A stretch of DNA of 64,000 nucleotides from Verrucomicrobiia bacterium (GTDB lineage Bacteria; Verrucomicrobiota; Verrucomicrobiia; Verrucomicrobiales; Akkermansiaceae), in assembly GCA_947462875.1 (NCBI GenBank), contig CANHQJ010000014.1:1-64000 (forward strand). The letters run 5' to 3'. A program made the position numbers and the translations under genes. Below, piece by piece: positions 1-64,000 of the stretch. Positions within the stretch are counted from its first letter, which is position 1. Each line of letters begins with the position of its first letter. The notes below the pieces were generated by a model. The model did not search any database. It saw only the letters and a program-made list of their open reading frames with translations, and was not told the DNA's origin.

Positions 1-33
1 CGGGCGCTCCTCCGCTACGCTCCGAAGCGCCCG
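1..33. repeat. Short GC-rich inverted repeat at the window edge
   Basis: CGGGCGCT (1-8) pairs perfectly with AGCGCCCG (26-33) around a 17-base loop. It is not followed by a T-run, so a REP-type palindrome is more likely than an intrinsic terminator. The gene it may follow lies outside the window. Confidence 0.5.
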
Positions 34-81
34 CAGGGGCAACCAAACCAACCACCAAAAACAAAGCCGCTATGGTGTCTC

Positions 82-366
82 AATTATGAGGCAACGATCC
101 CGATCATTCAGGAACCTTTGGGTGTGCTCGAATTATGAGGCAACAGGGAGCTTGGATCGATGGGGAGAGAAAAAAGGACCGGTGGGAACGATCCGTTCTC
201 TTTGTCTGTCGCCATGTCATGCAGATAAACGGCAACGCCGTTTCCTCCTAAAGCCCCGGGTTGGACGCATAGCGGACTACCCGGGACCTCCGCGTGTCAG
301 TCTCCTCAACCTGGAAAAGGTTGCCTATTGATGTTCGCCAATTGATGAACCAAGACATGAGGCAAC
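82..366. repeat. Dispersed direct repeats ATGAGGCAAC in non-coding DNA
   Basis: AATTATGAGGCAAC occurs at 82-95 and again at 131-144, and the core ATGAGGCAAC recurs at 357-366. The surrounding 1-581 region has no convincing gene: the short open frames have no recognisable content. It reads as an intergenic repeat field downstream of clpC, probably remnants of a dispersed element family. Confidence 0.5.
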
Positions 367-448
367 CCACTGCGGGGTTGATCCTTTTTTGGGAATCATG
401 TCCCCAAGGTAGCCCCGAACGGTGCAACCTTGGGCTTTAGGAGGAAAC
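240..448. repeat. Long-range inverted repeat, possible MITE-like element
   Basis: GTTTCCTCCTAAAGCCC (240-256) is the exact reverse complement of 432-448, with 175 bases between the arms. Just inside the left arm lies a hairpin, CCCGGGT (255-261) with ACCCGGG (279-285). The paired outer ends with an internal hairpin resemble a small non-autonomous element or a structured RNA. There is no transposase and no obvious target-site duplication. Confidence 0.45.
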
Positions 449-581
449 CTCGTTGAGGTTTGGAACATCTTCATCAACACGCATGTGTCCATGTCACGAG
501 GTTCCGTCACTGCGAGGCGGCGGGGAGGGCGAAACGGATAGGAAGCGAGATCGGCTTGGCGCTGGGACGCCTCCGCCACGG

Positions 582-3140
582 TTACTCTTCCTGCTTGTCT
601 TCCTTCGTGGTCAAGGCCGGTTTGGCGGGGGCTTGGGATTGAAAGAGAAGCTCGTCGCTGTTGTCGCGGCGGATGACTTCCACATGATCACCGGACTTGA
701 TGTCGCCGCGCAGGAGAGCCTCCGCGAGCGGATCCTCGAGGTAGCGCTCCACGGCACGGCGCATCGGGCGCGCACCATAGCTGGGATCGTAGCCCTTGGC
801 GATGAGCAGATCGCGCGAGGACTCCGTGAGCTCGATGGTGATAGCCTTGTCCTTGAGGCGCTTGGCGAGTTTGGAAATTTCCAGATCGATGATGCGCGAG
901 AGATCGGGTTTCTCGAGCATGTGGAAGACCACCAACTCGTCGAGACGATTGAGGAACTCCGGCTTGAACGCGCGCTTGGCTTCCTCGATGATTTTTTCCT
1001 TCATCGTATCGAAGTCGCCCTCATCGGCATTCATCGCATTGAAGCCGAGCGTGCTCTGGCGTTTGATGGTGGAGGCGCCGACGTTCGAAGTGAGGATGAT
1101 GATGGTGTTGCGGAAGTCGATCTTGCGGCCCATGGAATCGGTGACCATGCCTTCTTCCAGAATCTGCAAGAGCAGGTTCATGACATCCGGGTGGGCTTTT
1201 TCCACTTCATCGAAAAGGATGACGCTGTACGGGCGACGGCGCACTTGCTCGGAAAGCTGGCCGCCTTCCTCGTAACCGACATAGCCCGGAGGCGAACCGA
1301 TGAGACGGCTGGAGGTGAATTTCTCCATGTATTCCGACATGTCGATCTGGATCAGCGCGTCCGGATCGCCAAACATGAACTCGGCGAGATTGCGCGCGAG
1401 GTAGGTTTTTCCGACGCCGGTGGGGCCGAGGAAAAGGAACGAGCCGATGGGGCGGCGCGGGTCCTTGAGGTCGGCACGGGAGCGACGCAGCGCTTTGGAA
1501 ATCGATTTCACCGCCTCGTTCTGACCGATGACGCGCGTTTGCAGCTCGTCCTCCATCTTGAGGAGTTTTTCGGTTTCGGTTTCCTCCATGCGGCGCAAGG
1601 GCACGCCCGTCCACTTCGAGACCACGGCCATGATGTCCTCATCGTCCACCTCGATGATGGACTCCTCCGACTGCGCGCGCCAGGCTTTCAGCGTGTCCTC
1701 GAGCTTCTTCTTGGCGTTCTTTTCCGCATCGCGCATGGCGGCGGCCTTTTCAAAATCCTGCTCGGCGATGGCGGCGAGCTTGTCCTTGTTGATGGTCTCG
1801 ATCTCCGCTTCCAGCTCCTTGATCGCGGGCGGGCGGGTCATTTGTGAGATGCGCGCGCGCGAGCCCGCTTCATCGAGCACGTCGATGGCCTTATCCGGCA
1901 GATAGCGGCCGGTAAGATAACGGGCGGTGAGTTTCACCGATGCCTCGATGGCAGCCGGTGTGTAGCGCGCCTTGTGGTGGGCCTCGTACTTGCCACGCAG
2001 GCCGTAGAGAATTTTCACGGCATCCTCTTCGGTGGGTTCATCGACTTTCACCTGTTGGAAACGGCGCTCCAGCGCGGCGTCTTTTTCGATGTACTTGCGG
2101 TACTCGTTCAGCGTGGTGGCACCGATGCACTGCATCTCCGAGCGGCTGAGCGCCGGCTTGATGATATTGGACGCATCCATCGCGCCCTCCGCGGAACCGG
2201 CACCGACGATGGTATGCAGCTCATCGATGAACAAAATGACATTCTTCACCTTGCGGATCTCATCCATCACCGCCTTGATGCGTTCTTCGAACTGGCCACG
2301 GTACTTCGTGCCCGCGACCATCAGCGCGAGGTCGAGCGTGATCACGCGTTTGTCGCGCAGGATTTCCGGCACATTGCCCGAGGCGATTTCCTGGGCGAGG
2401 CCCTCGGCGATGGCGGTCTTGCCCACGCCGGCTTCGCCGATGAGCACGGGATTGTTTTTCGTGCGGCGGCATAGGATCTGGATCACCCGCTCGATCTCGC
2501 TTTCACGGCCGATGACCGGGTCCAGCTCGCCCTCCTTAGCGCTCTTCGTCAGATCGCGGCCGAATGCTTTCAGTGCGGGCGTTTTTGTTTTGCCCTCCGG
2601 CGCGTCCTGACCGGGTCCCGAGGCCTTTTCGTTTTCGGGAAATGGATCTTCGTCTTCCTCCGGTTCGTCGCCGTCCTGCTCCTCGCCTTGGTCGGAAGGA
2701 GTGTAGTTCGGGTCGATCTCCGCGAGAATTTCATTGCGGCAGGTCTGGATGTCCACTTCCAGCTGCTGCAGCACGCGGGCGGCGACGCCGTCACCTTCGC
2801 GCAGCAGGCCTAACAAAATGTGCTCCGTGCCGACATACGAATGATTCAGCGCCTTCGCCTCCTTGTCCGCGAGGGCCAGCACTTTTTTCACGCGGGGGGT
2901 ATAGGGAATATTGCCGCCGCTTTGGCCCGCGGTGCCGGTGCCCACTTCCTTCTCCACCTCCATGCGCACGCGGTCCAGATCGAGGCCCATGCGCTCCAGC
3001 ACGTTCACCGCCACGCCCTGACCGAGCTTGATCAAACCTAACAGAATGTGCTCGGTGCCGACATAATTGTGGCTGAACCGGTCCGCTTCCTTGCGGGCCA
3101 GGGCCAGGACTTGTTGCGCTCGGGGAGTGAAATTATTCAT
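582..3140 (-). CDS. clpC: ATP-dependent Clp protease ATP-binding subunit ClpC
   Basis: AAA+ unfoldase that feeds substrates, including arginine-phosphorylated proteins, to ClpP in the cytoplasm. At 852 aa it has the usual ClpC length. Visible in order: two Clp-N repeats (about residues 1-145, each with a [12 protein letters not shown]-like motif), first AAA domain with Walker A GEAGVGKT and Walker B ILFIDELH, a coiled M-domain carrying a UVR motif ([12 protein letters not shown]), second AAA domain with Walker A GPTGVGKT, and a ClpP-docking loop of the LGF type (STLGF). The start codon lies 1-4 bases from the mcsB stop region (4-base overlap), so it is the last gene of an mcsA-mcsB-clpC unit. 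ClpP itself is not in the window. No terminator is evident downstream. Confidence 0.97.
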
Positions 3141-4264
3141 AATTCAGAGGGTGGTGGTGGATCGGAAAAAGGCAGTGTTTTGTTTTGTGGTGAAACCATA
3201 ACAGGGCTGGGCACATTTTGCAAATGCGAGCGGATGATTTGTGCGCGGCGCTCGTCGCGCTGCTCGGGCGAGAGCTTCATGCCGCAATGGAGCTGCAGGT
3301 GCGCGGGCTGGATTTCCATCAGCAAATTGTCGCAAAGCCGCACGGTTTCCTGCGGGAAAAATCCGAGATTGGCGCCGAGGCGGAGGAGCGACAGGTGATT
3401 CAGCGCCTCTTTCGAATCGATGAGCCAGGCGTGCTGCAGGATGCCGAACGAGCGGCCCATTTTATCGCGCAGCATGAGCGCGTCATCCTCGAGCAGCTTC
3501 AGGCGTGCGTTGGATTCGTGCAAGGCGACCTGACCGATCACCCGCTCCAGGCGTTCGATGATTTGCAGCTCGCTTTCGCCGAGTGTGGACTGATTGGAAA
3601 TCTGATAGAGATTGCCGAGCGACTCCGTGCCCTCGCCGTAGAGACCGCGCACGGCCAGTCCCATGCGGCCGATCGCATTCAGCACCTGGCCGATCTGGTC
3701 GCTGAGCACGAGCGCGGGCAAATGCAGCATCGCAGAGGCGCGCAGGCCCGTGCCGAGATTCGTCGGGCAGGTGGTGAGGAAGCCGAGCTTGCGATCAAAG
3801 GCGAAGGTCAAATGCTGTTGCAGTTCATCGTCCACCTCGCTGAGCGCATCGTAGGCGACGCTCAGGCTCAACCCCGGGCGGATCGACTGCATGCGCAGGT
3901 GGTCCTCTTCATTGACCATGATGCTGAGCGATTGGCGGCGCTCGATGACCGCCGCACTGCCCTCGGTGCGGGCCGCGTGTTCGCGACTGATGAGGTGCCG
4001 CTCCACGAGCACTTGTTTCTGCACGGCGGTGAGCCCGCTGAGCGATTGAGCGAAGGCATCCTTCATCGGCTTCAGCTCCTGGATGACAGGCAGCATCTGC
4101 TCCATCGCATGGCGGCGTTGTTCCGCCGTGGCCCATCCGGGAAACGGAGCGAGGTGGAGATTGCGCGCGAGGCGGATGCGCGAGGTGAGCACCACGGCAT
4201 TGTCCACCGCCCCGCCGATCATCCAATCGGCCGGGTGACGTATCAGTGTGGAAAAACGCATCAT
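3137..4264 (-). CDS. mcsB: Protein arginine kinase McsB
   Basis: Phosphagen-kinase fold enzyme that phosphorylates arginine residues on proteins, marking them for ClpC-ClpP. The 375-aa product carries the guanidino-kinase signatures: TSRIRLARN near residue 27, VNEEDHLR near 117 and TTCPTNLGTG with the conserved catalytic-loop Cys166, plus the McsB-type YGEGTESLGNLYQISNQ segment. These match Firmicutes McsB, which is about 360 aa. It overlaps mcsA by four bases upstream and clpC by four bases downstream, implying translational coupling. The CtsR repressor that accompanies these genes in Firmicutes is absent here. Confidence 0.95.
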   Translation of the reverse strand: MMRFSTLIRHPADWMIGGAVDNAVVLTSRIRLARNLHLAPFPGWATAEQRRHAMEQMLPVIQELKPMKDAFAQSLSGLTAVQKQVLVERHLISREHAARTEGSAAVIERRQSLSIMVNEEDHLRMQSIRPGLSLSVAYDALSEVDDELQQHLTFAFDRKLGFLTTCPTNLGTGLRASAMLHLPALVLSDQIGQVLNAIGRMGLAVRGLYGEGTESLGNLYQISNQSTLGESELQIIERLERVIGQVALHESNARLKLLEDDALMLRDKMGRSFGILQHAWLIDSKEALNHLSLLRLGANLGFFPQETVRLCDNLLMEIQPAHLQLHCGMKLSPEQRDERRAQIIRSHLQNVPSPVMVSPQNKTLPFSDPPPPSEL

Positions 4265-4785
4265 GGCTGGGGAGCGGTGGGCTTGGGGGTTTCGAGCTGT
4301 CGGATTTCATCGCGCAGCTGCGCGGCGTCCTCGTAATGCTCCAGAGTGATGGCTTCCTCGAGCTTGCCGCGCAGTTCCTCGAGCTTTTCATCGCGCGCAT
4401 GGATTTCCTCAAAGCCCTTGGGTATCTTGCCGCAATGGACATTGCCCTGGTGCATGCCGCGCAAGATCAGATCGACCTCCGGGCGGAATACCTGGAAACA
4501 CTCGCTGCAACCGAAACGGCGCACGCGATTGAGATCATCCGCGCTGAAGCCGCAGTTCGGGCATTTTTTGGCACCGCTGCCGCGCGTTTTCACAAAGGCC
4601 GGCGCGCCGATCAGCGCGCTGGAGGGCGTACCGCTCATGAGCATGTCCGCCAGCGAAAATCCCGTCGGGTCCGTGACTCCTTTTTCCTGCGCACAGCTCT
4701 CGCAGAGGCAGACTTTTTTCATCTGCCCCTCCACCAACTGTGTCAGAAACACGGTGGCTTTCTGGTCGCAAAAATCACATTTCAT
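4261..4785 (-). CDS. mcsA: McsA, zinc-binding UVR-domain activator of McsB
   Basis: Activator or adaptor for the McsB arginine kinase. The 174-aa product has four Cys-x-x-Cys pairs (C3/C6, C28/C31, C75/C78, C93/C96) expected to bind zinc, followed by a C-terminal UVR motif (about residues 136-170, HYEDAAQLRDEIRQLE) that contacts ClpC or McsB. Order and size match McsA of Firmicutes. The ATG at 4785 lies only 10 bases after the ilvE stop, so all four genes may be one transcript. The last four bases overlap mcsB. Confidence 0.93.
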   Translation of the reverse strand: MKCDFCDQKATVFLTQLVEGQMKKVCLCESCAQEKGVTDPTGFSLADMLMSGTPSSALIGAPAFVKTRGSGAKKCPNCGFSADDLNRVRRFGCSECFQVFRPEVDLILRGMHQGNVHCGKIPKGFEEIHARDEKLEELRGKLEEAITLEHYEDAAQLRDEIRQLETPKPTAPQP

Positions 4786-4795
4786 GGAAAAATCG

Positions 4796-5665
4796 TTAGA
4801 CTATCGGGGTGCCGGTCGAGTTCGCCAGGGCACGGAAGGCATCGATGAAGCGCGAGGTCAGCGGGCCGGGCTTGCCATCGCCGATGGGACGGCGGTCCAG
4901 CGCGATCACGGGAATCACTTCCGCCGCGGTGCCGGTGAGGAAACATTCATCGGAGATGAAAATGTCATAGCGCGTCAAGGTCTGCTCTTTCCACGGAATG
5001 CCGAGCTTATCGGCGAGTTCCAGAATCACCTGACGGGTCACGCCATCGAGAGCGCCATCGGCCACCGGTGGCGTGAGCAGCGTGCCGTTTTTCAACAGGA
5101 AAATGTTGTCCCCCGTGCACTCGGACACGTAGCCCTGCTCATTGAGCATGAGCGCCTCCATGGCACCGGCCTGGATCGCCTCCACCTTCGCCATGATGTT
5201 GTTGAGGTAGTTGAGCGATTTCACCTGCGGCATCAGCGCGGCGGGCGCGGGGCGGCGGGTGGCGCAGGTCACGATCGCCAGACCGTTGGTGTAGTATTCC
5301 TCCGGATAGAGTTGGATCGTCGAGGCGATGATGAACATGCTCGGGCGCTCGCAGAGGTAGGGATTCAGACCCAGTCCGCCCGTGCCGCGTGTCACCACCA
5401 GTCGCACATAGCCATCGGTGAGGCCGTTCGCCTTGATGGTATCCACGGTAAACTGGATCACCTGCTCCTGCGTCCACGGCAGTTTCAGCAAGATCGCGCG
5501 GGCGGAATCGAACAACCGACGGATGTGCTCCTCCAGGCGGAAAACACGACCGCTGTAAAAGCGAATGCCCTCAAACACTCCATCACCATAGAGCAATCCG
5601 TGATCGAACACCGAGATTTTCGCGTCCTGTTCGTCGACCAATTTTTCATCCAACCAAATTTTCAT
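4796..5665 (-). CDS. ilvE: Branched-chain amino acid aminotransferase (class IV)
   Basis: PLP-dependent fold-type IV transaminase that interconverts Leu, Ile or Val and their 2-oxo acids. Features seen: FDHGLLYGDGVFEGIR near the N-terminus, the PLP-binding lysine in VKSLNYL (about residue 149), NEQGYVSECTGDNIF and LDGVTRQVILELA. About 289 aa, normal for the family. The ATG at 5665 is preferred to a TTG six bases upstream. D-amino-acid or 4-amino-4-deoxychorismate lyase activities belong to the same fold and cannot be fully excluded, but the overall pattern is IlvE-like. It is first in an apparent ilvE-mcsA-mcsB-clpC unit. Confidence 0.88.
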   Translation of the reverse strand: MKIWLDEKLVDEQDAKISVFDHGLLYGDGVFEGIRFYSGRVFRLEEHIRRLFDSARAILLKLPWTQEQVIQFTVDTIKANGLTDGYVRLVVTRGTGGLGLNPYLCERPSMFIIASTIQLYPEEYYTNGLAIVTCATRRPAPAALMPQVKSLNYLNNIMAKVEAIQAGAMEALMLNEQGYVSECTGDNIFLLKNGTLLTPPVADGALDGVTRQVILELADKLGIPWKEQTLTRYDIFISDECFLTGTAAEVIPVIALDRRPIGDGKPGPLTSRFIDAFRALANSTGTPIV

Positions 5666-5675
5666 GTGCAAGCCA

Positions 5676-5703
5676 AAGTTAGCCGCCGGATGATTTCTGA
5701 CAA
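5676..5703 (-). promoter_or_regulatory. Candidate sigma-70 type promoter for ilvE-mcsA-mcsB-clpC
   Basis: Read on the minus strand, TTGTCA (5703-5698) and TAACTT (5681-5676) are separated by 16 bases. The predicted transcription start, about seven bases on, falls within a few bases of the ilvE ATG, so the message would be nearly leaderless. Based on pattern only. Confidence 0.4.
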
Positions 5704-5766
5704 GCCCCTAAAACAAAGAATTTTGGCATAAGGGAAATTGCCGTCGGGAGCGCGGTTCCTCCGACA

Positions 5767-6417
5767 CTACCGCAGCAGCGGGTGGCCGGATTTCGGCATC
5801 GTGATGTGAGGCGGCTTCAGATAAACGGGCTGCACCACCTGCGCGGCGAAGTGCTCCTGTTGTTCAGGAGTGAACGCTTGCCAGGCCTCCCACAATCGCC
5901 CGGCGCTGGGGATTTCCTGCGGCACTTCCCGGGCGAATTCCTCGTCCGCGACGGGATCTAGCGAAAAAACCGGCACTCCATCGCGCAGCAACGCTTCCAG
6001 TTCCGCCTTGCTACCCATCCGCGGCGGCTGGGCACTCACGCCGCTCACGATATCGCACCACCACCAATCCCCGCGCCGCGCATCGCCGATGGCGCGGCAA
6101 TGCCCTGTGTTTCTCGCCGAGGGCGTGGCCATGATCGACGGCAACCCCACCAATGTCGCGCCATGAGCGATCGCCAGACCCTGTGCCACGGCGATGCCCA
6201 CACGCGTGCCGCTGTAGCTGCCCGGCCCGGTGCCGACCAGAATGAGATCCATGCGAAACTCTTCCGCGGCGCCGAGCAGTTCCTCCAGAGGCGGGAAGAT
6301 CGCACAATTGTGGCTGCGCTCGCTGACGAAGCTCCTTTCCCGCCACGATCCCTGCCACAGCCCTACGCTTCCCTGCGGGGTCGATGTTTCCACGACGATC
6401 GTGCCAGCTCCATTCAT
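5767..6417 (-). CDS. tsaB: tRNA threonylcarbamoyladenosine biosynthesis protein TsaB
   Basis: Partner of TsaD in making the universal t6A37 modification of tRNAs that read ANN codons. An ASKHA-type fold protein of about 216 aa. The start IVVETSTPQGSVG matches the conserved DTS/ETS strand, and GTGPGSYSGTRVG matches the family hallmark GPGSFTGLRIG. The frame stays open upstream to a GTG at 6510, but that adds 31 residues unlike the family. The ATG at 6417 is chosen and leaves a 126-base divergent region shared with citrate synthase. Confidence 0.88.
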   Translation of the reverse strand: MNGAGTIVVETSTPQGSVGLWQGSWRERSFVSERSHNCAIFPPLEELLGAAEEFRMDLILVGTGPGSYSGTRVGIAVAQGLAIAHGATLVGLPSIMATPSARNTGHCRAIGDARRGDWWWCDIVSGVSAQPPRMGSKAELEALLRDGVPVFSLDPVADEEFAREVPQEIPSAGRLWEAWQAFTPEQQEHFAAQVVQPVYLKPPHITMPKSGHPLLR

Positions 6418-6543
6418 CTGGCGCGATGATGGCAGAAATCCCGCAAAAAGGCAAACTTCCTGCTTTTTTCCATTTTTTTCTCGTTTCTCCCTTGCGCACT
6501 TGCTTCCCACACGCTTTGTTTGCGCCGTTCAAAATCTCGCATC

Positions 6544-7674
6544 ATGACAACATACGCAAAAGGCCTAGAAGGCGTCATCGCCAATGAATCCGCACTATCC
6601 AATGTCGAAGGCGCGGAGGGACGTCTGAGCTATCTCGGCTACAGCATCGATGACCTTGTGGAGCATTGCACCTTCGAGGAAGTCACGCACTTGTTGCATC
6701 ATGGTCATCTGCCCAACCGCACCGAACTGGCCGCCATGGAGCAGGAACTCCGCAGCCAGCGCGAACTGCCGGCGCAGGTGCTGGAATTTCTCAAAGCCCT
6801 GCCCAAGGACAGCAACCCGATGGACGTGGTGCGCACCGGCGTTTCCATGCTCGGCATCTTCGACAAGCGCGCCACCATCGGCGAGCCCGACATGGCGGCG
6901 AACGCACTCATCGCCATTTCTCTCGTCGCAAAAACGCCCGTCATCGTCGCCGCCTTCCATCGTTTCCGCCAAGGACTCGAGCTGCCTCCCATCCGCACGG
7001 ATCTCTCGGAAGCCGCGCATTTCCTCTATCTCATCACCGGCGAGGCACCCAGCGAGCGCGCCACAAAAATCCTCGATGTCGCCTACACGCTGCACGCGGA
7101 TCACGGCATGAACGCCTCCACCTTTTCGGCACGCGTCACCGTGGCGACTCTCTCGGACTTCTACTCGGCCATGACTTCCGCGATCGGCACGCTCAAGGGC
7201 CCGCTCCACGGTGGTGCGAATGAGGGCGTGATCCACATGCTGGAGGAAATCGGCAGCCTGGAAAACGTGGACGCCTACGTCGAAGGCAAGCTCGCCCGCA
7301 AGGAGAAGATCATGGGCATCGGCCACCGCGTTTACAAAGTGCTCGATCCCCGCGCGCCGCACCTGCGCAAGCTCGCGATCGAGCTCACCCAGGAACTCGG
7401 CGAGCCGAAATGGATCCAAATGTCCGAGCGCATCGCCCAGATCATGCGCGAACGCAAGGGCCTGAATGCCAATGTCGATTTCTACTCGGCCACCGTCTAT
7501 CACTCGCTCAACATCCCGACCGATCTGTTCACGCCGATCTTCGCCATCGCCCGCATGTCCGGCTGGACCGCACAGGTGCTGGAGCAGCTGCGCGACAACC
7601 GCCTCTACCGCCCGCTCACCCTCTACACCGGCCCACAGGAGCTCAGCGCCGTGCCGCCGATCGATCAGCGATGA
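6544..7674 (+). CDS. gltA: Citrate synthase (type II, Gram-positive-like short form)
   Basis: Condenses acetyl-CoA with oxaloacetate to citrate, entering the TCA cycle. About 376 aa, the short form. Family motifs include GPLHGGANEGV with an active-site His, GIGHRVYKVLDPRA with the oxaloacetate-binding His and Arg, and VDFYSATVYHSLNIP with the catalytic Asp. A TTG 24 bases upstream is in frame, but the ATG at 6544 is preferred. 2-methylcitrate synthase is a close relative; no prp genes are nearby, so citrate synthase is the default. Confidence 0.92.
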   Translation: MTTYAKGLEGVIANESALSNVEGAEGRLSYLGYSIDDLVEHCTFEEVTHLLHHGHLPNRTELAAMEQELRSQRELPAQVLEFLKALPKDSNPMDVVRTGVSMLGIFDKRATIGEPDMAANALIAISLVAKTPVIVAAFHRFRQGLELPPIRTDLSEAAHFLYLITGEAPSERATKILDVAYTLHADHGMNASTFSARVTVATLSDFYSAMTSAIGTLKGPLHGGANEGVIHMLEEIGSLENVDAYVEGKLARKEKIMGIGHRVYKVLDPRAPHLRKLAIELTQELGEPKWIQMSERIAQIMRERKGLNANVDFYSATVYHSLNIPTDLFTPIFAIARMSGWTAQVLEQLRDNRLYRPLTLYTGPQELSAVPPIDQR

Positions 7675-7699
7675 TCGAAGGCATATCGAAGTTCTCTAA

Positions 7700-7751
7700 C
7701 GCTCGCCCGGGAGCGCAGCGTTGCACTACGGGTTTCTCTCCCAGCGCTGGG
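7700..7751. repeat. Two hairpins downstream of citrate synthase
   Basis: CGCTC (7700-7704) pairs with GAGCG (7711-7715), and the 12-base palindrome CCCAGCGCTGGG spans 7740-7751. They sit in the 211-base gap between citrate synthase and clpX and could end or attenuate the upstream transcript, though neither has a T-tract. Apart from these and the clpX promoter candidate, the gap shows nothing. Confidence 0.35.
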
Positions 7752-7833
7752 GATCGCGTGATGGATGCCATCTGGTGAAATCGCGAAATGCGTTTCATGA
7801 CAAAAATTTCCCCGGACATGGCAACAAATCCTC

Positions 7834-7862
7834 TTGTGATGGGACGTGTTACTGCCTAGCCT
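7834..7862 (+). promoter_or_regulatory. Candidate promoter for clpX
   Basis: TTGTGA (7834-7839) and TAGCCT (7857-7862) are 17 bases apart. The predicted start is about 17 bases before the chosen ATG at 7886. The -10-like element contains CTAG, as do the candidates at 10812 and 13291. Confidence 0.4.
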
Positions 7863-7885
7863 GCGCGGACACACACAATTCTTTC

Positions 7886-9169
7886 ATGGCGCGCTCCTCC
7901 AACCTATCCATGTGCTCCTTTTGCGGAAAAGGGCACTCTGAAGTCAAAAAACTCATCGCCGGACCGGGGGTGTACATTTGCAATGAATGCGTCGATCTGT
8001 GCGTCTCCATTCTCGATAAAGAACTGCGCGCCAGCGATGCCGGCAAGTCCTCCGCCAAGGGCAAGCGCCTGCCGCTGCCGACACCCGCCGAAATCCGCGC
8101 GAAGCTGGACCAGCACGTGATCGGCCAGGAGCATGCGAAAAAAGTTCTCTCGGTCGCCGTTTACAACCACTACCAGCGCCTCAACCAGCCCACCGGCAGC
8201 GATGCGAAGGAATACGAGGGCGTGGAAATCGAGAAGTCCAACGTGCTTCTGCTAGGGCCCACCGGCTCGGGTAAAACCCTGCTCGCCCGCACCCTGGCGC
8301 GCACGCTCGATGTGCCGTTTTGCATCGTGGATGCCACCACACTCACCGAGGCCGGATACGTCGGCGAGGATGTGGAAAACATCATCCTGCGCCTCTTGCA
8401 GGCGGCGGATTTCGATATCGCCAAGGCCGAGCGCGGCATCATTTACGTCGATGAGATCGACAAGATCGGCCGCAAGACGGAGAACGTTTCCATCACCCGC
8501 GATGTCTCGGGCGAAGGCGTGCAGCAGGCCTTGCTGAAAATTCTCGAAGGCACCATCTGCAACGTGCCACCCCAGGGCGGGCGCAAGCATCCGCAACAGG
8601 AATACATCCAGGTCAACACGGAAAAGATTCTCTTCATCTGCGGCGGCGCGTTTGTCGGGCTGGAGGATAAAATCCGCCGCCGTCTCGGCAAAAACACGCT
8701 TGGCTTCCATTCGAGCGAGAACTCGAACGACGCGCTCGATCCGAACCGCAACGTGCTCGAGCTCACGGTGCCGGAAGACCTGCTGCATTTCGGCCTGATC
8801 CCGGAATTCATCGGCCGCTTGCCCGTCATTTCCTCGCTCCGCCAGCTCAGCGAGGAGGAACTGATCCAGATCCTCACCGAGCCGAAAAACGCTCTGGTGA
8901 AACAGTATTCGAAACAACTTTCCCTCAACGGCGTGAAACTCACTGTCACCCGCGATGCGCTCAAGGCCTTCGCCGAGGAGGCGATCAAGCGCGGCACCGG
9001 CGCGCGTGCGCTGCGTTCCATCTTCGAGCGCATCATGCTGGATGTGATGTACGACATCCCCTCGCGCAGCGATGTGGAAATGGTCACCATCACCCGTCAG
9101 GCCGTGCTGGGAGAAAAACCACCGACCATCAAAAAACGACGCCCGGAAAACAGCGAGGACGCCGCCTGA
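7886..9169 (+). CDS. clpX: ATP-dependent Clp protease ATP-binding subunit ClpX
   Basis: AAA+ unfoldase that recognises tagged substrates and delivers them to ClpP. About 427 aa, as expected. The N-terminal zinc-binding domain has CSFCGKG and CNECVDLC (four cysteines). The AAA domain has Walker A GPTGSGKT, the pore loop GYVGEDV, Walker [11 protein letters not shown], an LGF-type ClpP-binding loop, and the sensor region [11 protein letters not shown]. The ATG at 7886 starts just before the zinc finger; an earlier in-frame start adds unrelated residues. Its usual upstream partner clpP is not adjacent. Confidence 0.96.
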
Positions 9170-9242
9170 ACCGCCGCCGTTTGTTTGACCTCGTTTCCCC
9201 AACCCACCACCCCTTCCCCATAGCAAGTCAACGCATCTACCT

Positions 9243-10718
9243 ATGCCGAAAAAAGTATTCCTCTCCATCGACCTCGGTGCCGGATCCGGTCGCATCATCG
9301 CGGCGAAAACCGATTTGCAGCACCTGTATCTCGAAGAAGTCCACCGCTTTGGCAATCCCGGCACCGACCTCCCGGGCGGATCCTACTGGAACATCATCGG
9401 CCTCTATCGCGATATCCTCGAGGGCCTGCGCAAGGCGGTGGCCACCTACGGCGATCGCATTTGCTCGATCGGCATCGATACCTGGGGCTGCGATTTCGGC
9501 CTGCTCGATGGCAACGGTCGTTTGCTCGGCATGCCGCACCAGTACCGCGATTCCCGCTTCGAGGGCATGGCGGAGAAAATGCACGAGCGCATCGAGGAAC
9601 ACCGCATTTTCGAACACACGGGAGTGCGCACGAATTTCTACAACAGCTCCCTGCACCTGCTCGCCGAGCAACTGCGCCAGTCCCCTTCCCTGCTCCAGGC
9701 CGAACGCCTGCTGTTCGTGCCGGACCTGTTAGCCTATTGGCTCACCGGCGTGATGGCGAACGAGCGCACCGTCGCCTCGACCTCGCAATTGTTCGATCCG
9801 CATACCAACGACTGGGCCTGGCCGGTGATCGATGCGTTGGAGCTGCCGCGCAAGATTTTTGGCAACGTCGTCGCCCCCGGCACCATCCTCGGCCCCATCC
9901 GCGCGGAAGTGGCGGACTACATCGGCAAGAGTGACATCCCCGTGATCGCCTCCGCCAGCCACGATACCGCCTCCGCCGTGGCCGGCATCCCGATGACGCA
10001 GGAAGACAACCTCTGGCTGTCCTCCGGCACCTGGTCCATCATGGGACTGGAAACGGCGCAAGCCATCACCAGCGAAGCCGCCTTCCAGGCAGGCTTCTGC
10101 AACGAACTCGGCCACAGCGGCACCGTGCGTTTCCTCAAGAACATCTCCGGCCTGTGGCTCATCCAGGAATGCAAACGCCAGTGGGCGCTCGATGGCGACG
10201 ACCTCGACTACGCCGCGCTCGCCGAACTCGCAATCGAGGCACCCGCCTTCACCGCCTTCATCGATCCCGATCATCCGAGCTTCTCCACCCCGGGCGACAT
10301 GCCGGAAAAAATCCAGGAATACTGCCGCGCCACCGGCCAGGACGTGCCGCAGGTGAAAGGAAAAATTTTGCGCATCGCCACGGACTCGATCGCACTGAAG
10401 TATCGTGTGACGTACGATAAAATCCGCGCGCTCACCGGATCTTCGTTCGCACGTCTCCACGTCGGCGGAGGCGGCATCCAGAATGCCCACCTCACCCAGG
10501 CCACCGCAAACGCGTTGGGCATCGAGGTCATCGCAGGTCCGGTGGAAGCCACTTCCTGCGGCAACATCGCCGTGCAAATGATCGCCACCGGGCATCTGCC
10601 GTCGATGGTCGAGGCACGGCAGTTGATCAAGGCGTCGTTCGAATTCAAAACCTTCGTGCCTGCCGATACCGCGGAATGGACGGACGCGTATCAGCGCTTC
10701 TGCCAAATCATCGGCTAG
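9243..10718 (+). CDS. rhaB: Rhamnulokinase-type FGGY carbohydrate kinase
   Basis: ATP-dependent sugar kinase; rhamnulokinase phosphorylates L-rhamnulose at O1. The 491-aa product begins with the phosphate-1 loop IDLGAGSGR, followed by HRFGNPG, SIGIDTWGCDFGLLD and YRDSRFEGM, which are RhaB-like, and later LSSGTWSIMGLE and HVGGGGIQNAHLTQ, the FGGY C-terminal half. No isomerase (rhaA) or aldolase is adjacent, so substrate assignment rests on motifs alone; fuculokinase is the main alternative. The gene stands alone, 73 bases after clpX. Confidence 0.85.
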   Translation: MPKKVFLSIDLGAGSGRIIAAKTDLQHLYLEEVHRFGNPGTDLPGGSYWNIIGLYRDILEGLRKAVATYGDRICSIGIDTWGCDFGLLDGNGRLLGMPHQYRDSRFEGMAEKMHERIEEHRIFEHTGVRTNFYNSSLHLLAEQLRQSPSLLQAERLLFVPDLLAYWLTGVMANERTVASTSQLFDPHTNDWAWPVIDALELPRKIFGNVVAPGTILGPIRAEVADYIGKSDIPVIASASHDTASAVAGIPMTQEDNLWLSSGTWSIMGLETAQAITSEAAFQAGFCNELGHSGTVRFLKNISGLWLIQECKRQWALDGDDLDYAALAELAIEAPAFTAFIDPDHPSFSTPGDMPEKIQEYCRATGQDVPQVKGKILRIATDSIALKYRVTYDKIRALTGSSFARLHVGGGGIQNAHLTQATANALGIEVIAGPVEATSCGNIAVQMIATGHLPSMVEARQLIKASFEFKTFVPADTAEWTDAYQRFCQIIG

Positions 10719-10811
10719 ATTCACCGAACCGCATCGCGACCGCGCGACACGTTTCCCGAAGAAAAAATGATCATTCTTGGCGGATTGTGACCAATATGGC
10801 GCGATCCTTGC

Positions 10812-10839
10812 TTGAGTTTTCCTTTGTCGCTGCTAGGCT
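10812..10839 (+). promoter_or_regulatory. Candidate promoter for the CysJ-like gene
   Basis: TTGAGT (10812-10817) and TAGGCT (10834-10839) are 16 bases apart and lie about 54 bases before the ATG. The -10-like element again has a CTAG core. Pattern-based only. Confidence 0.4.
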
Positions 10840-10892
10840 GCGCTGTCCGCGCGCGCTACCCTGGCAAGGCACGACATTTTTTCCCATCCGAC

Positions 10893-12626
10893 ATGGCCAC
10901 CATTCCTTTTGTTCCCGACGACGCCCCTTTCACACCCGAACAACGCGCGTGGCTCAATCGGTTTTTTGCCGCGAATTTTTCTCCGGCCGGTGGCATGAGT
11001 GTCAGCGCCGGTCCACCCATTCCCGTGACCGTCCTCTTTGCGTCCCAGACCGGCAATGCCGAAAGCCTCGGGAAAAAATTGGTCAAGGACCTGAAAAAAG
11101 GCAACTTCCTCCCCACTCTCGCCGATGTCGCGACATACGACACCGCCAAGCTCGCCACGGAAAAGAACCTGCTCATCATCGCCAGCACCTACGGCGATGG
11201 CGAACCGCCCGATTCCGCAACCTCCTTTCACCAATGGCTGCATTCCGATGCCGCACCATCGCTCGCGGGCGTGAAATTTTCCGTGCTGGCCCTGGGTGAC
11301 CGCACCTATCCGGATTTCTGCCAATGCGGCATCGAGTTCGATCGCCGCCTCGAAGCCCTCGGCGCCGAGCGCCTGCATGCGCGCGTCGATTGCGATGTGG
11401 AATTTGATGCCGAATACAAATCCTGGTCGCAGGCCATCATCGCCCTGCTCGCCCCCGGTGGTGCCGTGGCCGCCGCCCCCGCCGCCCTTGATCAGGAAGA
11501 GGACGGCTACTCGAAAAACCGCCCCTTCCCCGCGCGACTGCTCCAGCAGTACAACCTCAACGCCGCCGGTGCGGAAAAACAAACGCATCACATCGAAATC
11601 TCGCTCGATGGCTCGGGGCTGGACTACCAGGTCGGCGATGCCCTCGGCGTGTTTCCGCGCAATGAGGAACAACTCGTCGATGAGCTGCTCAGCCATCTGC
11701 CCTTCAACACCAAAACCGATGTCAACAGCCCGGACGGCGAGGAAATCCCCCTGCGCGAGGCCCTGATCCGGCACTATGACATCCGCACGCTCAGCAACAA
11801 CCTGATCGAAAAATGGCAGGCGAACAGCGGCTCGCCGTTTCTCCGCTCGCTGGTGCAGGCGAATGACAAACAGGCCTATCAGGATTTCATCTGGGGCCGC
11901 GAGTTGATCGATCTGGTCATCGACTACCCCGCCGATTTTTCTGATGCGGAGGAATTCCTCTCCGTGCTGCGCAAGCTGCAACCACGGCTCTACTCAATTT
12001 CCTCCAGCCCCAAGGCCCACCCCGGCGAAGTGCATCTGACCGTCGGCGTCGTCAAGTACCGCAGCTACGGCCGCGAGCGCGCGGGAGTGTGCTCGTCCTT
12101 TCTCGCCCGCTTGCAGGAAGGCGAAACGTCGGGCGTGTACATCCATCACAACAACGCCTTCCGCCTGCCCGCGGATCCTGCCACGCCCTTGATCATGGTC
12201 GGCCCCGGCACCGGCATCGCCCCCTTCCGCGCGTTTCTGGAAGAGCGCCAGGCCACCGCCGCTCCCGGAAAAAACTGGCTGTTGTTCGGCAATCCCTACC
12301 AAGCCACGGACTTCCTCTATCAGGAACAACTCGAAGGTTTCGTGCGCGATGGCGTCTTGCAGCGTCTCGATACCGCCTTCTCCCGCGATCAGGCGAAAAA
12401 AATCTACGTCCAGGACCGCATGCGCGAATACGGCGCGGAGCTCTGGAAATGGCTGGAAGAAGGCGCGGCCTTCTATGTTTGCGGCGATGCCTCGCGCATG
12501 GCGAAGGACGTCGATGTCGCCCTGCATGAGCTCATCCAAACCCACGGCAAAAAATCCGAAGAAGAAGCCGCCGCCTACGTCGCCCAGCTCAAAAAAGACA
12601 AACGCTACCAGCGCGACGTTTATTGA
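10893..12626 (+). CDS. cysJ: Sulfite reductase flavoprotein alpha-subunit-like diflavin reductase
   Basis: Moves electrons from NADPH through FAD and FMN to a partner, in the classic case the sulfite reductase haemoprotein CysI. About 577 aa. N-terminal flavodoxin domain with FASQTGNAE and STYGDGEPPDSA (FMN loops), then the ferredoxin-reductase FAD domain with LYSISSSP, and the NADPH domain with GPGTGIAPFRAFLEER and a C-terminal aromatic residue (DVY). The ATG at 10893 is preferred because the flanking frame upstream reads through the promoter-like DNA. No cysI or other sulfur-assimilation gene is next to it, so the redox partner is unknown. Confidence 0.85.
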   Translation: MATIPFVPDDAPFTPEQRAWLNRFFAANFSPAGGMSVSAGPPIPVTVLFASQTGNAESLGKKLVKDLKKGNFLPTLADVATYDTAKLATEKNLLIIASTYGDGEPPDSATSFHQWLHSDAAPSLAGVKFSVLALGDRTYPDFCQCGIEFDRRLEALGAERLHARVDCDVEFDAEYKSWSQAIIALLAPGGAVAAAPAALDQEEDGYSKNRPFPARLLQQYNLNAAGAEKQTHHIEISLDGSGLDYQVGDALGVFPRNEEQLVDELLSHLPFNTKTDVNSPDGEEIPLREALIRHYDIRTLSNNLIEKWQANSGSPFLRSLVQANDKQAYQDFIWGRELIDLVIDYPADFSDAEEFLSVLRKLQPRLYSISSSPKAHPGEVHLTVGVVKYRSYGRERAGVCSSFLARLQEGETSGVYIHHNNAFRLPADPATPLIMVGPGTGIAPFRAFLEERQATAAPGKNWLLFGNPYQATDFLYQEQLEGFVRDGVLQRLDTAFSRDQAKKIYVQDRMREYGAELWKWLEEGAAFYVCGDASRMAKDVDVALHELIQTHGKKSEEEAAAYVAQLKKDKRYQRDVY

Positions 12627-12629
12627 ATT

Positions 12630-13211
12630 TCACTCGCCTGGCATCAGTCCGACCGGGATCGCATGCGGATCAAATCGGCTCGGTCTGTTGCGCGCGATCC
12701 AGCGGAACGCGCGCGGGAGCAGAAAGACGATGATCAGCAGCTTCACCACGACCAGCCAGCCGATGGCGGTATACATCAAAAACATCACCACGATCAGCGC
12801 GACCAAGGCCACCGTGAGGAACAAGGTGTTGCACAGCCAGGAAATCCAGGAAGTGCCAGCGATGAAGGCGCAGTGCGGGTTCTGGGCGGCGACGCGGCTG
12901 AGAAGATTTTCCACGAACTCGCGGTAGTCCTTGCTGCGATCCTCGAACTGCGCGAAGCCGGCGAAGTGATGGCTTTTCCATTCCCAGGTCTTGCCGCCGC
13001 GGGTGCGGATGCGGCACCAGTAAAGATTCGGCTCGAAGCGCGTGGGCGTGTTTTTCAGCCGCACCTCCGTGATGTCGCCTAACGGAACGGAATCCTGAAA
13101 ACCCTCCGCCTGCCATGAAAGCGTCTCCGTGCCCAGCAACCAGCGCCGCTCTTTTTCGAGCGCGGATAGGCGGCACGTGTAGGAGATTTCCAGCGGCGGC
13201 GGGGGCTGCAT
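12630..13211 (-). CDS. Hypothetical membrane protein with two C-terminal transmembrane helices
   Basis: Not assigned to a known family. Using the ATG at 13211 the product is 193 aa. The first 110 residues look like a soluble beta-rich domain (ALEKERRWLLGTETLSW, VPLGDITEVRLKNTP), resembling PH-like domains of small membrane proteins. Two hydrophobic helices follow (about residues 125-165) and the end is basic and cytoplasmic-like. It is convergent with the CysJ-like gene, whose stop is four bases away, and divergent from the lipoprotein at 13344. Confidence 0.75.
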   Translation of the reverse strand: MQPPPPLEISYTCRLSALEKERRWLLGTETLSWQAEGFQDSVPLGDITEVRLKNTPTRFEPNLYWCRIRTRGGKTWEWKSHHFAGFAQFEDRSKDYREFVENLLSRVAAQNPHCAFIAGTSWISWLCNTLFLTVALVALIVVMFLMYTAIGWLVVVKLLIIVFLLPRAFRWIARNRPSRFDPHAIPVGLMPGE

Positions 13212-13290
13212 GAAACACAGATTAGCCAAGCACCCGGGCGCGATCAAGACCCATCTGCGCGCGGTGCACCGTGACAGACAGTCTTTTTCA

Positions 13291-13318
13291 TTGGCAGATT
13301 GCGGGTGTTTGCTAGAAG
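13291..13318 (+). promoter_or_regulatory. Candidate promoter for the lipoprotein gene at 13344
   Basis: TTGGCA (13291-13296) and TAGAAG (13313-13318), with a 16-base spacer, lie in the divergent region between two genes. The predicted start is roughly 20 bases before the ATG. Confidence 0.35.
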
Positions 13319-13343
13319 AAAAGCGCAACCACGCACTATCACT

Positions 13344-13763
13344 ATGAAATTCCTGTTCCCTATCGCCCTTGCCAGCCTTGCCCTGATCGCCTGCACTCCA
13401 CCAGCGGGCGATGCCACCGCCAGCAATCAAGTGAACCAACTCGATGACTTCGCCTACGGCACCGTCCAGAACTACGGTGGCTCGGTCGGCTCACGGTTCG
13501 CGATGTTCCAGCTCACATGGCAGCCCGATGGCAATGTGGTCGGCTCCTACTATCACCCCGACGCCAGCGGTAGCATCACCTATCAGCTCAAGGGCAAAAA
13601 CACCGCCAACGGCCAACTGGTGCTGACCGAATACACGCAAGGCCGCCAGACGGCGATCCTCACACTGAACAAGTCCATCCGGCAGGGTCTGATCACCTGG
13701 TCGGGCAACATGCACAATACCGATGGCCGCGTGATTCCTGTGAGCTTCACACGTCGCGGCTGA
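13344..13763 (+). CDS. Small lipoprotein of unknown function
   Basis: 139 aa. A hydrophobic signal segment ends in a lipobox (LIAC at about residues 13-16), so it is probably lipid-anchored in the envelope. The mature part is a beta-rich domain: DGNVVGSYYHPDASGS, then alternating strands ending VIPVSFTRRG. It may bind or sense something, but no family is recognised. The ATG at 13344 is chosen because it places the signal peptide at the very N-terminus. Confidence 0.8.
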   Translation: MKFLFPIALASLALIACTPPAGDATASNQVNQLDDFAYGTVQNYGGSVGSRFAMFQLTWQPDGNVVGSYYHPDASGSITYQLKGKNTANGQLVLTEYTQGRQTAILTLNKSIRQGLITWSGNMHNTDGRVIPVSFTRRG

Positions 13764-13772
13764 TCGCTTCCC

Positions 13773-13796
13773 ACGCGCCTCTTCGCGGAGGCGCGT
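13773..13796 (+). terminator. Stem-loop after the lipoprotein gene
   Basis: ACGCGCCTC (13773-13781) pairs perfectly with GAGGCGCGT (13788-13796) around a six-base loop. It lacks a strong T-run, so termination is plausible but unproven. Confidence 0.45.
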
Positions 13797-13823
13797 TGAT
13801 TCCCTAACAAAAACCCCACTCTC

Positions 13824-15524
13824 ATGAAAACGCTCTTGTTCTGGCTTTGCGCCGCACCGCTGCTTGCCGTGGAAATCCCTGCGGGCGGCACGCGCATCGA
13901 TGCCTCGCCACTCTCCGCCCATGTCTTCGATGGCTTTGGCAAAAAACAAGCCACCGCGGAAAAAGGCCAACAACTGCAAATCACGCGCGCCGAGCCCTCG
14001 CGCCCCTTCGTCGCCCAGTGCTCGGTCACGGCAACAGCCCGCCAGGCACTCGCCAAAAACAGCCCGCTGCTCGCGATCGTGCGCTGCCGCAGCACGGATG
14101 CCAGGCGCGCCGCGTTTCTCGCCAAATGGCAACTGGGGGCCGCCCCCTACTCCGCCTACACCGGCACGATGGAGGTGCCCGTTTCACGCGAGTGGCAGGA
14201 CTACCCCGTGCTGCTGATCACGCAGGAAGCGATCGATACGGATCGTTTGCAATTCACCATGCTCTGCGGCCAAAAGGAACAGTCCTGGGAAATCGGCAGC
14301 GTGCAGCTCTGGTCCTACCCGCCCGGCACCGATGTCAGCGCCTTCCCGCGCATCCGCCGCAGCTATGAAGGCCGCGAGGCGGATGCTCCGTGGCGCAAGG
14401 AAGCCCTGGAGCGCATTGAAAAAATCCGCAAGGCCGACCTAACGACGACCCTGCGCGATGCCGGCGGAAAACCTCTGATCCGTCAGGAGGTCACGCTGGA
14501 GCTGCGACGCCATGCCTTCGGCTTCGGCTCCGCCATTCCCGTGCAGCGATTGCTGGAAAACTCCGCCGATGGCGAGCAATTCCGCAAGATCGTGGAGAAT
14601 CATTTCAGCATGGTGGTGTTTGAAAACGACCTCAAGGACTACGGCTGGAACCAGAATCTGAACGATGCCAAAAAACGCCAGCGCAATGAGCAACTCGATC
14701 GCGGACTCGGCTGGCTGCACGAGCGCCACATCGCCGTGCGCGGGCACTACCTGATGCAAACCGCACGACCGCACAACTTGCAGGGCAAGGATGCCGCTAC
14801 CATCAAAAGCCATTTTCTCGATAGCGCCCGCGAGCGACTCGCCTTCGTCGGCGACCGCGTGTGCGAGTGGGATGTCATCAATCACCCCGTCGCCTGGGCC
14901 GGAGCGGATCTGCTGACCCGCCATGCCGGGCTCGAACGCATCGACCGCGAGGTGTTCGATCTCGCACGCCGCGAGACCACCCTGCCGCTCTTCATCAATG
15001 AAGACCAGATCTTCCGCCCCGGTGCCCAGTCCGATGGCACGTTTTCCTATCTTGAGTCGTTAAAAAAAGAGGGCTATCCCGTGGCCGGATTGGGCAACCA
15101 GGCGCACTTCGATGAAAGCTACCTGCCCTCCCCGCAGGAAATGCTGGCTACCACCGATCGCTTCGCCACCGTGGCACACAAACAGATCATCACCGAGTAT
15201 GATATCGTCACCACGGCCGACGAACAACTGGCGGCCGACTTCACGCGCGACATCATGATCGCCACCTTCAGCCACCCTGCCTATCATGGCTTCCTGCTCT
15301 GGGGCTTCTGGGAGGGTTCCCACTGGAAGCCGCAAGCCGCTTCGTGGAACCGCGACTGGACCATCCGCCCGCGCGGCGAGACATTTGTCGATCTGGTAGG
15401 CCGCCAGTGGCACACCAAGGTCACCCTCAGCACCGATGAAAACGGCAAGGTCTCCTGGCGCGGTTTCCCCGGTTGGTATGAAGTGAAAGGCGCCGGCATC
15501 CAGCAATGGCTCGATGCGAAATGA
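13824..15524 (+). CDS. Secreted GH10 family (xylanase-like) protein with altered acid/base residue
   Basis: 566 aa with an N-terminal signal peptide (MKTLLFWLCAAPLLA). Residues about 20-190 form a beta-rich region resembling carbohydrate-binding modules. From about 215 onward it is a GH10 barrel, with HYLMQTARPHNL, CEWDVIN, GLGNQAHF, ITEYD with the expected nucleophile Glu458, and GFLLWGFWEGSHW near the C-terminus. GH10 xylanases carry the acid/base Glu in a WDVxNE motif, but here the codon is CAC, giving His354 (WDVINHP). It may be an inactive binding protein, a retaining enzyme with another proton donor, or a divergent subfamily. It stands alone, preceded by the lipoprotein. Confidence 0.82.
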   Translation: MKTLLFWLCAAPLLAVEIPAGGTRIDASPLSAHVFDGFGKKQATAEKGQQLQITRAEPSRPFVAQCSVTATARQALAKNSPLLAIVRCRSTDARRAAFLAKWQLGAAPYSAYTGTMEVPVSREWQDYPVLLITQEAIDTDRLQFTMLCGQKEQSWEIGSVQLWSYPPGTDVSAFPRIRRSYEGREADAPWRKEALERIEKIRKADLTTTLRDAGGKPLIRQEVTLELRRHAFGFGSAIPVQRLLENSADGEQFRKIVENHFSMVVFENDLKDYGWNQNLNDAKKRQRNEQLDRGLGWLHERHIAVRGHYLMQTARPHNLQGKDAATIKSHFLDSARERLAFVGDRVCEWDVINHPVAWAGADLLTRHAGLERIDREVFDLARRETTLPLFINEDQIFRPGAQSDGTFSYLESLKKEGYPVAGLGNQAHFDESYLPSPQEMLATTDRFATVAHKQIITEYDIVTTADEQLAADFTRDIMIATFSHPAYHGFLLWGFWEGSHWKPQAASWNRDWTIRPRGETFVDLVGRQWHTKVTLSTDENGKVSWRGFPGWYEVKGAGIQQWLDAK

Positions 15525-15543
15525 ACCGGACATCTCCCCTCAC

Positions 15544-15642
15544 CCGTCCCTGCGGGTCACATCTCTCTCCACCGTCCCAATCGGTCGCATCCCTTTCCAC
15601 CGTCCCAGCGGATCACATCCCTTTCAACCGTCCCTGCGGGAC
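15544..15642. repeat. Four-unit tandem repeat with a 28-base period
   Basis: CCGTCCC starts at 15544, 15572, 15600 and 15628, exactly 28 bases apart. Each unit continues with a variable GCGG-type block and CACATC or similar ending in a pyrimidine run. Units 1 and 4 contain the palindromic GTCCCTGCGGGAC-type core. The array begins about 20 bases after the GH10 stop codon. Confidence 0.7.
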
Positions 15643-15654
15643 AAAAGAAGATAG

Positions 15655-15726
15655 CCGGTGGTACCACCACCGGAACCCCAAACCTCCACCCCTTTTCGCG
15701 CGCCGGAGGTGCGCAAGAAGCACCTC
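15655..15726. repeat. Pair of hairpins following the tandem array
   Basis: CCGGTGGT (15655-15662) pairs with ACCACCGG (15666-15673) around three bases, and GAGGTGC (15706-15712) pairs with GCACCTC (15720-15726). Together with the 28-base array these fill most of 15525-15730. The rest up to 15860 is AT-rich and shows nothing. Confidence 0.55.
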
Positions 15727-15860
15727 ATCTGAATCGTCTGCCTTCAATTCAATTTGTCTGTCCCTATATTTCGAGTGCGGGCGCACAACGAGGTGATAGA
15801 ACAATCTGTAACCACTATCAAACAAACAAAGGCGACCTAGCTGTTGCCACGACTGGATTG

Positions 15861-16256
15861 TTAGCGTTTGGTCGATTGTTCGTAAAACTTGCGTAACTTG
15901 CTATCGTGTATAAATATCTCATCTAGGAAGGCAAAAACTAGCTTCGCAAGCGGCGTTCCAATCACCTCATTTCTATCGAGCACCCTCAAGTGGGACAAAT
16001 TCCACTCGTAGCCATCTTCTCCGACAACCATAAACGACTCCTCCTCGAAAGAATACAAGATGCTTACGCATGTCCCTGTCTCGGAAATCAAAATGAGAAA
16101 TGCTATTCCATGATTAGGAGCTTGCACGGTCCAACGGGCTAAATACAGGGTTTCGTAATCATTATTGATGTATACCGTTCCAGTAACCTGCTTTGTATTG
16201 GAAATACAGCATGGACACTTACCAAGCACTTTGCATTCATTGTTTCTTACTGGCAT
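15861..16256 (-). CDS. Orphan hypothetical protein in AT-rich DNA
   Basis: 131 aa, no family recognised. The N-terminal part has a CPCC cluster (residues 14-17) after KVLGK; the middle alternates hydrophobic strands (IAFLILISETGTCVSILYSF) and the end is basic. Base composition is visibly lower in G+C than the neighbours and codon use is relaxed, suggesting recent acquisition or a gene under weak selection. It is isolated between two repeat clusters. It could be an immunity- or effector-like cargo gene, but nothing in the sequence shows this. Confidence 0.55.
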   Translation of the reverse strand: MPVRNNECKVLGKCPCCISNTKQVTGTVYINNDYETLYLARWTVQAPNHGIAFLILISETGTCVSILYSFEEESFMVVGEDGYEWNLSHLRVLDRNEVIGTPLAKLVFAFLDEIFIHDSKLRKFYEQSTKR

Positions 16257-16440
16257 AGTATTGTGCTAACAGTTAAATTGATTCAGTGCAAAACGATATC
16301 GATTGGAAAAATTGTAGCAAGTTGATAATCCATCTTGCCTCAAACCATTCATTCTCAATCGTCTCCGCAGTTATTTCCGTTGCTCTGATTTTTGGGGACA
16401 TGGAATGTTTTCCTGATTCTAACAGTTATTGCAGACATGG

Positions 16441-16684
16441 TGGGTTGCTGTTCCGGAACAGCAACCCATCAGCGGGATTGAGGCCGTGTGGTTTCTGTGC
16501 CTTTGACTGGTGTTTCAAAGACACTGTGCCGTTGCATGAAAATGATCCCATGGAAGCGCCGATCCTTCTCGACGTGAGGATCGGGGGGAAAGGAGTCGCG
16601 CCCTTTCAGGGCTTGCCGGTTGAGGGGGGGTGCGTTTTCCCGGGGCGTTGCCACCGGGCTGACGAGTGATGGCACCGTTGGTGC
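16441..16684. repeat. Cluster of palindromes and hairpins (REP/BIME-like)
   Basis: A perfect 28-base palindrome, TGGGTTGCTGTTCC plus its complement, spans 16441-16468. Further hairpins are CCGATCCT with AGGATCGG (16559-16584), GCCCT with AGGGC (16600-16612), CCCGG with CCGGG (16639-16658) and GCACC with GGTGC (16672-16684). Five structured elements in under 250 bases with no coding content suggest an extragenic palindromic mosaic. The remainder of 16257-16836 shows no gene. Confidence 0.65.
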
Positions 16685-16836
16685 GGAAGCCAAGACCACC
16701 CATTCTCCCCATCTCCCCATCCATCCATTCCGTGGTTGATCATTTCCCATCACCGTCGGCGGGCAGCCAGAAGGCAGGAAATCGGGGCACTTCGCTTCCC
16801 CATTGACAGGCGGTGAGGATGGGTTACATCTTTGGC

Positions 16837-17016
16837 ATGTCACAACTACCGAAACTTTCCATCCTGATGCTCGCTTCCGTGGTGCTTTCCCTGTCCTCCT
16901 GTGTGCCTCTCGCCGTAGGAGCCGCTGCGGGTTATGTGGCCCGCGACAATGGCTACGAGGTGCAGCCTCCGCTGAAAAAGACCGAGCGCAATGACGAGGA
17001 GAACTCCGCCTACTGA
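16837..17016 (+). CDS. Very small lipoprotein
   Basis: 59 aa from the ATG at 16837. A signal segment ends with lipobox LSSC (about residues 19-22), followed by an Ala/Gly-rich helix (LAVGAAAGYVARDNGYEV) and a charged tail. Earlier in-frame starts exist at 16819 (ATG) and 16813 (GTG), the former directly after a GGTGAGG stretch, so the start is uncertain. It lies 59 bases before the HtrA-like protease and could be co-expressed with it. Function unknown. Confidence 0.6.
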   Translation: MSQLPKLSILMLASVVLSLSSCVPLAVGAAAGYVARDNGYEVQPPLKKTERNDEENSAY

Positions 17017-17075
17017 TTCTCCCCATTCTTCGCTTTCCGCCCACCGGCTCTCAGCACCCGCCTTTTTTTCACCAC

Positions 17076-18575
17076 ATGAAATCCTTGTATCTTTGCCTTG
17101 CCCTCACGGGAATCTCGTGGGCCCAGACGGCCACGACTCCGCCGCCCGCGCCCGCCACAGCTCCCGCTGGTGTGCCGACCACGGCGGAAATCTATCGCTC
17201 GGTGGTACGCATCGAGGTGGCCACGCAGGTGCCGAACTACTCCGCACCGTGGAATGCCGGGCGTTTCAGCGGCGGCATCGGCACGGGCTTTTTGATCGGG
17301 CCTAACAAATTCCTGACCAACGCCCACGTCGTCTCGAATGGCGAGCGTTTCCTCATCACCATTTACGGCTCGCCGGAAAAACATCAGGCCAAGGTGGACT
17401 TCATCGCGCACGACTGCGACCTGGCGATTCTTTCCGTGGAGGACTTTTCCCCTTTTGAAAAACTTCCCGTTTTTTCGATCGGTCAGGCCGTGCCGGAGCT
17501 GGAGTCTCAGGTGCGCGTCATCGGCTACCCCATCGGCGGCGAGCGGCTCTCGGTCACGCGCGGCGTGGTCTCGCGCATCGACTTCCAGCCCTACTCGCAT
17601 TCCCGTGCCGATTCGCACCTCATCGTGCAGATCGATGCCGCCATCAACCCCGGCAACTCCGGCGGGCCGGTGCTGCAGGATAATAAAGTGGTGGGCGTGG
17701 CGTTTCAGGGCCTGACCGAAGCCGACAACACCGGCTACATCATCCCCACGCCGGTGGTGAACCGGTTTCTCAAAGACGTGGAAGACGGTCGCTACGACGA
17801 ATACACCGATCTGGGCGTCACTGAATTTCCGCTGATCAATCCGGCCATGCGTCAGGCGCTGAAACTGCCCAACAACGGCCTCGGCGTGCTGGTCACCAAC
17901 GTCACTCCCACCAGCAGTTGCGATGGACAAATCAAGCCTGGCGATGTGCTGACCGGCATCGATGACCATCCGATCGATGCCAATGGCTCGATCCTGATCG
18001 AAGGCGAAAAGGTCAACATGCACGAGATCGTGGAGCGCAAATTCGCCGGAGACACGGTGAAACTGCGCGTGCTGCGCGGCGGCGAGGCCATGGAGATTCC
18101 GGTAACGCTGAAAACCCTGCCGCAATCGCGCATGTATGCGATCAGGTATGAGGAGAAACCGCGCTACGTCGTCTTTGCCGGGTTGGTATTCCAGCCGCTG
18201 GACACCAACCTTTTTGCCACCGCCTCGTTCCGCGATGTGACGGTGCGCCGCCTGTATTCCGAGTATGTCTCGAAAGGACTGTTCCAGGAATTCGAGGACA
18301 TTGTCATTCTCACGGATTTTCTCGCCGATGACCTCAACAGCAGCCTGCCGCCCTACAAGGGCAAGGTCGTGAAAGCGATCAACGGCACGGCGGTGAAGTC
18401 GCTCGATCAGGCGGAGCAGCTACTTTATCCGCAGAGCCCACCGGAAAATTTTGTCATCGAGCTCATGGGCGTGGATCGTCCGCTGGTGCTCCCCGCTTCC
18501 CAGATTAAGGCAGCCAATGATCGGGTGAGAAAAAACTACAACATCCCGCGCCTCAGCAACCTGAAAGCCCGCTAA
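17076..18575 (+). CDS. Secreted trypsin-like serine protease with PDZ region (HtrA/Deg-like)
   Basis: 499 aa with a signal peptide (MKSLYLCLALTGISWAQ) and a Pro/Ala-rich linker, so it is periplasmic or secreted. The trypsin-like domain holds the full triad: His84 (TNAHVV), Asp115 (DCDLAIL) and Ser195 (NPGNSGGPV). A PDZ domain follows (about residues 255-350; GLGVLVTNVTP, KPGDVLTGID) and a second, weaker PDZ-like region lies near the end (YKGKVVKAINGTAVKSLDQA). This is Deg/HtrA architecture, used for envelope protein quality control or regulated proteolysis. The next gene, 18 bases downstream, is a degenerate relative, and the prepilin-like cassette follows. Confidence 0.9.
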   Translation: MKSLYLCLALTGISWAQTATTPPPAPATAPAGVPTTAEIYRSVVRIEVATQVPNYSAPWNAGRFSGGIGTGFLIGPNKFLTNAHVVSNGERFLITIYGSPEKHQAKVDFIAHDCDLAILSVEDFSPFEKLPVFSIGQAVPELESQVRVIGYPIGGERLSVTRGVVSRIDFQPYSHSRADSHLIVQIDAAINPGNSGGPVLQDNKVVGVAFQGLTEADNTGYIIPTPVVNRFLKDVEDGRYDEYTDLGVTEFPLINPAMRQALKLPNNGLGVLVTNVTPTSSCDGQIKPGDVLTGIDDHPIDANGSILIEGEKVNMHEIVERKFAGDTVKLRVLRGGEAMEIPVTLKTLPQSRMYAIRYEEKPRYVVFAGLVFQPLDTNLFATASFRDVTVRRLYSEYVSKGLFQEFEDIVILTDFLADDLNSSLPPYKGKVVKAINGTAVKSLDQAEQLLYPQSPPENFVIELMGVDRPLVLPASQIKAANDRVRKNYNIPRLSNLKAR

Positions 18576-18593
18576 CCCACCAGCCACTTGCTC

Positions 18594-20135
18594 ATGAAAC
18601 CGATCTATCTCCTGCCGCTGTTGTTGCTGGTTGCCTGCCAAAAGCCTGCCCCAACCCCGCCGCCCAGCAGCGCGGCTCCCGCCGCCACCGCGCCTGAAAC
18701 CAGCGCCGCGGCAGCCGTTGCCGATGCCAATCTCTCCGTCGTGCGCATCAATGCCACGCTGCAAAACTGGAACGTCGCCCAGCCTTGGGAAAAAAATCCG
18801 CCTCGCCGCCGTCGTTCGCTCGGCGCGCTCGTGGGCGAACGTGAGGTCATCACCACCGCGGAAATGGTGGCGGATGCCACCTTCGTGGAACTGGAATCCA
18901 CCGATGGCACCCGCCGCACGCGGGCCGAGGTCGCGAATGTGGACTACGAGGCCAATCTCGCGCTGCTGGAGCTGCCGGAGGGCGATGAGGCCAAGACGTT
19001 TTTCCAGAACATGAAAGTGCTGGAAATCGCACCCACGCCACCGCTGCGCGAAACCCTGGAAATCATCCAGGTCGAGGACAATGGCCAGAGCCTCGTCACC
19101 GCCGGGCAACTGCTCTCCGCGGACGTGCGCGCCACTTTCCTGCCGGGGCAGTTGTTTCTGACCTACCGCGTCAAGGCATCGATGCAGTCGTCCGCCTCCT
19201 CCTTCACCGTGCCCGTCTTCAATGAAGGAAAGCTCGCCGGCATCCTGAGTTCCTACGATAGCAAGGACCAGATCAGCGATGTCATCGCCACGCCGCTGAT
19301 CGCCCGCTTTCTGATGGAGTCGAAAAAGGAAACCTACCAGGGCTTCCCCAACCTCGGTGTGAACATCAATCCGACCGAGGACATTCATTTCCGCTCCTAT
19401 CTGAAAATTCCCGAGTCGGAAGGCGGCATCTACATCAGCAAGGTGCGCAAGGGCTCGGCAGCGGACACGGCCAAACTCCAACCCGGCGATGTGATTCTCG
19501 CCATCGATGGCAATCCGATCGATCGACGCGGCTATTACAAAGACCCCATCTACGGCGCCTTGCCGTGGGTGCAATTGGTGCGCGGGAACAAATCCGCGGG
19601 CGATGCCGTCACGCTCTCGCTCTGGCGCGAGGGCAAGGCGATGGAAGTCCCTGTCACCCTGACCCGTCAGGAAGAAAGCACTAGGCTGGTGCCGAACTAC
19701 CAATTCGGCGTTGCGCCGAATTTCCTGATCAAAGGCGGCATGATTTTCCAGGAGCTCACCCGCCCGCTGCTCGAAGCCTACGGCGAGGACTGGGAATCGC
19801 GCGCGCCGCTGAATTTCCTCGATGCCATGAGCAATCCGGAAGCCTATCAGGAACGCCACGACCGCATGATCTGCCTCACCGGCGTCATCCCCACCCAGGC
19901 CACCGTCGGCTATGAAGGTCTCCGCAACCTGATGATCAGCCGCGTGAACGGCAAACCCGTGCGCGACATGAAAGAGCTGATCGCCGCCTTCGGAGCCCTG
20001 CCCCTCAGTGCCAAGGCCCATTCGATCGAATTTCTCGATGAGTCCCTCGTCATCTACCTCGATGAAAAAATGTCCGATTTGATCGATGAAAATCTGCTGC
20101 AACGGGGTCTGCACCAGCTCTCACGGTCGGAATGA
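18594..20135 (+). CDS. HtrA-like pseudoprotease lipoprotein with PDZ domain
   Basis: 513 aa. The signal segment ends in lipobox LVAC (residues 12-15), then a long Pro/Ala/Ser linker. The fold follows the preceding protease, but each triad position appears lost: TTAEMV has Glu90 where the His belongs, YEANLALLEL lacks the Asp, and the serine motif region reads SASSFTVPV instead of GNSGGPV. The PDZ domain is kept (GGIYISKVRKGSAAD, LQPGDVILAIDGNPID), as is a second PDZ-like end. It is probably a membrane-tethered binding or regulatory subunit for the active protease. The ATG at 18594 is preferred to an in-frame TTG six bases earlier. The alignment was done by eye. Confidence 0.82.
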   Translation: MKPIYLLPLLLLVACQKPAPTPPPSSAAPAATAPETSAAAAVADANLSVVRINATLQNWNVAQPWEKNPPRRRRSLGALVGEREVITTAEMVADATFVELESTDGTRRTRAEVANVDYEANLALLELPEGDEAKTFFQNMKVLEIAPTPPLRETLEIIQVEDNGQSLVTAGQLLSADVRATFLPGQLFLTYRVKASMQSSASSFTVPVFNEGKLAGILSSYDSKDQISDVIATPLIARFLMESKKETYQGFPNLGVNINPTEDIHFRSYLKIPESEGGIYISKVRKGSAADTAKLQPGDVILAIDGNPIDRRGYYKDPIYGALPWVQLVRGNKSAGDAVTLSLWREGKAMEVPVTLTRQEESTRLVPNYQFGVAPNFLIKGGMIFQELTRPLLEAYGEDWESRAPLNFLDAMSNPEAYQERHDRMICLTGVIPTQATVGYEGLRNLMISRVNGKPVRDMKELIAAFGALPLSAKAHSIEFLDESLVIYLDEKMSDLIDENLLQRGLHQLSRSE

Positions 20136-20225
20136 CCGTTCCTGACCGTCTCGCCAAGGTCCCCTGTGACGAGGTAGTCACAAAATTGAAATGGCATAGC
20201 TTTCTCTCTCGTATTTACATCGTGC

Positions 20226-20241
20226 TGGCATTAATCTTGCT
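20226..20241 (+). promoter_or_regulatory. Candidate sigma-54 (-24/-12) promoter before the prepilin-like cassette
   Basis: TGGCATTAATCTTGCT matches the sigma-54 consensus TGGCA-N6-TTGCW, with GG and GC ten bases apart. The predicted start near 20252 is only about 8-11 bases before the ATG at 20260/20263, leaving a very short leader, which weakens the case. A sigma-70-like TTGAAA lies about 45 bases upstream. Confidence 0.35.
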
Positions 20242-20259
20242 GCAACCACGATCGTTCCC

Positions 20260-20949
20260 ATGATGCAATCCGCTTTCAGTCATCCGCTCCTCTCGCGCCA
20301 GCGGGCGAAGTCGCAGTCCCGCGCGCGGGGCTTTTCGCTGACGGAATTGCTGGTGGTGATGGTGATCCTGATGATTCTGTTAGTGGCTGCCGCTCCCGTG
20401 TTCATGAAATCCAGCCAGCGCGCGCGCCAAAGCGCCCGCGAGATGGTGAAGGGCCACCTGCAACGGGCCCGCTCGCACGCGATTGCCACCGGCGTCGCCA
20501 CCGCCGTCATTGTGCCGGACTACAGCGCAGGCAATGATCTCGGCGGGAAAATGCTCGGCATCGCCGAGGTGAACTGGGTGGCCACGCCGAATGCCAGCGG
20601 CGGCGCCTACCAAATCTCCAAGATGCTACAACGCTGGGAATCCCTGCCCGGCAGCATGTTGGTCCTCTCGCAAGCCTCGACCCGACACCCGCGCACCACC
20701 ATCATGGAGCAGTCACTGCGTTCTCCCATGACCATGGCGGGAAAGGCCATCACCGGGGCCGTGATCGTTTTTTCCCCCACCGGCCAGATCATTTCACCGG
20801 CCGACGGCGCGATGGAGATCGTGCTCGGTCAAGGCAACGTCAGAGCCGGCCAGGTCACCGCCACGGAAAAATCCGGCAATCGGATCTCCTACGACCTCCT
20901 GCAAATCAACCGGCTCACCGGCCGCACCCGGCAAATCGATCCACCATGA
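20260..20949 (+). CDS. Verru_Chthon cassette protein D-like prepilin-type protein
   Basis: 229 aa with a type IV prepilin N-terminus: a basic leader, then the cleavage and methylation motif RARG|FSLTELLVVMVI and one hydrophobic helix (about residues 25-47). Length and position match the D member of the Verru_Chthon cassette, a four-gene group of pseudopilin-like proteins known from Verrucomicrobia by family models; the letter is assigned from memory of sizes. It is probably processed by a prepilin peptidase (not in the window) and built into a type II/IV-like pseudopilus. Its stop overlaps the next start by four bases. Confidence 0.82.
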   Translation: MMQSAFSHPLLSRQRAKSQSRARGFSLTELLVVMVILMILLVAAAPVFMKSSQRARQSAREMVKGHLQRARSHAIATGVATAVIVPDYSAGNDLGGKMLGIAEVNWVATPNASGGAYQISKMLQRWESLPGSMLVLSQASTRHPRTTIMEQSLRSPMTMAGKAITGAVIVFSPTGQIISPADGAMEIVLGQGNVRAGQVTATEKSGNRISYDLLQINRLTGRTRQIDPP

Positions 20950-21482
20950 ACCTCCGCTCGTTTCGTCGTTTCCTGAAACGCCATCGCGGTCTCACGCTGA
21001 TGGAGGCCGTCGTGGCGCTCGGTGTGATCGCGGTCGCCGTGCCCCTGATTCTTTCCGCCACAGCTGTCAGCACCCGCACCCGCATGAATGCGGAAACGGA
21101 TACCCGCTCCGCCTGGCTGGCCCGCACCGTGCAGCAGGAACTCACCTCGGCCTGGCGCGATCTGCCCAGCCCGCTGTTCCCTGTGAAGCCCACGTTTCCC
21201 AACCTCGGCTCCCCCACCGCTCCGGAGGTGCTGCTCTTCGATGCCGATGGCCAATTCCTCGCCCGCGGCACAGCCGATGATTTCCTCAACGGCGTGCGCA
21301 ACAACCGCGCGGTCTATCTTGTCAGTCTTCATGCGCAGAAACAAAATCCCGCGAACCTCACCAGCAACGAGGACCTTCTCTCGCGCGTGCAGATCACCGT
21401 CGCCCACCCCGCGCAGGGACCACGGCCCAAACGTGTCTCCATTACCTACACGGTCCTCATCCCGCGCCAAACATCCCCATGA
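20946..21482 (+). CDS. Verru_Chthon cassette protein B-like prepilin-type protein
   Basis: 178 aa. The prepilin motif is RHRG|LTLMEAVVALGVI, with the conserved Glu at mature position 5, then a hydrophobic helix. The globular part (VQQELTSAWRDLPSPLFP) resembles GspI/PilV-type minor pseudopilins. ATGA overlaps join it to both neighbours, so the four proteins are probably made together in fixed ratio. The family has no established function. Confidence 0.8.
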   Translation: MNLRSFRRFLKRHRGLTLMEAVVALGVIAVAVPLILSATAVSTRTRMNAETDTRSAWLARTVQQELTSAWRDLPSPLFPVKPTFPNLGSPTAPEVLLFDADGQFLARGTADDFLNGVRNNRAVYLVSLHAQKQNPANLTSNEDLLSRVQITVAHPAQGPRPKRVSITYTVLIPRQTSP

Positions 21483-22225
21483 ACCGCCCTCGCCGCATGC
21501 CTGTCGCTGCCACGCGCCGCTTGTCCGGCGCGGCGGGATTTTCGTTGGTGGAGCTGCTCACCGCCATGGCCGTGACCTCGCTGATGATGTTCGCCCTGCT
21601 CAGCATGGTCGGGCAGTCCAGCACCAACTACCGCATTTCCCAGCGCAAGGTAAGTGCGGTTGCCGATAGCCGCGCGCTGTTCCATTTCATCGAGAACGAT
21701 CTGTCCTCCCGCGTGGGAGATACGAAATTTTTCCTCCGCACCAATCCCGCGAACCACTCCGAATTCGCCTTCATCCGCACGCGCGACGCGCAGGACAGCA
21801 ATGCCACCGGCGACCTCTCCGCCTGCGTGTACTACGTGGCATTCAGCAACGATGATGTCAATAGCGGCTCGCCGAAACTCTATCGCCGCACCCTCGATGG
21901 ACCCACCACCCAGGTGCTGCTCGAAGCCGGAAATGCCGCGACTTTCCCCGCCACCGATCCCACCATCGATGACCCCATCACCTACAACATCGTGCGCTTC
22001 GAAATCCGCGCCCAGCGCCGCGCTGCCGACGGGAGCTGGCAACCGTGGATCGAGACCTCCGGCACCGCGCCCGAGCTGCTCGAAATCACCATCGATCTCA
22101 CCGATGATTTTTCCGCCCAGCGCCTCACCCAGGAAGCCCAGTGGCTCGCGCTGGCCAATGAAACCAACCCTCAACGCCGCGAAACGGTGCGCCGCCACAC
22201 ACACCGCATCACACTGAACCCATGA
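21479..22225 (+). CDS. Verru_Chthon cassette protein C-like prepilin-type protein
   Basis: 248 aa. Prepilin motif GAAG|FSLVELLTAMAVTSLMM, then a globular domain with features of GspJ/PilW-like minor pseudopilins (VADSRALFHFIENDLSSR, ALANETNPQRRETVRRHTHRI). It overlaps cassette B by four bases and cassette A by four bases. In type II secretion the I-J-K minor pseudopilins cap the pseudopilus; this order (B-like, C-like, large A-like) parallels gspI-gspJ-gspK. Confidence 0.8.
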   Translation: MNRPRRMPVAATRRLSGAAGFSLVELLTAMAVTSLMMFALLSMVGQSSTNYRISQRKVSAVADSRALFHFIENDLSSRVGDTKFFLRTNPANHSEFAFIRTRDAQDSNATGDLSACVYYVAFSNDDVNSGSPKLYRRTLDGPTTQVLLEAGNAATFPATDPTIDDPITYNIVRFEIRAQRRAADGSWQPWIETSGTAPELLEITIDLTDDFSAQRLTQEAQWLALANETNPQRRETVRRHTHRITLNP

Positions 22226-24786
22226 GGATTCCCCCATCACACGCCGCCGCTCATCGACGACAGGGTTTCGCCCTGCCGATGACCATCATGGCCATCGCCG
22301 GCATGATGTTGCTGCTCATCGGCCTGCTTTCCGTTGTCACTCTGGAACGCAAGACCGCCCGCTCCTATTCCGATCAGACACGCGCGGAAATGGCCGTGGA
22401 GAGCGGCCTCGCCGATGCCATCGCCACCATCAGCCCGGTTGCCAGCCGCGATGACACGTTGGTCTTCCGCCTCGATGACCCCGTCACCCCGCTCATCCCC
22501 GCCACAGCCACGCAGCCCTCGCGTGAGCAGTTTTTTACGTTTGGCGCGTTATATGATACGGGCAAAAAATCCTGGCGCGTGCTTCCGTTCGTCAGCGGCC
22601 TGACAGAGGTTCCCGGTGGCGCTTCTGTCATCGACGGCACCGCCCTGAGCAATCAATTGCGCGCCATCGCCGCCGAGCCATTGATGCCGCTGGGCAATTA
22701 CGATCGCCATGTGCCGCGCGCGACCTGGGTCAATGTCCCCGCCGCCGATGCCCCCTACACCATGCGCTACGCCTGGTGGGTCGAGGATCTGGGCGGTCGG
22801 CTCGATGGGGCGAATGCCGGAGCGGATCCCCGCACCCTGGGACAATCCCCCCGCGAAATCAGCTACCATACCATCTTCAGCCCCACCTCCGATACCGTAA
22901 CGCCGGGACCGCAGGACAAATTGATCGCCCAACGCGAAAAACTGCGCAGCGCCGCCAGCATTCGCCCGCTCCTCGGCGAAGCCGATGCGCTCAAGATCGA
23001 GCCTTTCCTCACCTACCAGCTTCCCAAGACCGCGCCCATCGTCCCGCTCATCCCGCACGGCTTCGGGTATCCCGATGCCGGGCAACCGGCCAAAAACCTC
23101 ACCGACCTCATCGCGCAGAAAAACGTCAACGAGATCGCCACGCACATCGATCGCAACCTGCCGCAATTCCAGAACCGCAGAGGCGGCTTCCCCGCTGCCG
23201 AAAACTACACCAAGACCATCGCCGCCAGCATCATCGACTATGCCGATGCCGATAGCGATGCCACCATCGGCACCGGCTTCCGCGGCGTGGACAGCTATCC
23301 TTTCGTCAACGAACTGTTCGACCGCTACGAATGGACCGGTTCCACCAACACCACCCTGACCATCCGCGTCAGCACCTACCTCGAGCTGTGGAATCCGTCC
23401 AACCAGACCATCAGCGGCACCATGCAATTCGAAAACATCAATCTTCACAAAATCCGCATCCCGCCCGCCGCCGAGCACACCTTTGCCGCTGTCACCTTTC
23501 CGCCGCAGCAAGTCACGATTGCTCCGAACGGCTTCGCCGTGATCTTCTGCGGCAACAACGACTACACCTTCCCGCTCGGGGCCTTTCCGCCGAGCACCCT
23601 GGATTTCCCCAGCCCCGACACCAGAACCAGCAGCTACCGCCTGCGCTGGAACGGCGCCATCGTCGACTGGGCACGTGGCGGCGTGACGCGCACCTCCGGC
23701 ACGCTCCAGGCCGGCGCTTCCCGTGCCAAGTGGAAAGGAAACGCCTCGCCCGCCCACGATCACAGCATCGGCCAGCACGGCGATCCGCGCGCCTCCTATT
23801 ACATCAACGCCTCCATTTTCCCTAACAACTACGATGCCAATAGTAATTGGGGCGGCAGGGCGCTGAAGCCCACGATCTCCAACACCAACTTCCGCGAGGT
23901 GCGCATCATCCGCTGGCCGGACCGCGGACCGGAGTCCCGGACCGGCACCGTCGCCGGATCGGACTCCCGCCTGCCCACCGCGCTCGCCCTGCCCGCGAAC
24001 GAACCCACCAGGGCACCCGCCTTCATCGCCAACCGTCCCATGCTCTCGCTGGCGGAGATGGGAAATGTCTTCGACCCCGCGCAGTGGAGCGCCGTGGAGA
24101 CGCTGGGCACGCCCTCCGCCAACGCGGGCGGCGGCTTCACCCTCGCCATAGGCAGACCGGAATATGCGGTATTCGATCGCGACGGCCAACGCGCGGCACA
24201 GTTGCTCGATCTTTTCACCCTCACACCGAACAACACCATCCCGCCCACCGCGCGCGTGAATCTCAACACCGCCCCGCGCGAGGTGCTGCGCAGCCTGATC
24301 GCGGGACAGGCCCTTACCAACGATCCGGCCCAGGGCACACTCTATCCGCCCAAGGACAGCAACGTCGGCGATCGCTTTGCGGATGCCGTCATCGCCAGCC
24401 GCAGTCGCGCACCGCTGCGCGGACTCTCCGACCTGAATCTCATCCGCAGAAACCCCGCTGCCGCCCGGAACTACGCCAATCCCGCACCTGATACCGATCC
24501 CTTTTTCGGCAGCCCCTTGCAATACCCCGCCGCCAATCGCCCGGGTGACACCTGGGACGATGCCGGGCGCGAGGAACTGTTCCAGCGCGTGAGCAATCTG
24601 GTCAGCTTCCAGAGCAAGACATTCCGCATCGTCGTCGCCGGCCAGGTGCTGGACCAAAGCGGCACCATCATCGGCCGCCGCAACCGCGAATTCACGGTGG
24701 AAATTTCCCCCGCCCGCAATCCCGATGGCAGCATCATTCCCGGCAAGCCCCTGCAAATCCGCACTCTCAACGAGCGCAGTCTCTGA
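22222..24786 (+). CDS. Verru_Chthon cassette protein A-like large pseudopilin/GspK-like protein
   Basis: 854 aa. The N-terminus HRRQGFALPMTIMAIAGMML is prepilin-like, with a hydrophobic helix, and continues KTARSYSDQTRAEMAVESGL, as in PilX/GspK proteins. The very large middle part is rich in polar and aromatic residues and has no clear motif. The C-terminal third contains helix-hairpin-like segments as in GspK (ARVNLNTAPREVLRSLIAGQ, RSRAPLRGLSDLNLIRR), where an N-x-N-T-A motif is typical. It is much longer than GspK (about 330 aa). Last gene of the cassette. Confidence 0.8.
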   Translation: MRIPPSHAAAHRRQGFALPMTIMAIAGMMLLLIGLLSVVTLERKTARSYSDQTRAEMAVESGLADAIATISPVASRDDTLVFRLDDPVTPLIPATATQPSREQFFTFGALYDTGKKSWRVLPFVSGLTEVPGGASVIDGTALSNQLRAIAAEPLMPLGNYDRHVPRATWVNVPAADAPYTMRYAWWVEDLGGRLDGANAGADPRTLGQSPREISYHTIFSPTSDTVTPGPQDKLIAQREKLRSAASIRPLLGEADALKIEPFLTYQLPKTAPIVPLIPHGFGYPDAGQPAKNLTDLIAQKNVNEIATHIDRNLPQFQNRRGGFPAAENYTKTIAASIIDYADADSDATIGTGFRGVDSYPFVNELFDRYEWTGSTNTTLTIRVSTYLELWNPSNQTISGTMQFENINLHKIRIPPAAEHTFAAVTFPPQQVTIAPNGFAVIFCGNNDYTFPLGAFPPSTLDFPSPDTRTSSYRLRWNGAIVDWARGGVTRTSGTLQAGASRAKWKGNASPAHDHSIGQHGDPRASYYINASIFPNNYDANSNWGGRALKPTISNTNFREVRIIRWPDRGPESRTGTVAGSDSRLPTALALPANEPTRAPAFIANRPMLSLAEMGNVFDPAQWSAVETLGTPSANAGGGFTLAIGRPEYAVFDRDGQRAAQLLDLFTLTPNNTIPPTARVNLNTAPREVLRSLIAGQALTNDPAQGTLYPPKDSNVGDRFADAVIASRSRAPLRGLSDLNLIRRNPAAARNYANPAPDTDPFFGSPLQYPAANRPGDTWDDAGREELFQRVSNLVSFQSKTFRIVVAGQVLDQSGTIIGRRNREFTVEISPARNPDGSIIPGKPLQIRTLNERSL

Positions 24787-24820
24787 CGTTTTCCAAAATC
24801 ACACGCGTTGGATTTGCGAA

Positions 24821-24851
24821 TTGACTTCTGCCCCCCGCAAGGGACTAATTG
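24821..24851 (+). promoter_or_regulatory. Candidate promoter for the regulator gene at 24858
   Basis: TTGACT (24821-24826) is followed after 17-19 bases by ACTAAT/TAATTG. The predicted start would be at or just before the ATG, so the transcript may be leaderless. Confidence 0.35.
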
Positions 24852-24857
24852 CAAAAC

Positions 24858-25928
24858 ATGCAAGCGTTCCAACTGCAGTCCGCCATCGAACAGGTCGCCG
24901 ATTATCTGAGCAAAAAAATCAACGCGGGCGAATGGCGCGACGACATGCCCGGCGCACAGTCCCTCGCGGCGCAGCTGGGCGTCAACCACAAGACCGTGGA
25001 TGGGGCGATCGCTTTGTTGGAGCGGCAGGGTTTGCTCGAAGGACAAGGACCGCGCCGCAGGAAAAAAATTGCCGTTCTTCACAAACAAACCTACAGGCGC
25101 TCGCTCACCATCGCCATTCTCACAAGCGATCTGGTGGACTTCCGGCTCGACTATATGGTCGAACTGCAACACGAACTGGCCGCGTCAGGACACGCCGTGA
25201 CACACGTGACGCGCTCGTTCACGGAACTGAGCCTCGATCCGAAACGCATCGCGCGCATGGTCAAACAAACCAAGGCTGATGCGTGGATCATCCTCGCGGG
25301 ATCGCGGGAAATCCTCGAATGGTTTTGCGGGCATCACACCCCGGCCTTTGCCTTGTTTGGCCGCAGGCGCGGCCTGCGCCTCGCTGCTGCAGGTCCTAAC
25401 AAACCGCCGGCGCTCGCTGCAGCGACACGCACACTGATGGATCTGGGTCATCGCCGCATTTCCTTGTTAGCCCGGAAACGCCGTCGTCTGCCCGAACCGG
25501 GCGCCCCGGAAAAAGCCTTTCTTGATGCGTTGGAGGCCCACGGAATCGAGCCCAGTCCTTTCCATCTACCCGATTGGGAGGAAACGGTGGAAGGCTACCA
25601 CCACTGCCTGGAAACCCTGTTCCGCTACACGCCGCCCACCGCCCTGATCATTGATGAAATGCCATTTTTTGTCGCCACCATGCAGTTTCTCTCGGATCAT
25701 CAATTGCGTGTCCCGCAGGATGTGTCGATCATCTGCACCGATTCGGATCCGGCGTTCGACTGGTGCCACACCACGATCGCGCACCTGCATTGGAAAAGCC
25801 GCCCCATCGTGATGCGCATCGTGCGCTGGGCGAAACAGATCAGCCAACACAAAACCGATATCAAACAGACCGATACTCCCTGCCATTTCATCCCCGGTGC
25901 CACCATCGGCCCCGCGGTCAAACCATGA
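24858..25928 (+). CDS. GntR-type DNA-binding / LacI-type sensor transcriptional regulator
   Basis: 356 aa. The N-terminal winged helix (about residues 8-75: VADYLSKKINAGEWRDDMPG, LAAQLGVNHKTVDGAIALLE) is GntR-like. The C-terminal part resembles the periplasmic-binding-protein sugar-sensor domain of LacI/GalR regulators (TLMDLGHRRISLLARK, PQDVSIICTDSDP). GntR head plus LacI body is the AraR-like arrangement often linked to carbohydrate use. The ligand is unknown. The ATG at 24858 is preferred to a TTG nine bases earlier. It overlaps the DUF3445 gene by four bases. Confidence 0.83.
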   Translation: MQAFQLQSAIEQVADYLSKKINAGEWRDDMPGAQSLAAQLGVNHKTVDGAIALLERQGLLEGQGPRRRKKIAVLHKQTYRRSLTIAILTSDLVDFRLDYMVELQHELAASGHAVTHVTRSFTELSLDPKRIARMVKQTKADAWIILAGSREILEWFCGHHTPAFALFGRRRGLRLAAAGPNKPPALAAATRTLMDLGHRRISLLARKRRRLPEPGAPEKAFLDALEAHGIEPSPFHLPDWEETVEGYHHCLETLFRYTPPTALIIDEMPFFVATMQFLSDHQLRVPQDVSIICTDSDPAFDWCHTTIAHLHWKSRPIVMRIVRWAKQISQHKTDIKQTDTPCHFIPGATIGPAVKP

Positions 25929-26794
25929 TCCCCACCTCACGCTTCCTCATGAATCCTCCGCCAGTTCCCGCCGATGCCGCATCCGCGGCCACGCCTTTTT
26001 GGAAAAAACTGTTCGCCGCAGGCGCGTTCGAGTGGGCCTTCCGCATGCGCGGCGGTGATGCCCGCTCGTTTTTCGCCCCGCAAGATCAAAGCGGAAAACT
26101 GCTCGCGGAAAAAAACGCCTGGCTCGAACAATCGCCCGACCGCTACGTCGCGGTCACGGATGCCGGCGCACCACTTGTGCCACAGCTATGGAACATGGCG
26201 GAAGAATGGGAGCACGCCTCGCCATCGGACGATCAGGCGCATGACCTCGTGGCTCTGGCGCGCGTTTGGGAACCGGATGTGCTGCTCATGGATTCATCTA
26301 CGATGAACGTAGTAGCGGGTGCCGTCTGCATGCCCTCCTCTTGGATCTTGCAGCACGCCATCGGCAAGCCCGTTCATGCCGTTCATGACATGGTGCCGCA
26401 ACTCAACCCGCAGATCGGTGACAAAATCGATCGCTTCCTGCGCCAACTCCCGCCGGGCAAGGCCTTCCGCCGCGAGAACTGGAGCTTCACCCGATCCGCG
26501 GAATACAACTACCACCCCGCCCTGCAACGGGCCAAACTGGATGAAACCGTCACCATCGGCGAAATCCATCTGCGCGTGGAGCAGCAGCTCTTCTGCGCGA
26601 TCCCCGGCGCGGTGCTGATGGGCATTCGCATCGAACGCTGCCCGCTCACCGACCTCGCCGGCGATCCCGAGGTCTGGAGCCACGTCGCGCAAAAAATCCG
26701 CACCATGCCCGATGACGTGGCAGACTACAAAAGCATGCTCCGCGCCCGCGAGCCCATGGTCGCGGCGATGGAGCGCTATCAAAAAACCCTTTGA
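25925..26794 (+). CDS. DUF3445 / haem-dependent oxidative N-demethylase-like protein
   Basis: 289 aa. The sequence fits the DUF3445 family, whose characterised members include the alpha subunit of a haem-dependent oxidative N-demethylase: EKNAWLEQSPDRYVAVTD near residue 60, MPSSWILQHAIGKPVHAVHD in the middle, NWSFTRSAEYNYHP, then RVEQQLFCAIPGAVLMGIRI. No partner reductase subunits are adjacent, so the activity is a family-based guess. It is translationally coupled (ATGA) to the regulator upstream. A second ATG, 24 bases in, is an alternative start. Confidence 0.78.
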   Translation: MIPTSRFLMNPPPVPADAASAATPFWKKLFAAGAFEWAFRMRGGDARSFFAPQDQSGKLLAEKNAWLEQSPDRYVAVTDAGAPLVPQLWNMAEEWEHASPSDDQAHDLVALARVWEPDVLLMDSSTMNVVAGAVCMPSSWILQHAIGKPVHAVHDMVPQLNPQIGDKIDRFLRQLPPGKAFRRENWSFTRSAEYNYHPALQRAKLDETVTIGEIHLRVEQQLFCAIPGAVLMGIRIERCPLTDLAGDPEVWSHVAQKIRTMPDDVADYKSMLRAREPMVAAMERYQKTL

Positions 26795-26902
26795 TGCGTT
26801 TGGAAGTATTTTGTCACATCGGCAAATTTTTTGAGAGTTTTCCTCCGGACCGTCGTTACTAGGATGACACACGATTCCCCGTGCCGTTCAAACCTCACCC
26901 AC

Positions 26903-27400
26903 ATGAAATACTACCAAACAATCGCCGCCGTAGTGCTGATGCCATTTTTGCTCTCAGCCAAAGAAAAAAAAGCCGAAGATGCCGTTCCTGACGTCAGCGT
27001 GGAAAAAGTCACCTTCGGGAAACAAGTCAACGAGGCACCCTTTGATGCGAAAGCATTGGCGGGCAAGGTCCTCGTCGTCGAATCCTGGGGCGTCAACTGC
27101 CCTCCCTGCATCGCCAGCCTGCCGGAAATGCAGCGTCTCGCCAAATCCGGCGAGAAAAAAGGATTGGTCGTCGTGGGGCTGGAAGCGCAGGGAAGCTCTA
27201 ACGAAGCCATTCTGAAAGTGCTGAAATCCGCCCGAGTCACCTACCCGGTGATGTCAGGTGGCGACATCGGCGTGCCTCACAATGGCATCCCTCACGCGGC
27301 CGTTTACGGCGTGGATGGCAAACTTCTCTGGCACGGTCACCCTGCCGATGACGAGTTCAAACGCAAGGTCAAGGAAGCCCTGCGCGCTGTGGAAAAATAA
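26903..27400 (+). CDS. Secreted thioredoxin-like (TlpA/ResA-type) protein
   Basis: 165 aa with an N-terminal signal peptide (MKYYQTIAAVVLMPFLLSA). The thioredoxin fold contains the redox motif Cys66-Pro-Pro-Cys69 in WGVNCPPCIASLPEM, followed by GLVVVGLEAQ and a cis-Pro loop (VPHNGIPHAAVYG). It probably acts in the periplasm in thiol exchange, for example cytochrome c maturation or protein repair. It is followed by a strong terminator and appears monocistronic. Confidence 0.87.
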   Translation: MKYYQTIAAVVLMPFLLSAKEKKAEDAVPDVSVEKVTFGKQVNEAPFDAKALAGKVLVVESWGVNCPPCIASLPEMQRLAKSGEKKGLVVVGLEAQGSSNEAILKVLKSARVTYPVMSGGDIGVPHNGIPHAAVYGVDGKLLWHGHPADDEFKRKVKEALRAVEK

Positions 27401-27416
27401 GCGTTTTCATCACACC

Positions 27417-27448
27417 AAAACGGCATCCCGCGGGATGCCGTTTTTTTT
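27417..27448 (+). terminator. Intrinsic terminator after the thioredoxin-like gene
   Basis: AAAACGGCATCCC is followed by its reverse complement GGGATGCCGTTTT with only GC between, ending in eight T residues (27441-27448). This is a textbook rho-independent terminator, starting 17 bases after the stop codon. Confidence 0.9.
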
Positions 27449-27588
27449 GCTTCATGTGCGCCCGGACTCCGACGTCACCGGTATCCTTGCGCGAGCAAAG
27501 GACAAGCGGGTCGTCCGCTTCCCCACCTTGGAAAAAATGGCTCAGTTTCCAATCGCCATCACACTAACGGGATGCTTTCATCATCGCC

Positions 27589-28656
27589 ATGCTCACGCCG
27601 TGGCTCATCTTTATTGGTTTTGTTCTGCTCATGCTGGCCCTCGACCTGGGCGTATTTCACCGGAAATCCCATGTCGTTGGTTTCAAGGAATCCATGGCCT
27701 GGTCGGGAGTGTGGATCACGCTCGGTTTGTCCTTCTCCTTCCTCGTGTATCAGGCGTATGACCATCACTGGTGGGGATTGGGCAGTTCCGTGGACGCGGT
27801 CGATGGCCTCATCAACAACGGCAAACTGGCCGCCACCAAATACCTGACCGGCTATGTTGTGGAAAAGTCATTGAGCGTGGACAATATTTTTGTGATTGCC
27901 ATGATCTTCGGTTCCCTGGCGGTTCCCCAACGCTACCAGCACCGGGTCCTGTTCTGGGGCATTCTCGGCGCCCTCGTCATGCGCGGTGCCATGATCGGGA
28001 TCGGGGCCGCCCTGGTAAAAAACTTCCATTGGACGCTTTATATTTTCGGAGTCTTCCTGATTTTCACCGGCATCAAGATGCTTTTCATGAAAGAGAAGGA
28101 GGAACATCCTGAAAACAACGTGGTGGTGCGATGGCTGCGGAAATTTTTCCCGGTGACCCGCGAGTATCACGGGCAACACTTTTTTGTGAAAGCAGGAGGT
28201 GCCGCCTCATTGGAATCGGCCGAGCCCGGCGCACTGGCAAAGGCGGATCCGGTTGTCGCCTCGGCTCCCAGCGGCAAGTGGCTGATCACCCCGTTGATGG
28301 TGGCCCTGGTTCTGGTCGAGTTCACCGACCTGATTTTCGCGGTGGATTCGATTCCGGCGATCTTCGCCATCACCGCGGATCCCTTCCTGGTCTTCACCAG
28401 CAATGTCTTTGCGATTTTAGGCCTGCGTTCCCTGTATTTCGCCCTGGCGGGCATGATTGAGAAATTCCATTACCTGAAGCCCGCTCTCGCCCTGGTGCTG
28501 ATGGTGGTGGGCGTGAAGATGCTTGCCGCCAAATGGCTCAAGATGATGCTGGGCGACGCGTTCAACTTCACGATCCTGGGAGTGATTTTGGGAATGCTTG
28601 CGACAGGCGTGCTCGCCTCCATCGTGTCCGGCAGAGCGGCCCCCAGAGGAAAATGA
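27589..28656 (+). CDS. TerC/Alx family integral membrane protein
   Basis: 355 aa with about eight or nine hydrophobic helices. TerC signatures: LDLGVFHRK in the first helix region, EKSLSVDNIFVIAMIF and VEFTDLIFAVDSIPAIF, with conserved acidic residues in the membrane. A soluble loop of about 60 residues (residues 180-235) splits the two halves. The family takes part in metal, especially manganese, homeostasis and tellurite resistance. The 140 bases upstream contain only a short hairpin (AAGCGG with CCGCTT); no yybP-ykoY-type riboswitch is recognised. Confidence 0.9.
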   Translation: MLTPWLIFIGFVLLMLALDLGVFHRKSHVVGFKESMAWSGVWITLGLSFSFLVYQAYDHHWWGLGSSVDAVDGLINNGKLAATKYLTGYVVEKSLSVDNIFVIAMIFGSLAVPQRYQHRVLFWGILGALVMRGAMIGIGAALVKNFHWTLYIFGVFLIFTGIKMLFMKEKEEHPENNVVVRWLRKFFPVTREYHGQHFFVKAGGAASLESAEPGALAKADPVVASAPSGKWLITPLMVALVLVEFTDLIFAVDSIPAIFAITADPFLVFTSNVFAILGLRSLYFALAGMIEKFHYLKPALALVLMVVGVKMLAAKWLKMMLGDAFNFTILGVILGMLATGVLASIVSGRAAPRGK

Positions 28657-28681
28657 GTGACCGGCCCGTGCTTGCCACCCA

Positions 28682-28730
28682 CAGTTTGTTTGCCTTTTCC
28701 GGATTTCAAATCTCCGAAAAGGTCAAACTG
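28682..28730. terminator. Imperfect stem-loop after the TerC gene
   Basis: A stem with bulges pairs CAGTTTG...CCTTTTCCGGA (28682-28702) with TCCGAAAAGG.CAAACTG (28713-28730). It starts 25 bases past the TerC stop. There is no long T-run. It may terminate or stabilise the transcript. Confidence 0.4.
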
Positions 28731-29002
28731 AAATGCTGACAAGGGCACTTGTGACACATAAAATGGCCTTCATAGATTTTGCAAAACAAGATTCATTCGT
28801 ATCCCGACAGATGATGCTTGCAGCTGGACGTTTCGTTAGTCAGCAAGCCAGCTCCGCTTGGCCCCACAAGGTTTATTTGGGAACTCACGGGGCAAGTTCC
28901 CGCATCGCTCACAGGCTGGGATTCGCGGGCTGATCAACGCGCTTTGGACCGAGAGAGGGCGGTTTTTGACTTGTTGGTCCTGTCATTTCCGCGATCAAAC
29001 AC

Positions 29003-29028
29003 CACAGGCGGCTGGAAAGCCGCCTGTG
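29003..29028. terminator. Perfect hairpin between the convergent TerC and secDF genes
   Basis: CACAGGCGGCT (29003-29013) pairs with AGCCGCCTGTG (29018-29028) around a GGAA tetraloop, 41 bases beyond the secDF stop. It may be a bidirectional transcription end. The remaining 28731-29002 shows no gene; short open frames there lack any recognisable content. Confidence 0.5.
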
Positions 29029-29069
29029 AGTGGGATGGCTCTCGCTGGAGCCGGTGTGGGGAGAGCCGA

Positions 29070-31526
29070 TCAGCCGACCACTTCCACGGCTTCCGCCTTG
29101 GTTTCCTCCACTTCGCTGTAGTCAGCATTGGTGACTTTCGCCCACCACAAGACGAGGGCGGAGGCAACGAAGATCGAGGAGTAGGTGCCGACCACGATGC
29201 CGATGAGAATCATCAGCGAGAAGTCGCGCATGGACTGACCGCCGAAGAGATACAATGCGGCCACGGAAAACAGCGTGGCACCCGAGGTCAGGACCGTCCG
29301 TGACAAGGTGGCATTGATGGCCTCGTTCATGATGTCTTTCAGCGAGCCGGTGCTGTAGCGCAGCGTTTCACGAATCCTGTCGAAGATGATGACGGTGTCG
29401 TTGATCGAATAGCCGGCAATCGTCAGAATCGCGGCAATGTGAATGAGCGAAAGCTGATTGCCGAAGATCACCACCAACCCGCAACTGATGATCACGTCGT
29501 GGAACAGGGCGATGATGGCACCCACCGCGAAGGACAGACGATAGCGCATGGCAACATAGAGGAAAATGAGCGCCATGCCCATGAACAGGGCGATGCTGGA
29601 ATCCCGCAAAAACTCGTCTCCCAGCAATGGCGATACTTCCTCACGGCTAGGCTTGCCCACGGCGGCAAGATCCGGGAATGCTTTGGTCAGAGATTCTTCG
29701 ACCAACGTAGCATCTTCTTTGTCGCAACGCACGGTGAGCAAGCGTCCGGTCACCAGATTCTGCTCCTCCTGTGCCACCGCGGCTTTTTTCAGGGAAAGCC
29801 CTTTGATGGCATTCTCCACTTCCGGAAATGGCAAGCCCTGCTTGTCTCCGATGTTGTAGGTGATGATCGTGCCGCCGGTAAAGTCGATGCCCAGCGATTT
29901 TTCTTTTTTCACCGCATAGACTCCGACCGAAGCAATGACGAGAGCGAAAGAGAGAATCGCCGCCACGCCGCGCTTGCCGAGGAAGTCAAAATTCGTGGCC
30001 TTGACCAGATTGGCAAACTTGAAGGTTTTGATCATGTTCTTATCGACGCACCAGCGGAACAGCACCCGCGTGACCAGGATCGAAGCGAACATCGATGCCA
30101 CCAGACCGATGGTCAGGGTGATGGCGAAACCTTTCACCGTGCCACTGGCGCGCCAGAACAGCACGATGGCGGTGATGAGCGAGGTGAAGTTCGAGTCGAA
30201 AATCGCCGTGAAAGCCTTTTCATATGCAAGGGCCAGCGCGTTTTTCACCGATTTGCCCGCGGCGATTTCCTCGCGCAGACGTTCGTAGATCAGCACGTTC
30301 GCATCCACCGCCATGCCGATCGTCAGCACGATACCCGCGATACCGGGCAGCGAGAAGGCAAAGCCGAACATCGCCATGATGCCGAAGAGCATGACCGTAT
30401 TGACGACCAGGCCGATCAAGGCCACAAAGCCCGCGAAGCGGTAGTAGAGCAGAATGAAAACAAACGTGGCGGCCAATCCGAGAAGCCCCGACATCACCCC
30501 CTGCTTGACCACGGCGGCACCGAGCGTGGGCGAAACCGTGCGCTCTTCATCAATCTTGAGCGGGTTGTTGATCGGATTCATCAGGTTTTTCGCAAGGGAA
30601 ACGGCTTCCCCCTCCGCATTCAGGCCGGTGATCTGGAACTGCTTGCCCAGCGGCACTTGCTGCACCACGGGGGCGCTGATGCATTTGCCATCCAGCACGA
30701 TCGCGATCTTATCGCGGCCCTCCGCCATCGGCGAGGTCAGCGCGATCATCTTGTCCTCGCCCTCGCCATTGAGAGTGATGTCCACACGACCGCCGCCCAT
30801 GGGATCGGGAGTGGCGCGCACGATGTTGTTGCCCTGCACGGCGGGACGGCGATTGAGAAGGATATTGCGGGTGAGTTCTTTCTCCTGCGGAGTGCCTTCC
30901 TCCACCTTGTAGGCGTAGGGAAACACCTTGTAGCCGGGCTCGATGTGCTCACCGGCAGCCACCTGATCAGCGAGCAGGTCGGATTGCGGATGCACCTCGC
31001 GCAATTCGAGCTTGGCGGCTTCCTGCAGCTTCTTGCGGATGGCTTCCGAGTCCTCCGGTTTCACACCCGGCATTTGCACCACAAAACGATTCACGCCCTG
31101 ACGGAAAATGACCGGCTCGGCGATGCCGGACTCGTTGAGACGTTTTTCGATGATGACGATGGCATTGTCCGTATCCTCTTGCGTGACCGGAATCTTGTTG
31201 CCGTTTTCATCATCGCGCGGCTGCACCTGCATGGTGAAGGAAGAGCCCCCGACGATATCGATCGAGCCTTTCAGTTTTTTCTCCAGAGGCAGCAATGCGA
31301 TGACGCAGAGGAGCGTGATCAGCACGAGCAGGACAGAACCCACATCGCGCTTGCGGCGCTCATGCTCGGTGGCGAAGTACCAGCCGAAAAGAATCAACAG
31401 CACCAAACCATAGCCGAACAATGCCAAAGGCTCGGTCGTGACTTTTTCCATCCATGTGGGAAACGACAATTTAGTAAGCCAATCGGGCAAAACAGCGAGA
31501 AGCGGAGGAAGGGACGACATGTGCAT
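29070..31526 (-). CDS. secDF: Protein translocase subunit SecDF (fused SecD and SecF)
   Basis: Proton-driven accessory unit that pulls exported proteins out of SecYEG. 818 aa from the ATG at 31526. The SecD half has a first helix, the periplasmic domain (DIVGGSSFTMQVQPRDD, NESGIAEPVIFRQGVNRFVVQMPG), then five more helices with the conserved TIGMAVDANVLIYER motif. The SecF half begins near residue 520 with LGIDFTGGTIITYNI and has YSINDTVIIFDRIRETLR. Fusion of the two is common. A TTG further upstream and an ATG two codons downstream are alternative starts. It follows yajC by about 29 bases. Confidence 0.95.
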   Translation of the reverse strand: MHMSSLPPLLAVLPDWLTKLSFPTWMEKVTTEPLALFGYGLVLLILFGWYFATEHERRKRDVGSVLLVLITLLCVIALLPLEKKLKGSIDIVGGSSFTMQVQPRDDENGNKIPVTQEDTDNAIVIIEKRLNESGIAEPVIFRQGVNRFVVQMPGVKPEDSEAIRKKLQEAAKLELREVHPQSDLLADQVAAGEHIEPGYKVFPYAYKVEEGTPQEKELTRNILLNRRPAVQGNNIVRATPDPMGGGRVDITLNGEGEDKMIALTSPMAEGRDKIAIVLDGKCISAPVVQQVPLGKQFQITGLNAEGEAVSLAKNLMNPINNPLKIDEERTVSPTLGAAVVKQGVMSGLLGLAATFVFILLYYRFAGFVALIGLVVNTVMLFGIMAMFGFAFSLPGIAGIVLTIGMAVDANVLIYERLREEIAAGKSVKNALALAYEKAFTAIFDSNFTSLITAIVLFWRASGTVKGFAITLTIGLVASMFASILVTRVLFRWCVDKNMIKTFKFANLVKATNFDFLGKRGVAAILSFALVIASVGVYAVKKEKSLGIDFTGGTIITYNIGDKQGLPFPEVENAIKGLSLKKAAVAQEEQNLVTGRLLTVRCDKEDATLVEESLTKAFPDLAAVGKPSREEVSPLLGDEFLRDSSIALFMGMALIFLYVAMRYRLSFAVGAIIALFHDVIISCGLVVIFGNQLSLIHIAAILTIAGYSINDTVIIFDRIRETLRYSTGSLKDIMNEAINATLSRTVLTSGATLFSVAALYLFGGQSMRDFSLMILIGIVVGTYSSIFVASALVLWWAKVTNADYSEVEETKAEAVEVVG

Positions 31527-31555
31527 ACGTGGGTAAAGTTCCGGAAAATGATCGA

Positions 31556-31879
31556 TCAAGCGTCTTTTTTCACCACCAGGGCGACGGCGGCTTTGTCGAA
31601 CTCGACCATGGTGCTATCGGCGATCTTGATCACCACGGTTTTTTCCTTGATGTTATGGACCAGGCCGTGAATGCCGGCGGTGGTGACGACCTTGTCGCCG
31701 GTCTGCATGGACTCGATGCGCTGTTGCAGCTCCTTGCGCTGGCGTTGTTGGGGGCGGATGAGCAGGAAGTAGAACATGACCACCATCAATCCCATCATCA
31801 GCAGGCCTTGGTAGCCGGGACCGGAACTGGGAGCGGCGCCGCCGGTTTGCGCGAGAGTGGAGAGGAAGGATGAAATCAT
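31556..31879 (-). CDS. yajC: Preprotein translocase subunit YajC
   Basis: 107 aa. One membrane helix (about residues 25-45, LLMMGLMVVMFYFLLIRPQQ), then a cytoplasmic beta-rich domain (MQTGDKVVTTAGIHGLVHNI), which is the family pattern. It works with SecDF at the translocon. It overlaps tgt by four bases and precedes secDF, giving the common tgt-yajC-secDF order. Confidence 0.95.
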   Translation of the reverse strand: MISSFLSTLAQTGGAAPSSGPGYQGLLMMGLMVVMFYFLLIRPQQRQRKELQQRIESMQTGDKVVTTAGIHGLVHNIKEKTVVIKIADSTMVEFDKAAVALVVKKDA

Positions 31880-33003
31880 GGTTGTTTGAGGTAGCGTTTG
31901 ATGAAGGAATTCTTGAAAGACACGAAGGTCCCGTTGGCGATGGCTTGGCGCGCATCGCTCACGAGGCGCAAATAGAAATGCAGATTATGGAAAGAAAGCA
32001 ACCGTAAAGAGAGAATTTCTCCCGCCCGGAACAGATGGCGGATGTAGGAGCGGGAAAAGCGGGCGACGTGCGGGTGGGCCGTTTCGCAGAGCGGGCGGGG
32101 ATCGCGGGCGAAGGCGAGGTTCTTGATTTGGATCGGTCCATCGAGCGTAAAGGCGGTGCCGTGGCGGGCCACACGGGTGGGCATCACGCAGTCAAACATG
32201 TCCACCCCGCGCCCTATCATCTCCAAAATCTGCGGCGGCGTGCCCAGCCCCATGGCGTAACGCGGCTTGTTTTCCGGCAAAAACGGCACCGCGTTGTCGA
32301 TGGCACGAAACATTTCCTCCTCCGGCTCGCCGACGCTGACCCCGCCGACCGCGTAGCCATCGAAGTCCATCGCCGCCAGCTCGGTGGCGGACTGCGCGCG
32401 CAGATCCGCATAGATGGAGCCCTGGACGATGCCGAAATGGTGCTGCCGGCCATTTCCTGAACGCGGCTCGTTCTGCGTGACCCAGTCCTTGCAGCGCCGC
32501 GCCCAGCGGGTGGTGAGGGCGAGCGACTCGGCAGCGTATTTTTCCTCGCAGGGATAGGGCGGGCACTCGTCGAACAGCATGGCGATGTCCGAGCCCAGCG
32601 CGGCCTGGATTTCCATGCTGAGCTCGGGCGTGAGCATCATTTTCGAGCCGTCGAGGTGGTTTTGAAAACGCACGCCCTCCTCGCTGATCTTGCGCAATTT
32701 CGCCAGCGACCAGACCTGAAAGCCGCCGGAGTCGGTCAAAATCGGTTTCTCCCAAGAGGCAAACTGGTGCAGGCCGCCCATGTCCTTGATCAGCTCGTGG
32801 CCAGGGCGGAGCCAGAGGTGGTAGGTATTTCCCAGAATGATCTGCGCGCCGAGGGCATCGAGATCATCGGGGTGCAAGGTCTTTACCGAGCCCTGCGTGC
32901 CCACCGGCATGAAAATCGGCGTCTCCACCGTCCCGTGCGGCAAATCGAGACGCCCCAAACGCGCTTTGGATTCGGTATCAGTCTGGAGCAGGGTAAAGGG
33001 CAC
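31876..33003 (-). CDS. tgt: Queuine/preQ1 tRNA-ribosyltransferase Tgt with atypical zinc site
   Basis: Exchanges guanine-34 of GUN-anticodon tRNAs for preQ1 in queuosine synthesis. About 375 aa from a GTG at 33003; no ATG exists before the conserved core, so the GTG is inferred. Motifs: LTDSGGFQVWSL with a catalytic-region Asp, FGIVQGS, AVGGVSVGE and FDCVMPTRVARHGTAF with the nucleophile Asp. In most bacterial Tgt proteins three cysteines (CxCxxC) plus a His bind zinc just before FSRxYxRHL. Here that stretch reads CETAHPHVARFSRSYIRHL, with Cys and two His instead, although the later His (SFHNLHFY) is kept. It is first in the tgt-yajC-secDF unit. Confidence 0.9.
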   Translation of the reverse strand: MPFTLLQTDTESKARLGRLDLPHGTVETPIFMPVGTQGSVKTLHPDDLDALGAQIILGNTYHLWLRPGHELIKDMGGLHQFASWEKPILTDSGGFQVWSLAKLRKISEEGVRFQNHLDGSKMMLTPELSMEIQAALGSDIAMLFDECPPYPCEEKYAAESLALTTRWARRCKDWVTQNEPRSGNGRQHHFGIVQGSIYADLRAQSATELAAMDFDGYAVGGVSVGEPEEEMFRAIDNAVPFLPENKPRYAMGLGTPPQILEMIGRGVDMFDCVMPTRVARHGTAFTLDGPIQIKNLAFARDPRPLCETAHPHVARFSRSYIRHLFRAGEILSLRLLSFHNLHFYLRLVSDARQAIANGTFVSFKNSFIKRYLKQP

Positions 33004-33052
33004 AGGCGGATGTAAGGGGAAAATGCGGACAATGGAAAGCGGGATTTTCGCT

Positions 33053-34204
33053 TCAGTGATCACCGCGCATCGCCAGTTCGCCCAACGGCAACAAGCGCAC
33101 ACGCGATGCCAATGACAAAGACCGCGTCCCAGGATACGCGATCAGAAGCTCATCCAAGCCGATGTCCTCCATCGCACTATGCATGGAACGTGTCATCCGG
33201 GGCGCATCCGCGCGTTTGCACTCGACGCCGATTTTTTTCCCATCCTTGATCATCAGCAAATCGAGCTCCGCGCCACTGTGCACCGCCCAGAAATAGACTT
33301 CCTCAGGCCTCCAGCGACGAATGATTTCCTCAATCACCCACCCCTCCCAGGAAGCGCCCAACTGCGGATGCGTCATGAGCTCCGCAAACGTGCGTATCCC
33401 CAGCAATCGATGCAGCAGCCCGCTATCGCGGAAATAGATTTTCGGTGCCTTGACCTGTCGCTTGCTGATATTGCTGTGCCATGGCTGCAACTGCCGTATC
33501 ATGTAGGTTTGCGAAAGAACATCCAGGTAGTTCCGCACGGTATGCGAGGAAACGCCTAGGGAAGACGACAACGGACTGGCATTCCAGATCTGTCCATGCA
33601 TGTGCGCCAGCATGGACCACAATCGCATCATCAGCGGCGGCTGCACCCCGAAGCCCAGTTGCGCAAGATCCCGTTCCAAAAACGTGGCGATGAAATTCTG
33701 ACGCCAGCGATCACTCGCCGCATCATCCGCGGCAAGATAGGAACGAGGAAATCCGCCACGCAACCACAAGCGCTGCTGGGACTCCTGCCCTACTTCCGCG
33801 AGCTGGAATCCTGTCAACTCCACCAGCGCCACCCGCCCTGCGAGCGACTCCGCACTCTGCCTGCGCAATTCCGGTGTCGCGCTGCCCAAGAGCAAAAACT
33901 GCGCGGGCTGCCCCGCCCGATCCGCCAAAACCCGCAACACGGGAAAAAGTTCCGGCCTGCGCTGAGCTTCATCAATCACCACCAAACCGCGCAGATTCTG
34001 CAGCGCCGACATCGGTTCCGCAAAGATCGCCCACACCAATGGATCCTCGAGATCATAATAATTGGCCGCATCACTCGGCAAAAACTCCCGTGCCAAGGTC
34101 GATTTCCCACATTGGCGCGGTCCTAACAAGGCCACGATCGGATTTTCCCCCAAGGCCTGCCGAACCTCTGCGCGGAAATCGGATCGGTCATAGAAGTGTT
34201 TCAT
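33053..34204 (-). CDS. DUF4143-type AAA ATPase
   Basis: 383 aa. N-terminal AAA_14 ATPase domain with Walker A GPRQCGKST (Lys34), Walker B GLVVIDEAQRRPE and sensor LLLGSATPEL. A helical linker follows, then the DUF4143 C-terminal region with nuclease-like features (GAELDLLMIKDGKKIGVECK, an E-D...E-x-K arrangement of the PD-(D/E)xK type). These ATPases occur in many genomes as isolated, patchily distributed genes with no settled role. The upstream DNA carries dyad repeats. It ends 49 bases before tgt. Confidence 0.88.
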   Translation of the reverse strand: MKHFYDRSDFRAEVRQALGENPIVALLGPRQCGKSTLAREFLPSDAANYYDLEDPLVWAIFAEPMSALQNLRGLVVIDEAQRRPELFPVLRVLADRAGQPAQFLLLGSATPELRRQSAESLAGRVALVELTGFQLAEVGQESQQRLWLRGGFPRSYLAADDAASDRWRQNFIATFLERDLAQLGFGVQPPLMMRLWSMLAHMHGQIWNASPLSSSLGVSSHTVRNYLDVLSQTYMIRQLQPWHSNISKRQVKAPKIYFRDSGLLHRLLGIRTFAELMTHPQLGASWEGWVIEEIIRRWRPEEVYFWAVHSGAELDLLMIKDGKKIGVECKRADAPRMTRSMHSAMEDIGLDELLIAYPGTRSLSLASRVRLLPLGELAMRGDH

Positions 34205-34207
34205 GGG

Positions 34208-34348
34208 CGAAATTTGAAGTCAAAACTTCCGAATTTCAAGGATAATTTTCAAAATATACCATGAAAATCGGAACTTAGACTTCCGAATTTCAATATTGTT
34301 TTTCAGAAAGAACATTGAAAATCGGAAGTGCAGGTTCCGATTTTCAAT
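34208..34348. repeat. Regular inverted repeats upstream of the DUF4143 ATPase
   Basis: Five copies of TTCCGA(A/T)TTTCAA alternate in direction: plus 34227-34239, minus 34262-34273, plus 34281-34294, minus 34314-34327, plus 34335-34348. Two facing pairs have exactly 7-base spacers (34274-34280 and 34328-34334), and a degenerate third pair starts four bases before the ATPase start codon. The last pair is a perfect 14-base inverted repeat. The region is far more AT-rich than its surroundings. It could be a set of operators or an associated recognition element. Confidence 0.75.
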
Positions 34349-34403
34349 TTTCGTTAGAGCAGAAATCGTTGGAAATACGGGAAAAATGCGGAAACAGACC
34401 CTT

Positions 34404-35690
34404 TTACACCTCTCCAGCGATCACGTCGTCGAGCGTCTGGCGCTTGCGCACGAGGGTGGCTTTGTCGCCATCCACGAGGATTTCCGCGGGCAGCGGGCGC
34501 GTATTGTAGTTGCTGGCCATGACAAAACCGTAGGCCCCGGCGGAGAGCAGCGCGATGACATCGCCGGGCTGGAAGTCGGGCATGGGACGGTCCTGGCAGA
34601 AGAAATCGCCACTTTCACAAATGGGGCCGACGACGTCCGCTTTCACGAGGTCGCCGGAGCGTTCGATCAAAGGCGCGATTTCATGATGGCCCTCGTAGAG
34701 CGCGGGGCGGATGAGGTCGTTCATGCCGGCATCCACGATCTTGAAGGTCTTGGCGCTGCCTTTTTTCTCATACAGGCAGCGGGTGAGCAGCACGCCGGCA
34801 TTGCCGACGATGTAGCGCCCGGGCTCTAACAAAATTTTCAGTCCCAGGTCCTGCAGCAGCGGCACGACGGAGGCACCGTATTCCTCGATGGTCAGCGGTT
34901 TGCTTTCCTCCTCCTTGGTCTGCCACCAGTGGAGTTGGCCGGAAGCGAGGGAATCGTGATAGACGATGCCGATGCCGCCACCGATGGACCAGAACTCGAT
35001 GCCGTGTTTGTCCTTGAGCGCCTGGGCCAGAGGTTTCACTTTTTTCACCGCCTCCACGAAGGGCTGCACGGAAGTGAGCTGCGAGCCGATGTGCATTTGC
35101 AGGCCGCGCATGCGCACGTTTTTCCATTGCTCGCTGGCCTTGGCGTAGAGGCCCTCGATGGCGTCGAAGTCGATGCCGAATTTGTTCTCCGACTTGCCGG
35201 TGGAAATGTACTTGTGCGTTTTGGCATCCACATTCGGATTCACCCGCACGGCGGCCGGGGCGATGACGCCGAGCTCTTTCGCCACTTCATTGAGATAGGC
35301 GAGCTCCGCTTCCGACTCCACATTGAAACAATAAATCCCCTGTTGCAGAGCGTAGATGATCTCCTCGCGCGTCTTGCCGACACCGGCGAAGGTACAATGC
35401 GCCGGATCGCCGCCGGCCTTGATGACGCGGAACAATTCCCCGCCGGAGACAATGTCGAAGCCCGCACCCGCCTGCGCCAACAAACGCAGCACGGAGAGGT
35501 TCGAGTTTGCCTTCACCGCATAGGCGACCTCGTGATCCAGCCCTTGCAGGGCGAGATCGAGGCGCTTGTAGTGATCGAGAATCGTATTGCCCGAATAGAC
35601 ATAGAGCGGAGTGCCGTATTGATCCGCCAGCGACTGGAGGGCGACGTTTTCACAGTGGAGTTGGCCGTTGGTGTAGGAGAAAGCGTGCAT
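34404..35690 (-). CDS. lysA: Diaminopimelate decarboxylase
   Basis: Last step of lysine synthesis: meso-diaminopimelate to lysine, PLP-dependent. 428 aa from the ATG at 35690 (a GTG four codons earlier is possible). Alanine-racemase-type barrel with PLP-binding Lys60 (YAVKAN), HIGSQ, the phosphate-binding glycine loop GGGIGI, LEPGRYIVGNAG, and the decarboxylase motif ICESGDFF, whose Cys helps bind substrate. The length is standard. It appears to be a single-gene unit. Confidence 0.95.
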   Translation of the reverse strand: MHAFSYTNGQLHCENVALQSLADQYGTPLYVYSGNTILDHYKRLDLALQGLDHEVAYAVKANSNLSVLRLLAQAGAGFDIVSGGELFRVIKAGGDPAHCTFAGVGKTREEIIYALQQGIYCFNVESEAELAYLNEVAKELGVIAPAAVRVNPNVDAKTHKYISTGKSENKFGIDFDAIEGLYAKASEQWKNVRMRGLQMHIGSQLTSVQPFVEAVKKVKPLAQALKDKHGIEFWSIGGGIGIVYHDSLASGQLHWWQTKEEESKPLTIEEYGASVVPLLQDLGLKILLEPGRYIVGNAGVLLTRCLYEKKGSAKTFKIVDAGMNDLIRPALYEGHHEIAPLIERSGDLVKADVVGPICESGDFFCQDRPMPDFQPGDVIALLSAGAYGFVMASNYNTRPLPAEILVDGDKATLVRKRQTLDDVIAGEV

Positions 35691-35751
35691 GCAGGCGCGC
35701 ACGCTAAACGCAAATCACCGGATCGCCAAGCGGGAAAATGACGAACACGGG

Positions 35752-37239
35752 TTACTTCAGGCGCGGGGCGGAAAAGCCTTGCTCGCGGTTTTTTTTCAAC
35801 AGGGCCTGGAGCTCGGTGACTTTTTCCGGATGTTTTTCCGCGAGATTGTGGCGCTGGGTGAGGTCTTCTTTCAGGTTGTAGAGTCCCACGGGCTGGCCCG
35901 TGTAGGCGGGCACCTGATGTTTGGCACGCCACTCGGCGGAGGGCTGGCGGGCGGCTCCGGTTTTGGCATCGATAAGCACCCAGTCACCATCGCGGATGGC
36001 ATACTGGTTCGGCGCGGTATTGTGCACCATCGTGCTGCGCGGTTTTTGTGCGGATTCTTTTTTGAGATACGCGTAAAAGTCGTGGGAATCCTCGGCGGAG
36101 TTTTTCGGCAGCTCGTATTGCAAAAAGCTGGCGAGGGTGGCCATGAGGTCGAGTTGTGCGAACAGAGCATCGCTCACTTCCCCTGCCTTCGTGACGCCGG
36201 GCCACTTGAGAATGGCGGGCACGCGGTGGCCGCCTTCGTAAATGTCGCGCTTCAGCCCGCGGAGGGGAAACGCCGACCAGTGATCGAATTTCTCATCGCG
36301 GGCATAGGCGTAGGCTTCCGGGCCATTGTCGGCGGAGAAAAAGACGATGGTGTTCGAGTCCAGTCCGGCATCGCGCAGCGCCTTGAGCAGTTGCCCGCAG
36401 GCGTCGTCGGTCTGCACCACGAAGTCGCCATAGGCACCGGCCTTGGATTTTCCATCAAACTCATCCGTCGGCACGATGGGCGCGTGGGGCGAGGGCAGCG
36501 GGAAGTAGAGGAAAAACGGCTCGGCTTTTCCTTTGCGCGACTGGATGTATTCCACGCCTTTTTTCGTCAGGGTGGGAAGCACTTTGTAAAAATCCCAATC
36601 CGAGCGCCCCGGCCCCTCGCGGCATTCCCATGCGCCTTCCTTGGTGTTTTGCGACGTCTTGGTAAAGGTGATGTCCGGCGGCGTGAGCACGCGGTCGTTT
36701 TCGATCCACGCGTAGGGCGGGAAGTTGATGACGTTATCGCCGAAATAATAATCGAAGCCTTGTTCGATAGGGCCGCCGCGAAAGGGTTTGGTCCAATCGA
36801 AGTCCGAGAATTTTTTCGATTTCGGCGGCGAGCCGGGCTTGCGGATCGAGTCCCAATCCCAGCCGAGGTGCCACTTGCCGATGCAGGCGGTGACATAGCC
36901 TTTCGACTTCAGCATGGCGGGCAAGGTGAGTTGTCCGGGTTTGAAAAATGTTTTGTCGAAACCGCCATCGATGCCATGAAAATCCCGCCAGTGGTGACGC
37001 CCCGTGAGCATCGCGTAGCGCGAAGGCGTGCAGATGCCGGAGGAACTGTGCGCATCCGTCAACCGCATTCCCTCGCTAGCGAGCTGGTCCAGATTCGGCG
37101 TCGGGATTTTCGATTTGGCATTGAAACAACCGAGATCGCCGTAGCCGAGGTCATCGGCGTAGAGGATGACGATGTTCGGCTGCGGCGCGGCGAAGAGCGG
37201 CAGCGCGCAGAAAAGGAGGGCGAGGATGGTGCGGGTCAT
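35752..37239 (-). CDS. Secreted sulfatase (arylsulfatase family S1)
   Basis: 495 aa with a signal peptide (MTRTILALLFCALPLFA). The formylglycine motif CTPSR has its modifiable Cys70, metal ligands sit in YADDLGYGD, and TGRHHWR follows. Further on are GKWHLGWDWD and FFSADNGPEA with metal and substrate residues. S1 sulfatases remove sulfate from polysaccharides or sulfated glycans. It needs a formylglycine-generating enzyme, not in the window. It is last in a four-gene run with SASA esterase, cytochrome c/DUF1553 and DUF1501. Confidence 0.93.
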   Translation of the reverse strand: MTRTILALLFCALPLFAAPQPNIVILYADDLGYGDLGCFNAKSKIPTPNLDQLASEGMRLTDAHSSSGICTPSRYAMLTGRHHWRDFHGIDGGFDKTFFKPGQLTLPAMLKSKGYVTACIGKWHLGWDWDSIRKPGSPPKSKKFSDFDWTKPFRGGPIEQGFDYYFGDNVINFPPYAWIENDRVLTPPDITFTKTSQNTKEGAWECREGPGRSDWDFYKVLPTLTKKGVEYIQSRKGKAEPFFLYFPLPSPHAPIVPTDEFDGKSKAGAYGDFVVQTDDACGQLLKALRDAGLDSNTIVFFSADNGPEAYAYARDEKFDHWSAFPLRGLKRDIYEGGHRVPAILKWPGVTKAGEVSDALFAQLDLMATLASFLQYELPKNSAEDSHDFYAYLKKESAQKPRSTMVHNTAPNQYAIRDGDWVLIDAKTGAARQPSAEWRAKHQVPAYTGQPVGLYNLKEDLTQRHNLAEKHPEKVTELQALLKKNREQGFSAPRLK

Positions 37240-37252
37240 ACGGGTTTGTTTT

Positions 37253-38728
37253 TTAGGCGATGATGGAATGGACCACTTTCGATGGCTTCACTCCAACGAG
37301 TTTCTGGTTGAGTCCTTGAAAAGGAAAGGAAAGTTTTTGCGGGTCGAAGCCGAAGAGGTGGAGCACGGTCGATTGGAAATCGCGCACTTGCACGGGATTG
37401 GTGGCGACGCGGTAGCCGAGTTCATCGGTCTCGCCGTAGGTGATGCCGGGCTTCACACCACCGCCGGCCATCCAGATGGTGAAGGCGTTCGGGTTGTGGT
37501 CGCGGCCGACGAAGGCATTCGCCGCGCCGCCGCCGCGGTTTTCGTGCATGGGAGTGCGGCCGAACTCACCGCCCCAGACGACGAGAGTGTCATCGAGCAT
37601 GCCGCGCATTTCGAGATCGCTGAGCAGCGCGCCCACGGCTTTGTCGATGTCGTTGCATTTTTTCACGAAGCCGTCCTTGAGAGACTCCGAGGCGCTTGAG
37701 CCGTGCGTGTCCCAGCCCCAATCGAAGAGCTGGATGAAACGCACACCATTTTCCGCAAGGCGGCGGGCAAGCAGGCAGTTGTTGGCGAACGAAGATTTGT
37801 TAGGATCCGCGCCATACATGTCGAGGATGGGCTGCGGCTCGTTGCGGATGGTCATCACCTCCGGCACCGAGACCTGCATGCGGTAGGCCATTTCGTATTG
37901 CGATATGCGCGTGACGGTTTCCGGATCGCCGATTTCCTCGTGCGTTTTGGCGTTTAGGCGGCTGAGGGTATCGAGCGCGGCGCGGCGGACATCGCGGGTG
38001 AGTCCCGGTGGATTGGCGGCATTCAGCACAGGGTCCGGACCGGTGCGGCACTGCACGCCCTGATAGACCGATGGCAAAAATCCATTCGCCCAGAGTGCCG
38101 CACCCGCGCGCGGCGAGCGACCGCCCGAGAGCAGCACCATGAAACCGGGCAGATTCTGGTTTTCGCTGCCCAGGCCCCAGGTGACCCACGAGCCCATCGA
38201 AGGATAGCCGAGGTTCTGGTTCCCCGTGTGCATGAGCAACTTCGCGGGAGCGTGGTTGAACTGGTCCGTGACCATCGACTTGATGAAACACAGCTTGTCG
38301 GCGTGCTGGTAGAGCGATGGCAGCCGATCGGAGATGGTGGCGCCGGACTTGCCGTGCTGTTGGAACTGGAACTGCGGGCCTAACAATTTCGGCACACCCT
38401 GGATGAAAGCGAAGCGCTGGCCTTTGAGATATTCCTGCGGGCAGAGCTTGCCGTCATACTTGGCGAGCATCGGCTTGTAGTCGAAGAGCTCCATCTGGCT
38501 CGGAGCGCCCGCCATGTGGAGAAAGATGATGCGTTTCGCCTTCGGCGCGAGTGGTGGCGCGAGCGGAGAAAGCGGCCGCGTGGTATCGCGTGGCGCGGAG
38601 TTGTGAGAAGCGCCGAGAGCCTGCGTGCCCAAAAACAAACTACCCAGACCAAACGCCGATTCCTTCAGGAAATGCCGCCGCGTGGCATGTTGCAGTTGCT
38701 CATGGAGGAGGTGTTGGTGAAGGTTCAT
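37253..38728 (-). CDS. DUF1501 family secreted protein
   Basis: 491 aa. Tat-type N-terminus with RRHFLKES (Arg17-Arg18) and a hydrophobic stretch ending TQALGA, so it is probably folded before export. The core matches DUF1501 (LSGGRSPRAGAALWANGFLP, GWDTHGS, VVWGGEFGRTPM, GRDHNPNAFTIWMAGGGVKP), related to the alkaline-phosphatase/sulfatase superfamily. In PVC bacteria it is almost always next to a DUF1549/DUF1553 cytochrome c protein, as here. The biochemical role is not established. Confidence 0.9.
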   Translation of the reverse strand: MNLHQHLLHEQLQHATRRHFLKESAFGLGSLFLGTQALGASHNSAPRDTTRPLSPLAPPLAPKAKRIIFLHMAGAPSQMELFDYKPMLAKYDGKLCPQEYLKGQRFAFIQGVPKLLGPQFQFQQHGKSGATISDRLPSLYQHADKLCFIKSMVTDQFNHAPAKLLMHTGNQNLGYPSMGSWVTWGLGSENQNLPGFMVLLSGGRSPRAGAALWANGFLPSVYQGVQCRTGPDPVLNAANPPGLTRDVRRAALDTLSRLNAKTHEEIGDPETVTRISQYEMAYRMQVSVPEVMTIRNEPQPILDMYGADPNKSSFANNCLLARRLAENGVRFIQLFDWGWDTHGSSASESLKDGFVKKCNDIDKAVGALLSDLEMRGMLDDTLVVWGGEFGRTPMHENRGGGAANAFVGRDHNPNAFTIWMAGGGVKPGITYGETDELGYRVATNPVQVRDFQSTVLHLFGFDPQKLSFPFQGLNQKLVGVKPSKVVHSIIA

Positions 38729-38754
38729 AGTGGCTGTGAGAGGCGAGTGAGGAT

Positions 38755-41589
38755 TTATCTTGTGAGCGCCTCGTCAAGATTGAGGAGGACGGAAGCGACC
38801 ACGGTGAGGGCATCGGGGGATGTCGCGATTTTCTGATAGAGGGCGGTGAGCTCGGCGCTGCGATCGGGGGTGATCTCGCGTGAGGTGACGAGGCGGTAGC
38901 CGTGGGCGATGCCGGCGGCGAGGTCATCGGGCGCGGCCGCCTTCATTCGCCCCGCGAGGGCGGCGGCGGCTTCCTGGAAGGCTTCGTCGTTGAGGGTGGT
39001 GAGAGCTTGCAAAGGGGTGTTCGAGACCAGACGCCGCTTGGACGCGAGATCGCGCGGCGGCACATCGAAGGAGGTGAAGAGCGGGTAGAGCAGGCTGCGT
39101 TTGAAATAGATGTAGAGCGCGCGGCGATAGCGCTCGGGATTGCCGGGCGGCGGGGTGATCCAGTCGTCTTTGACAAACGGTTTCCATACGCCGGGCGGCA
39201 GAGGCGGGTGGATGGGTTTGCCGCCGAGTTGATGACTGATGAGACCGGCGACGGTGAGCGAATTGTCGCGCATCATTTCGGCGGTGAGGCGCTGGCGAGG
39301 GCCGCGCGCAAGCAGGCGGTTGGCGGGATCGCGTTCGAGCAGCTCCTCGGTGATGGTGGCGTCTTGCCGATAGGTGGAACTCATGACCAACTCGCGCAGC
39401 ATTTTTTTGATGCTCCAGTTGTGATGCGTGGAAAAACGCAGGGCGAGATGATCTAACAGCTCGGGATGAGTGGGCGGCTCACCCGCGGAGCCGAAGTCTT
39501 CCGGAGTGGGCACGATGCCCGTGCCGAACAGTTCCAGCCACAGACGATTGACGGCGACGCGGGCAGTGAGCGGGTTGTTGGGGGAAGCGATCCAGCGCGC
39601 GAGATCGAGACGCGTGGCACGAGCCCCTTCCTTTTTCAGAGGAGGAAAGAGCGAGGGGGTATTGCCCTCCTTGATGAAACCCGCTTTATCGAGCCAATTG
39701 CCGCGAACGAAAAAATGCGTGGCGCGCGGGAAGGCGGGATCGCGCTCCTTCAGCACGGGCGTGGCGACCGAGGGGATGGCCTTGAGTTTCGCGCGGGCCT
39801 CCTCGATCTGTTGTTTGGCGGCGGTGACTTCCGCTTGGTTGCGATGCCCGATCCACTGCGGCTCATCGGTGAGTGTGATGCGTCCGCGCTTCGCCACCAT
39901 GGGGTAGCTTGCCGAGTAGATGAATCCGTTTTTGAGGGTGACACGCAGCTTCGCACCGGGGGTGATCGCAAGTGGTGCGGCGAGAACGAAGGTCGCGTGG
40001 CGCGGGGCATGGATCTTCGAATAGGTGCCCCACGCGCGGTCGTGGCCTTTGATGGAAAGATTCGGATCGAAAGGAGGATGCGCTTCATCGGCGATGCCTT
40101 CGTGGAGCGGCACCGCGGCGGCTTTACCATCAGCGGCGATGACCTCTAACTGAATCTGGCGGATGATGCCGCCCCACTCGGGTGTGTGTTTGGCTTTTTC
40201 GATATCGAGCGGCAGCAACTGCAAGCGCAACGCGGTGACGGTGCTAAGCTCGGTGCCGAAGGTGAGAAAATATTCCGCACCGGCGGCGACGTTCGGATCG
40301 GCGCGGAACTCGGGGATGCCGTTTTCCTCGCTGACGGTGAGGATGGCTTTTTTCGCTTCGTCGGTCATGCCTTGTGGCTGGGTCCAGCGGGTGCTCGCAT
40401 CGATTTTTTGCCGCGTCTCGTGTAGCGATTGCTCCGCGTTGTGGATTTGCGTGAGCAAGGCATTGGCTTCCGCATAGCGCGTGGGATCCAGTGGCACGGG
40501 GAGCTTGGGCAAATCTTCCGCGATGTCGGCATCGGCAGATTGATTGAAGAACTCCATGAAATCATAGTATTCCTCATGGCGGATGGGATCGTAGGGATGC
40601 GAGTGGCATTGCACACAGCCGAAGCTGATGCCCATCCACGCTTCCCAGGTGGTGCTCATGCGATCCATCACGGCGACCACGCGGAACTCCTCATCATCGG
40701 TGCCGCCCTCGCTGTTCACTTGGGAGAGCCTGCTGAACGTGGTGGCGATTTTCTGATCGAGCGTGGCGTTCGGAATGAGATCACCGGCGATTTGTTCGAT
40801 GGTGAATTGATCAAAGGGCAGATCGCGATTGAAGGCATCGATGAGCCAGTCGCGGTACTTCCATACTTCGCGGCGGCTGTCATCGGCATAGCCCGCGGAG
40901 TCGGCATAGCGGGCGAGGTCCATCCACACCGAGGCCCAGCGCTCGCCGAAACGCGGCGAGGCGAGGAGCCGCTCGGTTTCTTTTTCGATGGCGGTATCGA
41001 GATCGGCGGCGGCAGCGGTTTTGAAGATCTCGATGTCATCGATGCTCGGTGGCAGTCCGGTCAAATCGAAGTGCGCGCGACGCAGCCACTGCTCCGGAGT
41101 GGCATGACGCGAGGGCTTCAGGTTTTCCGATTCCAGGCGGCCGAGGATGAAAAAATCCAGATCACTGCGCGGCCAATTTTTTTCCTTCACCGTGGGCAGC
41201 GGGTGATCTTGTGGCGGCACAAAGGACCAATGCTCGCCCCACTTCGCGCCCTCAGTGATCCACTGACGGAGGACATCGATCTCCTTCTTCGAGAGCGGCG
41301 GCCCGTGTTCCGGCTTCGGCATGATGTCATCGGGATCGGTGGTGGTGATGCGCGCGATCATTTCCGAGGCATCGGGTTTTCCGGGCACGATGACAGGCTT
41401 GCCCGATTCCCCTTTGCCGAGGGCGCGATCCCGATAGATGAAAGACACCTCCCCCGCCTCCTTCACGCCGCCGTGGCATGCCGTGCAGTGGGCATTGAGA
41501 ATGGGACGGACATCGCGCGAAAAATCAATCTCTGCCCGGGCCACAGAGCCGAGGAGAAGAAACGCAAAGCATCGGGTAACTACAGCCAC
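38755..41589 (-). CDS. Planctomycete-type cytochrome c / DUF1549-DUF1553 (PSD1) protein
   Basis: 944 aa with a signal peptide. A cytochrome c-like domain lies at the N-terminus with a single haem motif CTACH (residues 35-39), then DUF1549 (about 125-340; RAHFDLTGLPP, VWMDLARYADSAGY, FDQFTIEQIAGDLIPNAT), a beta-rich middle domain, and DUF1553 (about 640-900; ARVAVNRLWLELFGTGIV, RLTAEMMRDNSLTVAGL). Such proteins occur in Planctomycetes and Verrucomicrobia with DUF1501 partners and are thought to act in oxidative polysaccharide breakdown, though without direct proof. It lies between the SASA and DUF1501 genes with short gaps. Confidence 0.92.
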   Translation of the reverse strand: MAVVTRCFAFLLLGSVARAEIDFSRDVRPILNAHCTACHGGVKEAGEVSFIYRDRALGKGESGKPVIVPGKPDASEMIARITTTDPDDIMPKPEHGPPLSKKEIDVLRQWITEGAKWGEHWSFVPPQDHPLPTVKEKNWPRSDLDFFILGRLESENLKPSRHATPEQWLRRAHFDLTGLPPSIDDIEIFKTAAAADLDTAIEKETERLLASPRFGERWASVWMDLARYADSAGYADDSRREVWKYRDWLIDAFNRDLPFDQFTIEQIAGDLIPNATLDQKIATTFSRLSQVNSEGGTDDEEFRVVAVMDRMSTTWEAWMGISFGCVQCHSHPYDPIRHEEYYDFMEFFNQSADADIAEDLPKLPVPLDPTRYAEANALLTQIHNAEQSLHETRQKIDASTRWTQPQGMTDEAKKAILTVSEENGIPEFRADPNVAAGAEYFLTFGTELSTVTALRLQLLPLDIEKAKHTPEWGGIIRQIQLEVIAADGKAAAVPLHEGIADEAHPPFDPNLSIKGHDRAWGTYSKIHAPRHATFVLAAPLAITPGAKLRVTLKNGFIYSASYPMVAKRGRITLTDEPQWIGHRNQAEVTAAKQQIEEARAKLKAIPSVATPVLKERDPAFPRATHFFVRGNWLDKAGFIKEGNTPSLFPPLKKEGARATRLDLARWIASPNNPLTARVAVNRLWLELFGTGIVPTPEDFGSAGEPPTHPELLDHLALRFSTHHNWSIKKMLRELVMSSTYRQDATITEELLERDPANRLLARGPRQRLTAEMMRDNSLTVAGLISHQLGGKPIHPPLPPGVWKPFVKDDWITPPPGNPERYRRALYIYFKRSLLYPLFTSFDVPPRDLASKRRLVSNTPLQALTTLNDEAFQEAAAALAGRMKAAAPDDLAAGIAHGYRLVTSREITPDRSAELTALYQKIATSPDALTVVASVLLNLDEALTR

Positions 41590-41601
41590 GGCAAAAAGAG
41601 A

Positions 41602-43095
41602 TTATTTTTTGATGAGTTCGAGCATGCCTTTGCCCATCGCCTCACCGATTTGCATGTAGGCACCGGCGTTCTGATGGTAGTGGAAGCCCTGGTTTTTCGG
41701 CGAGTCCTCGAACTTGGGGAAAAAATCGCGGGTATCGACGGTTTTGACGTTGCCCTTGAAATCGGGATATTTCCCCTTGCTGCCGTCGACGGCGAGCTGG
41801 GCATTGGCGACGGTCAATCCCGTGCCTTCACGGCCCTCGTTGCCGCAACCGACAGCGACCACAAACGGCGCGTTGGGGGCGCTGAAGTCCTTGCGCAGCG
41901 ACTTGATGAGGTTGACGAGATTCTGTTCATACCGTGCGGCGGTCAGTTCACTGCCGGTGTCTTTGTGACCCTGAAACCAGACGAAGCCCGCGATTTCGTA
42001 GCCGCGGCCTTTCCAGTGCGGGAAGGATTCATCGAACTTGGCGAGCACTTCCTTCGCGCTGTTGACGCAGTCATCGTATTGTTTGCCGGCATACCAGTCG
42101 ATGGGCTTGCCGTTCTTGTCGAGCCATTGGGCAGGCGGAGGTGTGGCAACGCCTTTGGCGGGATCGGCATCCCACGAGTCCGGTTTCTCTTTGTAACCGG
42201 CGAATACTTTCTGCGTTTTGCTACCGTCCTTGCCGACGACTTCGGCCATGTAGCGTTCGCTGCCCGGGGGCAGGAAGTCCCAGTAAAGACCGCGGTTGCC
42301 TTGCGAGGTTTTGAGGATGAGCACGGGTTCCTCGTGGTGATCGCCCATGGTCCAGCCGAAGGCAAGCTCGGGGCCGATGTTGCCATCGCCCGCGCCGCAA
42401 CCGATGCTCAGCCATTTGTTGCCGGTGGCGGTGACGACGCCTTTGTACCAGACATCGTCGCGGGATTTCCAGTTGCCGTCCTTGTCGAGAAGGTAGGGAA
42501 ATTTCCCCTGATGTTTCACGAGAGTCGTGAGAGTGCCGGGGATGTCAAGACGCGCGGTCCAGCCGAGGCCGCTGGCATTTGCCGTTAGGTAGGTGATTTT
42601 GAAGGGCACTTTTTTGCCTGCCTCGAGTTTGACGGATTTTTTGACGGCCTTTCCCCCTGGTTCCTTGCGGTGGGCCTCGATGCCATCGACGACCATGACA
42701 TTGTGTTCCGAGTCGCCGAAGCCGGGGCGGAATTCAAACACGCCGGTTTCTTTCGGTTGAATGAAGCCGCGCACGATCTGCACTCCGCCGCCGGAAAATG
42801 GCGTGGGGGTGGCGCCACCGAAACTGGCGAGCTTGAGAGTGCTCACGGGCTTCATGGTCTCGTAGTCCTTCGCGGCATCATAGGCACCTTCATAGACCGA
42901 GAGGGTGGGTTCGAGAAATTCATCGCCCCAGCGCGTGCCACCCGAATCCACTTGCCCGATACCGACCATGTTCGATTGACCGGAGAGGATGTAGACTTTG
43001 ACAGGCTTATCCGCCGCGTTGGCGCAAGCGATGGCGGCAAGAACGGCAAAGAAGCTGTATTTGATGTGCAGGAGTGTGGGACGATTCGTTATCAT
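41602..43095 (-). CDS. SASA-family carbohydrate esterase with inserted PA14-like domain
   Basis: 497 aa with a signal peptide (ending ANAAD). The SGNH-type esterase core starts with LSGQSNM (Ser41 as nucleophile) and resumes near residue 230 with AFGWTMGDH and further on FVWFQGHKD. Between them, about residues 65-210, is an inserted beta-rich stretch (TGVFEFRPGFGDSEHNVMVV, LEAGKKVPFKITYLTANASG) typical of PA14 domains, which bind glycans. SASA proteins remove acetyl groups, for instance from sialic acid or xylan. It is first in the run with the cytochrome c, DUF1501 and sulfatase genes. Confidence 0.85.
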   Translation of the reverse strand: MITNRPTLLHIKYSFFAVLAAIACANAADKPVKVYILSGQSNMVGIGQVDSGGTRWGDEFLEPTLSVYEGAYDAAKDYETMKPVSTLKLASFGGATPTPFSGGGVQIVRGFIQPKETGVFEFRPGFGDSEHNVMVVDGIEAHRKEPGGKAVKKSVKLEAGKKVPFKITYLTANASGLGWTARLDIPGTLTTLVKHQGKFPYLLDKDGNWKSRDDVWYKGVVTATGNKWLSIGCGAGDGNIGPELAFGWTMGDHHEEPVLILKTSQGNRGLYWDFLPPGSERYMAEVVGKDGSKTQKVFAGYKEKPDSWDADPAKGVATPPPAQWLDKNGKPIDWYAGKQYDDCVNSAKEVLAKFDESFPHWKGRGYEIAGFVWFQGHKDTGSELTAARYEQNLVNLIKSLRKDFSAPNAPFVVAVGCGNEGREGTGLTVANAQLAVDGSKGKYPDFKGNVKTVDTRDFFPKFEDSPKNQGFHYHQNAGAYMQIGEAMGKGMLELIKK

Positions 43096-43116
43096 ATCCT
43101 TATGATTTTCCGTGGG

Positions 43117-43145
43117 AGCATGGCATCAGTTACAAACAAACGCAA
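43117..43145 (-). promoter_or_regulatory. Weak promoter candidate for the SASA-sulfatase gene run
   Basis: On the minus strand TTGCGT (43145-43140) and CATGCT (43122-43117) are 17 bases apart, in the 114-base gap after the giant operon. The -10 match is poor. AAGGAT lies immediately before the SASA ATG. Confidence 0.25.
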
Positions 43146-43209
43146 GCGGGAGATGTGCGCGGTTTTGTGTGGCGGCGCATGATGATGTGTAGCAGTGACA
43201 CGACTCTTT

Positions 43210-46200
43210 TTATTCCAAATCGAGCGGATCAAAGCCCTGGATCGGCGCGGTTTCCGGCTTGTGGACTTTGAGCAGCGCTTTCCCGGCACGGGCCTGCAAG
43301 GCTTTCCACATCGGATAATTCTCGTCTTTGTCCATGTGCGCCTGCACGCCGCCGCGGAGGCGGGTGACTTCGATGTATTCGATCACATCCTGCAAGGCTT
43401 TGGCCGCGATTTTCGCGTCGGCGGGAGACAGTTTTTCCATTCCCTCGGCATTGGTGACGAGGCTTTCGGCAGCGGAGGAAACACCTTTTTCAAGGCAATA
43501 CATGAGAGTGCGAAGGGCGCGGGCCTCATGGATGCTTCCTAACAATTTCACCATGCGTGGTTCGAGAGTCATTTTCAGCATGGCATCGGCAAAGTCCATG
43601 CGTTGCTCGCTGGTGATGTCGTTGTAGCCTTTCGGGCCGATGACCATGCGGCGCACGGCATGAGGGCCGATAACCTGCGCGCGCTTGGGACTCACTGCGG
43701 CAAGATCCAGCATCAGCTTGTCCACCTCGCGCGAGGGAGAATAGGAAAGCGCGGAAGCGACATCGGATAGAGTGCGCGCATCGTCTTTCTCGGCGAGTTT
43801 TTTGAGGGCGGCGAGGGATTTCTCATCGCCGATGCGAGCGAGGAGATAGAACAGCGTGGCCTGGACTTCGGGCGTCGTGGAGCTTTTTGTTTTGAGGATG
43901 GCATCGCGAAGTTCAGTAGCCCCAGAACCATCGCAGAACAGAGCCAGAGCCTCTTCGCAACCCCGGATGTCAGCGAGATCGGTGGCGCCGGTGAGGTGGG
44001 TCAGTATGTCGGGGATGGAGGATGGACCAGCCAGTACGGCGAAGGTTTTCAGGGCTTGGGCACGGATGATGGCTGACTCGTGTTTGATGGATTCCTTGGC
44101 GAGGTTCGCACCGGGAGCGTGTCTCGCAGTGGCAAGAACGGCGAGGATGCCGGCTTGATCCGCAGGGTTTTTCGAATCGGCGAACTGTGCGATGAGCGCG
44201 GAGCCAGCGCCCGACTTCACGAGAGTTGCGGCGAGGGCGCGGCTGTGATCACGAGTGCGCCAGTAATCACTTCCGAGGAAAGGAACCAGGTCCGCAAGGG
44301 CTTCGGCTTCGAGGAGTTCGACGAGGGAATCCATCGCGGCGAGCTGACGGAAAGTGTGTTTGCTTTGCGGATCGGCGAGGGCGGCGCGGCAGAGTTTGAT
44401 TTTCGCGCCGCTGCCTTCCGCGGCATCCAGCTCTTTCTGAAAGAGATCGCGCACTTCATCGGCGATGCTGGGGAGCTTGGCGGGCGCTTTGTTTTCCTCG
44501 ATGATCCTGAGTATCTTGGAGAGCGGAGTTACCACGGTCTTCCACTGGGTGGTTTCATCCTTGATGCTGATTTCTTCAATCGGGTTATCGATGAGGATGG
44601 CTTGGATCTCGTCCGCGAGATCGGCGAACAGGCCCGGATGCTGCGTTACGACGGAGGGATTGACGAGAGGGTCCTTAAAACCCGCCAAGGCGCGGATTTG
44701 GCGCGGGATTTCCGCCTTTTTCCGAATGCGGTATCCGTTTGTCTGGACGCCCTCGAGGTAGCCGAACTTGCTGAGCATCGCCTGGGCGGGGGTGTTGCGC
44801 GAACCGAACATCTGGTCATAGACTTGTTCTTCCTCGGCAATGAAAGTGAGCGGCCCGGCGAGGCGGATGACAGTGCTTTTATCCCAGATGTCGATTTTCG
44901 ATTTCACGAAGGGGCCTCCGCCCGTTTCTTCCAGAATCAAGTTGCTGAGGGCTTGTTCGACGAGTGTTTCATCGAGGCCGGCCTGGAAAGGGGTTTTGCC
45001 GAGGGCGCTTTCCGATTTCAGCAGGCTTTCCTGCAACGCGTTGCGCACGCTGTTCGGCGCGATGGCAGTCGGCGCGTCAACCGCGGTTTTCAGCAAGGCG
45101 AGTTGGCTATCGTGGTCGACGGAAGCTTTCGCGACAACCCTCACGGCGACGATGCGGACAAAGTCCGCGGGATCACTGAGGAGTGGTATGACTTTCGCCA
45201 GATTGGAAAGGATGGTGTCATTGCCACAGGCATCAAGTGCGGTGAGGGCACCATGGCGGTAGCGGGCGCTCTGATTTCCTAACAGCCCGACGAGTCGCGG
45301 GACGATGGCGGTTTCACCGGCTTGGAACCGTTTGCCCAGTTCGGCGGCGACCAGCTTGCGGGTCTTGGGCATGAAAATGTCGAGCAGGTCGCAGAGTTCA
45401 TCGGTGGAGCGTTCCTGCCACGGTTTCCCGGCAAGGTTTTTGAGGTAGTCGTTATTCAACTGACCATAGGCGCTGGCGAGGAATTGTTTGGTTTCGCGCT
45501 CGGTGGGGTAGAGTTTCTCATCGACGTCTTTGCCGGTAATCAGGGTTTGTTTGAGGATAACGGCCTGGTGGAAAACCTCGGTGGCCGTGGGGTCGCGCAG
45601 GGTGCCGTATTTTTCCGAGGGCGAATGATAGACGAAACTGCCGTCGTACATGCGGCAGAGCGTGCGCCGCCAGCGCATGTTGCGCTCGGCCATGGTGCGG
45701 ATTTCCGGGCCGCAGAGCGTGGCGCCCCAAGAGGACCACTGGGTGTGGTAATCGTGGGCATGGCCGCCGCGCGGGGTGAAGGAGGCGTGGGCGGACATCA
45801 TGGCGAAATACTTGGCGGCGTGGTCATCGCCGATGAGCTTCATGGCGAAGGCGGTGCCGGCATTTTTGCCATTGCTGTCATCGGTATCAGCGGCGACGTG
45901 GTCGCCGTACGGGATGGCTCCCTGATCCACATAGGAGCCGAAAAACTTGTGTGCACGCACGATCGCGGCATCGATCTCCGGGTGCTCAACGCCAAGTTTT
46001 TTGGCGAGAGCGATGAGGAAAAAGCAGCGATTCCCGGCGGCATTGAGAGCGCCATAGCCGGGGTTCATTTCATGCAATTTGCCGCCGTTGAAGGAGGGAA
46101 ACGCGAAGGTGTGGCCCCATGATCCGGATTTGCTCTGTCCCATCGCGGCTTCGATGGCATACTTGCGCAGGGCGGGCAGAACGAAGTCGTCGCCGGTGGC

Positions 46201-47187
46201 ATCGTAGTAAAGCGCGCAGTAGAGGCCGATGAAGCCGTGGTGCCAGGTTTGGAAGCCGTTGTAGCCTTTATACCCGGGCTCGAAGCGGGCGCCGATGGGC
46301 TCGGTGGGCGGTTGCCACGGGCAGTTCTTGCTGCGGACCCATTGCTTGACGATTTCGCGGTGCTCCGGTTTGCCGGAAGCGACGAGCGCCATGGCTTCGA
46401 TGACGCCGCCTTTGCCGGAGGCAGGATTTTTCGGATCGGCGATGAATTTTTTCTCCAACGATTTCCAGGCATCCTCAAGAATTTGTTTGGTCTTGGGGCA
46501 ATCGTAGGGAGCGGTGTCGGCGTATTCGGGGAAAGTGCGGAGTTTCAGTTCGACTGTGAGAGTGAAGGGGTCGATCGGAAATTTGTCGAGGTCGATGTTT
46601 TTGACTTCCTCCTTGCGTGCTTCCTCGGGTTTCCAGTCGTAGAGGGAGTCATCGGATTCGACCTCGTTGATGAGCTGATCAATGTCAATGCTGGCGATGT
46701 CTTTGGCACCGGTGCGGGCGGGGTAGTTTTTATCGCGCCAGACCTGGAAGGTGATTTTTCCGGCGTTGGCTTCGCGCTCGGCTTCGATGATGGCATTGCC
46801 GATGGTGATGCCGAGATTTCCCCCCGCCTGAAATTTGATTCCATTGATACCCGTGATGACATCGCCGGGGAGAAATTTGCCATCGGCGGGTGAGCCTTTG
46901 ATCGTGCCCTGGACGAGGAGCTGATCCCCTTGCGCACCGCCGGACATGAAGCAGGAAATGCCGGTTGGGCCGAGGCGCCAGAGGTACGGCTTGTTGTTCG
47001 AGGGCGGCAGGCCTTCGCCCTTGGTGAGGTCGGTAAGGTTCTCGGGACGGATGGTTTCCTGAACGATGTCTCCACCGTTCTTGACAGCAGCCTGCTGTTC
47101 CTCGGTGACCTCGCGTTCATCAGCTACGGCGGCATACGGCAACGCGACGAAAAGGAGATGGCGGAAAATACGACGCAGAGGATTCAT
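43210..47187 (-). CDS. Large secreted PDZ / HEAT-like repeat protein (DUF6288-like)
   Basis: About 1325 aa from the ATG at 47187, with a signal peptide (MNPLRRIFRHLLFVALPYAA). A PDZ-like domain (about residues 60-150: LLVQGTIKGSPADG, FLPGDVITGINGIKF) is followed by a helical alpha-toroid-like domain (WHHGFIGLYCALYYDATGDD, NAAGNRCFFLIALAKKLG). The C-terminal 700 residues are HEAT/armadillo-like helical repeats (VRIVAVRVVAKASVDHDSQ). I believe it fits DUF6288, but that is from memory. It is the distal gene of the ExbB/ExbD operon, five bases after the previous stop, and may be a scaffold or peptide-binding component. Confidence 0.75.
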   Translation of the reverse strand: MNPLRRIFRHLLFVALPYAAVADEREVTEEQQAAVKNGGDIVQETIRPENLTDLTKGEGLPPSNNKPYLWRLGPTGISCFMSGGAQGDQLLVQGTIKGSPADGKFLPGDVITGINGIKFQAGGNLGITIGNAIIEAEREANAGKITFQVWRDKNYPARTGAKDIASIDIDQLINEVESDDSLYDWKPEEARKEEVKNIDLDKFPIDPFTLTVELKLRTFPEYADTAPYDCPKTKQILEDAWKSLEKKFIADPKNPASGKGGVIEAMALVASGKPEHREIVKQWVRSKNCPWQPPTEPIGARFEPGYKGYNGFQTWHHGFIGLYCALYYDATGDDFVLPALRKYAIEAAMGQSKSGSWGHTFAFPSFNGGKLHEMNPGYGALNAAGNRCFFLIALAKKLGVEHPEIDAAIVRAHKFFGSYVDQGAIPYGDHVAADTDDSNGKNAGTAFAMKLIGDDHAAKYFAMMSAHASFTPRGGHAHDYHTQWSSWGATLCGPEIRTMAERNMRWRRTLCRMYDGSFVYHSPSEKYGTLRDPTATEVFHQAVILKQTLITGKDVDEKLYPTERETKQFLASAYGQLNNDYLKNLAGKPWQERSTDELCDLLDIFMPKTRKLVAAELGKRFQAGETAIVPRLVGLLGNQSARYRHGALTALDACGNDTILSNLAKVIPLLSDPADFVRIVAVRVVAKASVDHDSQLALLKTAVDAPTAIAPNSVRNALQESLLKSESALGKTPFQAGLDETLVEQALSNLILEETGGGPFVKSKIDIWDKSTVIRLAGPLTFIAEEEQVYDQMFGSRNTPAQAMLSKFGYLEGVQTNGYRIRKKAEIPRQIRALAGFKDPLVNPSVVTQHPGLFADLADEIQAILIDNPIEEISIKDETTQWKTVVTPLSKILRIIEENKAPAKLPSIADEVRDLFQKELDAAEGSGAKIKLCRAALADPQSKHTFRQLAAMDSLVELLEAEALADLVPFLGSDYWRTRDHSRALAATLVKSGAGSALIAQFADSKNPADQAGILAVLATARHAPGANLAKESIKHESAIIRAQALKTFAVLAGPSSIPDILTHLTGATDLADIRGCEEALALFCDGSGATELRDAILKTKSSTTPEVQATLFYLLARIGDEKSLAALKKLAEKDDARTLSDVASALSYSPSREVDKLMLDLAAVSPKRAQVIGPHAVRRMVIGPKGYNDITSEQRMDFADAMLKMTLEPRMVKLLGSIHEARALRTLMYCLEKGVSSAAESLVTNAEGMEKLSPADAKIAAKALQDVIEYIEVTRLRGGVQAHMDKDENYPMWKALQARAGKALLKVHKPETAPIQGFDPLDLE

Positions 47188-47192
47188 GAGTG

Positions 47193-48359
47193 TTACGGGG
47201 ATGAGGGACTGGGGCGAGTGATGAAAAGAGAAAATCCGGTGGCTTTGGCGAGGCGCTCGATGTCTTGTTGTTCCTGAGCGGAAAGCGGGCGGGCGAGATC
47301 CCACACGATGTGGACGGTCTGGCGCACCTGGGCGCGTGCCGCTTTGCGTTTGTTCAATGAATCGATCAGGTGCCGCATCAGCGCGGTGGCGCGGTCCGCG
47401 GAATCGACGACAAAACAGGCACGGCCATACCACAGCGCCTCGAAGACGAAGGTGTCATCTATCAGGCGGCTTTCCTGCACGCGCAACACCTCCACAGGCC
47501 GCGAAGTTTTGCCGAGACGCGGCAGAGACGCCGGAATCGCCTGCGCCGAAGAGGCGTCATCCGTGAGATAAACGAAACAATCGCCACGCTTCACGAGCCA
47601 TGCGAGTTCATCGGACACGGTGCGACGCGGCTGACGCGGGCGCTGGACCACGGGCGGGACCGGAGTGACCGCGGCGAGCCACGCACTGGGCAGCGGCAAG
47701 GGCAGGATGGCGAGTGCGTAAACATTGGCGCGACCGAGGTAATCGACCAGCAGCATGATCACCGCCAAAAGAATCATCACCTTGATGGCACTCAGATTCA
47801 ACTGGTCCAGGCGGTGCGCGAGGGCCATGTGGGCCTCCGACATCAGGATGGGGGGCTTTTCCTCCTGTTTCTCCAAAGTCTCCGCCTTCACCCCCGCGAT
47901 GGCATTCTCACCGCCGACGAGGTCATCCACATCACCCGTTTGCGGTTCCTCGGACCCGCGGGTTTTTTTCGCTTTTTTCCACTCGGGCTCCGCCTGGCTA
48001 TCGAGCTTGTCCATGTATTTCAGGTCAGCCTCATCCAGGCCGGCCTTGTCGAGAAAATCATCGGCGCCATCCTCGGCGAAACGGACATCCGCCACATCCT
48101 CGCTGCGTGCTTTTTCCGCGGCCTTGCGTTTGGCATCGGCAAGTTCCTGCGCGCTTTTTTGCTGTTGTGACAGGTCGGGCGCGATGCGATCGACGTGATA
48201 GGAGGAATTGATTTTGGCCAATCCCAGGGCCAAGAGCACGATCACCAGCGACGCCGCGCAAGCCCACGGAAAACGCTTGCACAGAAACCAGAGCGCAGGC
48301 ACGCCGAGCCACAACAGCACGCTGAGGTATCCAATCAGACTGAACGTTTGGGAATTCAT
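47193..48359 (-). CDS. Membrane protein of unknown function in the ExbB/ExbD operon
   Basis: 388 aa, not recognised. Two helices at the N-terminus (about residues 7-50), then a long acidic, Lys/Glu-rich region (SAQELADAKRKAAEKARSED, predicted coiled or disordered), a third helix near 195-225 (VMILLAVIMLLVDYLGRANV), and a soluble C-terminal domain of about 160 residues with alternating beta strands and helices (CFVYLTDDASSAQAIPASLP, AQVRQTVHIVWDLARPLS). It overlaps the DUF4159 gene by four bases, so the two proteins are likely partners. Confidence 0.75.
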   Translation of the reverse strand: MNSQTFSLIGYLSVLLWLGVPALWFLCKRFPWACAASLVIVLLALGLAKINSSYHVDRIAPDLSQQQKSAQELADAKRKAAEKARSEDVADVRFAEDGADDFLDKAGLDEADLKYMDKLDSQAEPEWKKAKKTRGSEEPQTGDVDDLVGGENAIAGVKAETLEKQEEKPPILMSEAHMALAHRLDQLNLSAIKVMILLAVIMLLVDYLGRANVYALAILPLPLPSAWLAAVTPVPPVVQRPRQPRRTVSDELAWLVKRGDCFVYLTDDASSAQAIPASLPRLGKTSRPVEVLRVQESRLIDDTFVFEALWYGRACFVVDSADRATALMRHLIDSLNKRKAARAQVRQTVHIVWDLARPLSAQEQQDIERLAKATGFSLFITRPSPSSP

Positions 48360-49969
48360 TTTTTCGCTTTCGAAACCGCGTCATTCCATTGAGTGAACGC
48401 GTAGTAAACCAGATTGATGCCGAGATTCATGGCGGCCTCGCGCATTTCCGGAGTGACATCGGTATAGCCCTGGGACTTCCAGGCATCATTCATATCGCCG
48501 GGGTGGTAGAAGGCAACCCATCGTCCCTCGTGTTTCACGCCTAACGGCCGCCTGCCACCGTGGTGCCAGAAGGCGGGCGCGCCATCGGGGAAACTGTAGG
48601 GGAGTTGGTAGATCATCTCGTCATCGGCGATGTCCACCATCGGCTTATCCGGAAACACCTGACGCATGAAGTGCATGAACGACTGATGGAAACGCGCGCT
48701 GCCGGCATCGGCAATCAGCATGCCGCCGTTGAGACAGTAGTCGCGCAGAATCTTGCGATCGGCTTCGCTGACATTGCCCATATCGGCATTGCCGGTGAGG
48801 AAAACAAACGGCGGGAAGCCGTCTTTGGGATATTTTTTCAGCAAGGCGATCGAGTGGCTTTCCCCCTTGCTGGCGATTTTTTTGAAGCCGGTGGCCTCGG
48901 CAAAGGCGCGGAGGAAATTCAGGTCGGCCCCGGTTTCATCCATGCCATCATCCCAACCGCCGCCGCTGTGCTCGAGGCGGATGAAGCGGATTTTGTAGTC
49001 ATCCATCCCCTCCGGCCAGCCGCCCTTCGTGCCGCCGCCCTTGCCCATCTTGCCAGCCTTGGCGTTCGATGCCTGATAGGTCGCCTGCGTTTGCTCCTCC
49101 ATCTGTTGATCGACCTTGGTGTCATCGAGATCGGGGATTTCAAACAGGATCGCCGAGTTCGGACGCAAGCTGAGAGTCTGTTTCTTTTTCTTTTTCGGTT
49201 TAACCATTTTCACCATCGCCACAACCGGATTGCCACTGCCCTGCGGCACCTTGTAGGCCTCCACGCAGCCACCGAGACTGAGCAGATACGGGATGACGCA
49301 AAGGAAAAAGAGGTGGGTAAATACGCTGAGATACACGCTGCGGCGGTGGCGCGGATCGCGACCGTGCGTGCGGAGATCTTCCAGCACATGGTCCCCGCCC
49401 ATCGGAGCACCATGCTCCTGCGTGAATGCGGCATACACCGAGCGGCTGCGCAACATCACATGGGTCCATGCGGCATAGAGCGCGATGGCAAGCGCGGGCC
49501 AGGCGAGACTCCACCACAAATACAGCATGGTCACCTTGTCGAGCTTCGCGCCATGGATGGCCAGGCCGCGATCGTGGACCGAGCCGCACGCCTGCCAGGT
49601 GAGCCAGAGGTAAGCGGTCACGAGCGCATAGACGGCAAAGATCGGCACCCGCAGCGCCTGATAGGTCAGACGATTGCGCACCATGGCGGCGCCGCCCGCC
49701 AGTGCGCAAAGCACGGCGAGCAAACCGCACAGTTGAAACACCAGCATCAGCGAGGATGAAACATGACTGCCCTGGAACAAGATGGCGATCTCGGCATGGC
49801 TTTCCAGAAACCTGGTGAAAGCGGACGGCAGCCAGAAGAACACCGCCGCTGCCAGACCCGCGAGCAGAAACACCGCCAACGCCACCACGCGCGCCTTCGA
49901 AGCGGACGGACTCGTAGGAATCTCGTCCACCCTGACTGTGGGGATCTCGGCTTGTGGTTGGGCAATCAT
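48356..49969 (-). CDS. Multi-pass membrane protein with C-terminal DUF4159 domain
   Basis: 537 aa. About five hydrophobic helices fill the first 245 residues, followed by a basic KPKKKKKQ segment and a glycine-rich linker (GKMGKGGGTKGGWPEG). The last 215 residues are DUF4159-like (IRFIRLEHSGGGWDDGMDET, FPPFVFLTGNADMGNVSEAD, MLIADAGSARFHQSFMHFMR, FYHPGDMNDAWKSQGY). DUF4159 resembles Rossmann-like glutamine-amidotransferase folds, without a visible catalytic Cys. DUF4159 genes often sit near ExbB/ExbD and TPR genes in PVC bacteria (general recollection). The function is unknown. Confidence 0.8.
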   Translation of the reverse strand: MIAQPQAEIPTVRVDEIPTSPSASKARVVALAVFLLAGLAAAVFFWLPSAFTRFLESHAEIAILFQGSHVSSSLMLVFQLCGLLAVLCALAGGAAMVRNRLTYQALRVPIFAVYALVTAYLWLTWQACGSVHDRGLAIHGAKLDKVTMLYLWWSLAWPALAIALYAAWTHVMLRSRSVYAAFTQEHGAPMGGDHVLEDLRTHGRDPRHRRSVYLSVFTHLFFLCVIPYLLSLGGCVEAYKVPQGSGNPVVAMVKMVKPKKKKKQTLSLRPNSAILFEIPDLDDTKVDQQMEEQTQATYQASNAKAGKMGKGGGTKGGWPEGMDDYKIRFIRLEHSGGGWDDGMDETGADLNFLRAFAEATGFKKIASKGESHSIALLKKYPKDGFPPFVFLTGNADMGNVSEADRKILRDYCLNGGMLIADAGSARFHQSFMHFMRQVFPDKPMVDIADDEMIYQLPYSFPDGAPAFWHHGGRRPLGVKHEGRWVAFYHPGDMNDAWKSQGYTDVTPEMREAAMNLGINLVYYAFTQWNDAVSKAKK

Positions 49970-49993
49970 GCGGTCGTGCGGAAAAACAAGGAG

Positions 49994-50467
49994 TTACTTG
50001 AAAAGGTCTTCTTCGGTTTGTTCCACGGGAGGGACTTGCGGACCAGCCTTCTTCTCCTGCAATTTTTCCTCGATATCCGATGGAGCGGGTGCGGGTGCCG
50101 CTTCGGGAGCGGCCTCGGGCGCGGGTGTTTTTTTCTCATCGGCGGGTGCGGGCGCGGGCGCGGGTGCGGCGGGTACGGCCCCTCCCGCGAGCCGAGTGCT
50201 GAGGTCCTGCGGTTTGAGACCGTGCTTGGCAGCGATTTCACTCAATGATTTGGTCGCCTCATCGGCGGCCATCTCCATGCGCTCCTTTTCCCCCAGCGCC
50301 GCGGAGGATTTGTCCGCACCGGATTTCAGGAAATACGGAATGCTCGTGCCGACCACGACCACGAGGTGAACGATGATGGTGAACAGAATGATGCGTTTAA
50401 CACTGCTGCCCTGAAATGTCTCCATCAATTGGTCCGGTGTGATTTCTTCTTTTGGGGTATTCGTCAT
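49994..50467 (-). CDS. TonB-like single-pass protein lacking a TonB C-terminal domain
   Basis: 157 aa. A short cytoplasmic N-terminus, one helix (about residues 26-46, IILFTIIVHLVVVVGTSIPY, with a His in the membrane as in TonB), a small helical region (ATKSLSEIAAKHGLKPQDLS), and a Pro/Ala/Glu linker of about 50 residues resembling the TonB spacer. It then stops (EDLFK), with no room for the roughly 80-residue TonB receptor-binding domain. Placed right after ExbB and two ExbD genes, it is probably the energy-transducing arm of this system, contacting something other than a TonB-box receptor. Confidence 0.72.
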   Translation of the reverse strand: MTNTPKEEITPDQLMETFQGSSVKRIILFTIIVHLVVVVGTSIPYFLKSGADKSSAALGEKERMEMAADEATKSLSEIAAKHGLKPQDLSTRLAGGAVPAAPAPAPAPADEKKTPAPEAAPEAAPAPAPSDIEEKLQEKKAGPQVPPVEQTEEDLFK

Positions 50468-50503
50468 GTTAATGTTGGTTCAACGTTTCTTTTTTGCGAT
50501 AGA

Positions 50504-50926
50504 TTACTCGACGGCATTGTCTCCCACGGCCTCGATGATGCCACCCGCGCTCGCGATGGCCTGAAGCACCGGTTCGAACACCTCGCGCGGCTGAGATTTG
50601 TCACACCTGAACTGAACGTGCCGTTGATCGTCAGTCACCGTGTTGGTGAGCAAGGCGCGCACGCCCCACTCCACATCCTTGGCATTGTCCACGCGGGAGC
50701 CGTCAAAATAGATGTCCCCTTTGTCGTCCACCACCACTCTGGCGACGACATCGACGGTGGTTTTTGTCACATGCTCGGATGTGGGAAGCGCGACCTTGAG
50801 TTTTCCGTTGTCCTTGGACACTTCGCTGCAAACCAGGAAAAAGATGATCAACAGGAACGCGATGTCTCCCATGCTCGCAATGGGCAAGGCGATGGGTTTC
50901 CTTTTCTTTTTGCGTGAGCGTCTCAT
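50504..50926 (-). CDS. ExbD/TolR family protein (first copy)
   Basis: 140 aa from the ATG at 50926. Basic N-terminus (RRSRKKKRK), then the single ExbD helix with the proton-pathway Asp in MGDIAFLLIIFFLV, and a periplasmic domain (VVVDDKGDIYFDGSRVDN). It forms the stator-like motor with ExbB/TolQ. The start is one base past the stop of the other ExbD. The two copies differ strongly outside the membrane helix. Confidence 0.88.
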   Translation of the reverse strand: MRRSRKKKRKPIALPIASMGDIAFLLIIFFLVCSEVSKDNGKLKVALPTSEHVTKTTVDVVARVVVDDKGDIYFDGSRVDNAKDVEWGVRALLTNTVTDDQRHVQFRCDKSQPREVFEPVLQAIASAGGIIEAVGDNAVE

Positions 50927-50927
50927 G

Positions 50928-51338
50928 TCACTTCTCGTTTTCCACAATGGCTACCACGCCGTCGTGCGCACTGATGGCGGCGAGGGCTTGGAAATAATTT
51001 TCATACGGCGTGCCCTGCGCGGACTCCAGCATGATCACTCGTTTTTCCGCTTCCTGCTTCGCGAGTTCCAGAGCTGCCAGCCGTTCATTGAGCTCCTTCA
51101 TGCTGGTTTTTTTGTCATTGAAAAAAACCTCTTCGCCGCGCAGGTTGATGATGGGTGTTTTCTCCGATTGCGCCTGAGTGGACTTCTCCCCCGCGGGAAG
51201 ATCGGCCGTGATGGATTTGACCTTGATCAGAGTGGTGGCGACCAGGAAATAGATGATCAGAAGAAACGCGATGTCCGAGAACGAATCCGTGGGGATCGCC
51301 ATATCGCGGTTCTTCTTTTCTTTTTTGGGGCGTTTCAT
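50928..51338 (-). CDS. ExbD/TolR family protein (second copy)
   Basis: 136 aa. A basic N-terminus (MKRPKKEKKNRD) and a helix with the conserved Asp (FSDIAFLLIIYFLVATTLI). The periplasmic part includes PAGEKSTQAQSEKTPIINLR and a coiled segment (MKELNERLAALELAKQEAEK). It lies between ExbB and the first ExbD, 30 bases after ExbB. Two ExbDs per motor are seen in several phyla and may form a heterodimer in the ExbB pentamer. Confidence 0.88.
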   Translation of the reverse strand: MKRPKKEKKNRDMAIPTDSFSDIAFLLIIYFLVATTLIKVKSITADLPAGEKSTQAQSEKTPIINLRGEEVFFNDKKTSMKELNERLAALELAKQEAEKRVIMLESAQGTPYENYFQALAAISAHDGVVAIVENEK

Positions 51339-51368
51339 GGTTCTAACCGATGGAATGGAACCGGTAAA

Positions 51369-52013
51369 TCAGTGGTGGGTCAGAATGAATTCCATGATCT
51401 CGCTGGTCCCTTTTTCAATCTCCAGTTCGATTTCGTCAGACCACCGGTTGAACACGCTTTGCGGAATCACAGCGGCCAGCGCGATGAGCAAGCCCGCGGC
51501 AGTGGTGATCAGGGCCTCGGCGATGCCGTTCGCCACCATGCCGCTTCCTCCGCCGGAACTACCCGCTTCCTGCAGGCCGACAAAGGAGGCGATCATACCG
51601 GTAACAGTGCCGGTCATACCTAACAATGGCGCGGCCACACCGATGGTGGTCAGCACGTCCAGGCGCTTTCCGACGAGACTGATCGCCTGCGCGCTGTAGT
51701 CGCTCATGACCTCTCCCACGACCATGCGCATGGTTTCCGGGCTCTCCTTCTTGTCATTGAGCTGTTTGTACGAGCGCAAGCCGGCGAGCAAGACCGATGC
51801 AATCGGCCCGCGCATCGCCTCGCACTCGCCGATCGCGGCCGCGATATCGTTCTGACGCAGATGGGTGAGCACCTTGGCCCGCAACGAGCGGGTGTCGATC
51901 TTGCGATTGGCGCGGAAGGCCTGCCAGCGGTCGAAGACCACGGCAAGGCTGACGAGGCTGCACAGCATCAGCGGGATCATCAAGGGACCGCCTTTAAGGA
52001 TTTGTTCGATCAT
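51369..52013 (-). CDS. MotA/TolQ/ExbB proton channel family protein
   Basis: 214 aa from the ATG at 52013. Three helices in the ExbB/TolQ layout: one near the N-terminus (GGPLMIPLMLCSLVSLAVVF), a cytoplasmic loop (RSLRAKVLTHLRQNDIAAAI), and two near the C-terminus with the family motif APLLGMTGTVTGMI and ALITTAAGLLIALAAVIPQ. It forms the proton channel with ExbD. No tolB, pal or tonB-dependent receptor gene is nearby, so it is assigned to the giant-protein operon rather than to Tol-Pal or iron uptake. Confidence 0.92.
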   Translation of the reverse strand: MIEQILKGGPLMIPLMLCSLVSLAVVFDRWQAFRANRKIDTRSLRAKVLTHLRQNDIAAAIGECEAMRGPIASVLLAGLRSYKQLNDKKESPETMRMVVGEVMSDYSAQAISLVGKRLDVLTTIGVAAPLLGMTGTVTGMIASFVGLQEAGSSGGGSGMVANGIAEALITTAAGLLIALAAVIPQSVFNRWSDEIELEIEKGTSEIMEFILTHH

Positions 52014-52045
52014 GGTATGGTAGTTGTTAGAGTGTGGGAGAAATA

Positions 52046-52375
52046 TCACGAAGCGCGGAGATGATTGAGCACATCGAGCGCCTCACGTGGCGTCAGTGAC
52101 AGGTGCTTGATACGCAATTGTTCCGTTGGTTCAATCACCAATTGTCCGGTGGCGTGATGGTAATAGCTGGCGTGACATTCCGCGAGCTTCACACGCTCCA
52201 CAAAACGGCGGCGCGCGACAGCCAGCAGCATCAGTTCGTCACCCACGATGCAGAGCCAGACGGGAGTGGGACGCCACCAGCGGCCGGCATCGATCGTGGT
52301 GTGCGTGCGCAGGCAGAACGCGGGCTCGGCGCCGCCGCATTCCGCGCGCAACAGTTGTGTCTCCAGCTCGTTCAT
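52046..52375 (-). CDS. Hypothetical 109-aa protein between the giant gene and ExbB
   Basis: No family recognised. It has no signal or membrane segment. It has two Trp near residue 32, then beta strands (WLCIVGDELMLLAVARRRFV, HATGQLVIEP) and a C-terminal helix (LTPREALDVLNHL), which together resemble a PH-like domain. The ATG at 52375 overlaps the stop of the giant gene (ATGA), while the frame upstream is the shadow of that gene. ExbB follows after 32 bases. It probably works on the cytoplasmic side of the complex. Confidence 0.65.
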   Translation of the reverse strand: MNELETQLLRAECGGAEPAFCLRTHTTIDAGRWWRPTPVWLCIVGDELMLLAVARRRFVERVKLAECHASYYHHATGQLVIEPTEQLRIKHLSLTPREALDVLNHLRAS

Positions 52376-55300
52376 TTTTTCCGCATCTCCTTGAGTGATT
52401 CGATCATGCGCTCTCGCTCCAGTGTTTCCAGCTCGATGATGCGCGCGAACACCGGGTCGGCGAGCCGTCCACGGGCGTATTTTGCCCACACGCTGTCGGG
52501 ATAGTCAAACGTAACACGCCGGTAGAGTTGATAGGCACTGTTGATCGCCTCGCCTTTCGCTTTGTACGACTGATCCGAATAGGACGCGGCGAGACGTTCG
52601 TTACTGAGGCCGGCCCAGTAGATCGCCTGCGAGCGGATTTCACGATCATCATACGTTTCGTTGCTGTAAACGATGGTGAACACCTGGATCGCCTTTTGAT
52701 ACTGGTGGGCGCGCATGTAGTTTTGCGCGGAGCGCAGCCCGGCGAGTCCGGCGAGCGGGTCATCGGGGAAACGCTCCTGCAGTTTGGCAAAGACCATGGC
52801 GGCATTCAGGAACTCCGGATAGGAAAGCTCATCGAGGCGCAACACCTCGGCCTTGGAAGCATCGTCTTCTTTTTCGCGCAGCGGGTCCGCCTGTTTTTTC
52901 AACGCGAGGCCCGTCTCCTGGAAGTAGCCGCCGAGACGCGACATGACCGAGGGGATCAATTCGTTGTTCGGATACTTGTAGGCGAGCTTCACGTATTCCT
53001 CGACGGCGTTCTGCGTCTCGCCCATTTTTTCATAGACGAGCGCGGTCTTGAACTGCGCCTTCGCAGCGAACTCGGTCTCGGGATAATCGCTGGGGATTTT
53101 CGAAAAACGGGCGAGCGCGTCCTGATACATCGGCAGCTTGGATTCCTCGTTCTTCGCCAGGTCCGCGTACTCCTGCGCGAGATTGCCTAACAGATATTCG
53201 GCATGGGCGCGCATCTCGTCATCGCGGTGCGTGGCGATGGCCTCGGCCAGCAGTTTCCGCGCCTGGGCGATTTCGCGACGGGCGAGGCTTTCCTCTTCCA
53301 TCTCACGGTGCTTTTTGGCGAGCTCGAAAAAGCACTCGGCGAGAGTGAAGCTCGTTTTCACCGCCATTTCATCCCCGGTGAAGCGTTTGCTGAAGGGCTC
53401 GATGAAACCATCCGCTCCCCTGTTCACGGAAATCGCCTGAGCAGGCACGGATGGATCTCCCGCATACGAAATTTTCACATCATCGCCATAGCGCACGGGA
53501 AAGCCGTTGAGGGCGACAGGCGGCAGCTGGGCCGGCGTTTTTTCCTCCGCATAGCTGAGCGCGAACACCCCTTTGAAAATGCCGCTGTGCGCATCCGTTT
53601 CCTGAAGCTCGTATTCAGTCTTGATGCCGCTGCTGGCTTCGATGGAGACCTTGGCCACATCGCGATCCGGACCGCGGTCGAGGCCGCGATCGATAAGGCG
53701 GAGATAGAGTTTTTCACCGACGAAGGCCTTGGCCAGCGCTTCCTGGTAGCCGTTTTGCATGACATCGAGAAAGGCGTGGCTTTCGACTTTGAAGTCCAAC
53801 AATTTCCACTGGACCTGATCCTTGGCATCTTTGTAGGGGAAGCCCATGTGCACGATATCGCCGACCTTGACGGCAAGTCCCTCGGGCAATGCCGAATCCG
53901 ACAATGCCTCGGCGGCCTTGGTGGCGAAGCTGCGCTCGGGAAGATCGCCGAGGATGAGCGGGATGCTGAACGAAAAACGTCCTTCTTCGAGAGGCGGCTC
54001 GTTCGTGGGCGCAACGGGAGTGGCGTCGATCTGGTAGCCGCTGGGAGCAAGAACGGCCGCCTGGACGAGAGCGCCCTTGAGCTTGAGCGTGCCAGGCGCG
54101 GCGACATCGAACGGTTTTTTCAGCTCCTCCTTGCTTGCCTTGCGCCCGGCATCGGTCTGCACGAAGGCATTGACCTCGCTGCTGCCGGCGAGGGCGAGAT
54201 GCGGTACGACCACATCAAAACGCAGGCTGGCTCCGACAATCGCGGCATGCACCGCAGGGGTGCCATCGGCGTATTGATAATCGATCGTGCGGCGTGGCAG
54301 AATGACTTCCTCTTTGGAGGCATCGGACTGCTTGCCCGCCTTGACGACACCGGCGGGTTTTTCCAGCACCTTGCTGCTCATCGGATAGGCCGCCACTTTC
54401 GGTTCCGTGTAGCGGGCGTGCTCGATGAGCACGGAGCGCTCGGTAGGAATGCCCGGTATGAGATTTTCGGCATCGAGATACGTCGCCGTGATGGTGCCAC
54501 CCTCCGCGACTTTGATTTCCGAAGAGCGCGCGGGTTCACCGGGCACGGGGAACACACGGCCAAGAAAACGTCCGCTGTGCTCCTCGGTCTCGACCGCCTT
54601 GACCGTCGCGGTGCCGCCGCTGCTGGATACGACTTTGAACTCGATGATGTCCTTTTCCGGACTGCTGTCCATGTCGGCATCGTCGATGACAATGGCAACG
54701 GGGTCATCGAAACGGAATCGGCGAATCGGCTCCAGAACGAGCTCGCGGCCTTCCTCCGTCGTGATGTAAGTGAGGAACGAAGCCGTTACCAAGGCATCAT
54801 TGAATGCGACGGTGAGCCGTTGCTCATGGCGGTTGCGCTTGGGAGTGGCCGAGCGGGAGTCATCGTAGCGCGCGGTGATTTGATCACCCGGCAGAACTTC
54901 CAACTGCATGTTTTCCCGCAGAGTCATGTAGTCCTGCGCGACGGGAAGCAGCGCCTTGCCGGATCGATCCGTTAGAGTCACCTTGCGGATGGATGGAGCG
55001 CCACCCTCGAAGCCGTGGATGACCAGGCGCACCAAGCGCGCACGCGTTTGATCGCCGAAACTCACTTCCATCGTCCCCGCGGCATTCTTTGCCAGCGTGG
55101 CGGGTTGCGGGAGCAGCGCCTTCGCATCCGGCGGAAAAGTAGAAGGATCAAACATCGCGTCCGGGCAGGCCACGAGATCCTGTTTCCCCGGCTCATCGCA
55201 GAGCAATTGCGGTTTGGATTTGAGCATCGTATCGCGTCCCGCATTGCGCCAGACCTGGATCTCGTGCAGTCCGGCGGCGAGCTCGCGTTCGATCAGCAAG

Positions 55301-58300
55301 GGATTTTCCGCATCGGCCGCGGCGGGCATGCCATCGATGAGGAAGATCGTTTGTCCATCGTTCGGATAACCCGTGAGCTCGAACCGTCGGATCGCGGCGC
55401 GGGGCTGATGGAAAAGGGCGCGGTAGCGGATCAGCCCCGAGTAGCCCGGGTGCCCGGTTTCCACCATGGGCAGCGGCGCGGCGGAGAGGCTTTTCACCGT
55501 GGCGGAGAGATACTTGATCGATGCGCGATTCGAGGTGAGCTCCATCTTTTCCTGCCAGTCCTCCGGCAGCGCGCGGGATTCCGGCTTGGAAACCTCGATG
55601 CCGCCGCGGAAGGTGGGAAACGAGGAAACATGCGGCCTGCCATCCCATACCGGCGTGTCTTCGGGGAAACGGGCGCGTGTGGTCCAGTCCTTGCCATTGA
55701 GCGATGTTTGCAGCACGAAGCGCGTGAGTTGCTGGCCTTTTTCGCCGATATCGATCGCCATCTTGTCGAGCGGGACGTTGTCATTGAGATCGATGCCGAA
55801 AACGCGCGCGTTTTCCGTGTCTCCCACATTCCCCTGCCATCCGGGATACTCCTTGGCGCTGATGGTCATGTTGGGATCGCGGCCGGGGGCGCTCTCCGAA
55901 GCGAACGCCAGAGCCTGCGCGCCGGTGGTCGGCACGATGCCCTCAAACTCACCGCTGAAGGGCGAGGTTTCCTTCAGAACGAGTTGGCGGATTTCATCAC
56001 CGCTGGATGTTTGCAAGCCGATGGTGACTTCATCGATGCCCGGCGTGATGCTGTGATCGGGATCGGTGACGCGCACATAGACCGGATTTCCCGGACGCAC
56101 CGCGCGGGTGCCGAGAGCGGCCTGCGCGGTGGAAAGGCCGAGCTCCTCGATGTCGAGCCGGCGCTCACCTTCACGCGCGGGAAACGCACCGGCGGAAAAG
56201 GCGAGGCGCGCATCCGATGCCACACCGATCACGATCTCGGGATCGGCGGGCAGGTCTTTCATCTTCGCGCGGAAACGTTCGGAGTAGCCGAAACGGATCT
56301 CGTCCACGCCGAGAATTTGCAGCACCTTGTCGCCCGGAGTCGGCGGACCAAGAGCGGTGGGCACATCCGCGCGGAATTTTTCCTTGCTGTCGCCGAGCTG
56401 ATAGAGAAGCACGCGCTCGCGGTCGCCGGACTTCGCCCAGATCTCCACTTCGATATCGGCACCGACACCGGAAACATTCAGCGTGGGGTCACGCAGATTG
56501 ATCTTCACCGCCTCACCGGGGACGATGACCGTTTTATCCTGCGATGGTCCGAGCTCGATCTCGCTGGCCTCCACGAGCTTGCGCATCTCGTAATGGATTC
56601 TGCCGCGGAGAATCAGCGCATCCGCGTGTTTCGGCTCCTGGCGCAGGACCTGCTCGATCTCCTCCAAGGCCTCAGCGTAGCTCTCCTGATCCATCAGGAC
56701 CTCGGCACGGGCGTAGCGGACACGTTTGCGAAACTCCGGCTCCTTGAGCTTCATCAGCGTATCGAGCTCCGTCATCGCGGCACCGAAATTTTTCGAAACG
56801 CGATCCACCTTCACCGAGCCGAGCGCGGCCATGAGCTGCATTTCCGAGCCCGCGTATTCGGCAGCCTCGGCGACCTTGCGGTACCAGGCACGCGAGGTAG
56901 GCAGGGCGCCCTTGCGGAAAGCGAGATCGGCATAGGCGATCTTGAGACGCGCATCCTGATCGACGCTGAACGAGCCCTCCGCCTGACGTGCCCATATGGT
57001 GAGTTCCTTGATGAGATTTTCGGCCTCCTGATCGCGGTTCGCCTCGATCGTGCGCTGGAGCAGCCAGAAGCCGTAATCGATCGAAAGCGAGCGCAGCACG
57101 GGAATCAACTGATCGGTGTGACCGAGATAGAGTTGCCAGGCGGACTCCAGATTGCCGAGGGCATACTCGGCTTGGGATTTGTAGATCGGAAAGGCCGGGT
57201 CGGTCTGATCGACAGGAATTTCCACGGCTCCGATTTTCGCGGCGGCGAGACCGGCGGTGGCGCGCAGGTTGGCGAGGATTTCGCTGAACTTGGGAAGGTT
57301 CACCGTGCGTGCGTCGATGGACTGGGACGCGCATCGCGAGAGGGTCAGCGCCAGCGAGGCATTGCCATCCGCGACTGACTTCGCGGCGAGTTTCGCATAA
57401 GAATCCGCTGCCACGATGGCCCAGTTGCCATCACCCGCGAGCGCCGCAGACCACAGCCCGGCCGCAATCTCCTCGAACTGTGCCGCGCGGTTCGCGTCGG
57501 CGGATTCCTGGATGACGCGTGCGGCGAGCGCCTCGTATCCCTGCCTTTTCGGATAGGGACCGAGCGGAGCGAGATCGGTGAAGAGCGATTGCACCGACGC
57601 ACGCAGCGGCTCCGACCAGGTCGGAAGTTTCGCCACAGGTGCCAATCCGAGAAGATTCGGAAAATACCCGGCATTCGTGGCGCGCTGCATGACCGCGGAA
57701 AAAGCAGCCTCCACCGCGGCGGCATCCGCATTCGGTGGCAGTGCCAGCAGTTCGCGAGAAAATTCCTTCTCCTCCTCGCTCTCCGGCGTGGGTGCGTTTT
57801 TTTTGACCTTCTTGCGTTTCTGCTCCGTGACGGGAGCGGGAGCGGTGGCGAGCTCGGGACGTTCCGTGGTAAGGGCCTTGAGCTCATCCTCGGAAATGAG
57901 ATAGGGCACCAGCTTGCGATTCTTCGCGGCGGGCACCTGGAGGTGAACGATGATGCGTGCCTGATCGACAGGCAATGTGCGCAGAGCGGCGAGCAACGGA
58001 GCGGCTTTTTCCGCGCGGCGCGGATTCGTGAACGTGGCAAACACCCCCGAATCTCCCGCGTTGAAATGCATCCAGCCGTGAGCCACCGCGAGCGAGCCCT
58101 CGAAGGGAGCGGCGGCGATGAGCTCTTTGGCCGCCTTCAACGGGGCGTCCATGAGCGTGTCAGGCACCGCGCGTTTCGCGCCGAGAGCCTCCGCCATTTT
58201 TTCCGCAAAAGGAACGGCCTCGATGACCCACGCGATCCTCGCCTTCACGGCGGGGCTGGTATGTTTCGCCGCGGCGAGCCCTTGCAGTGCGGTGAAGAGT

Positions 58301-58935
58301 TCCGGCTGTCTGTAGGTGAAGGTTTCCAGATCCGCCAGCAAATCGGTGAGAACATCGTCGTATGCCTCGCGCGGCTCGTCGCTCTGGTAAATGGCGGTCA
58401 GCCACTGCGCGATGGCAACCAGATCCTTGCGTTCATCGGCTTTGCCAAAAAACCAGGCATCGAACTTGCGGACTTTGCCGAAAGTGCGCAGACGCACGCC
58501 TTCCTCGCGCATCAGCAGATAGGCGGAATCGGTATCGCCGAGGTGATTGATGAGAATCCGGTAGCAGCGTGGCGCGGCGATGGCGGCGGTGGCGGGATCG
58601 AGATTTTGCTGCTTGAGCAGCTTGCGATACAAGCCCACGGCCTGCCGCCACTCACCGGCGAACTCTGCGGATTGGGCGGCGCTGAAAAGCAGCTTCGGAG
58701 AGTCCGCGGCATTCGCGGCGAGCCATGGCTTCACGGCGGCGAATGCGAGGGCGGAGCGGTTTTCCGTGAGACCGAGGTCGAGGATCTCCGTCGCGCCCGC
58801 TTCCGTTTGTGAGGCGGCCGCCTTGAACGCGGTGATGCGGTCATCCAGCGGCGCGGCGATGGCGAGGCCGATGGTCAGAGGCAGGGCGGAAAGACGAAAC
58901 ATAAAGGATGCGTTAGAATTAAGTACTACGTTCAT
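52372..58935 (-). CDS. Giant secreted TPR-containing protein (2187 aa), paralog of the next gene
   Basis: The signal peptide follows MFRLSALPLTIGLAIAAP, so the start could be the ATG at 58902; the ATG at 58935 is given because it overlaps the upstream stop (ATGA) like other joins in this operon. Layout by eye: helical solenoid (about 30-780, TPR-like, e.g. AEVLMDQESYAEALEEIEQV), a long beta-sandwich-rich middle (about 800-1830) with repeated Ig-like phrases (PGNPVYVRVTDPDHS, SSSGGTATVKAVETEEHSGR), and a C-terminal TPR array (about 1870-2187; RAHAEYLLGNLAQEYADLAK, EEYVKLAYKYPNNELIPSVM). It is closely related in layout to the upstream gene. Probably a periplasmic or outer-envelope scaffold. Function unknown. 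Confidence 0.8.
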   Translation of the reverse strand: MNVVLNSNASFMFRLSALPLTIGLAIAAPLDDRITAFKAAASQTEAGATEILDLGLTENRSALAFAAVKPWLAANAADSPKLLFSAAQSAEFAGEWRQAVGLYRKLLKQQNLDPATAAIAAPRCYRILINHLGDTDSAYLLMREEGVRLRTFGKVRKFDAWFFGKADERKDLVAIAQWLTAIYQSDEPREAYDDVLTDLLADLETFTYRQPELFTALQGLAAAKHTSPAVKARIAWVIEAVPFAEKMAEALGAKRAVPDTLMDAPLKAAKELIAAAPFEGSLAVAHGWMHFNAGDSGVFATFTNPRRAEKAAPLLAALRTLPVDQARIIVHLQVPAAKNRKLVPYLISEDELKALTTERPELATAPAPVTEQKRKKVKKNAPTPESEEEKEFSRELLALPPNADAAAVEAAFSAVMQRATNAGYFPNLLGLAPVAKLPTWSEPLRASVQSLFTDLAPLGPYPKRQGYEALAARVIQESADANRAAQFEEIAAGLWSAALAGDGNWAIVAADSYAKLAAKSVADGNASLALTLSRCASQSIDARTVNLPKFSEILANLRATAGLAAAKIGAVEIPVDQTDPAFPIYKSQAEYALGNLESAWQLYLGHTDQLIPVLRSLSIDYGFWLLQRTIEANRDQEAENLIKELTIWARQAEGSFSVDQDARLKIAYADLAFRKGALPTSRAWYRKVAEAAEYAGSEMQLMAALGSVKVDRVSKNFGAAMTELDTLMKLKEPEFRKRVRYARAEVLMDQESYAEALEEIEQVLRQEPKHADALILRGRIHYEMRKLVEASEIELGPSQDKTVIVPGEAVKINLRDPTLNVSGVGADIEVEIWAKSGDRERVLLYQLGDSKEKFRADVPTALGPPTPGDKVLQILGVDEIRFGYSERFRAKMKDLPADPEIVIGVASDARLAFSAGAFPAREGERRLDIEELGLSTAQAALGTRAVRPGNPVYVRVTDPDHSITPGIDEVTIGLQTSSGDEIRQLVLKETSPFSGEFEGIVPTTGAQALAFASESAPGRDPNMTISAKEYPGWQGNVGDTENARVFGIDLNDNVPLDKMAIDIGEKGQQLTRFVLQTSLNGKDWTTRARFPEDTPVWDGRPHVSSFPTFRGGIEVSKPESRALPEDWQEKMELTSNRASIKYLSATVKSLSAAPLPMVETGHPGYSGLIRYRALFHQPRAAIRRFELTGYPNDGQTIFLIDGMPAAADAENPLLIERELAAGLHEIQVWRNAGRDTMLKSKPQLLCDEPGKQDLVACPDAMFDPSTFPPDAKALLPQPATLAKNAAGTMEVSFGDQTRARLVRLVIHGFEGGAPSIRKVTLTDRSGKALLPVAQDYMTLRENMQLEVLPGDQITARYDDSRSATPKRNRHEQRLTVAFNDALVTASFLTYITTEEGRELVLEPIRRFRFDDPVAIVIDDADMDSSPEKDIIEFKVVSSSGGTATVKAVETEEHSGRFLGRVFPVPGEPARSSEIKVAEGGTITATYLDAENLIPGIPTERSVLIEHARYTEPKVAAYPMSSKVLEKPAGVVKAGKQSDASKEEVILPRRTIDYQYADGTPAVHAAIVGASLRFDVVVPHLALAGSSEVNAFVQTDAGRKASKEELKKPFDVAAPGTLKLKGALVQAAVLAPSGYQIDATPVAPTNEPPLEEGRFSFSIPLILGDLPERSFATKAAEALSDSALPEGLAVKVGDIVHMGFPYKDAKDQVQWKLLDFKVESHAFLDVMQNGYQEALAKAFVGEKLYLRLIDRGLDRGPDRDVAKVSIEASSGIKTEYELQETDAHSGIFKGVFALSYAEEKTPAQLPPVALNGFPVRYGDDVKISYAGDPSVPAQAISVNRGADGFIEPFSKRFTGDEMAVKTSFTLAECFFELAKKHREMEEESLARREIAQARKLLAEAIATHRDDEMRAHAEYLLGNLAQEYADLAKNEESKLPMYQDALARFSKIPSDYPETEFAAKAQFKTALVYEKMGETQNAVEEYVKLAYKYPNNELIPSVMSRLGGYFQETGLALKKQADPLREKEDDASKAEVLRLDELSYPEFLNAAMVFAKLQERFPDDPLAGLAGLRSAQNYMRAHQYQKAIQVFTIVYSNETYDDREIRSQAIYWAGLSNERLAASYSDQSYKAKGEAINSAYQLYRRVTFDYPDSVWAKYARGRLADPVFARIIELETLERERMIESLKEMRKK

Positions 58936-61900
58936 CGTTGCTCAGCCTCCAATCGTTCCAGTTCGAGTTTGTTTTCCAGGTCCAGCAGACTTTGCTGGGA
59001 CAGTTGGCCGCGGGCGAAGGCGGCCCATTCGCTTTCCGGGAAATCATAGGTCAGGCGCTTGAACATCGAGTAGGCGGCCATCGGCTGACGCAGCGCCTGG
59101 TAGCTCATGCCGGCCCAGTACATCGCCTGCGCGCGGATGGTTTTGCCATCGTAGCCCTGTTCGGCGATGACGCGCTGGAAGGCATCGATGGCTTCCTGGT
59201 GCTTGGCGGCGCGCATGTAGGCCTGCCCGGCACGCAGACCAGCCTGCCCGGCCAATGAGTCGCTGGGGAAACGCTCCTGCAAGCGACCGAAAATCTGTGC
59301 CGTCTTCAGGTATTCCGCGACCGCCATTTTTTTCAGCGCCTCGCCCTCGAAGCGGGCATCCTTGTCTTCCTCCGGTTTTTCCAACAGCGGCTTCGCTTGC
59401 GCTTCATACTCGCTGGCTTTTTTGAGGAAATGGGTGCCGAGCCGCGCCATGGACGTGGCGAGGAACTCGGAGTCAGGATACTTGTAGGCGAGCTTCACGT
59501 ATTCCTGCGCGGCGATTTCCGGCTCTTTCAGGCGCTCGTAAATGGTGGCGATCTGGTACTGCGCCTTCGAGGCATGGATGGTCTGGCTGTAGCTGCCGGT
59601 GACATTGAGGAAACGCGATAGCGCGGCGCGGTAGCGGGTTTCCCGGACTTCCGGTTCCTTGGTGGCATCTGCCTCTTCCATGGTCAGCGTGCCTAACAGA
59701 TACTCGGCATGGGCGCGCGTGTCGGGATCGGTGAACTGATCCATCGCTTTGGAAAGCAGCTGCTTGGCACTCTCGTATTCGAGCGCGGCGGCATCGTGCT
59801 CTTCGAGCTTGCGGTGGCGTTTGGCCACTTCCAGATAGGCCTCGGCGAGCGAGAACTGCGTGCGCATGGCGATCTGCGGGTCGTCGTATTTTTTCGAAAA
59901 CGGCTCAATGGTGCCATCCGCGCCCTTGCTGACCGTCACTTGCAGGATGTCGGTCTTGAGGCCCTTCGCATCGGTGTATCGCGCGGCGACGGTATCGCCG
60001 TAGGTCACGGGAAATCCGTTCTGGCGCACATCGTAGGGCGCGGCGGCGTCCGGCTTCGCCTCCGCTGGCGCGGCGTAGGAAAGCTGATAGCCCGCCTTGA
60101 AGATGCCCGTGTGCGGACCGCTCTCGTGCAGTTCCACCGTGTGCTTGGCACCGGATTTCGATTGCATGAGCACGCGCACCACATCCGGTGCGTCGGTGAG
60201 ATCCGCGCCGAGATCGATCACGCGCAGGTTGAGATTTTCCCCGACGAAGGCGCTGGTCACCGGTGCGCGGAATTCCTCGTTCATGATATCGAATACCGGA
60301 TGCGTCACCACCTGCGTGCTGGTGGTGAGCCATTGCTCCTTGCCTTCCGCATCGGTGAAGCAAAAGCCGAAATGCACACGCTCGCCGGGACGGACCACGA
60401 GACCGTGGGGCGAGAGCGTCACATCATCCGAGCCATCCAGCGAGTTTCTCGCGCGATTCGCCATCTCGCGGCGCTCTTCGTCGGTGAGCGCTCCATACTC
60501 GGGCAGCGTGCCGACGATCAAAGGCACGGAAAGATAGAAACGGTCAAACTCCAGATTTTCTCCGGCACTCATCGGGGACTCCTTGAGATAAAAAGGCAGC
60601 AGCGGAATTTGCGACCAGCGATCGTTGTGACCGATCGGCTTCGCCAGAATGCCCTGCAGCTCCAGTGTGCCCGGGGCATTGATATTGAAGCCCGTGGCCG
60701 TTTCGCCAGCGGCCTTGCGTCCGGCATCCGTCTGCGCATAGACCGAGACATGGGAGGCGACGCCGAGTGCGAGTTGCGGCGCGACGAGTTCCAAGAACAT
60801 GCTCTGGCCGAGCACCGCCTGGAAGCCCCCCTCGGGAGGTTTTTCAGCAGGGAGAATGGTTTGCTTCAGCTGCCAACTCTCCGCCACCGCTTCGCTGGCG
60901 ATGCGGTTTTCCTGATCCTGCGCCTGGTTGCGCGGCTCGAAGCCATGTTGCAGCGAACGCATGGTGCCTCGCGGGATGGGGCTGACAGTGGCGTGCGAAA
61001 GCTGGAACTGCGGGGCACGGAAAGACGCGTGCCGGATCACGGCGATGCGCTCGGTGGGAACGCCGGGACGGTTGTTTTCCTGGTCCAGATAGCGCGCGGT
61101 GATGGCGGCACCACTCGCGACCTGGATCTGGTTTTCCCCGGCACTGCCGGATACCGGCGTGATCGTGAGTTGGAAAATACCGGTGGAGTCGCCAGTCTCG
61201 ATGGCCTCATACTCCTTCGATCCAGCGGCGCTTTCCAGCTTCACCGTGACCTTGTCCCGCTCGACCGTGGCATCCCTGTCGGCATCGTGGATGGCGAGGG
61301 TGAGCGGCTTGTCGTACGAGAAACGTAGTAGTTTCTCATAGTACGGCTGCGGCTCGCCCAAACGGGCATCCATGCGCGGCTCCATGTCCGCAAACTCCGC
61401 GAGGGCATCGGTGAAGGAGACTGTCAGAAAACGCTCGTGGCGTTCCTTCGCCTTGGTGACAAAACGGTCGTCCACATAGCGCACGGAAATTTTATCACCG
61501 GTGAGCATTTCCAGCGTGTCGTTCTTGTTCAGCGCCGCGAAGTCCTGCGCGACGGGCAGCACGACCTTGCCTGCGGAGTCGGTGAGCGCGAGTTTGTTCA
61601 ACGCGGGTGCCGGGCCTTCCTGCTCGACCATCACGAGGCGCATCAGGCGAGCGCGCGAGTCCTTGGCGAACTTCACCTGGAACTCCGTGCCCCCGGCATT
61701 CGCCTCCACCGTGGCGGGGGCGTTGCGCTGATCGACAAACGCGGCGGGGAACGAGGCGGGATCGAAAAACGAATCCGGGCAATCCGTTAGATTTTCCGGA
61801 TCGATGAGATTCGCCTGCAGTTTCACATTCCGGCCGAATCCGATCTGGTTGAGCCAGCCGGTCGCCCAGATTTCCAGGCGATGGATGCCCGGCTTCAGAG

Positions 61901-64000
61901 CGACTTCGCCTTGCAGTTTGGCCTGATCCAGCTCCGCGATCACGCGACCATTGACCAGCATGACAAAACCAGCCGGCTGCCCTTGATTTTTCTCCGCCTT
62001 GATGCGCGGGTCAGGAGTGAACGAGCCGAGTTGTAGCGCGAAGCGGCGGATGACGCTTTCCTTCTCGTAGAAACTCGCCTGGAAACGCACGACCACCGCG
62101 GGATTCTCATGCGTGCCATTGCGCAGCCATTTCACATCGGTAGGGATCGATGACGGCAAGGCCTCCGAGGGACCGGCGACATTTTTCGAGAATGCCATCT
62201 CCGGCTGATGCGCGAGCCAGCCGGATGCCATGTGCTGGCGGAGATCGGTCAGCTCCTTGATCGGGCGCGCACCGTAGTGGTGATTTTTGGCGTCTTCATT
62301 GACCACGGTGACAGAGGGCTTCCAGGGATTTTCGATCGGGTATTTGGTCGGCGGATAGGTGGCGATGGTGGTCCAGTCGGTGGGATTCATCGCGGTCTGC
62401 ACGATGAATTTTTTCCACTTCGCACCTTGCTCGGCAGCGGTGATGGTCAGAGTGCCGAGGCTGCTGTTGTCATTCAAATCGACCATGAACTCGGGTCGGA
62501 CATCCTTGGCCGGAACGGGGCGCCAGGCAGGGTATTCCTTGTTCGGGCTGATCACCATGTTCGGCGCGCGGCCCGGTTCCGAGTTCTGGGCGAAGGCCTG
62601 CGCCTGCGCGCCGGTGGTCGGCACACTGCCCTCGAACCACCCGCTGTGCGTGGCGGTCTCGCGCAAGGTCACCCGTGACACGGAATCGCCGCTGGAGCTG
62701 CTGACACTGACGGTGAGTTCATCGATTTCCGCACTGCGACTGCGATCGGGATCGACCACGCGGACGTGGATGGGATTGCCGGGCTTGGCGATGTCCGATA
62801 GAAAACGATCGGCCCTCTCGGGATCATCGCCCTCCAACGCACGGGCGGCGATGCGGGCTTTCACCGCACCTTTGAGATAGTCGCCCTGGTCCTTGCCGCC
62901 GATTTCCTGCATCAGCGCCTGCATGTCAGCCGTGCGCTGTTCGGCCTCGGTGAGAAGCTTGCGCGCGGAAGCCATCAGAACGGCGTCCGAGGCGATCGTG
63001 ATCGGACCGCCGCGTTTCGCATCGGTGAGATTCATTTTGCTGAGGAACGCATCCGAATAGGCGTAGAAAACCTCATCATCGCCGATGACTTGCAGCTTGT
63101 TATCACCGGGCGCGGGCGCCCCCAGCATGGTCGGCAATTCACCGCGGAACTTGGTTTTTTCATCGCCGAACTGGCGCAGGAAAAAGGTTTCCTTGTCGCC
63201 TGAGACCGCCCACACCACCACCTCGATCTCGGTGCCCGCTCCGGAAACGGCGAGGGTCGGATCGCTGAGAGTGACCTTGAGGTTTTCGCCCGGCACGAGC
63301 GAGGTCTGGCCGGTGGAGGAGCCGAGCTCCACCTCGGTGGCTTCCATCAGCTTCTGGCGCTTGAGCTGCACCTTGCCTAACAGAATGCGCGAATCCGCAT
63401 GGTTCGGCTCGCGGGCGAGGATGGAATCGATGTCGTCCTTGGCGTCATCGAAATTCTCCATGTCGAAGTTCACCTCGGCGCGGGAGTAGCGGATCTCCGT
63501 CCAGATTTCCGGCACGCGTTCCAGCTCCAGCTCGGCGAGTGTTTGCAGGGCGGCATCGAAGTTTTTCCCGATGCGTTCCGCGCGGGCCTTGCGCAGGGCG
63601 GCGTCATGGCGCACCATCAGCTCGGCATATGCCTTGTTTTTCTGGACACGATCGTAAATTTCATGGGATTCGCGCAACTGGCCGCGCTGCAGGGCGATGT
63701 CGCCGTAGGCAATCTCGATCCGTGCTTTTTCCGTGATGGTCAGAGGTGAGGCGGATTCCCGCGCCCAATCGAGCAGCGACTTGATGAGCTGTTGCTGGCG
63801 CTCTTCATCGCGACCGTAGATCACACGTTGCAGGGCCCACATCAGATAGGGCACGGAGAGTTCGCGATGCATCGTCACGAAAGTCTCCCAGTGGCCATCC
63901 AGCAGGTTCCTGGCGCTGTCCTCATTCCCCGCCATCCACTCCGCTTGCGATTGATAAAGCGGGTAGGACGGATGATTCGGAGCCACGGGGATGACGATGA
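58932..64000 (-). CDS. Giant secreted TPR-containing protein, 5' end outside the window
   Basis: At least 1684 residues; the frame remains open to the window edge, so the N-terminus is missing. The visible part follows its neighbour from about residue 590 of that protein: solenoid (QSQAEWMAGNEDSARNLLDG), a TPR-like stretch (FDDAKDDIDSILAREPNHAD), Ig-like beta domains (GNPIHVRVVDPDRSRSAEID, SSSGDSVSRVTLRETATHSG, VSVYAQTDAGRKAAGE) and a C-terminal TPR array (AAQEYVKLAYKYPDSEFLAT, FQRVIAEQGYDGKTIRAQAM). If collinear with the neighbour, the full protein would be near 2200-2300 aa. It overlaps the next gene by four bases and is the most upstream visible gene of the ExbB/ExbD operon. Confidence 0.8.
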   Translation of the reverse strand, partial: IVIPVAPNHPSYPLYQSQAEWMAGNEDSARNLLDGHWETFVTMHRELSVPYLMWALQRVIYGRDEERQQQLIKSLLDWARESASPLTITEKARIEIAYGDIALQRGQLRESHEIYDRVQKNKAYAELMVRHDAALRKARAERIGKNFDAALQTLAELELERVPEIWTEIRYSRAEVNFDMENFDDAKDDIDSILAREPNHADSRILLGKVQLKRQKLMEATEVELGSSTGQTSLVPGENLKVTLSDPTLAVSGAGTEIEVVVWAVSGDKETFFLRQFGDEKTKFRGELPTMLGAPAPGDNKLQVIGDDEVFYAYSDAFLSKMNLTDAKRGGPITIASDAVLMASARKLLTEAEQRTADMQALMQEIGGKDQGDYLKGAVKARIAARALEGDDPERADRFLSDIAKPGNPIHVRVVDPDRSRSAEIDELTVSVSSSSGDSVSRVTLRETATHSGWFEGSVPTTGAQAQAFAQNSEPGRAPNMVISPNKEYPAWRPVPAKDVRPEFMVDLNDNSSLGTLTITAAEQGAKWKKFIVQTAMNPTDWTTIATYPPTKYPIENPWKPSVTVVNEDAKNHHYGARPIKELTDLRQHMASGWLAHQPEMAFSKNVAGPSEALPSSIPTDVKWLRNGTHENPAVVVRFQASFYEKESVIRRFALQLGSFTPDPRIKAEKNQGQPAGFVMLVNGRVIAELDQAKLQGEVALKPGIHRLEIWATGWLNQIGFGRNVKLQANLIDPENLTDCPDSFFDPASFPAAFVDQRNAPATVEANAGGTEFQVKFAKDSRARLMRLVMVEQEGPAPALNKLALTDSAGKVVLPVAQDFAALNKNDTLEMLTGDKISVRYVDDRFVTKAKERHERFLTVSFTDALAEFADMEPRMDARLGEPQPYYEKLLRFSYDKPLTLAIHDADRDATVERDKVTVKLESAAGSKEYEAIETGDSTGIFQLTITPVSGSAGENQIQVASGAAITARYLDQENNRPGVPTERIAVIRHASFRAPQFQLSHATVSPIPRGTMRSLQHGFEPRNQAQDQENRIASEAVAESWQLKQTILPAEKPPEGGFQAVLGQSMFLELVAPQLALGVASHVSVYAQTDAGRKAAGETATGFNINAPGTLELQGILAKPIGHNDRWSQIPLLPFYLKESPMSAGENLEFDRFYLSVPLIVGTLPEYGALTDEERREMANRARNSLDGSDDVTLSPHGLVVRPGERVHFGFCFTDAEGKEQWLTTSTQVVTHPVFDIMNEEFRAPVTSAFVGENLNLRVIDLGADLTDAPDVVRVLMQSKSGAKHTVELHESGPHTGIFKAGYQLSYAAPAEAKPDAAAPYDVRQNGFPVTYGDTVAARYTDAKGLKTDILQVTVSKGADGTIEPFSKKYDDPQIAMRTQFSLAEAYLEVAKRHRKLEEHDAAALEYESAKQLLSKAMDQFTDPDTRAHAEYLLGTLTMEEADATKEPEVRETRYRAALSRFLNVTGSYSQTIHASKAQYQIATIYERLKEPEIAAQEYVKLAYKYPDSEFLATSMARLGTHFLKKASEYEAQAKPLLEKPEEDKDARFEGEALKKMAVAEYLKTAQIFGRLQERFPSDSLAGQAGLRAGQAYMRAAKHQEAIDAFQRVIAEQGYDGKTIRAQAMYWAGMSYQALRQPMAAYSMFKRLTYDFPESEWAAFARGQLSQQSLLDLENKLELERLEAEQR

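Follow-up and report, generated by a model that had tools for sequence, protein, structure and literature searches.

An operon that joins an ExbB/ExbD-type motor to giant secreted proteins: most likely a new variant of the proton-driven trans-envelope machine

Introduction

What does a proton-driven motor do when its genes share an operon with those of two giant secreted proteins? The known proton-driven trans-envelope machines of bacteria are few: Ton, Tol, Agl-Glt and the motor of the T9SS. The question is raised by the first 64,000 bases (the whole stretch that was analysed, here called the window) of contig 14 of a Verrucomicrobiia genome that is 97.7% complete in 39 contigs. A preliminary description of the window had tied an ExbB/ExbD motor to giant secreted TPR/Ig-like proteins, and this tie is borne out in three ways: by gene order, by the phylogeny of ExbB and by the retention of channel residues. 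The operon is most likely a new variant of the proton-driven trans-envelope machine.

The operon and its genes

Open reading frame calling places 12 genes, A to L, on the minus strand between bases 43210 and 70840 of the contig (coordinates past 64000 are in contig numbering, which is continuous with that of the window), transcribed in the order A-B-C-D-E-F(ExbB)-G(ExbD)-H(ExbD)-I-J-K-L. The part inside the window (43210-64000) holds nine complete genes and one that is truncated by the window's end, all in one direction, just as first described; the operon of about 21 kb that was then proposed is right for this part, but continues past the window, with C running on to 66542 and the TPR genes B and A preceding it, to a total of 27.6 kb. 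Spacing is tight. The C-D, D-E and J-K pairs each overlap by 4 bases, and the remaining intervals in the window are 32 bases (E-F), 30 (F-G), 1 (G-H), 36 (H-I), 24 (I-J) and 5 (K-L), which agrees with the earlier claim of overlaps or gaps below 40 bases (range -4 to 36); over all 12 genes the range is -4 to 57. Upstream of A lies a QueF gene across a 123-base gap that holds a terminator-like hairpin and T-run (a pattern match only); the downstream neighbour begins 114 bases beyond L.

The first two genes lie beyond the window: A (69035-70840) encodes a TPR protein of 601 residues and B (66539-68977) a protein of 812 residues with TPR at both ends and a middle of different make-up, and each has a hydrophobic N-terminal segment at the cut used. 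The giants are C (58932-66542, of which the window holds 58932-64000; 2536 residues, with a hydrophobic N-terminal segment) and its tandem relative D (52372-58935; 2187 residues, arranged as TPR, Ig-like, TPR). The N-terminus of D, like that of L, is signal-like by eye only, a hydrophobic segment being absent at the cut used in the hydropathy scan. E (52046-52375) is a protein of 109 residues with conserved Trp/Arg motifs and no hydrophobic segment; its homologues sit between giant and ExbB in what we call type-1 loci (see below). The motor genes F (51369-52013), G (50928-51338) and H (50504-50926) and the candidate "levers" I (49994-50467) and J (48356-49969) come next, followed by K (47193-48359), a membrane protein of 388 residues with four hydrophobic segments and no match in Pfam or NCBIfam, whose homologues immediately follow J in type-1 loci. 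L (43210-47187) is the final gene; its start is most likely 47187 rather than 47433, hence its 1325 residues. It had been called a PDZ/HEAT-like secreted protein. The HEAT repeats (HEAT_2, 4.8e-10) and the signal-like N-terminus stand, but no PDZ model matches at E<=0.01; the protein carries DUF6288 instead (Pfam, 6.8e-84). As a member of the operon L is confined to one lineage, adjoining K in loci of the Akkermansiaceae type.

The motor and its candidate levers

F (214 residues) is an ExbB/TolQ-type proton channel subunit (Pfam MotA_ExbB, 85.6 bits against a cut-off of 22.9; 3.1e-24, with a longer start), and G and H (136 and 140 residues) are first and second ExbD/TolR-type subunits (57.4 and 60.6 bits for the two against a cut-off of 25.4; 2e-16 for G, 2e-15 for H). 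The channel residues Thr136 and Thr171 of ExbB are each present in 75/75 alignment rows, and the proton-binding Asp is nearly as constant: Asp22 of G in 78/80 rows (2 gaps) and Asp21 of H in 79/80 (1 gap). (A word on these counts: 11 copied loci were dropped, the window's own protein was entered twice, and a few paralogues from outside the operon are included.) To judge by sequence, ExbB and the two unlike ExbDs would form a proton channel, and by analogy a five-to-two wheel. The host genome carries seven further ExbB loci, so that ordinary Ton work has other motors at its disposal. The absence of a TonB receptor, TolB or Pal gene from the operon's surroundings, which the preliminary description had remarked on, holds for the contig and, as regards TolB, more widely; elsewhere in the genome there are six TonB receptor matches and, on contigs 1, 2 and 3, three OmpA-domain matches, contig 14 being free of both.

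What might such a wheel drive? I, the TonB-like arm of 157 residues, has one membrane helix with His34, a Pro/Ala-rich stretch and an acidic tail (alignment of 6 sequences); the histidine is kept in 77/79 rows. No Pfam family matches it at E<=0.01 and a TonB C-terminal domain was not found. J (537 residues; DUF4159, Pfam 6.5e-30), with its predicted membrane helices, disordered linker and C-terminal domain, has a histidine of its own (His219) in the last membrane helix, in 65/89 rows (19 gaps, 5 other residues). In TonB and TolA, according to section 8 of a 2025 survey (PMC12204202), such a membrane-helix histidine contacts the motor. Because these histidine helices are conserved, I and J may both be held to dock on the ExbB wheel in the inner membrane as TonB and TolA do; the DUF4159 domain would then be the "hand" of J, and I would reach out with a short tail only. 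The arm of the first description no longer stands alone as candidate lever: J also combines histidine helix, linker and folded domain.

J is a probable force transducer, and its architecture deserves a closer look. A model from 16 sequences (pLDDT 74.2, pTM 0.46) has helices at 23-57, 70-94, 100-133, 145-173 and 212-230, then a low-confidence stretch (232-308), then a folded domain. Hydropathy flags four helices in the window's own J against the model's five: the fourth scores 1.56 at a cut of 1.6, and reaches 1.6 or more in 58/88 rows. If there are five, and if the Lys/Arg-rich loop ahead of the last one (174-211; 7 Lys+Arg) is inside, the DUF4159 domain would lie in the periplasm; it probably does, although this placing depends on five helices and hydropathy counts four. 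The best match of the modelled domain is 4i66, a DUF4159 protein of known structure (Z 23.3, rmsd 1.8, 186 aligned), with amidotransferases (Z up to 9.3) and IFT52 (8.2) further off, while unrelated helical bundles match the membrane part at 9.6. The C-terminal fold, as predicted, is thus amidotransferase-like. The domain has conserved Asp, Glu and His positions, but because there is no Cys in 90% of rows amidotransferase chemistry is unlikely, as far as the sequence goes. A von Willebrand factor A (vWA) domain was also considered for the C-terminal part and is not supported: Pfam gives only DUF4159 at E<=0.01, and vWA is absent from the fold matches listed.

The giant proteins

C and D are 39% identical over their matched stretch. 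Tandem giants occur in five genomes (G000, the host, and G003, G006, G009 and G031), and a midpoint-rooted FastTree phylogeny groups their C proteins, five in all, in a single clade (support 1.0) next to the D-type proteins. Residues 1000-2187 of D, modelled with 22 homologous rows (mean pLDDT 84.9, pTM 0.59), form a long series of beta domains followed by 14 TPR-type helices. The giants are therefore not solenoids throughout, as first proposed: in the modelled part of D the beta domains come ahead of the TPR end.

Repeats and beta sandwiches match widely, and for this reason only two of the structural likenesses are relied on. One is to YbgF: the TPR end of D superimposes on 2xev with Z 16.2 and an rmsd of 1.9 A over 124/124 residues, the tightest among the fits listed. 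The other is to S-layer proteins: a sequence profile finds 8c8k, a "cell surface protein" (2.4e-4) that Foldseek identifies as the Nitrosopumilus S-layer (8c8m, E 1.3e-12), and the S-layer family NF052345 is matched at 1.8e-12, with 45.6 bits for D and 34.4 for the window part of C against a cut-off of 1400. The Ig-like domains of the giants are thus related to those of Kustd1514, the anammox S-layer protein, and of the Nitrosopumilus maritimus S-layer, but differ in being flanked by TPR, linked to a motor and far under the family cut-off. The remaining matches are of the wider kind: sequence profiles find BamD (2e-7) and CpoB (1.3e-4), and VIA puts eukaryotic TPR proteins at the top (Z up to 19.8, rmsd 6-12). 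A segment of galactose oxidase, which we take to be that enzyme's discoidin/CBM32-like domain, fits model residues 7-328 (Z 14.3, rmsd 2.9, 130 aligned); a discoidin-like reading of D agrees with a weak F5/8-type-C match in C (0.0086, below cut-off), and the giants probably carry such a domain.

Joint inheritance of motor and giants

Are these genes partners, or merely neighbours? The two-way comparison was made in an even sample of 194 genomes of the phylum, with up to three of the best giant candidates scored in each. At E<=1e-80 the giant profile picks out 12 loci, spread over 10/194 genomes (four weaker matches to the giant TPR end, in frames of 883-1106 residues, were left out of the count), and among the matches listed for ExbB F there are 12 places at E<=3.5e-36, the next following at 6.3e-26. 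The two sets correspond one to one, 397-4342 bases apart: all 12 giant loci have an ExbB of this subtype, and all 12 ExbBs of the subtype have a giant. Related genomes in which ExbB/ExbD genes regularly stand apart from the giant genes were accordingly not seen; the one exception lies outside the sample, in G031, where a giant on contig 111 is followed by 2.7 kb to the contig's end that hold no ExbB.

Phylogeny points the same way. In a tree of 79 ExbB rows the 70 from operons are split off by one branch (99/98; 100% of 200 bootstrap trees) from the nine outside rows, seven of them paralogues of the host genome and two from others, most of these being long-branched, a kind of join of which the tree program warns. 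Pairwise identities of F, G, J and the giant covary (Spearman 0.88-0.92; 33 chosen loci, 528 pairs), as do those of B and the giant (0.86; 105 pairs). Shared descent alone yields such correlations, so they speak for joint inheritance and not for contact. The core of the operon has been passed on as a unit in bacteria scattered over the PVC superphylum.

That unrelated genes share the operon by chance or selfish co-transfer, an explanation that the patchiness within the genus (5/10 genomes) might invite, is very improbable: the association survives deep divergence, differing gene orders and the one-to-one match of ExbB subtype and giant, and the co-occurrence counts come close to refuting it.

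Distribution and variation of gene order

Among 38 genomes (the host and 37 relatives) giant D finds matches in ten, and within the genus in five of ten (G000, G003, G005, G006 and G009); the system is for this reason regarded as accessory. Layouts were mapped, by tblastn and profiles, in the genomes with a D match and in nine more distant ones (11 contigs) reached via J. They fall into three types: 1) A-B-giant(-giant)-E-F-G-H-I-J-K, with L added only in Akkermansiaceae-like loci; 2) giant-A-B-F-G-H-I-J; 3) B-giant-F-G-H-small-J-A-like, in G016, G017 and G033, which belong to the same family or order, and cut or incomplete in G027 and on contig 111 of G031. The first two orders recur across families.

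A wider view comes from the J alignment used as a search pattern, which matched 324 stretches, 247 of them encoding a relative; the best 80 of the 247, referred to as named loci, all contain J by selection and include copies of genomes from the layout set. A cultured strain, Rubritalea profundi SAORIC-165, is represented among them; its giant is split over two ORFs in the sequence as it stands. Their record titles name Verrucomicrobiota, Kiritimatiellota, Lentisphaerota, Planctomycetota and others, mostly metagenome bins; some rows titled "Planctomycetota" or "Kiritimatiellia" nest within the Akkermansiaceae clade of the ExbB tree, so the titles may be wrong or the genes may have moved. Where at least 4.5 kb lie upstream of J (59 of the 80), ExbB is present in 56, two ExbDs in 54, and an I-like gene in 52; 52 also have a TPR gene or a giant no more than 6 kb away. 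Conservation of gene order across the phylum, which the preliminary description had proposed to look for, is thus found, and its recurrence is far beyond chance. No motor, TPR or arm was found at three DUF4159 loci (L144, L145, L182); nine further named loci are short of one or two features (out of ExbB, two ExbDs, TPR/giant and I), and in four of these nine (L143, L168, L169, L177) ExbB is present with no TPR or giant detected within 6 kb.

Other genes recur nearby. MoxR-like, DUF58-like and BatA-like genes, presumptively named from motifs, lie downstream in four contigs (L108, L110, L132 and contig 1 of G203); the rest are shadow frames and genes of sulfatase-like or DUF1501-like kind.

Might glycans or other polymers be taken up or displayed with power from this machine, its clients being DUF6288 proteins? 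L is itself a DUF6288 protein, and some DUF6288 genes adjoin genes that we take, from motifs, to be sulfatase-like and sialate-esterase-like. In the 38 genomes DUF6288 matches number 12-27 in the six of type 1 and 0-11 in the remaining 32 (matches, not genes, with a scoring depth that differs from that of the 194-genome set). The link is gone in the 194 genomes, where the nine giant-carriers besides G000 have 0-1 match and G121, which lacks giants, has 8; in nine genomes of one genus (g3, presumably Akkermansia) a DUF6288 gene of about 1460-1510 residues persists without giants; and sulfatases number 2, 3 and 10 in three genomes with the operon (G050, G095, G203) against 55 in one without (G004). 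These tests of a glycan role being mixed to negative, we consider the polymer explanation improbable. Two stronger forms of it were rejected: DUF6288 as universal client, which splits off the type-1 carriers perfectly in 38 genomes and fails in 194, and a general tie to feeding on sulfated glycans, sulfatase counts failing to track the operon in 24 chosen genomes (several of these counts are at least about 62).

Comparison with known systems

Among the closest published descriptions are the force transducers with vWA domains that section 8 of the 2025 survey places, in PVC bacteria, beside TPR-tolQ-tolR-tolR genes (PMC12204202). As set out there, those loci share with the present one the superphylum, an uncharacterised TPR gene, a tolQ-like gene, two different tolR-like genes and an inner-membrane protein built of histidine helix, linker and globular C-terminal domain; they differ in that the C-terminal domain here is DUF4159, with no vWA found, on a J of about five membrane helices. 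A bridge between the two kinds is one relative, L182, in which DUF4159 and a YfbK-type vWA are fused. The survey thus anticipates part of the operon. Its sections considered here make no mention of the giants, of A, B, E or K, or of the small arm I, and neither a DUF4159 lever nor the one-to-one tie was found in them. A literature search whose scope leaves most subscription papers and preprints outside found no description of DUF4159, of DUF6288, or of DUF4159 with ExbD.

In layout the operon is nearest to Agl-Glt. The Myxococcus proteins AglR, AglQ and AglS are one TolQ and two TolRs. The Agl-Glt system of Myxococcus xanthus and the operon have in common this motor composition, secreted TPR proteins, a giant TPR protein and a TonB-like arm, and one may ask whether the operon's motor likewise drives TPR carriers in the periplasm, and adhesins at the surface, along the cell. 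The Glt gene table (PMC3169522) shows a like layout, with a number of TPR proteins, a giant one and an arm that has a proline-rich stretch; in the same source GltG has an FHA domain ahead of its membrane helix, and one relative's J begins with an FHA domain (7.1e-15). The probable discoidin-like and the S-layer-like domains would suit an adhesin. No significant match to the Glt families was found, however, when the operon proteins other than A and B were scored with NCBIfam: the sole Glt match was GltJ, in low-complexity sequence, with 19.9 bits where the cut-off is 450. Nor were barrels of the GltA/B/H type recognised: Pfam shows no barrel family or other outer-membrane protein in the operon, and inspection by eye of the listed recurrent neighbours brought up none. 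Finally, GltI is described as an intracellular scaffold (PMC13104615), whereas the giants here have signal-like N-termini besides their Ig and probable discoidin-like domains. A gliding apparatus of the Agl-Glt kind is therefore unlikely, if still worth bearing in mind.

With Tol-Pal the operon shares a TolQ/TolR-like motor and a YbgF/CpoB-like TPR; it differs in the lack of a TolB match in the genome, of Pal on the contig and, as far as found, of a TolA C-terminal domain. A strict Tol-Pal system was rejected, because TolB_N (PF04052) is found in 0/38 genomes, with or without the operon. This does not dispose of a looser proposal, namely that the operon maintains the outer membrane or cell wall and does part of the Tol-Pal job in a group that lacks TolB (among control genomes 3/14 have TolB_N). 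NCBIfam places ExbB nearest TolQ (107 bits; 72 for ExbB) and the first ExbD nearest TolR (33.8), and the C-terminal TPR of the giants resembles YbgF/CpoB and BamD; yet these scores lie under the tolQ and tolR cut-offs, contig 14 has no OmpA/Pal, and giants as patchy as these (10/38 and 10/194 genomes) mean that most of these TolB-less genomes manage without the operon. On contig 1 one of the three OmpA genes stands about 3 kb away from another ExbB and may belong to a separate Tol-like set. Maintenance in place of Tol-Pal is, we think, rather unlikely. The Ton system offers ExbB/ExbD and a histidine helix with a Pro-rich arm, and differs in that no TonB C-terminal domain was found here and the operon contains no receptor.

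The proposed machine and its role

On balance, we think that the operon probably encodes a dedicated proton-driven force machine that spans the envelope of PVC bacteria. From the docked levers I and J, if gene order and co-inheritance are a guide, force would pass to the secreted TPR proteins A and B and thence to the giants C and D, whose TPR ends may grip partners while the Ig-like/discoidin-like middle binds the wall, the outer membrane or surface glycans. More speculatively, the output would be mechanical work at the surface or the wall.

What kind of work? Surface adhesion or gliding-like transport is a possible answer, to be taken tentatively; upkeep of the outer membrane or wall follows by a narrow margin; uptake or export of polymers is less probable again, and some other role less probable still. 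A more far-reaching version, which we put forward as rather unlikely, would make the operon a separate machine class, ancient in PVC bacteria, in which the ExbB wheel and two unlike ExbDs drive the I and DUF4159 levers to move the giants at the cell surface. It would serve gliding or surface transport and would have arisen separately from the machines of Myxococcus and Bacteroidota.

Why should this matter? In a taxonomic order that yielded no TolB match, one compact and conserved operon brings a motor together with two candidate levers and with very large proteins that may bear the load. It would thereby offer a testable case for DUF4159 as a further class of force transducer, and for how PVC bacteria may do mechanical work in their envelopes.

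Co-occurrence with DUF6288 and downstream genes

The six carriers of the type-1 operon (gene order A-B-giant(-giant)-E-F-G-H-I-J-K) among the 38 genomes, that is, the source genome G000 and its relatives G003, G005, G006, G009 and G031, have 12-27 DUF6288 matches each; the remaining 32 of the 38, which have no type-1 operon, have 0-11. At the phylum level (194 genomes), no association between DUF6288 count and operon appears.

Two genes lie downstream of the operon at window positions 38755-43095, on the same (minus) strand and separated by 12 bases: presumably, one is sialate-esterase-like and the other a cytochrome-c-domain (PSD1-like) gene. Elsewhere (loci L108, L110 and L132, and contig 1 of genome G203), the operon is followed by genes that we take, from their motifs, to be MoxR-like, DUF58-like and BatA-like.

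Possibly incomplete giant loci

G031 carries, besides its type-1 operon, a type-3 giant (L082:9694-19521, contig 111) that is not followed by ExbB in the 2.7 kb left before the contig ends; this type-3 operon is perhaps a broken copy. Inspection by eye of the stretch 3' of the giant, where ExbB is expected, noted apparent short repeats and toxin-antitoxin genes. In the cultured strain Rubritalea profundi (L116), giant D appears as two ORFs (1631 and 877 aa), a split attributed to a frameshift or a sequencing error.

Variant and related systems

A homologue of J, the DUF4159 protein, bears an FHA domain at its N-terminus (L100:12170-14482). At L182:8441-12280 DUF4159 is fused with a vWA protein of the YfbK type, and TPR and zinc-finger domains are matched there too; no ExbB was found near this fusion.

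The source genome has a further ExbB-ExbD-ExbD-TPR cluster (L190:3320-8290; TPR protein of 1037 aa), perhaps the PVC cluster of a 2025 paper (PMC12204202). On contig 1 of this genome (L187:8643-13122), approximately 3 kb separates an OmpA-domain gene from an ExbB other than that of the operon and from a TPR gene, possibly a Tol-like set without TolB. Finally, in genome G085 (contig 35, 79911-81487) a frame of 883 aa that weakly matches the TPR end of the giants lies next to an ExbB: the pair may be a small relative of the giant-motor system.
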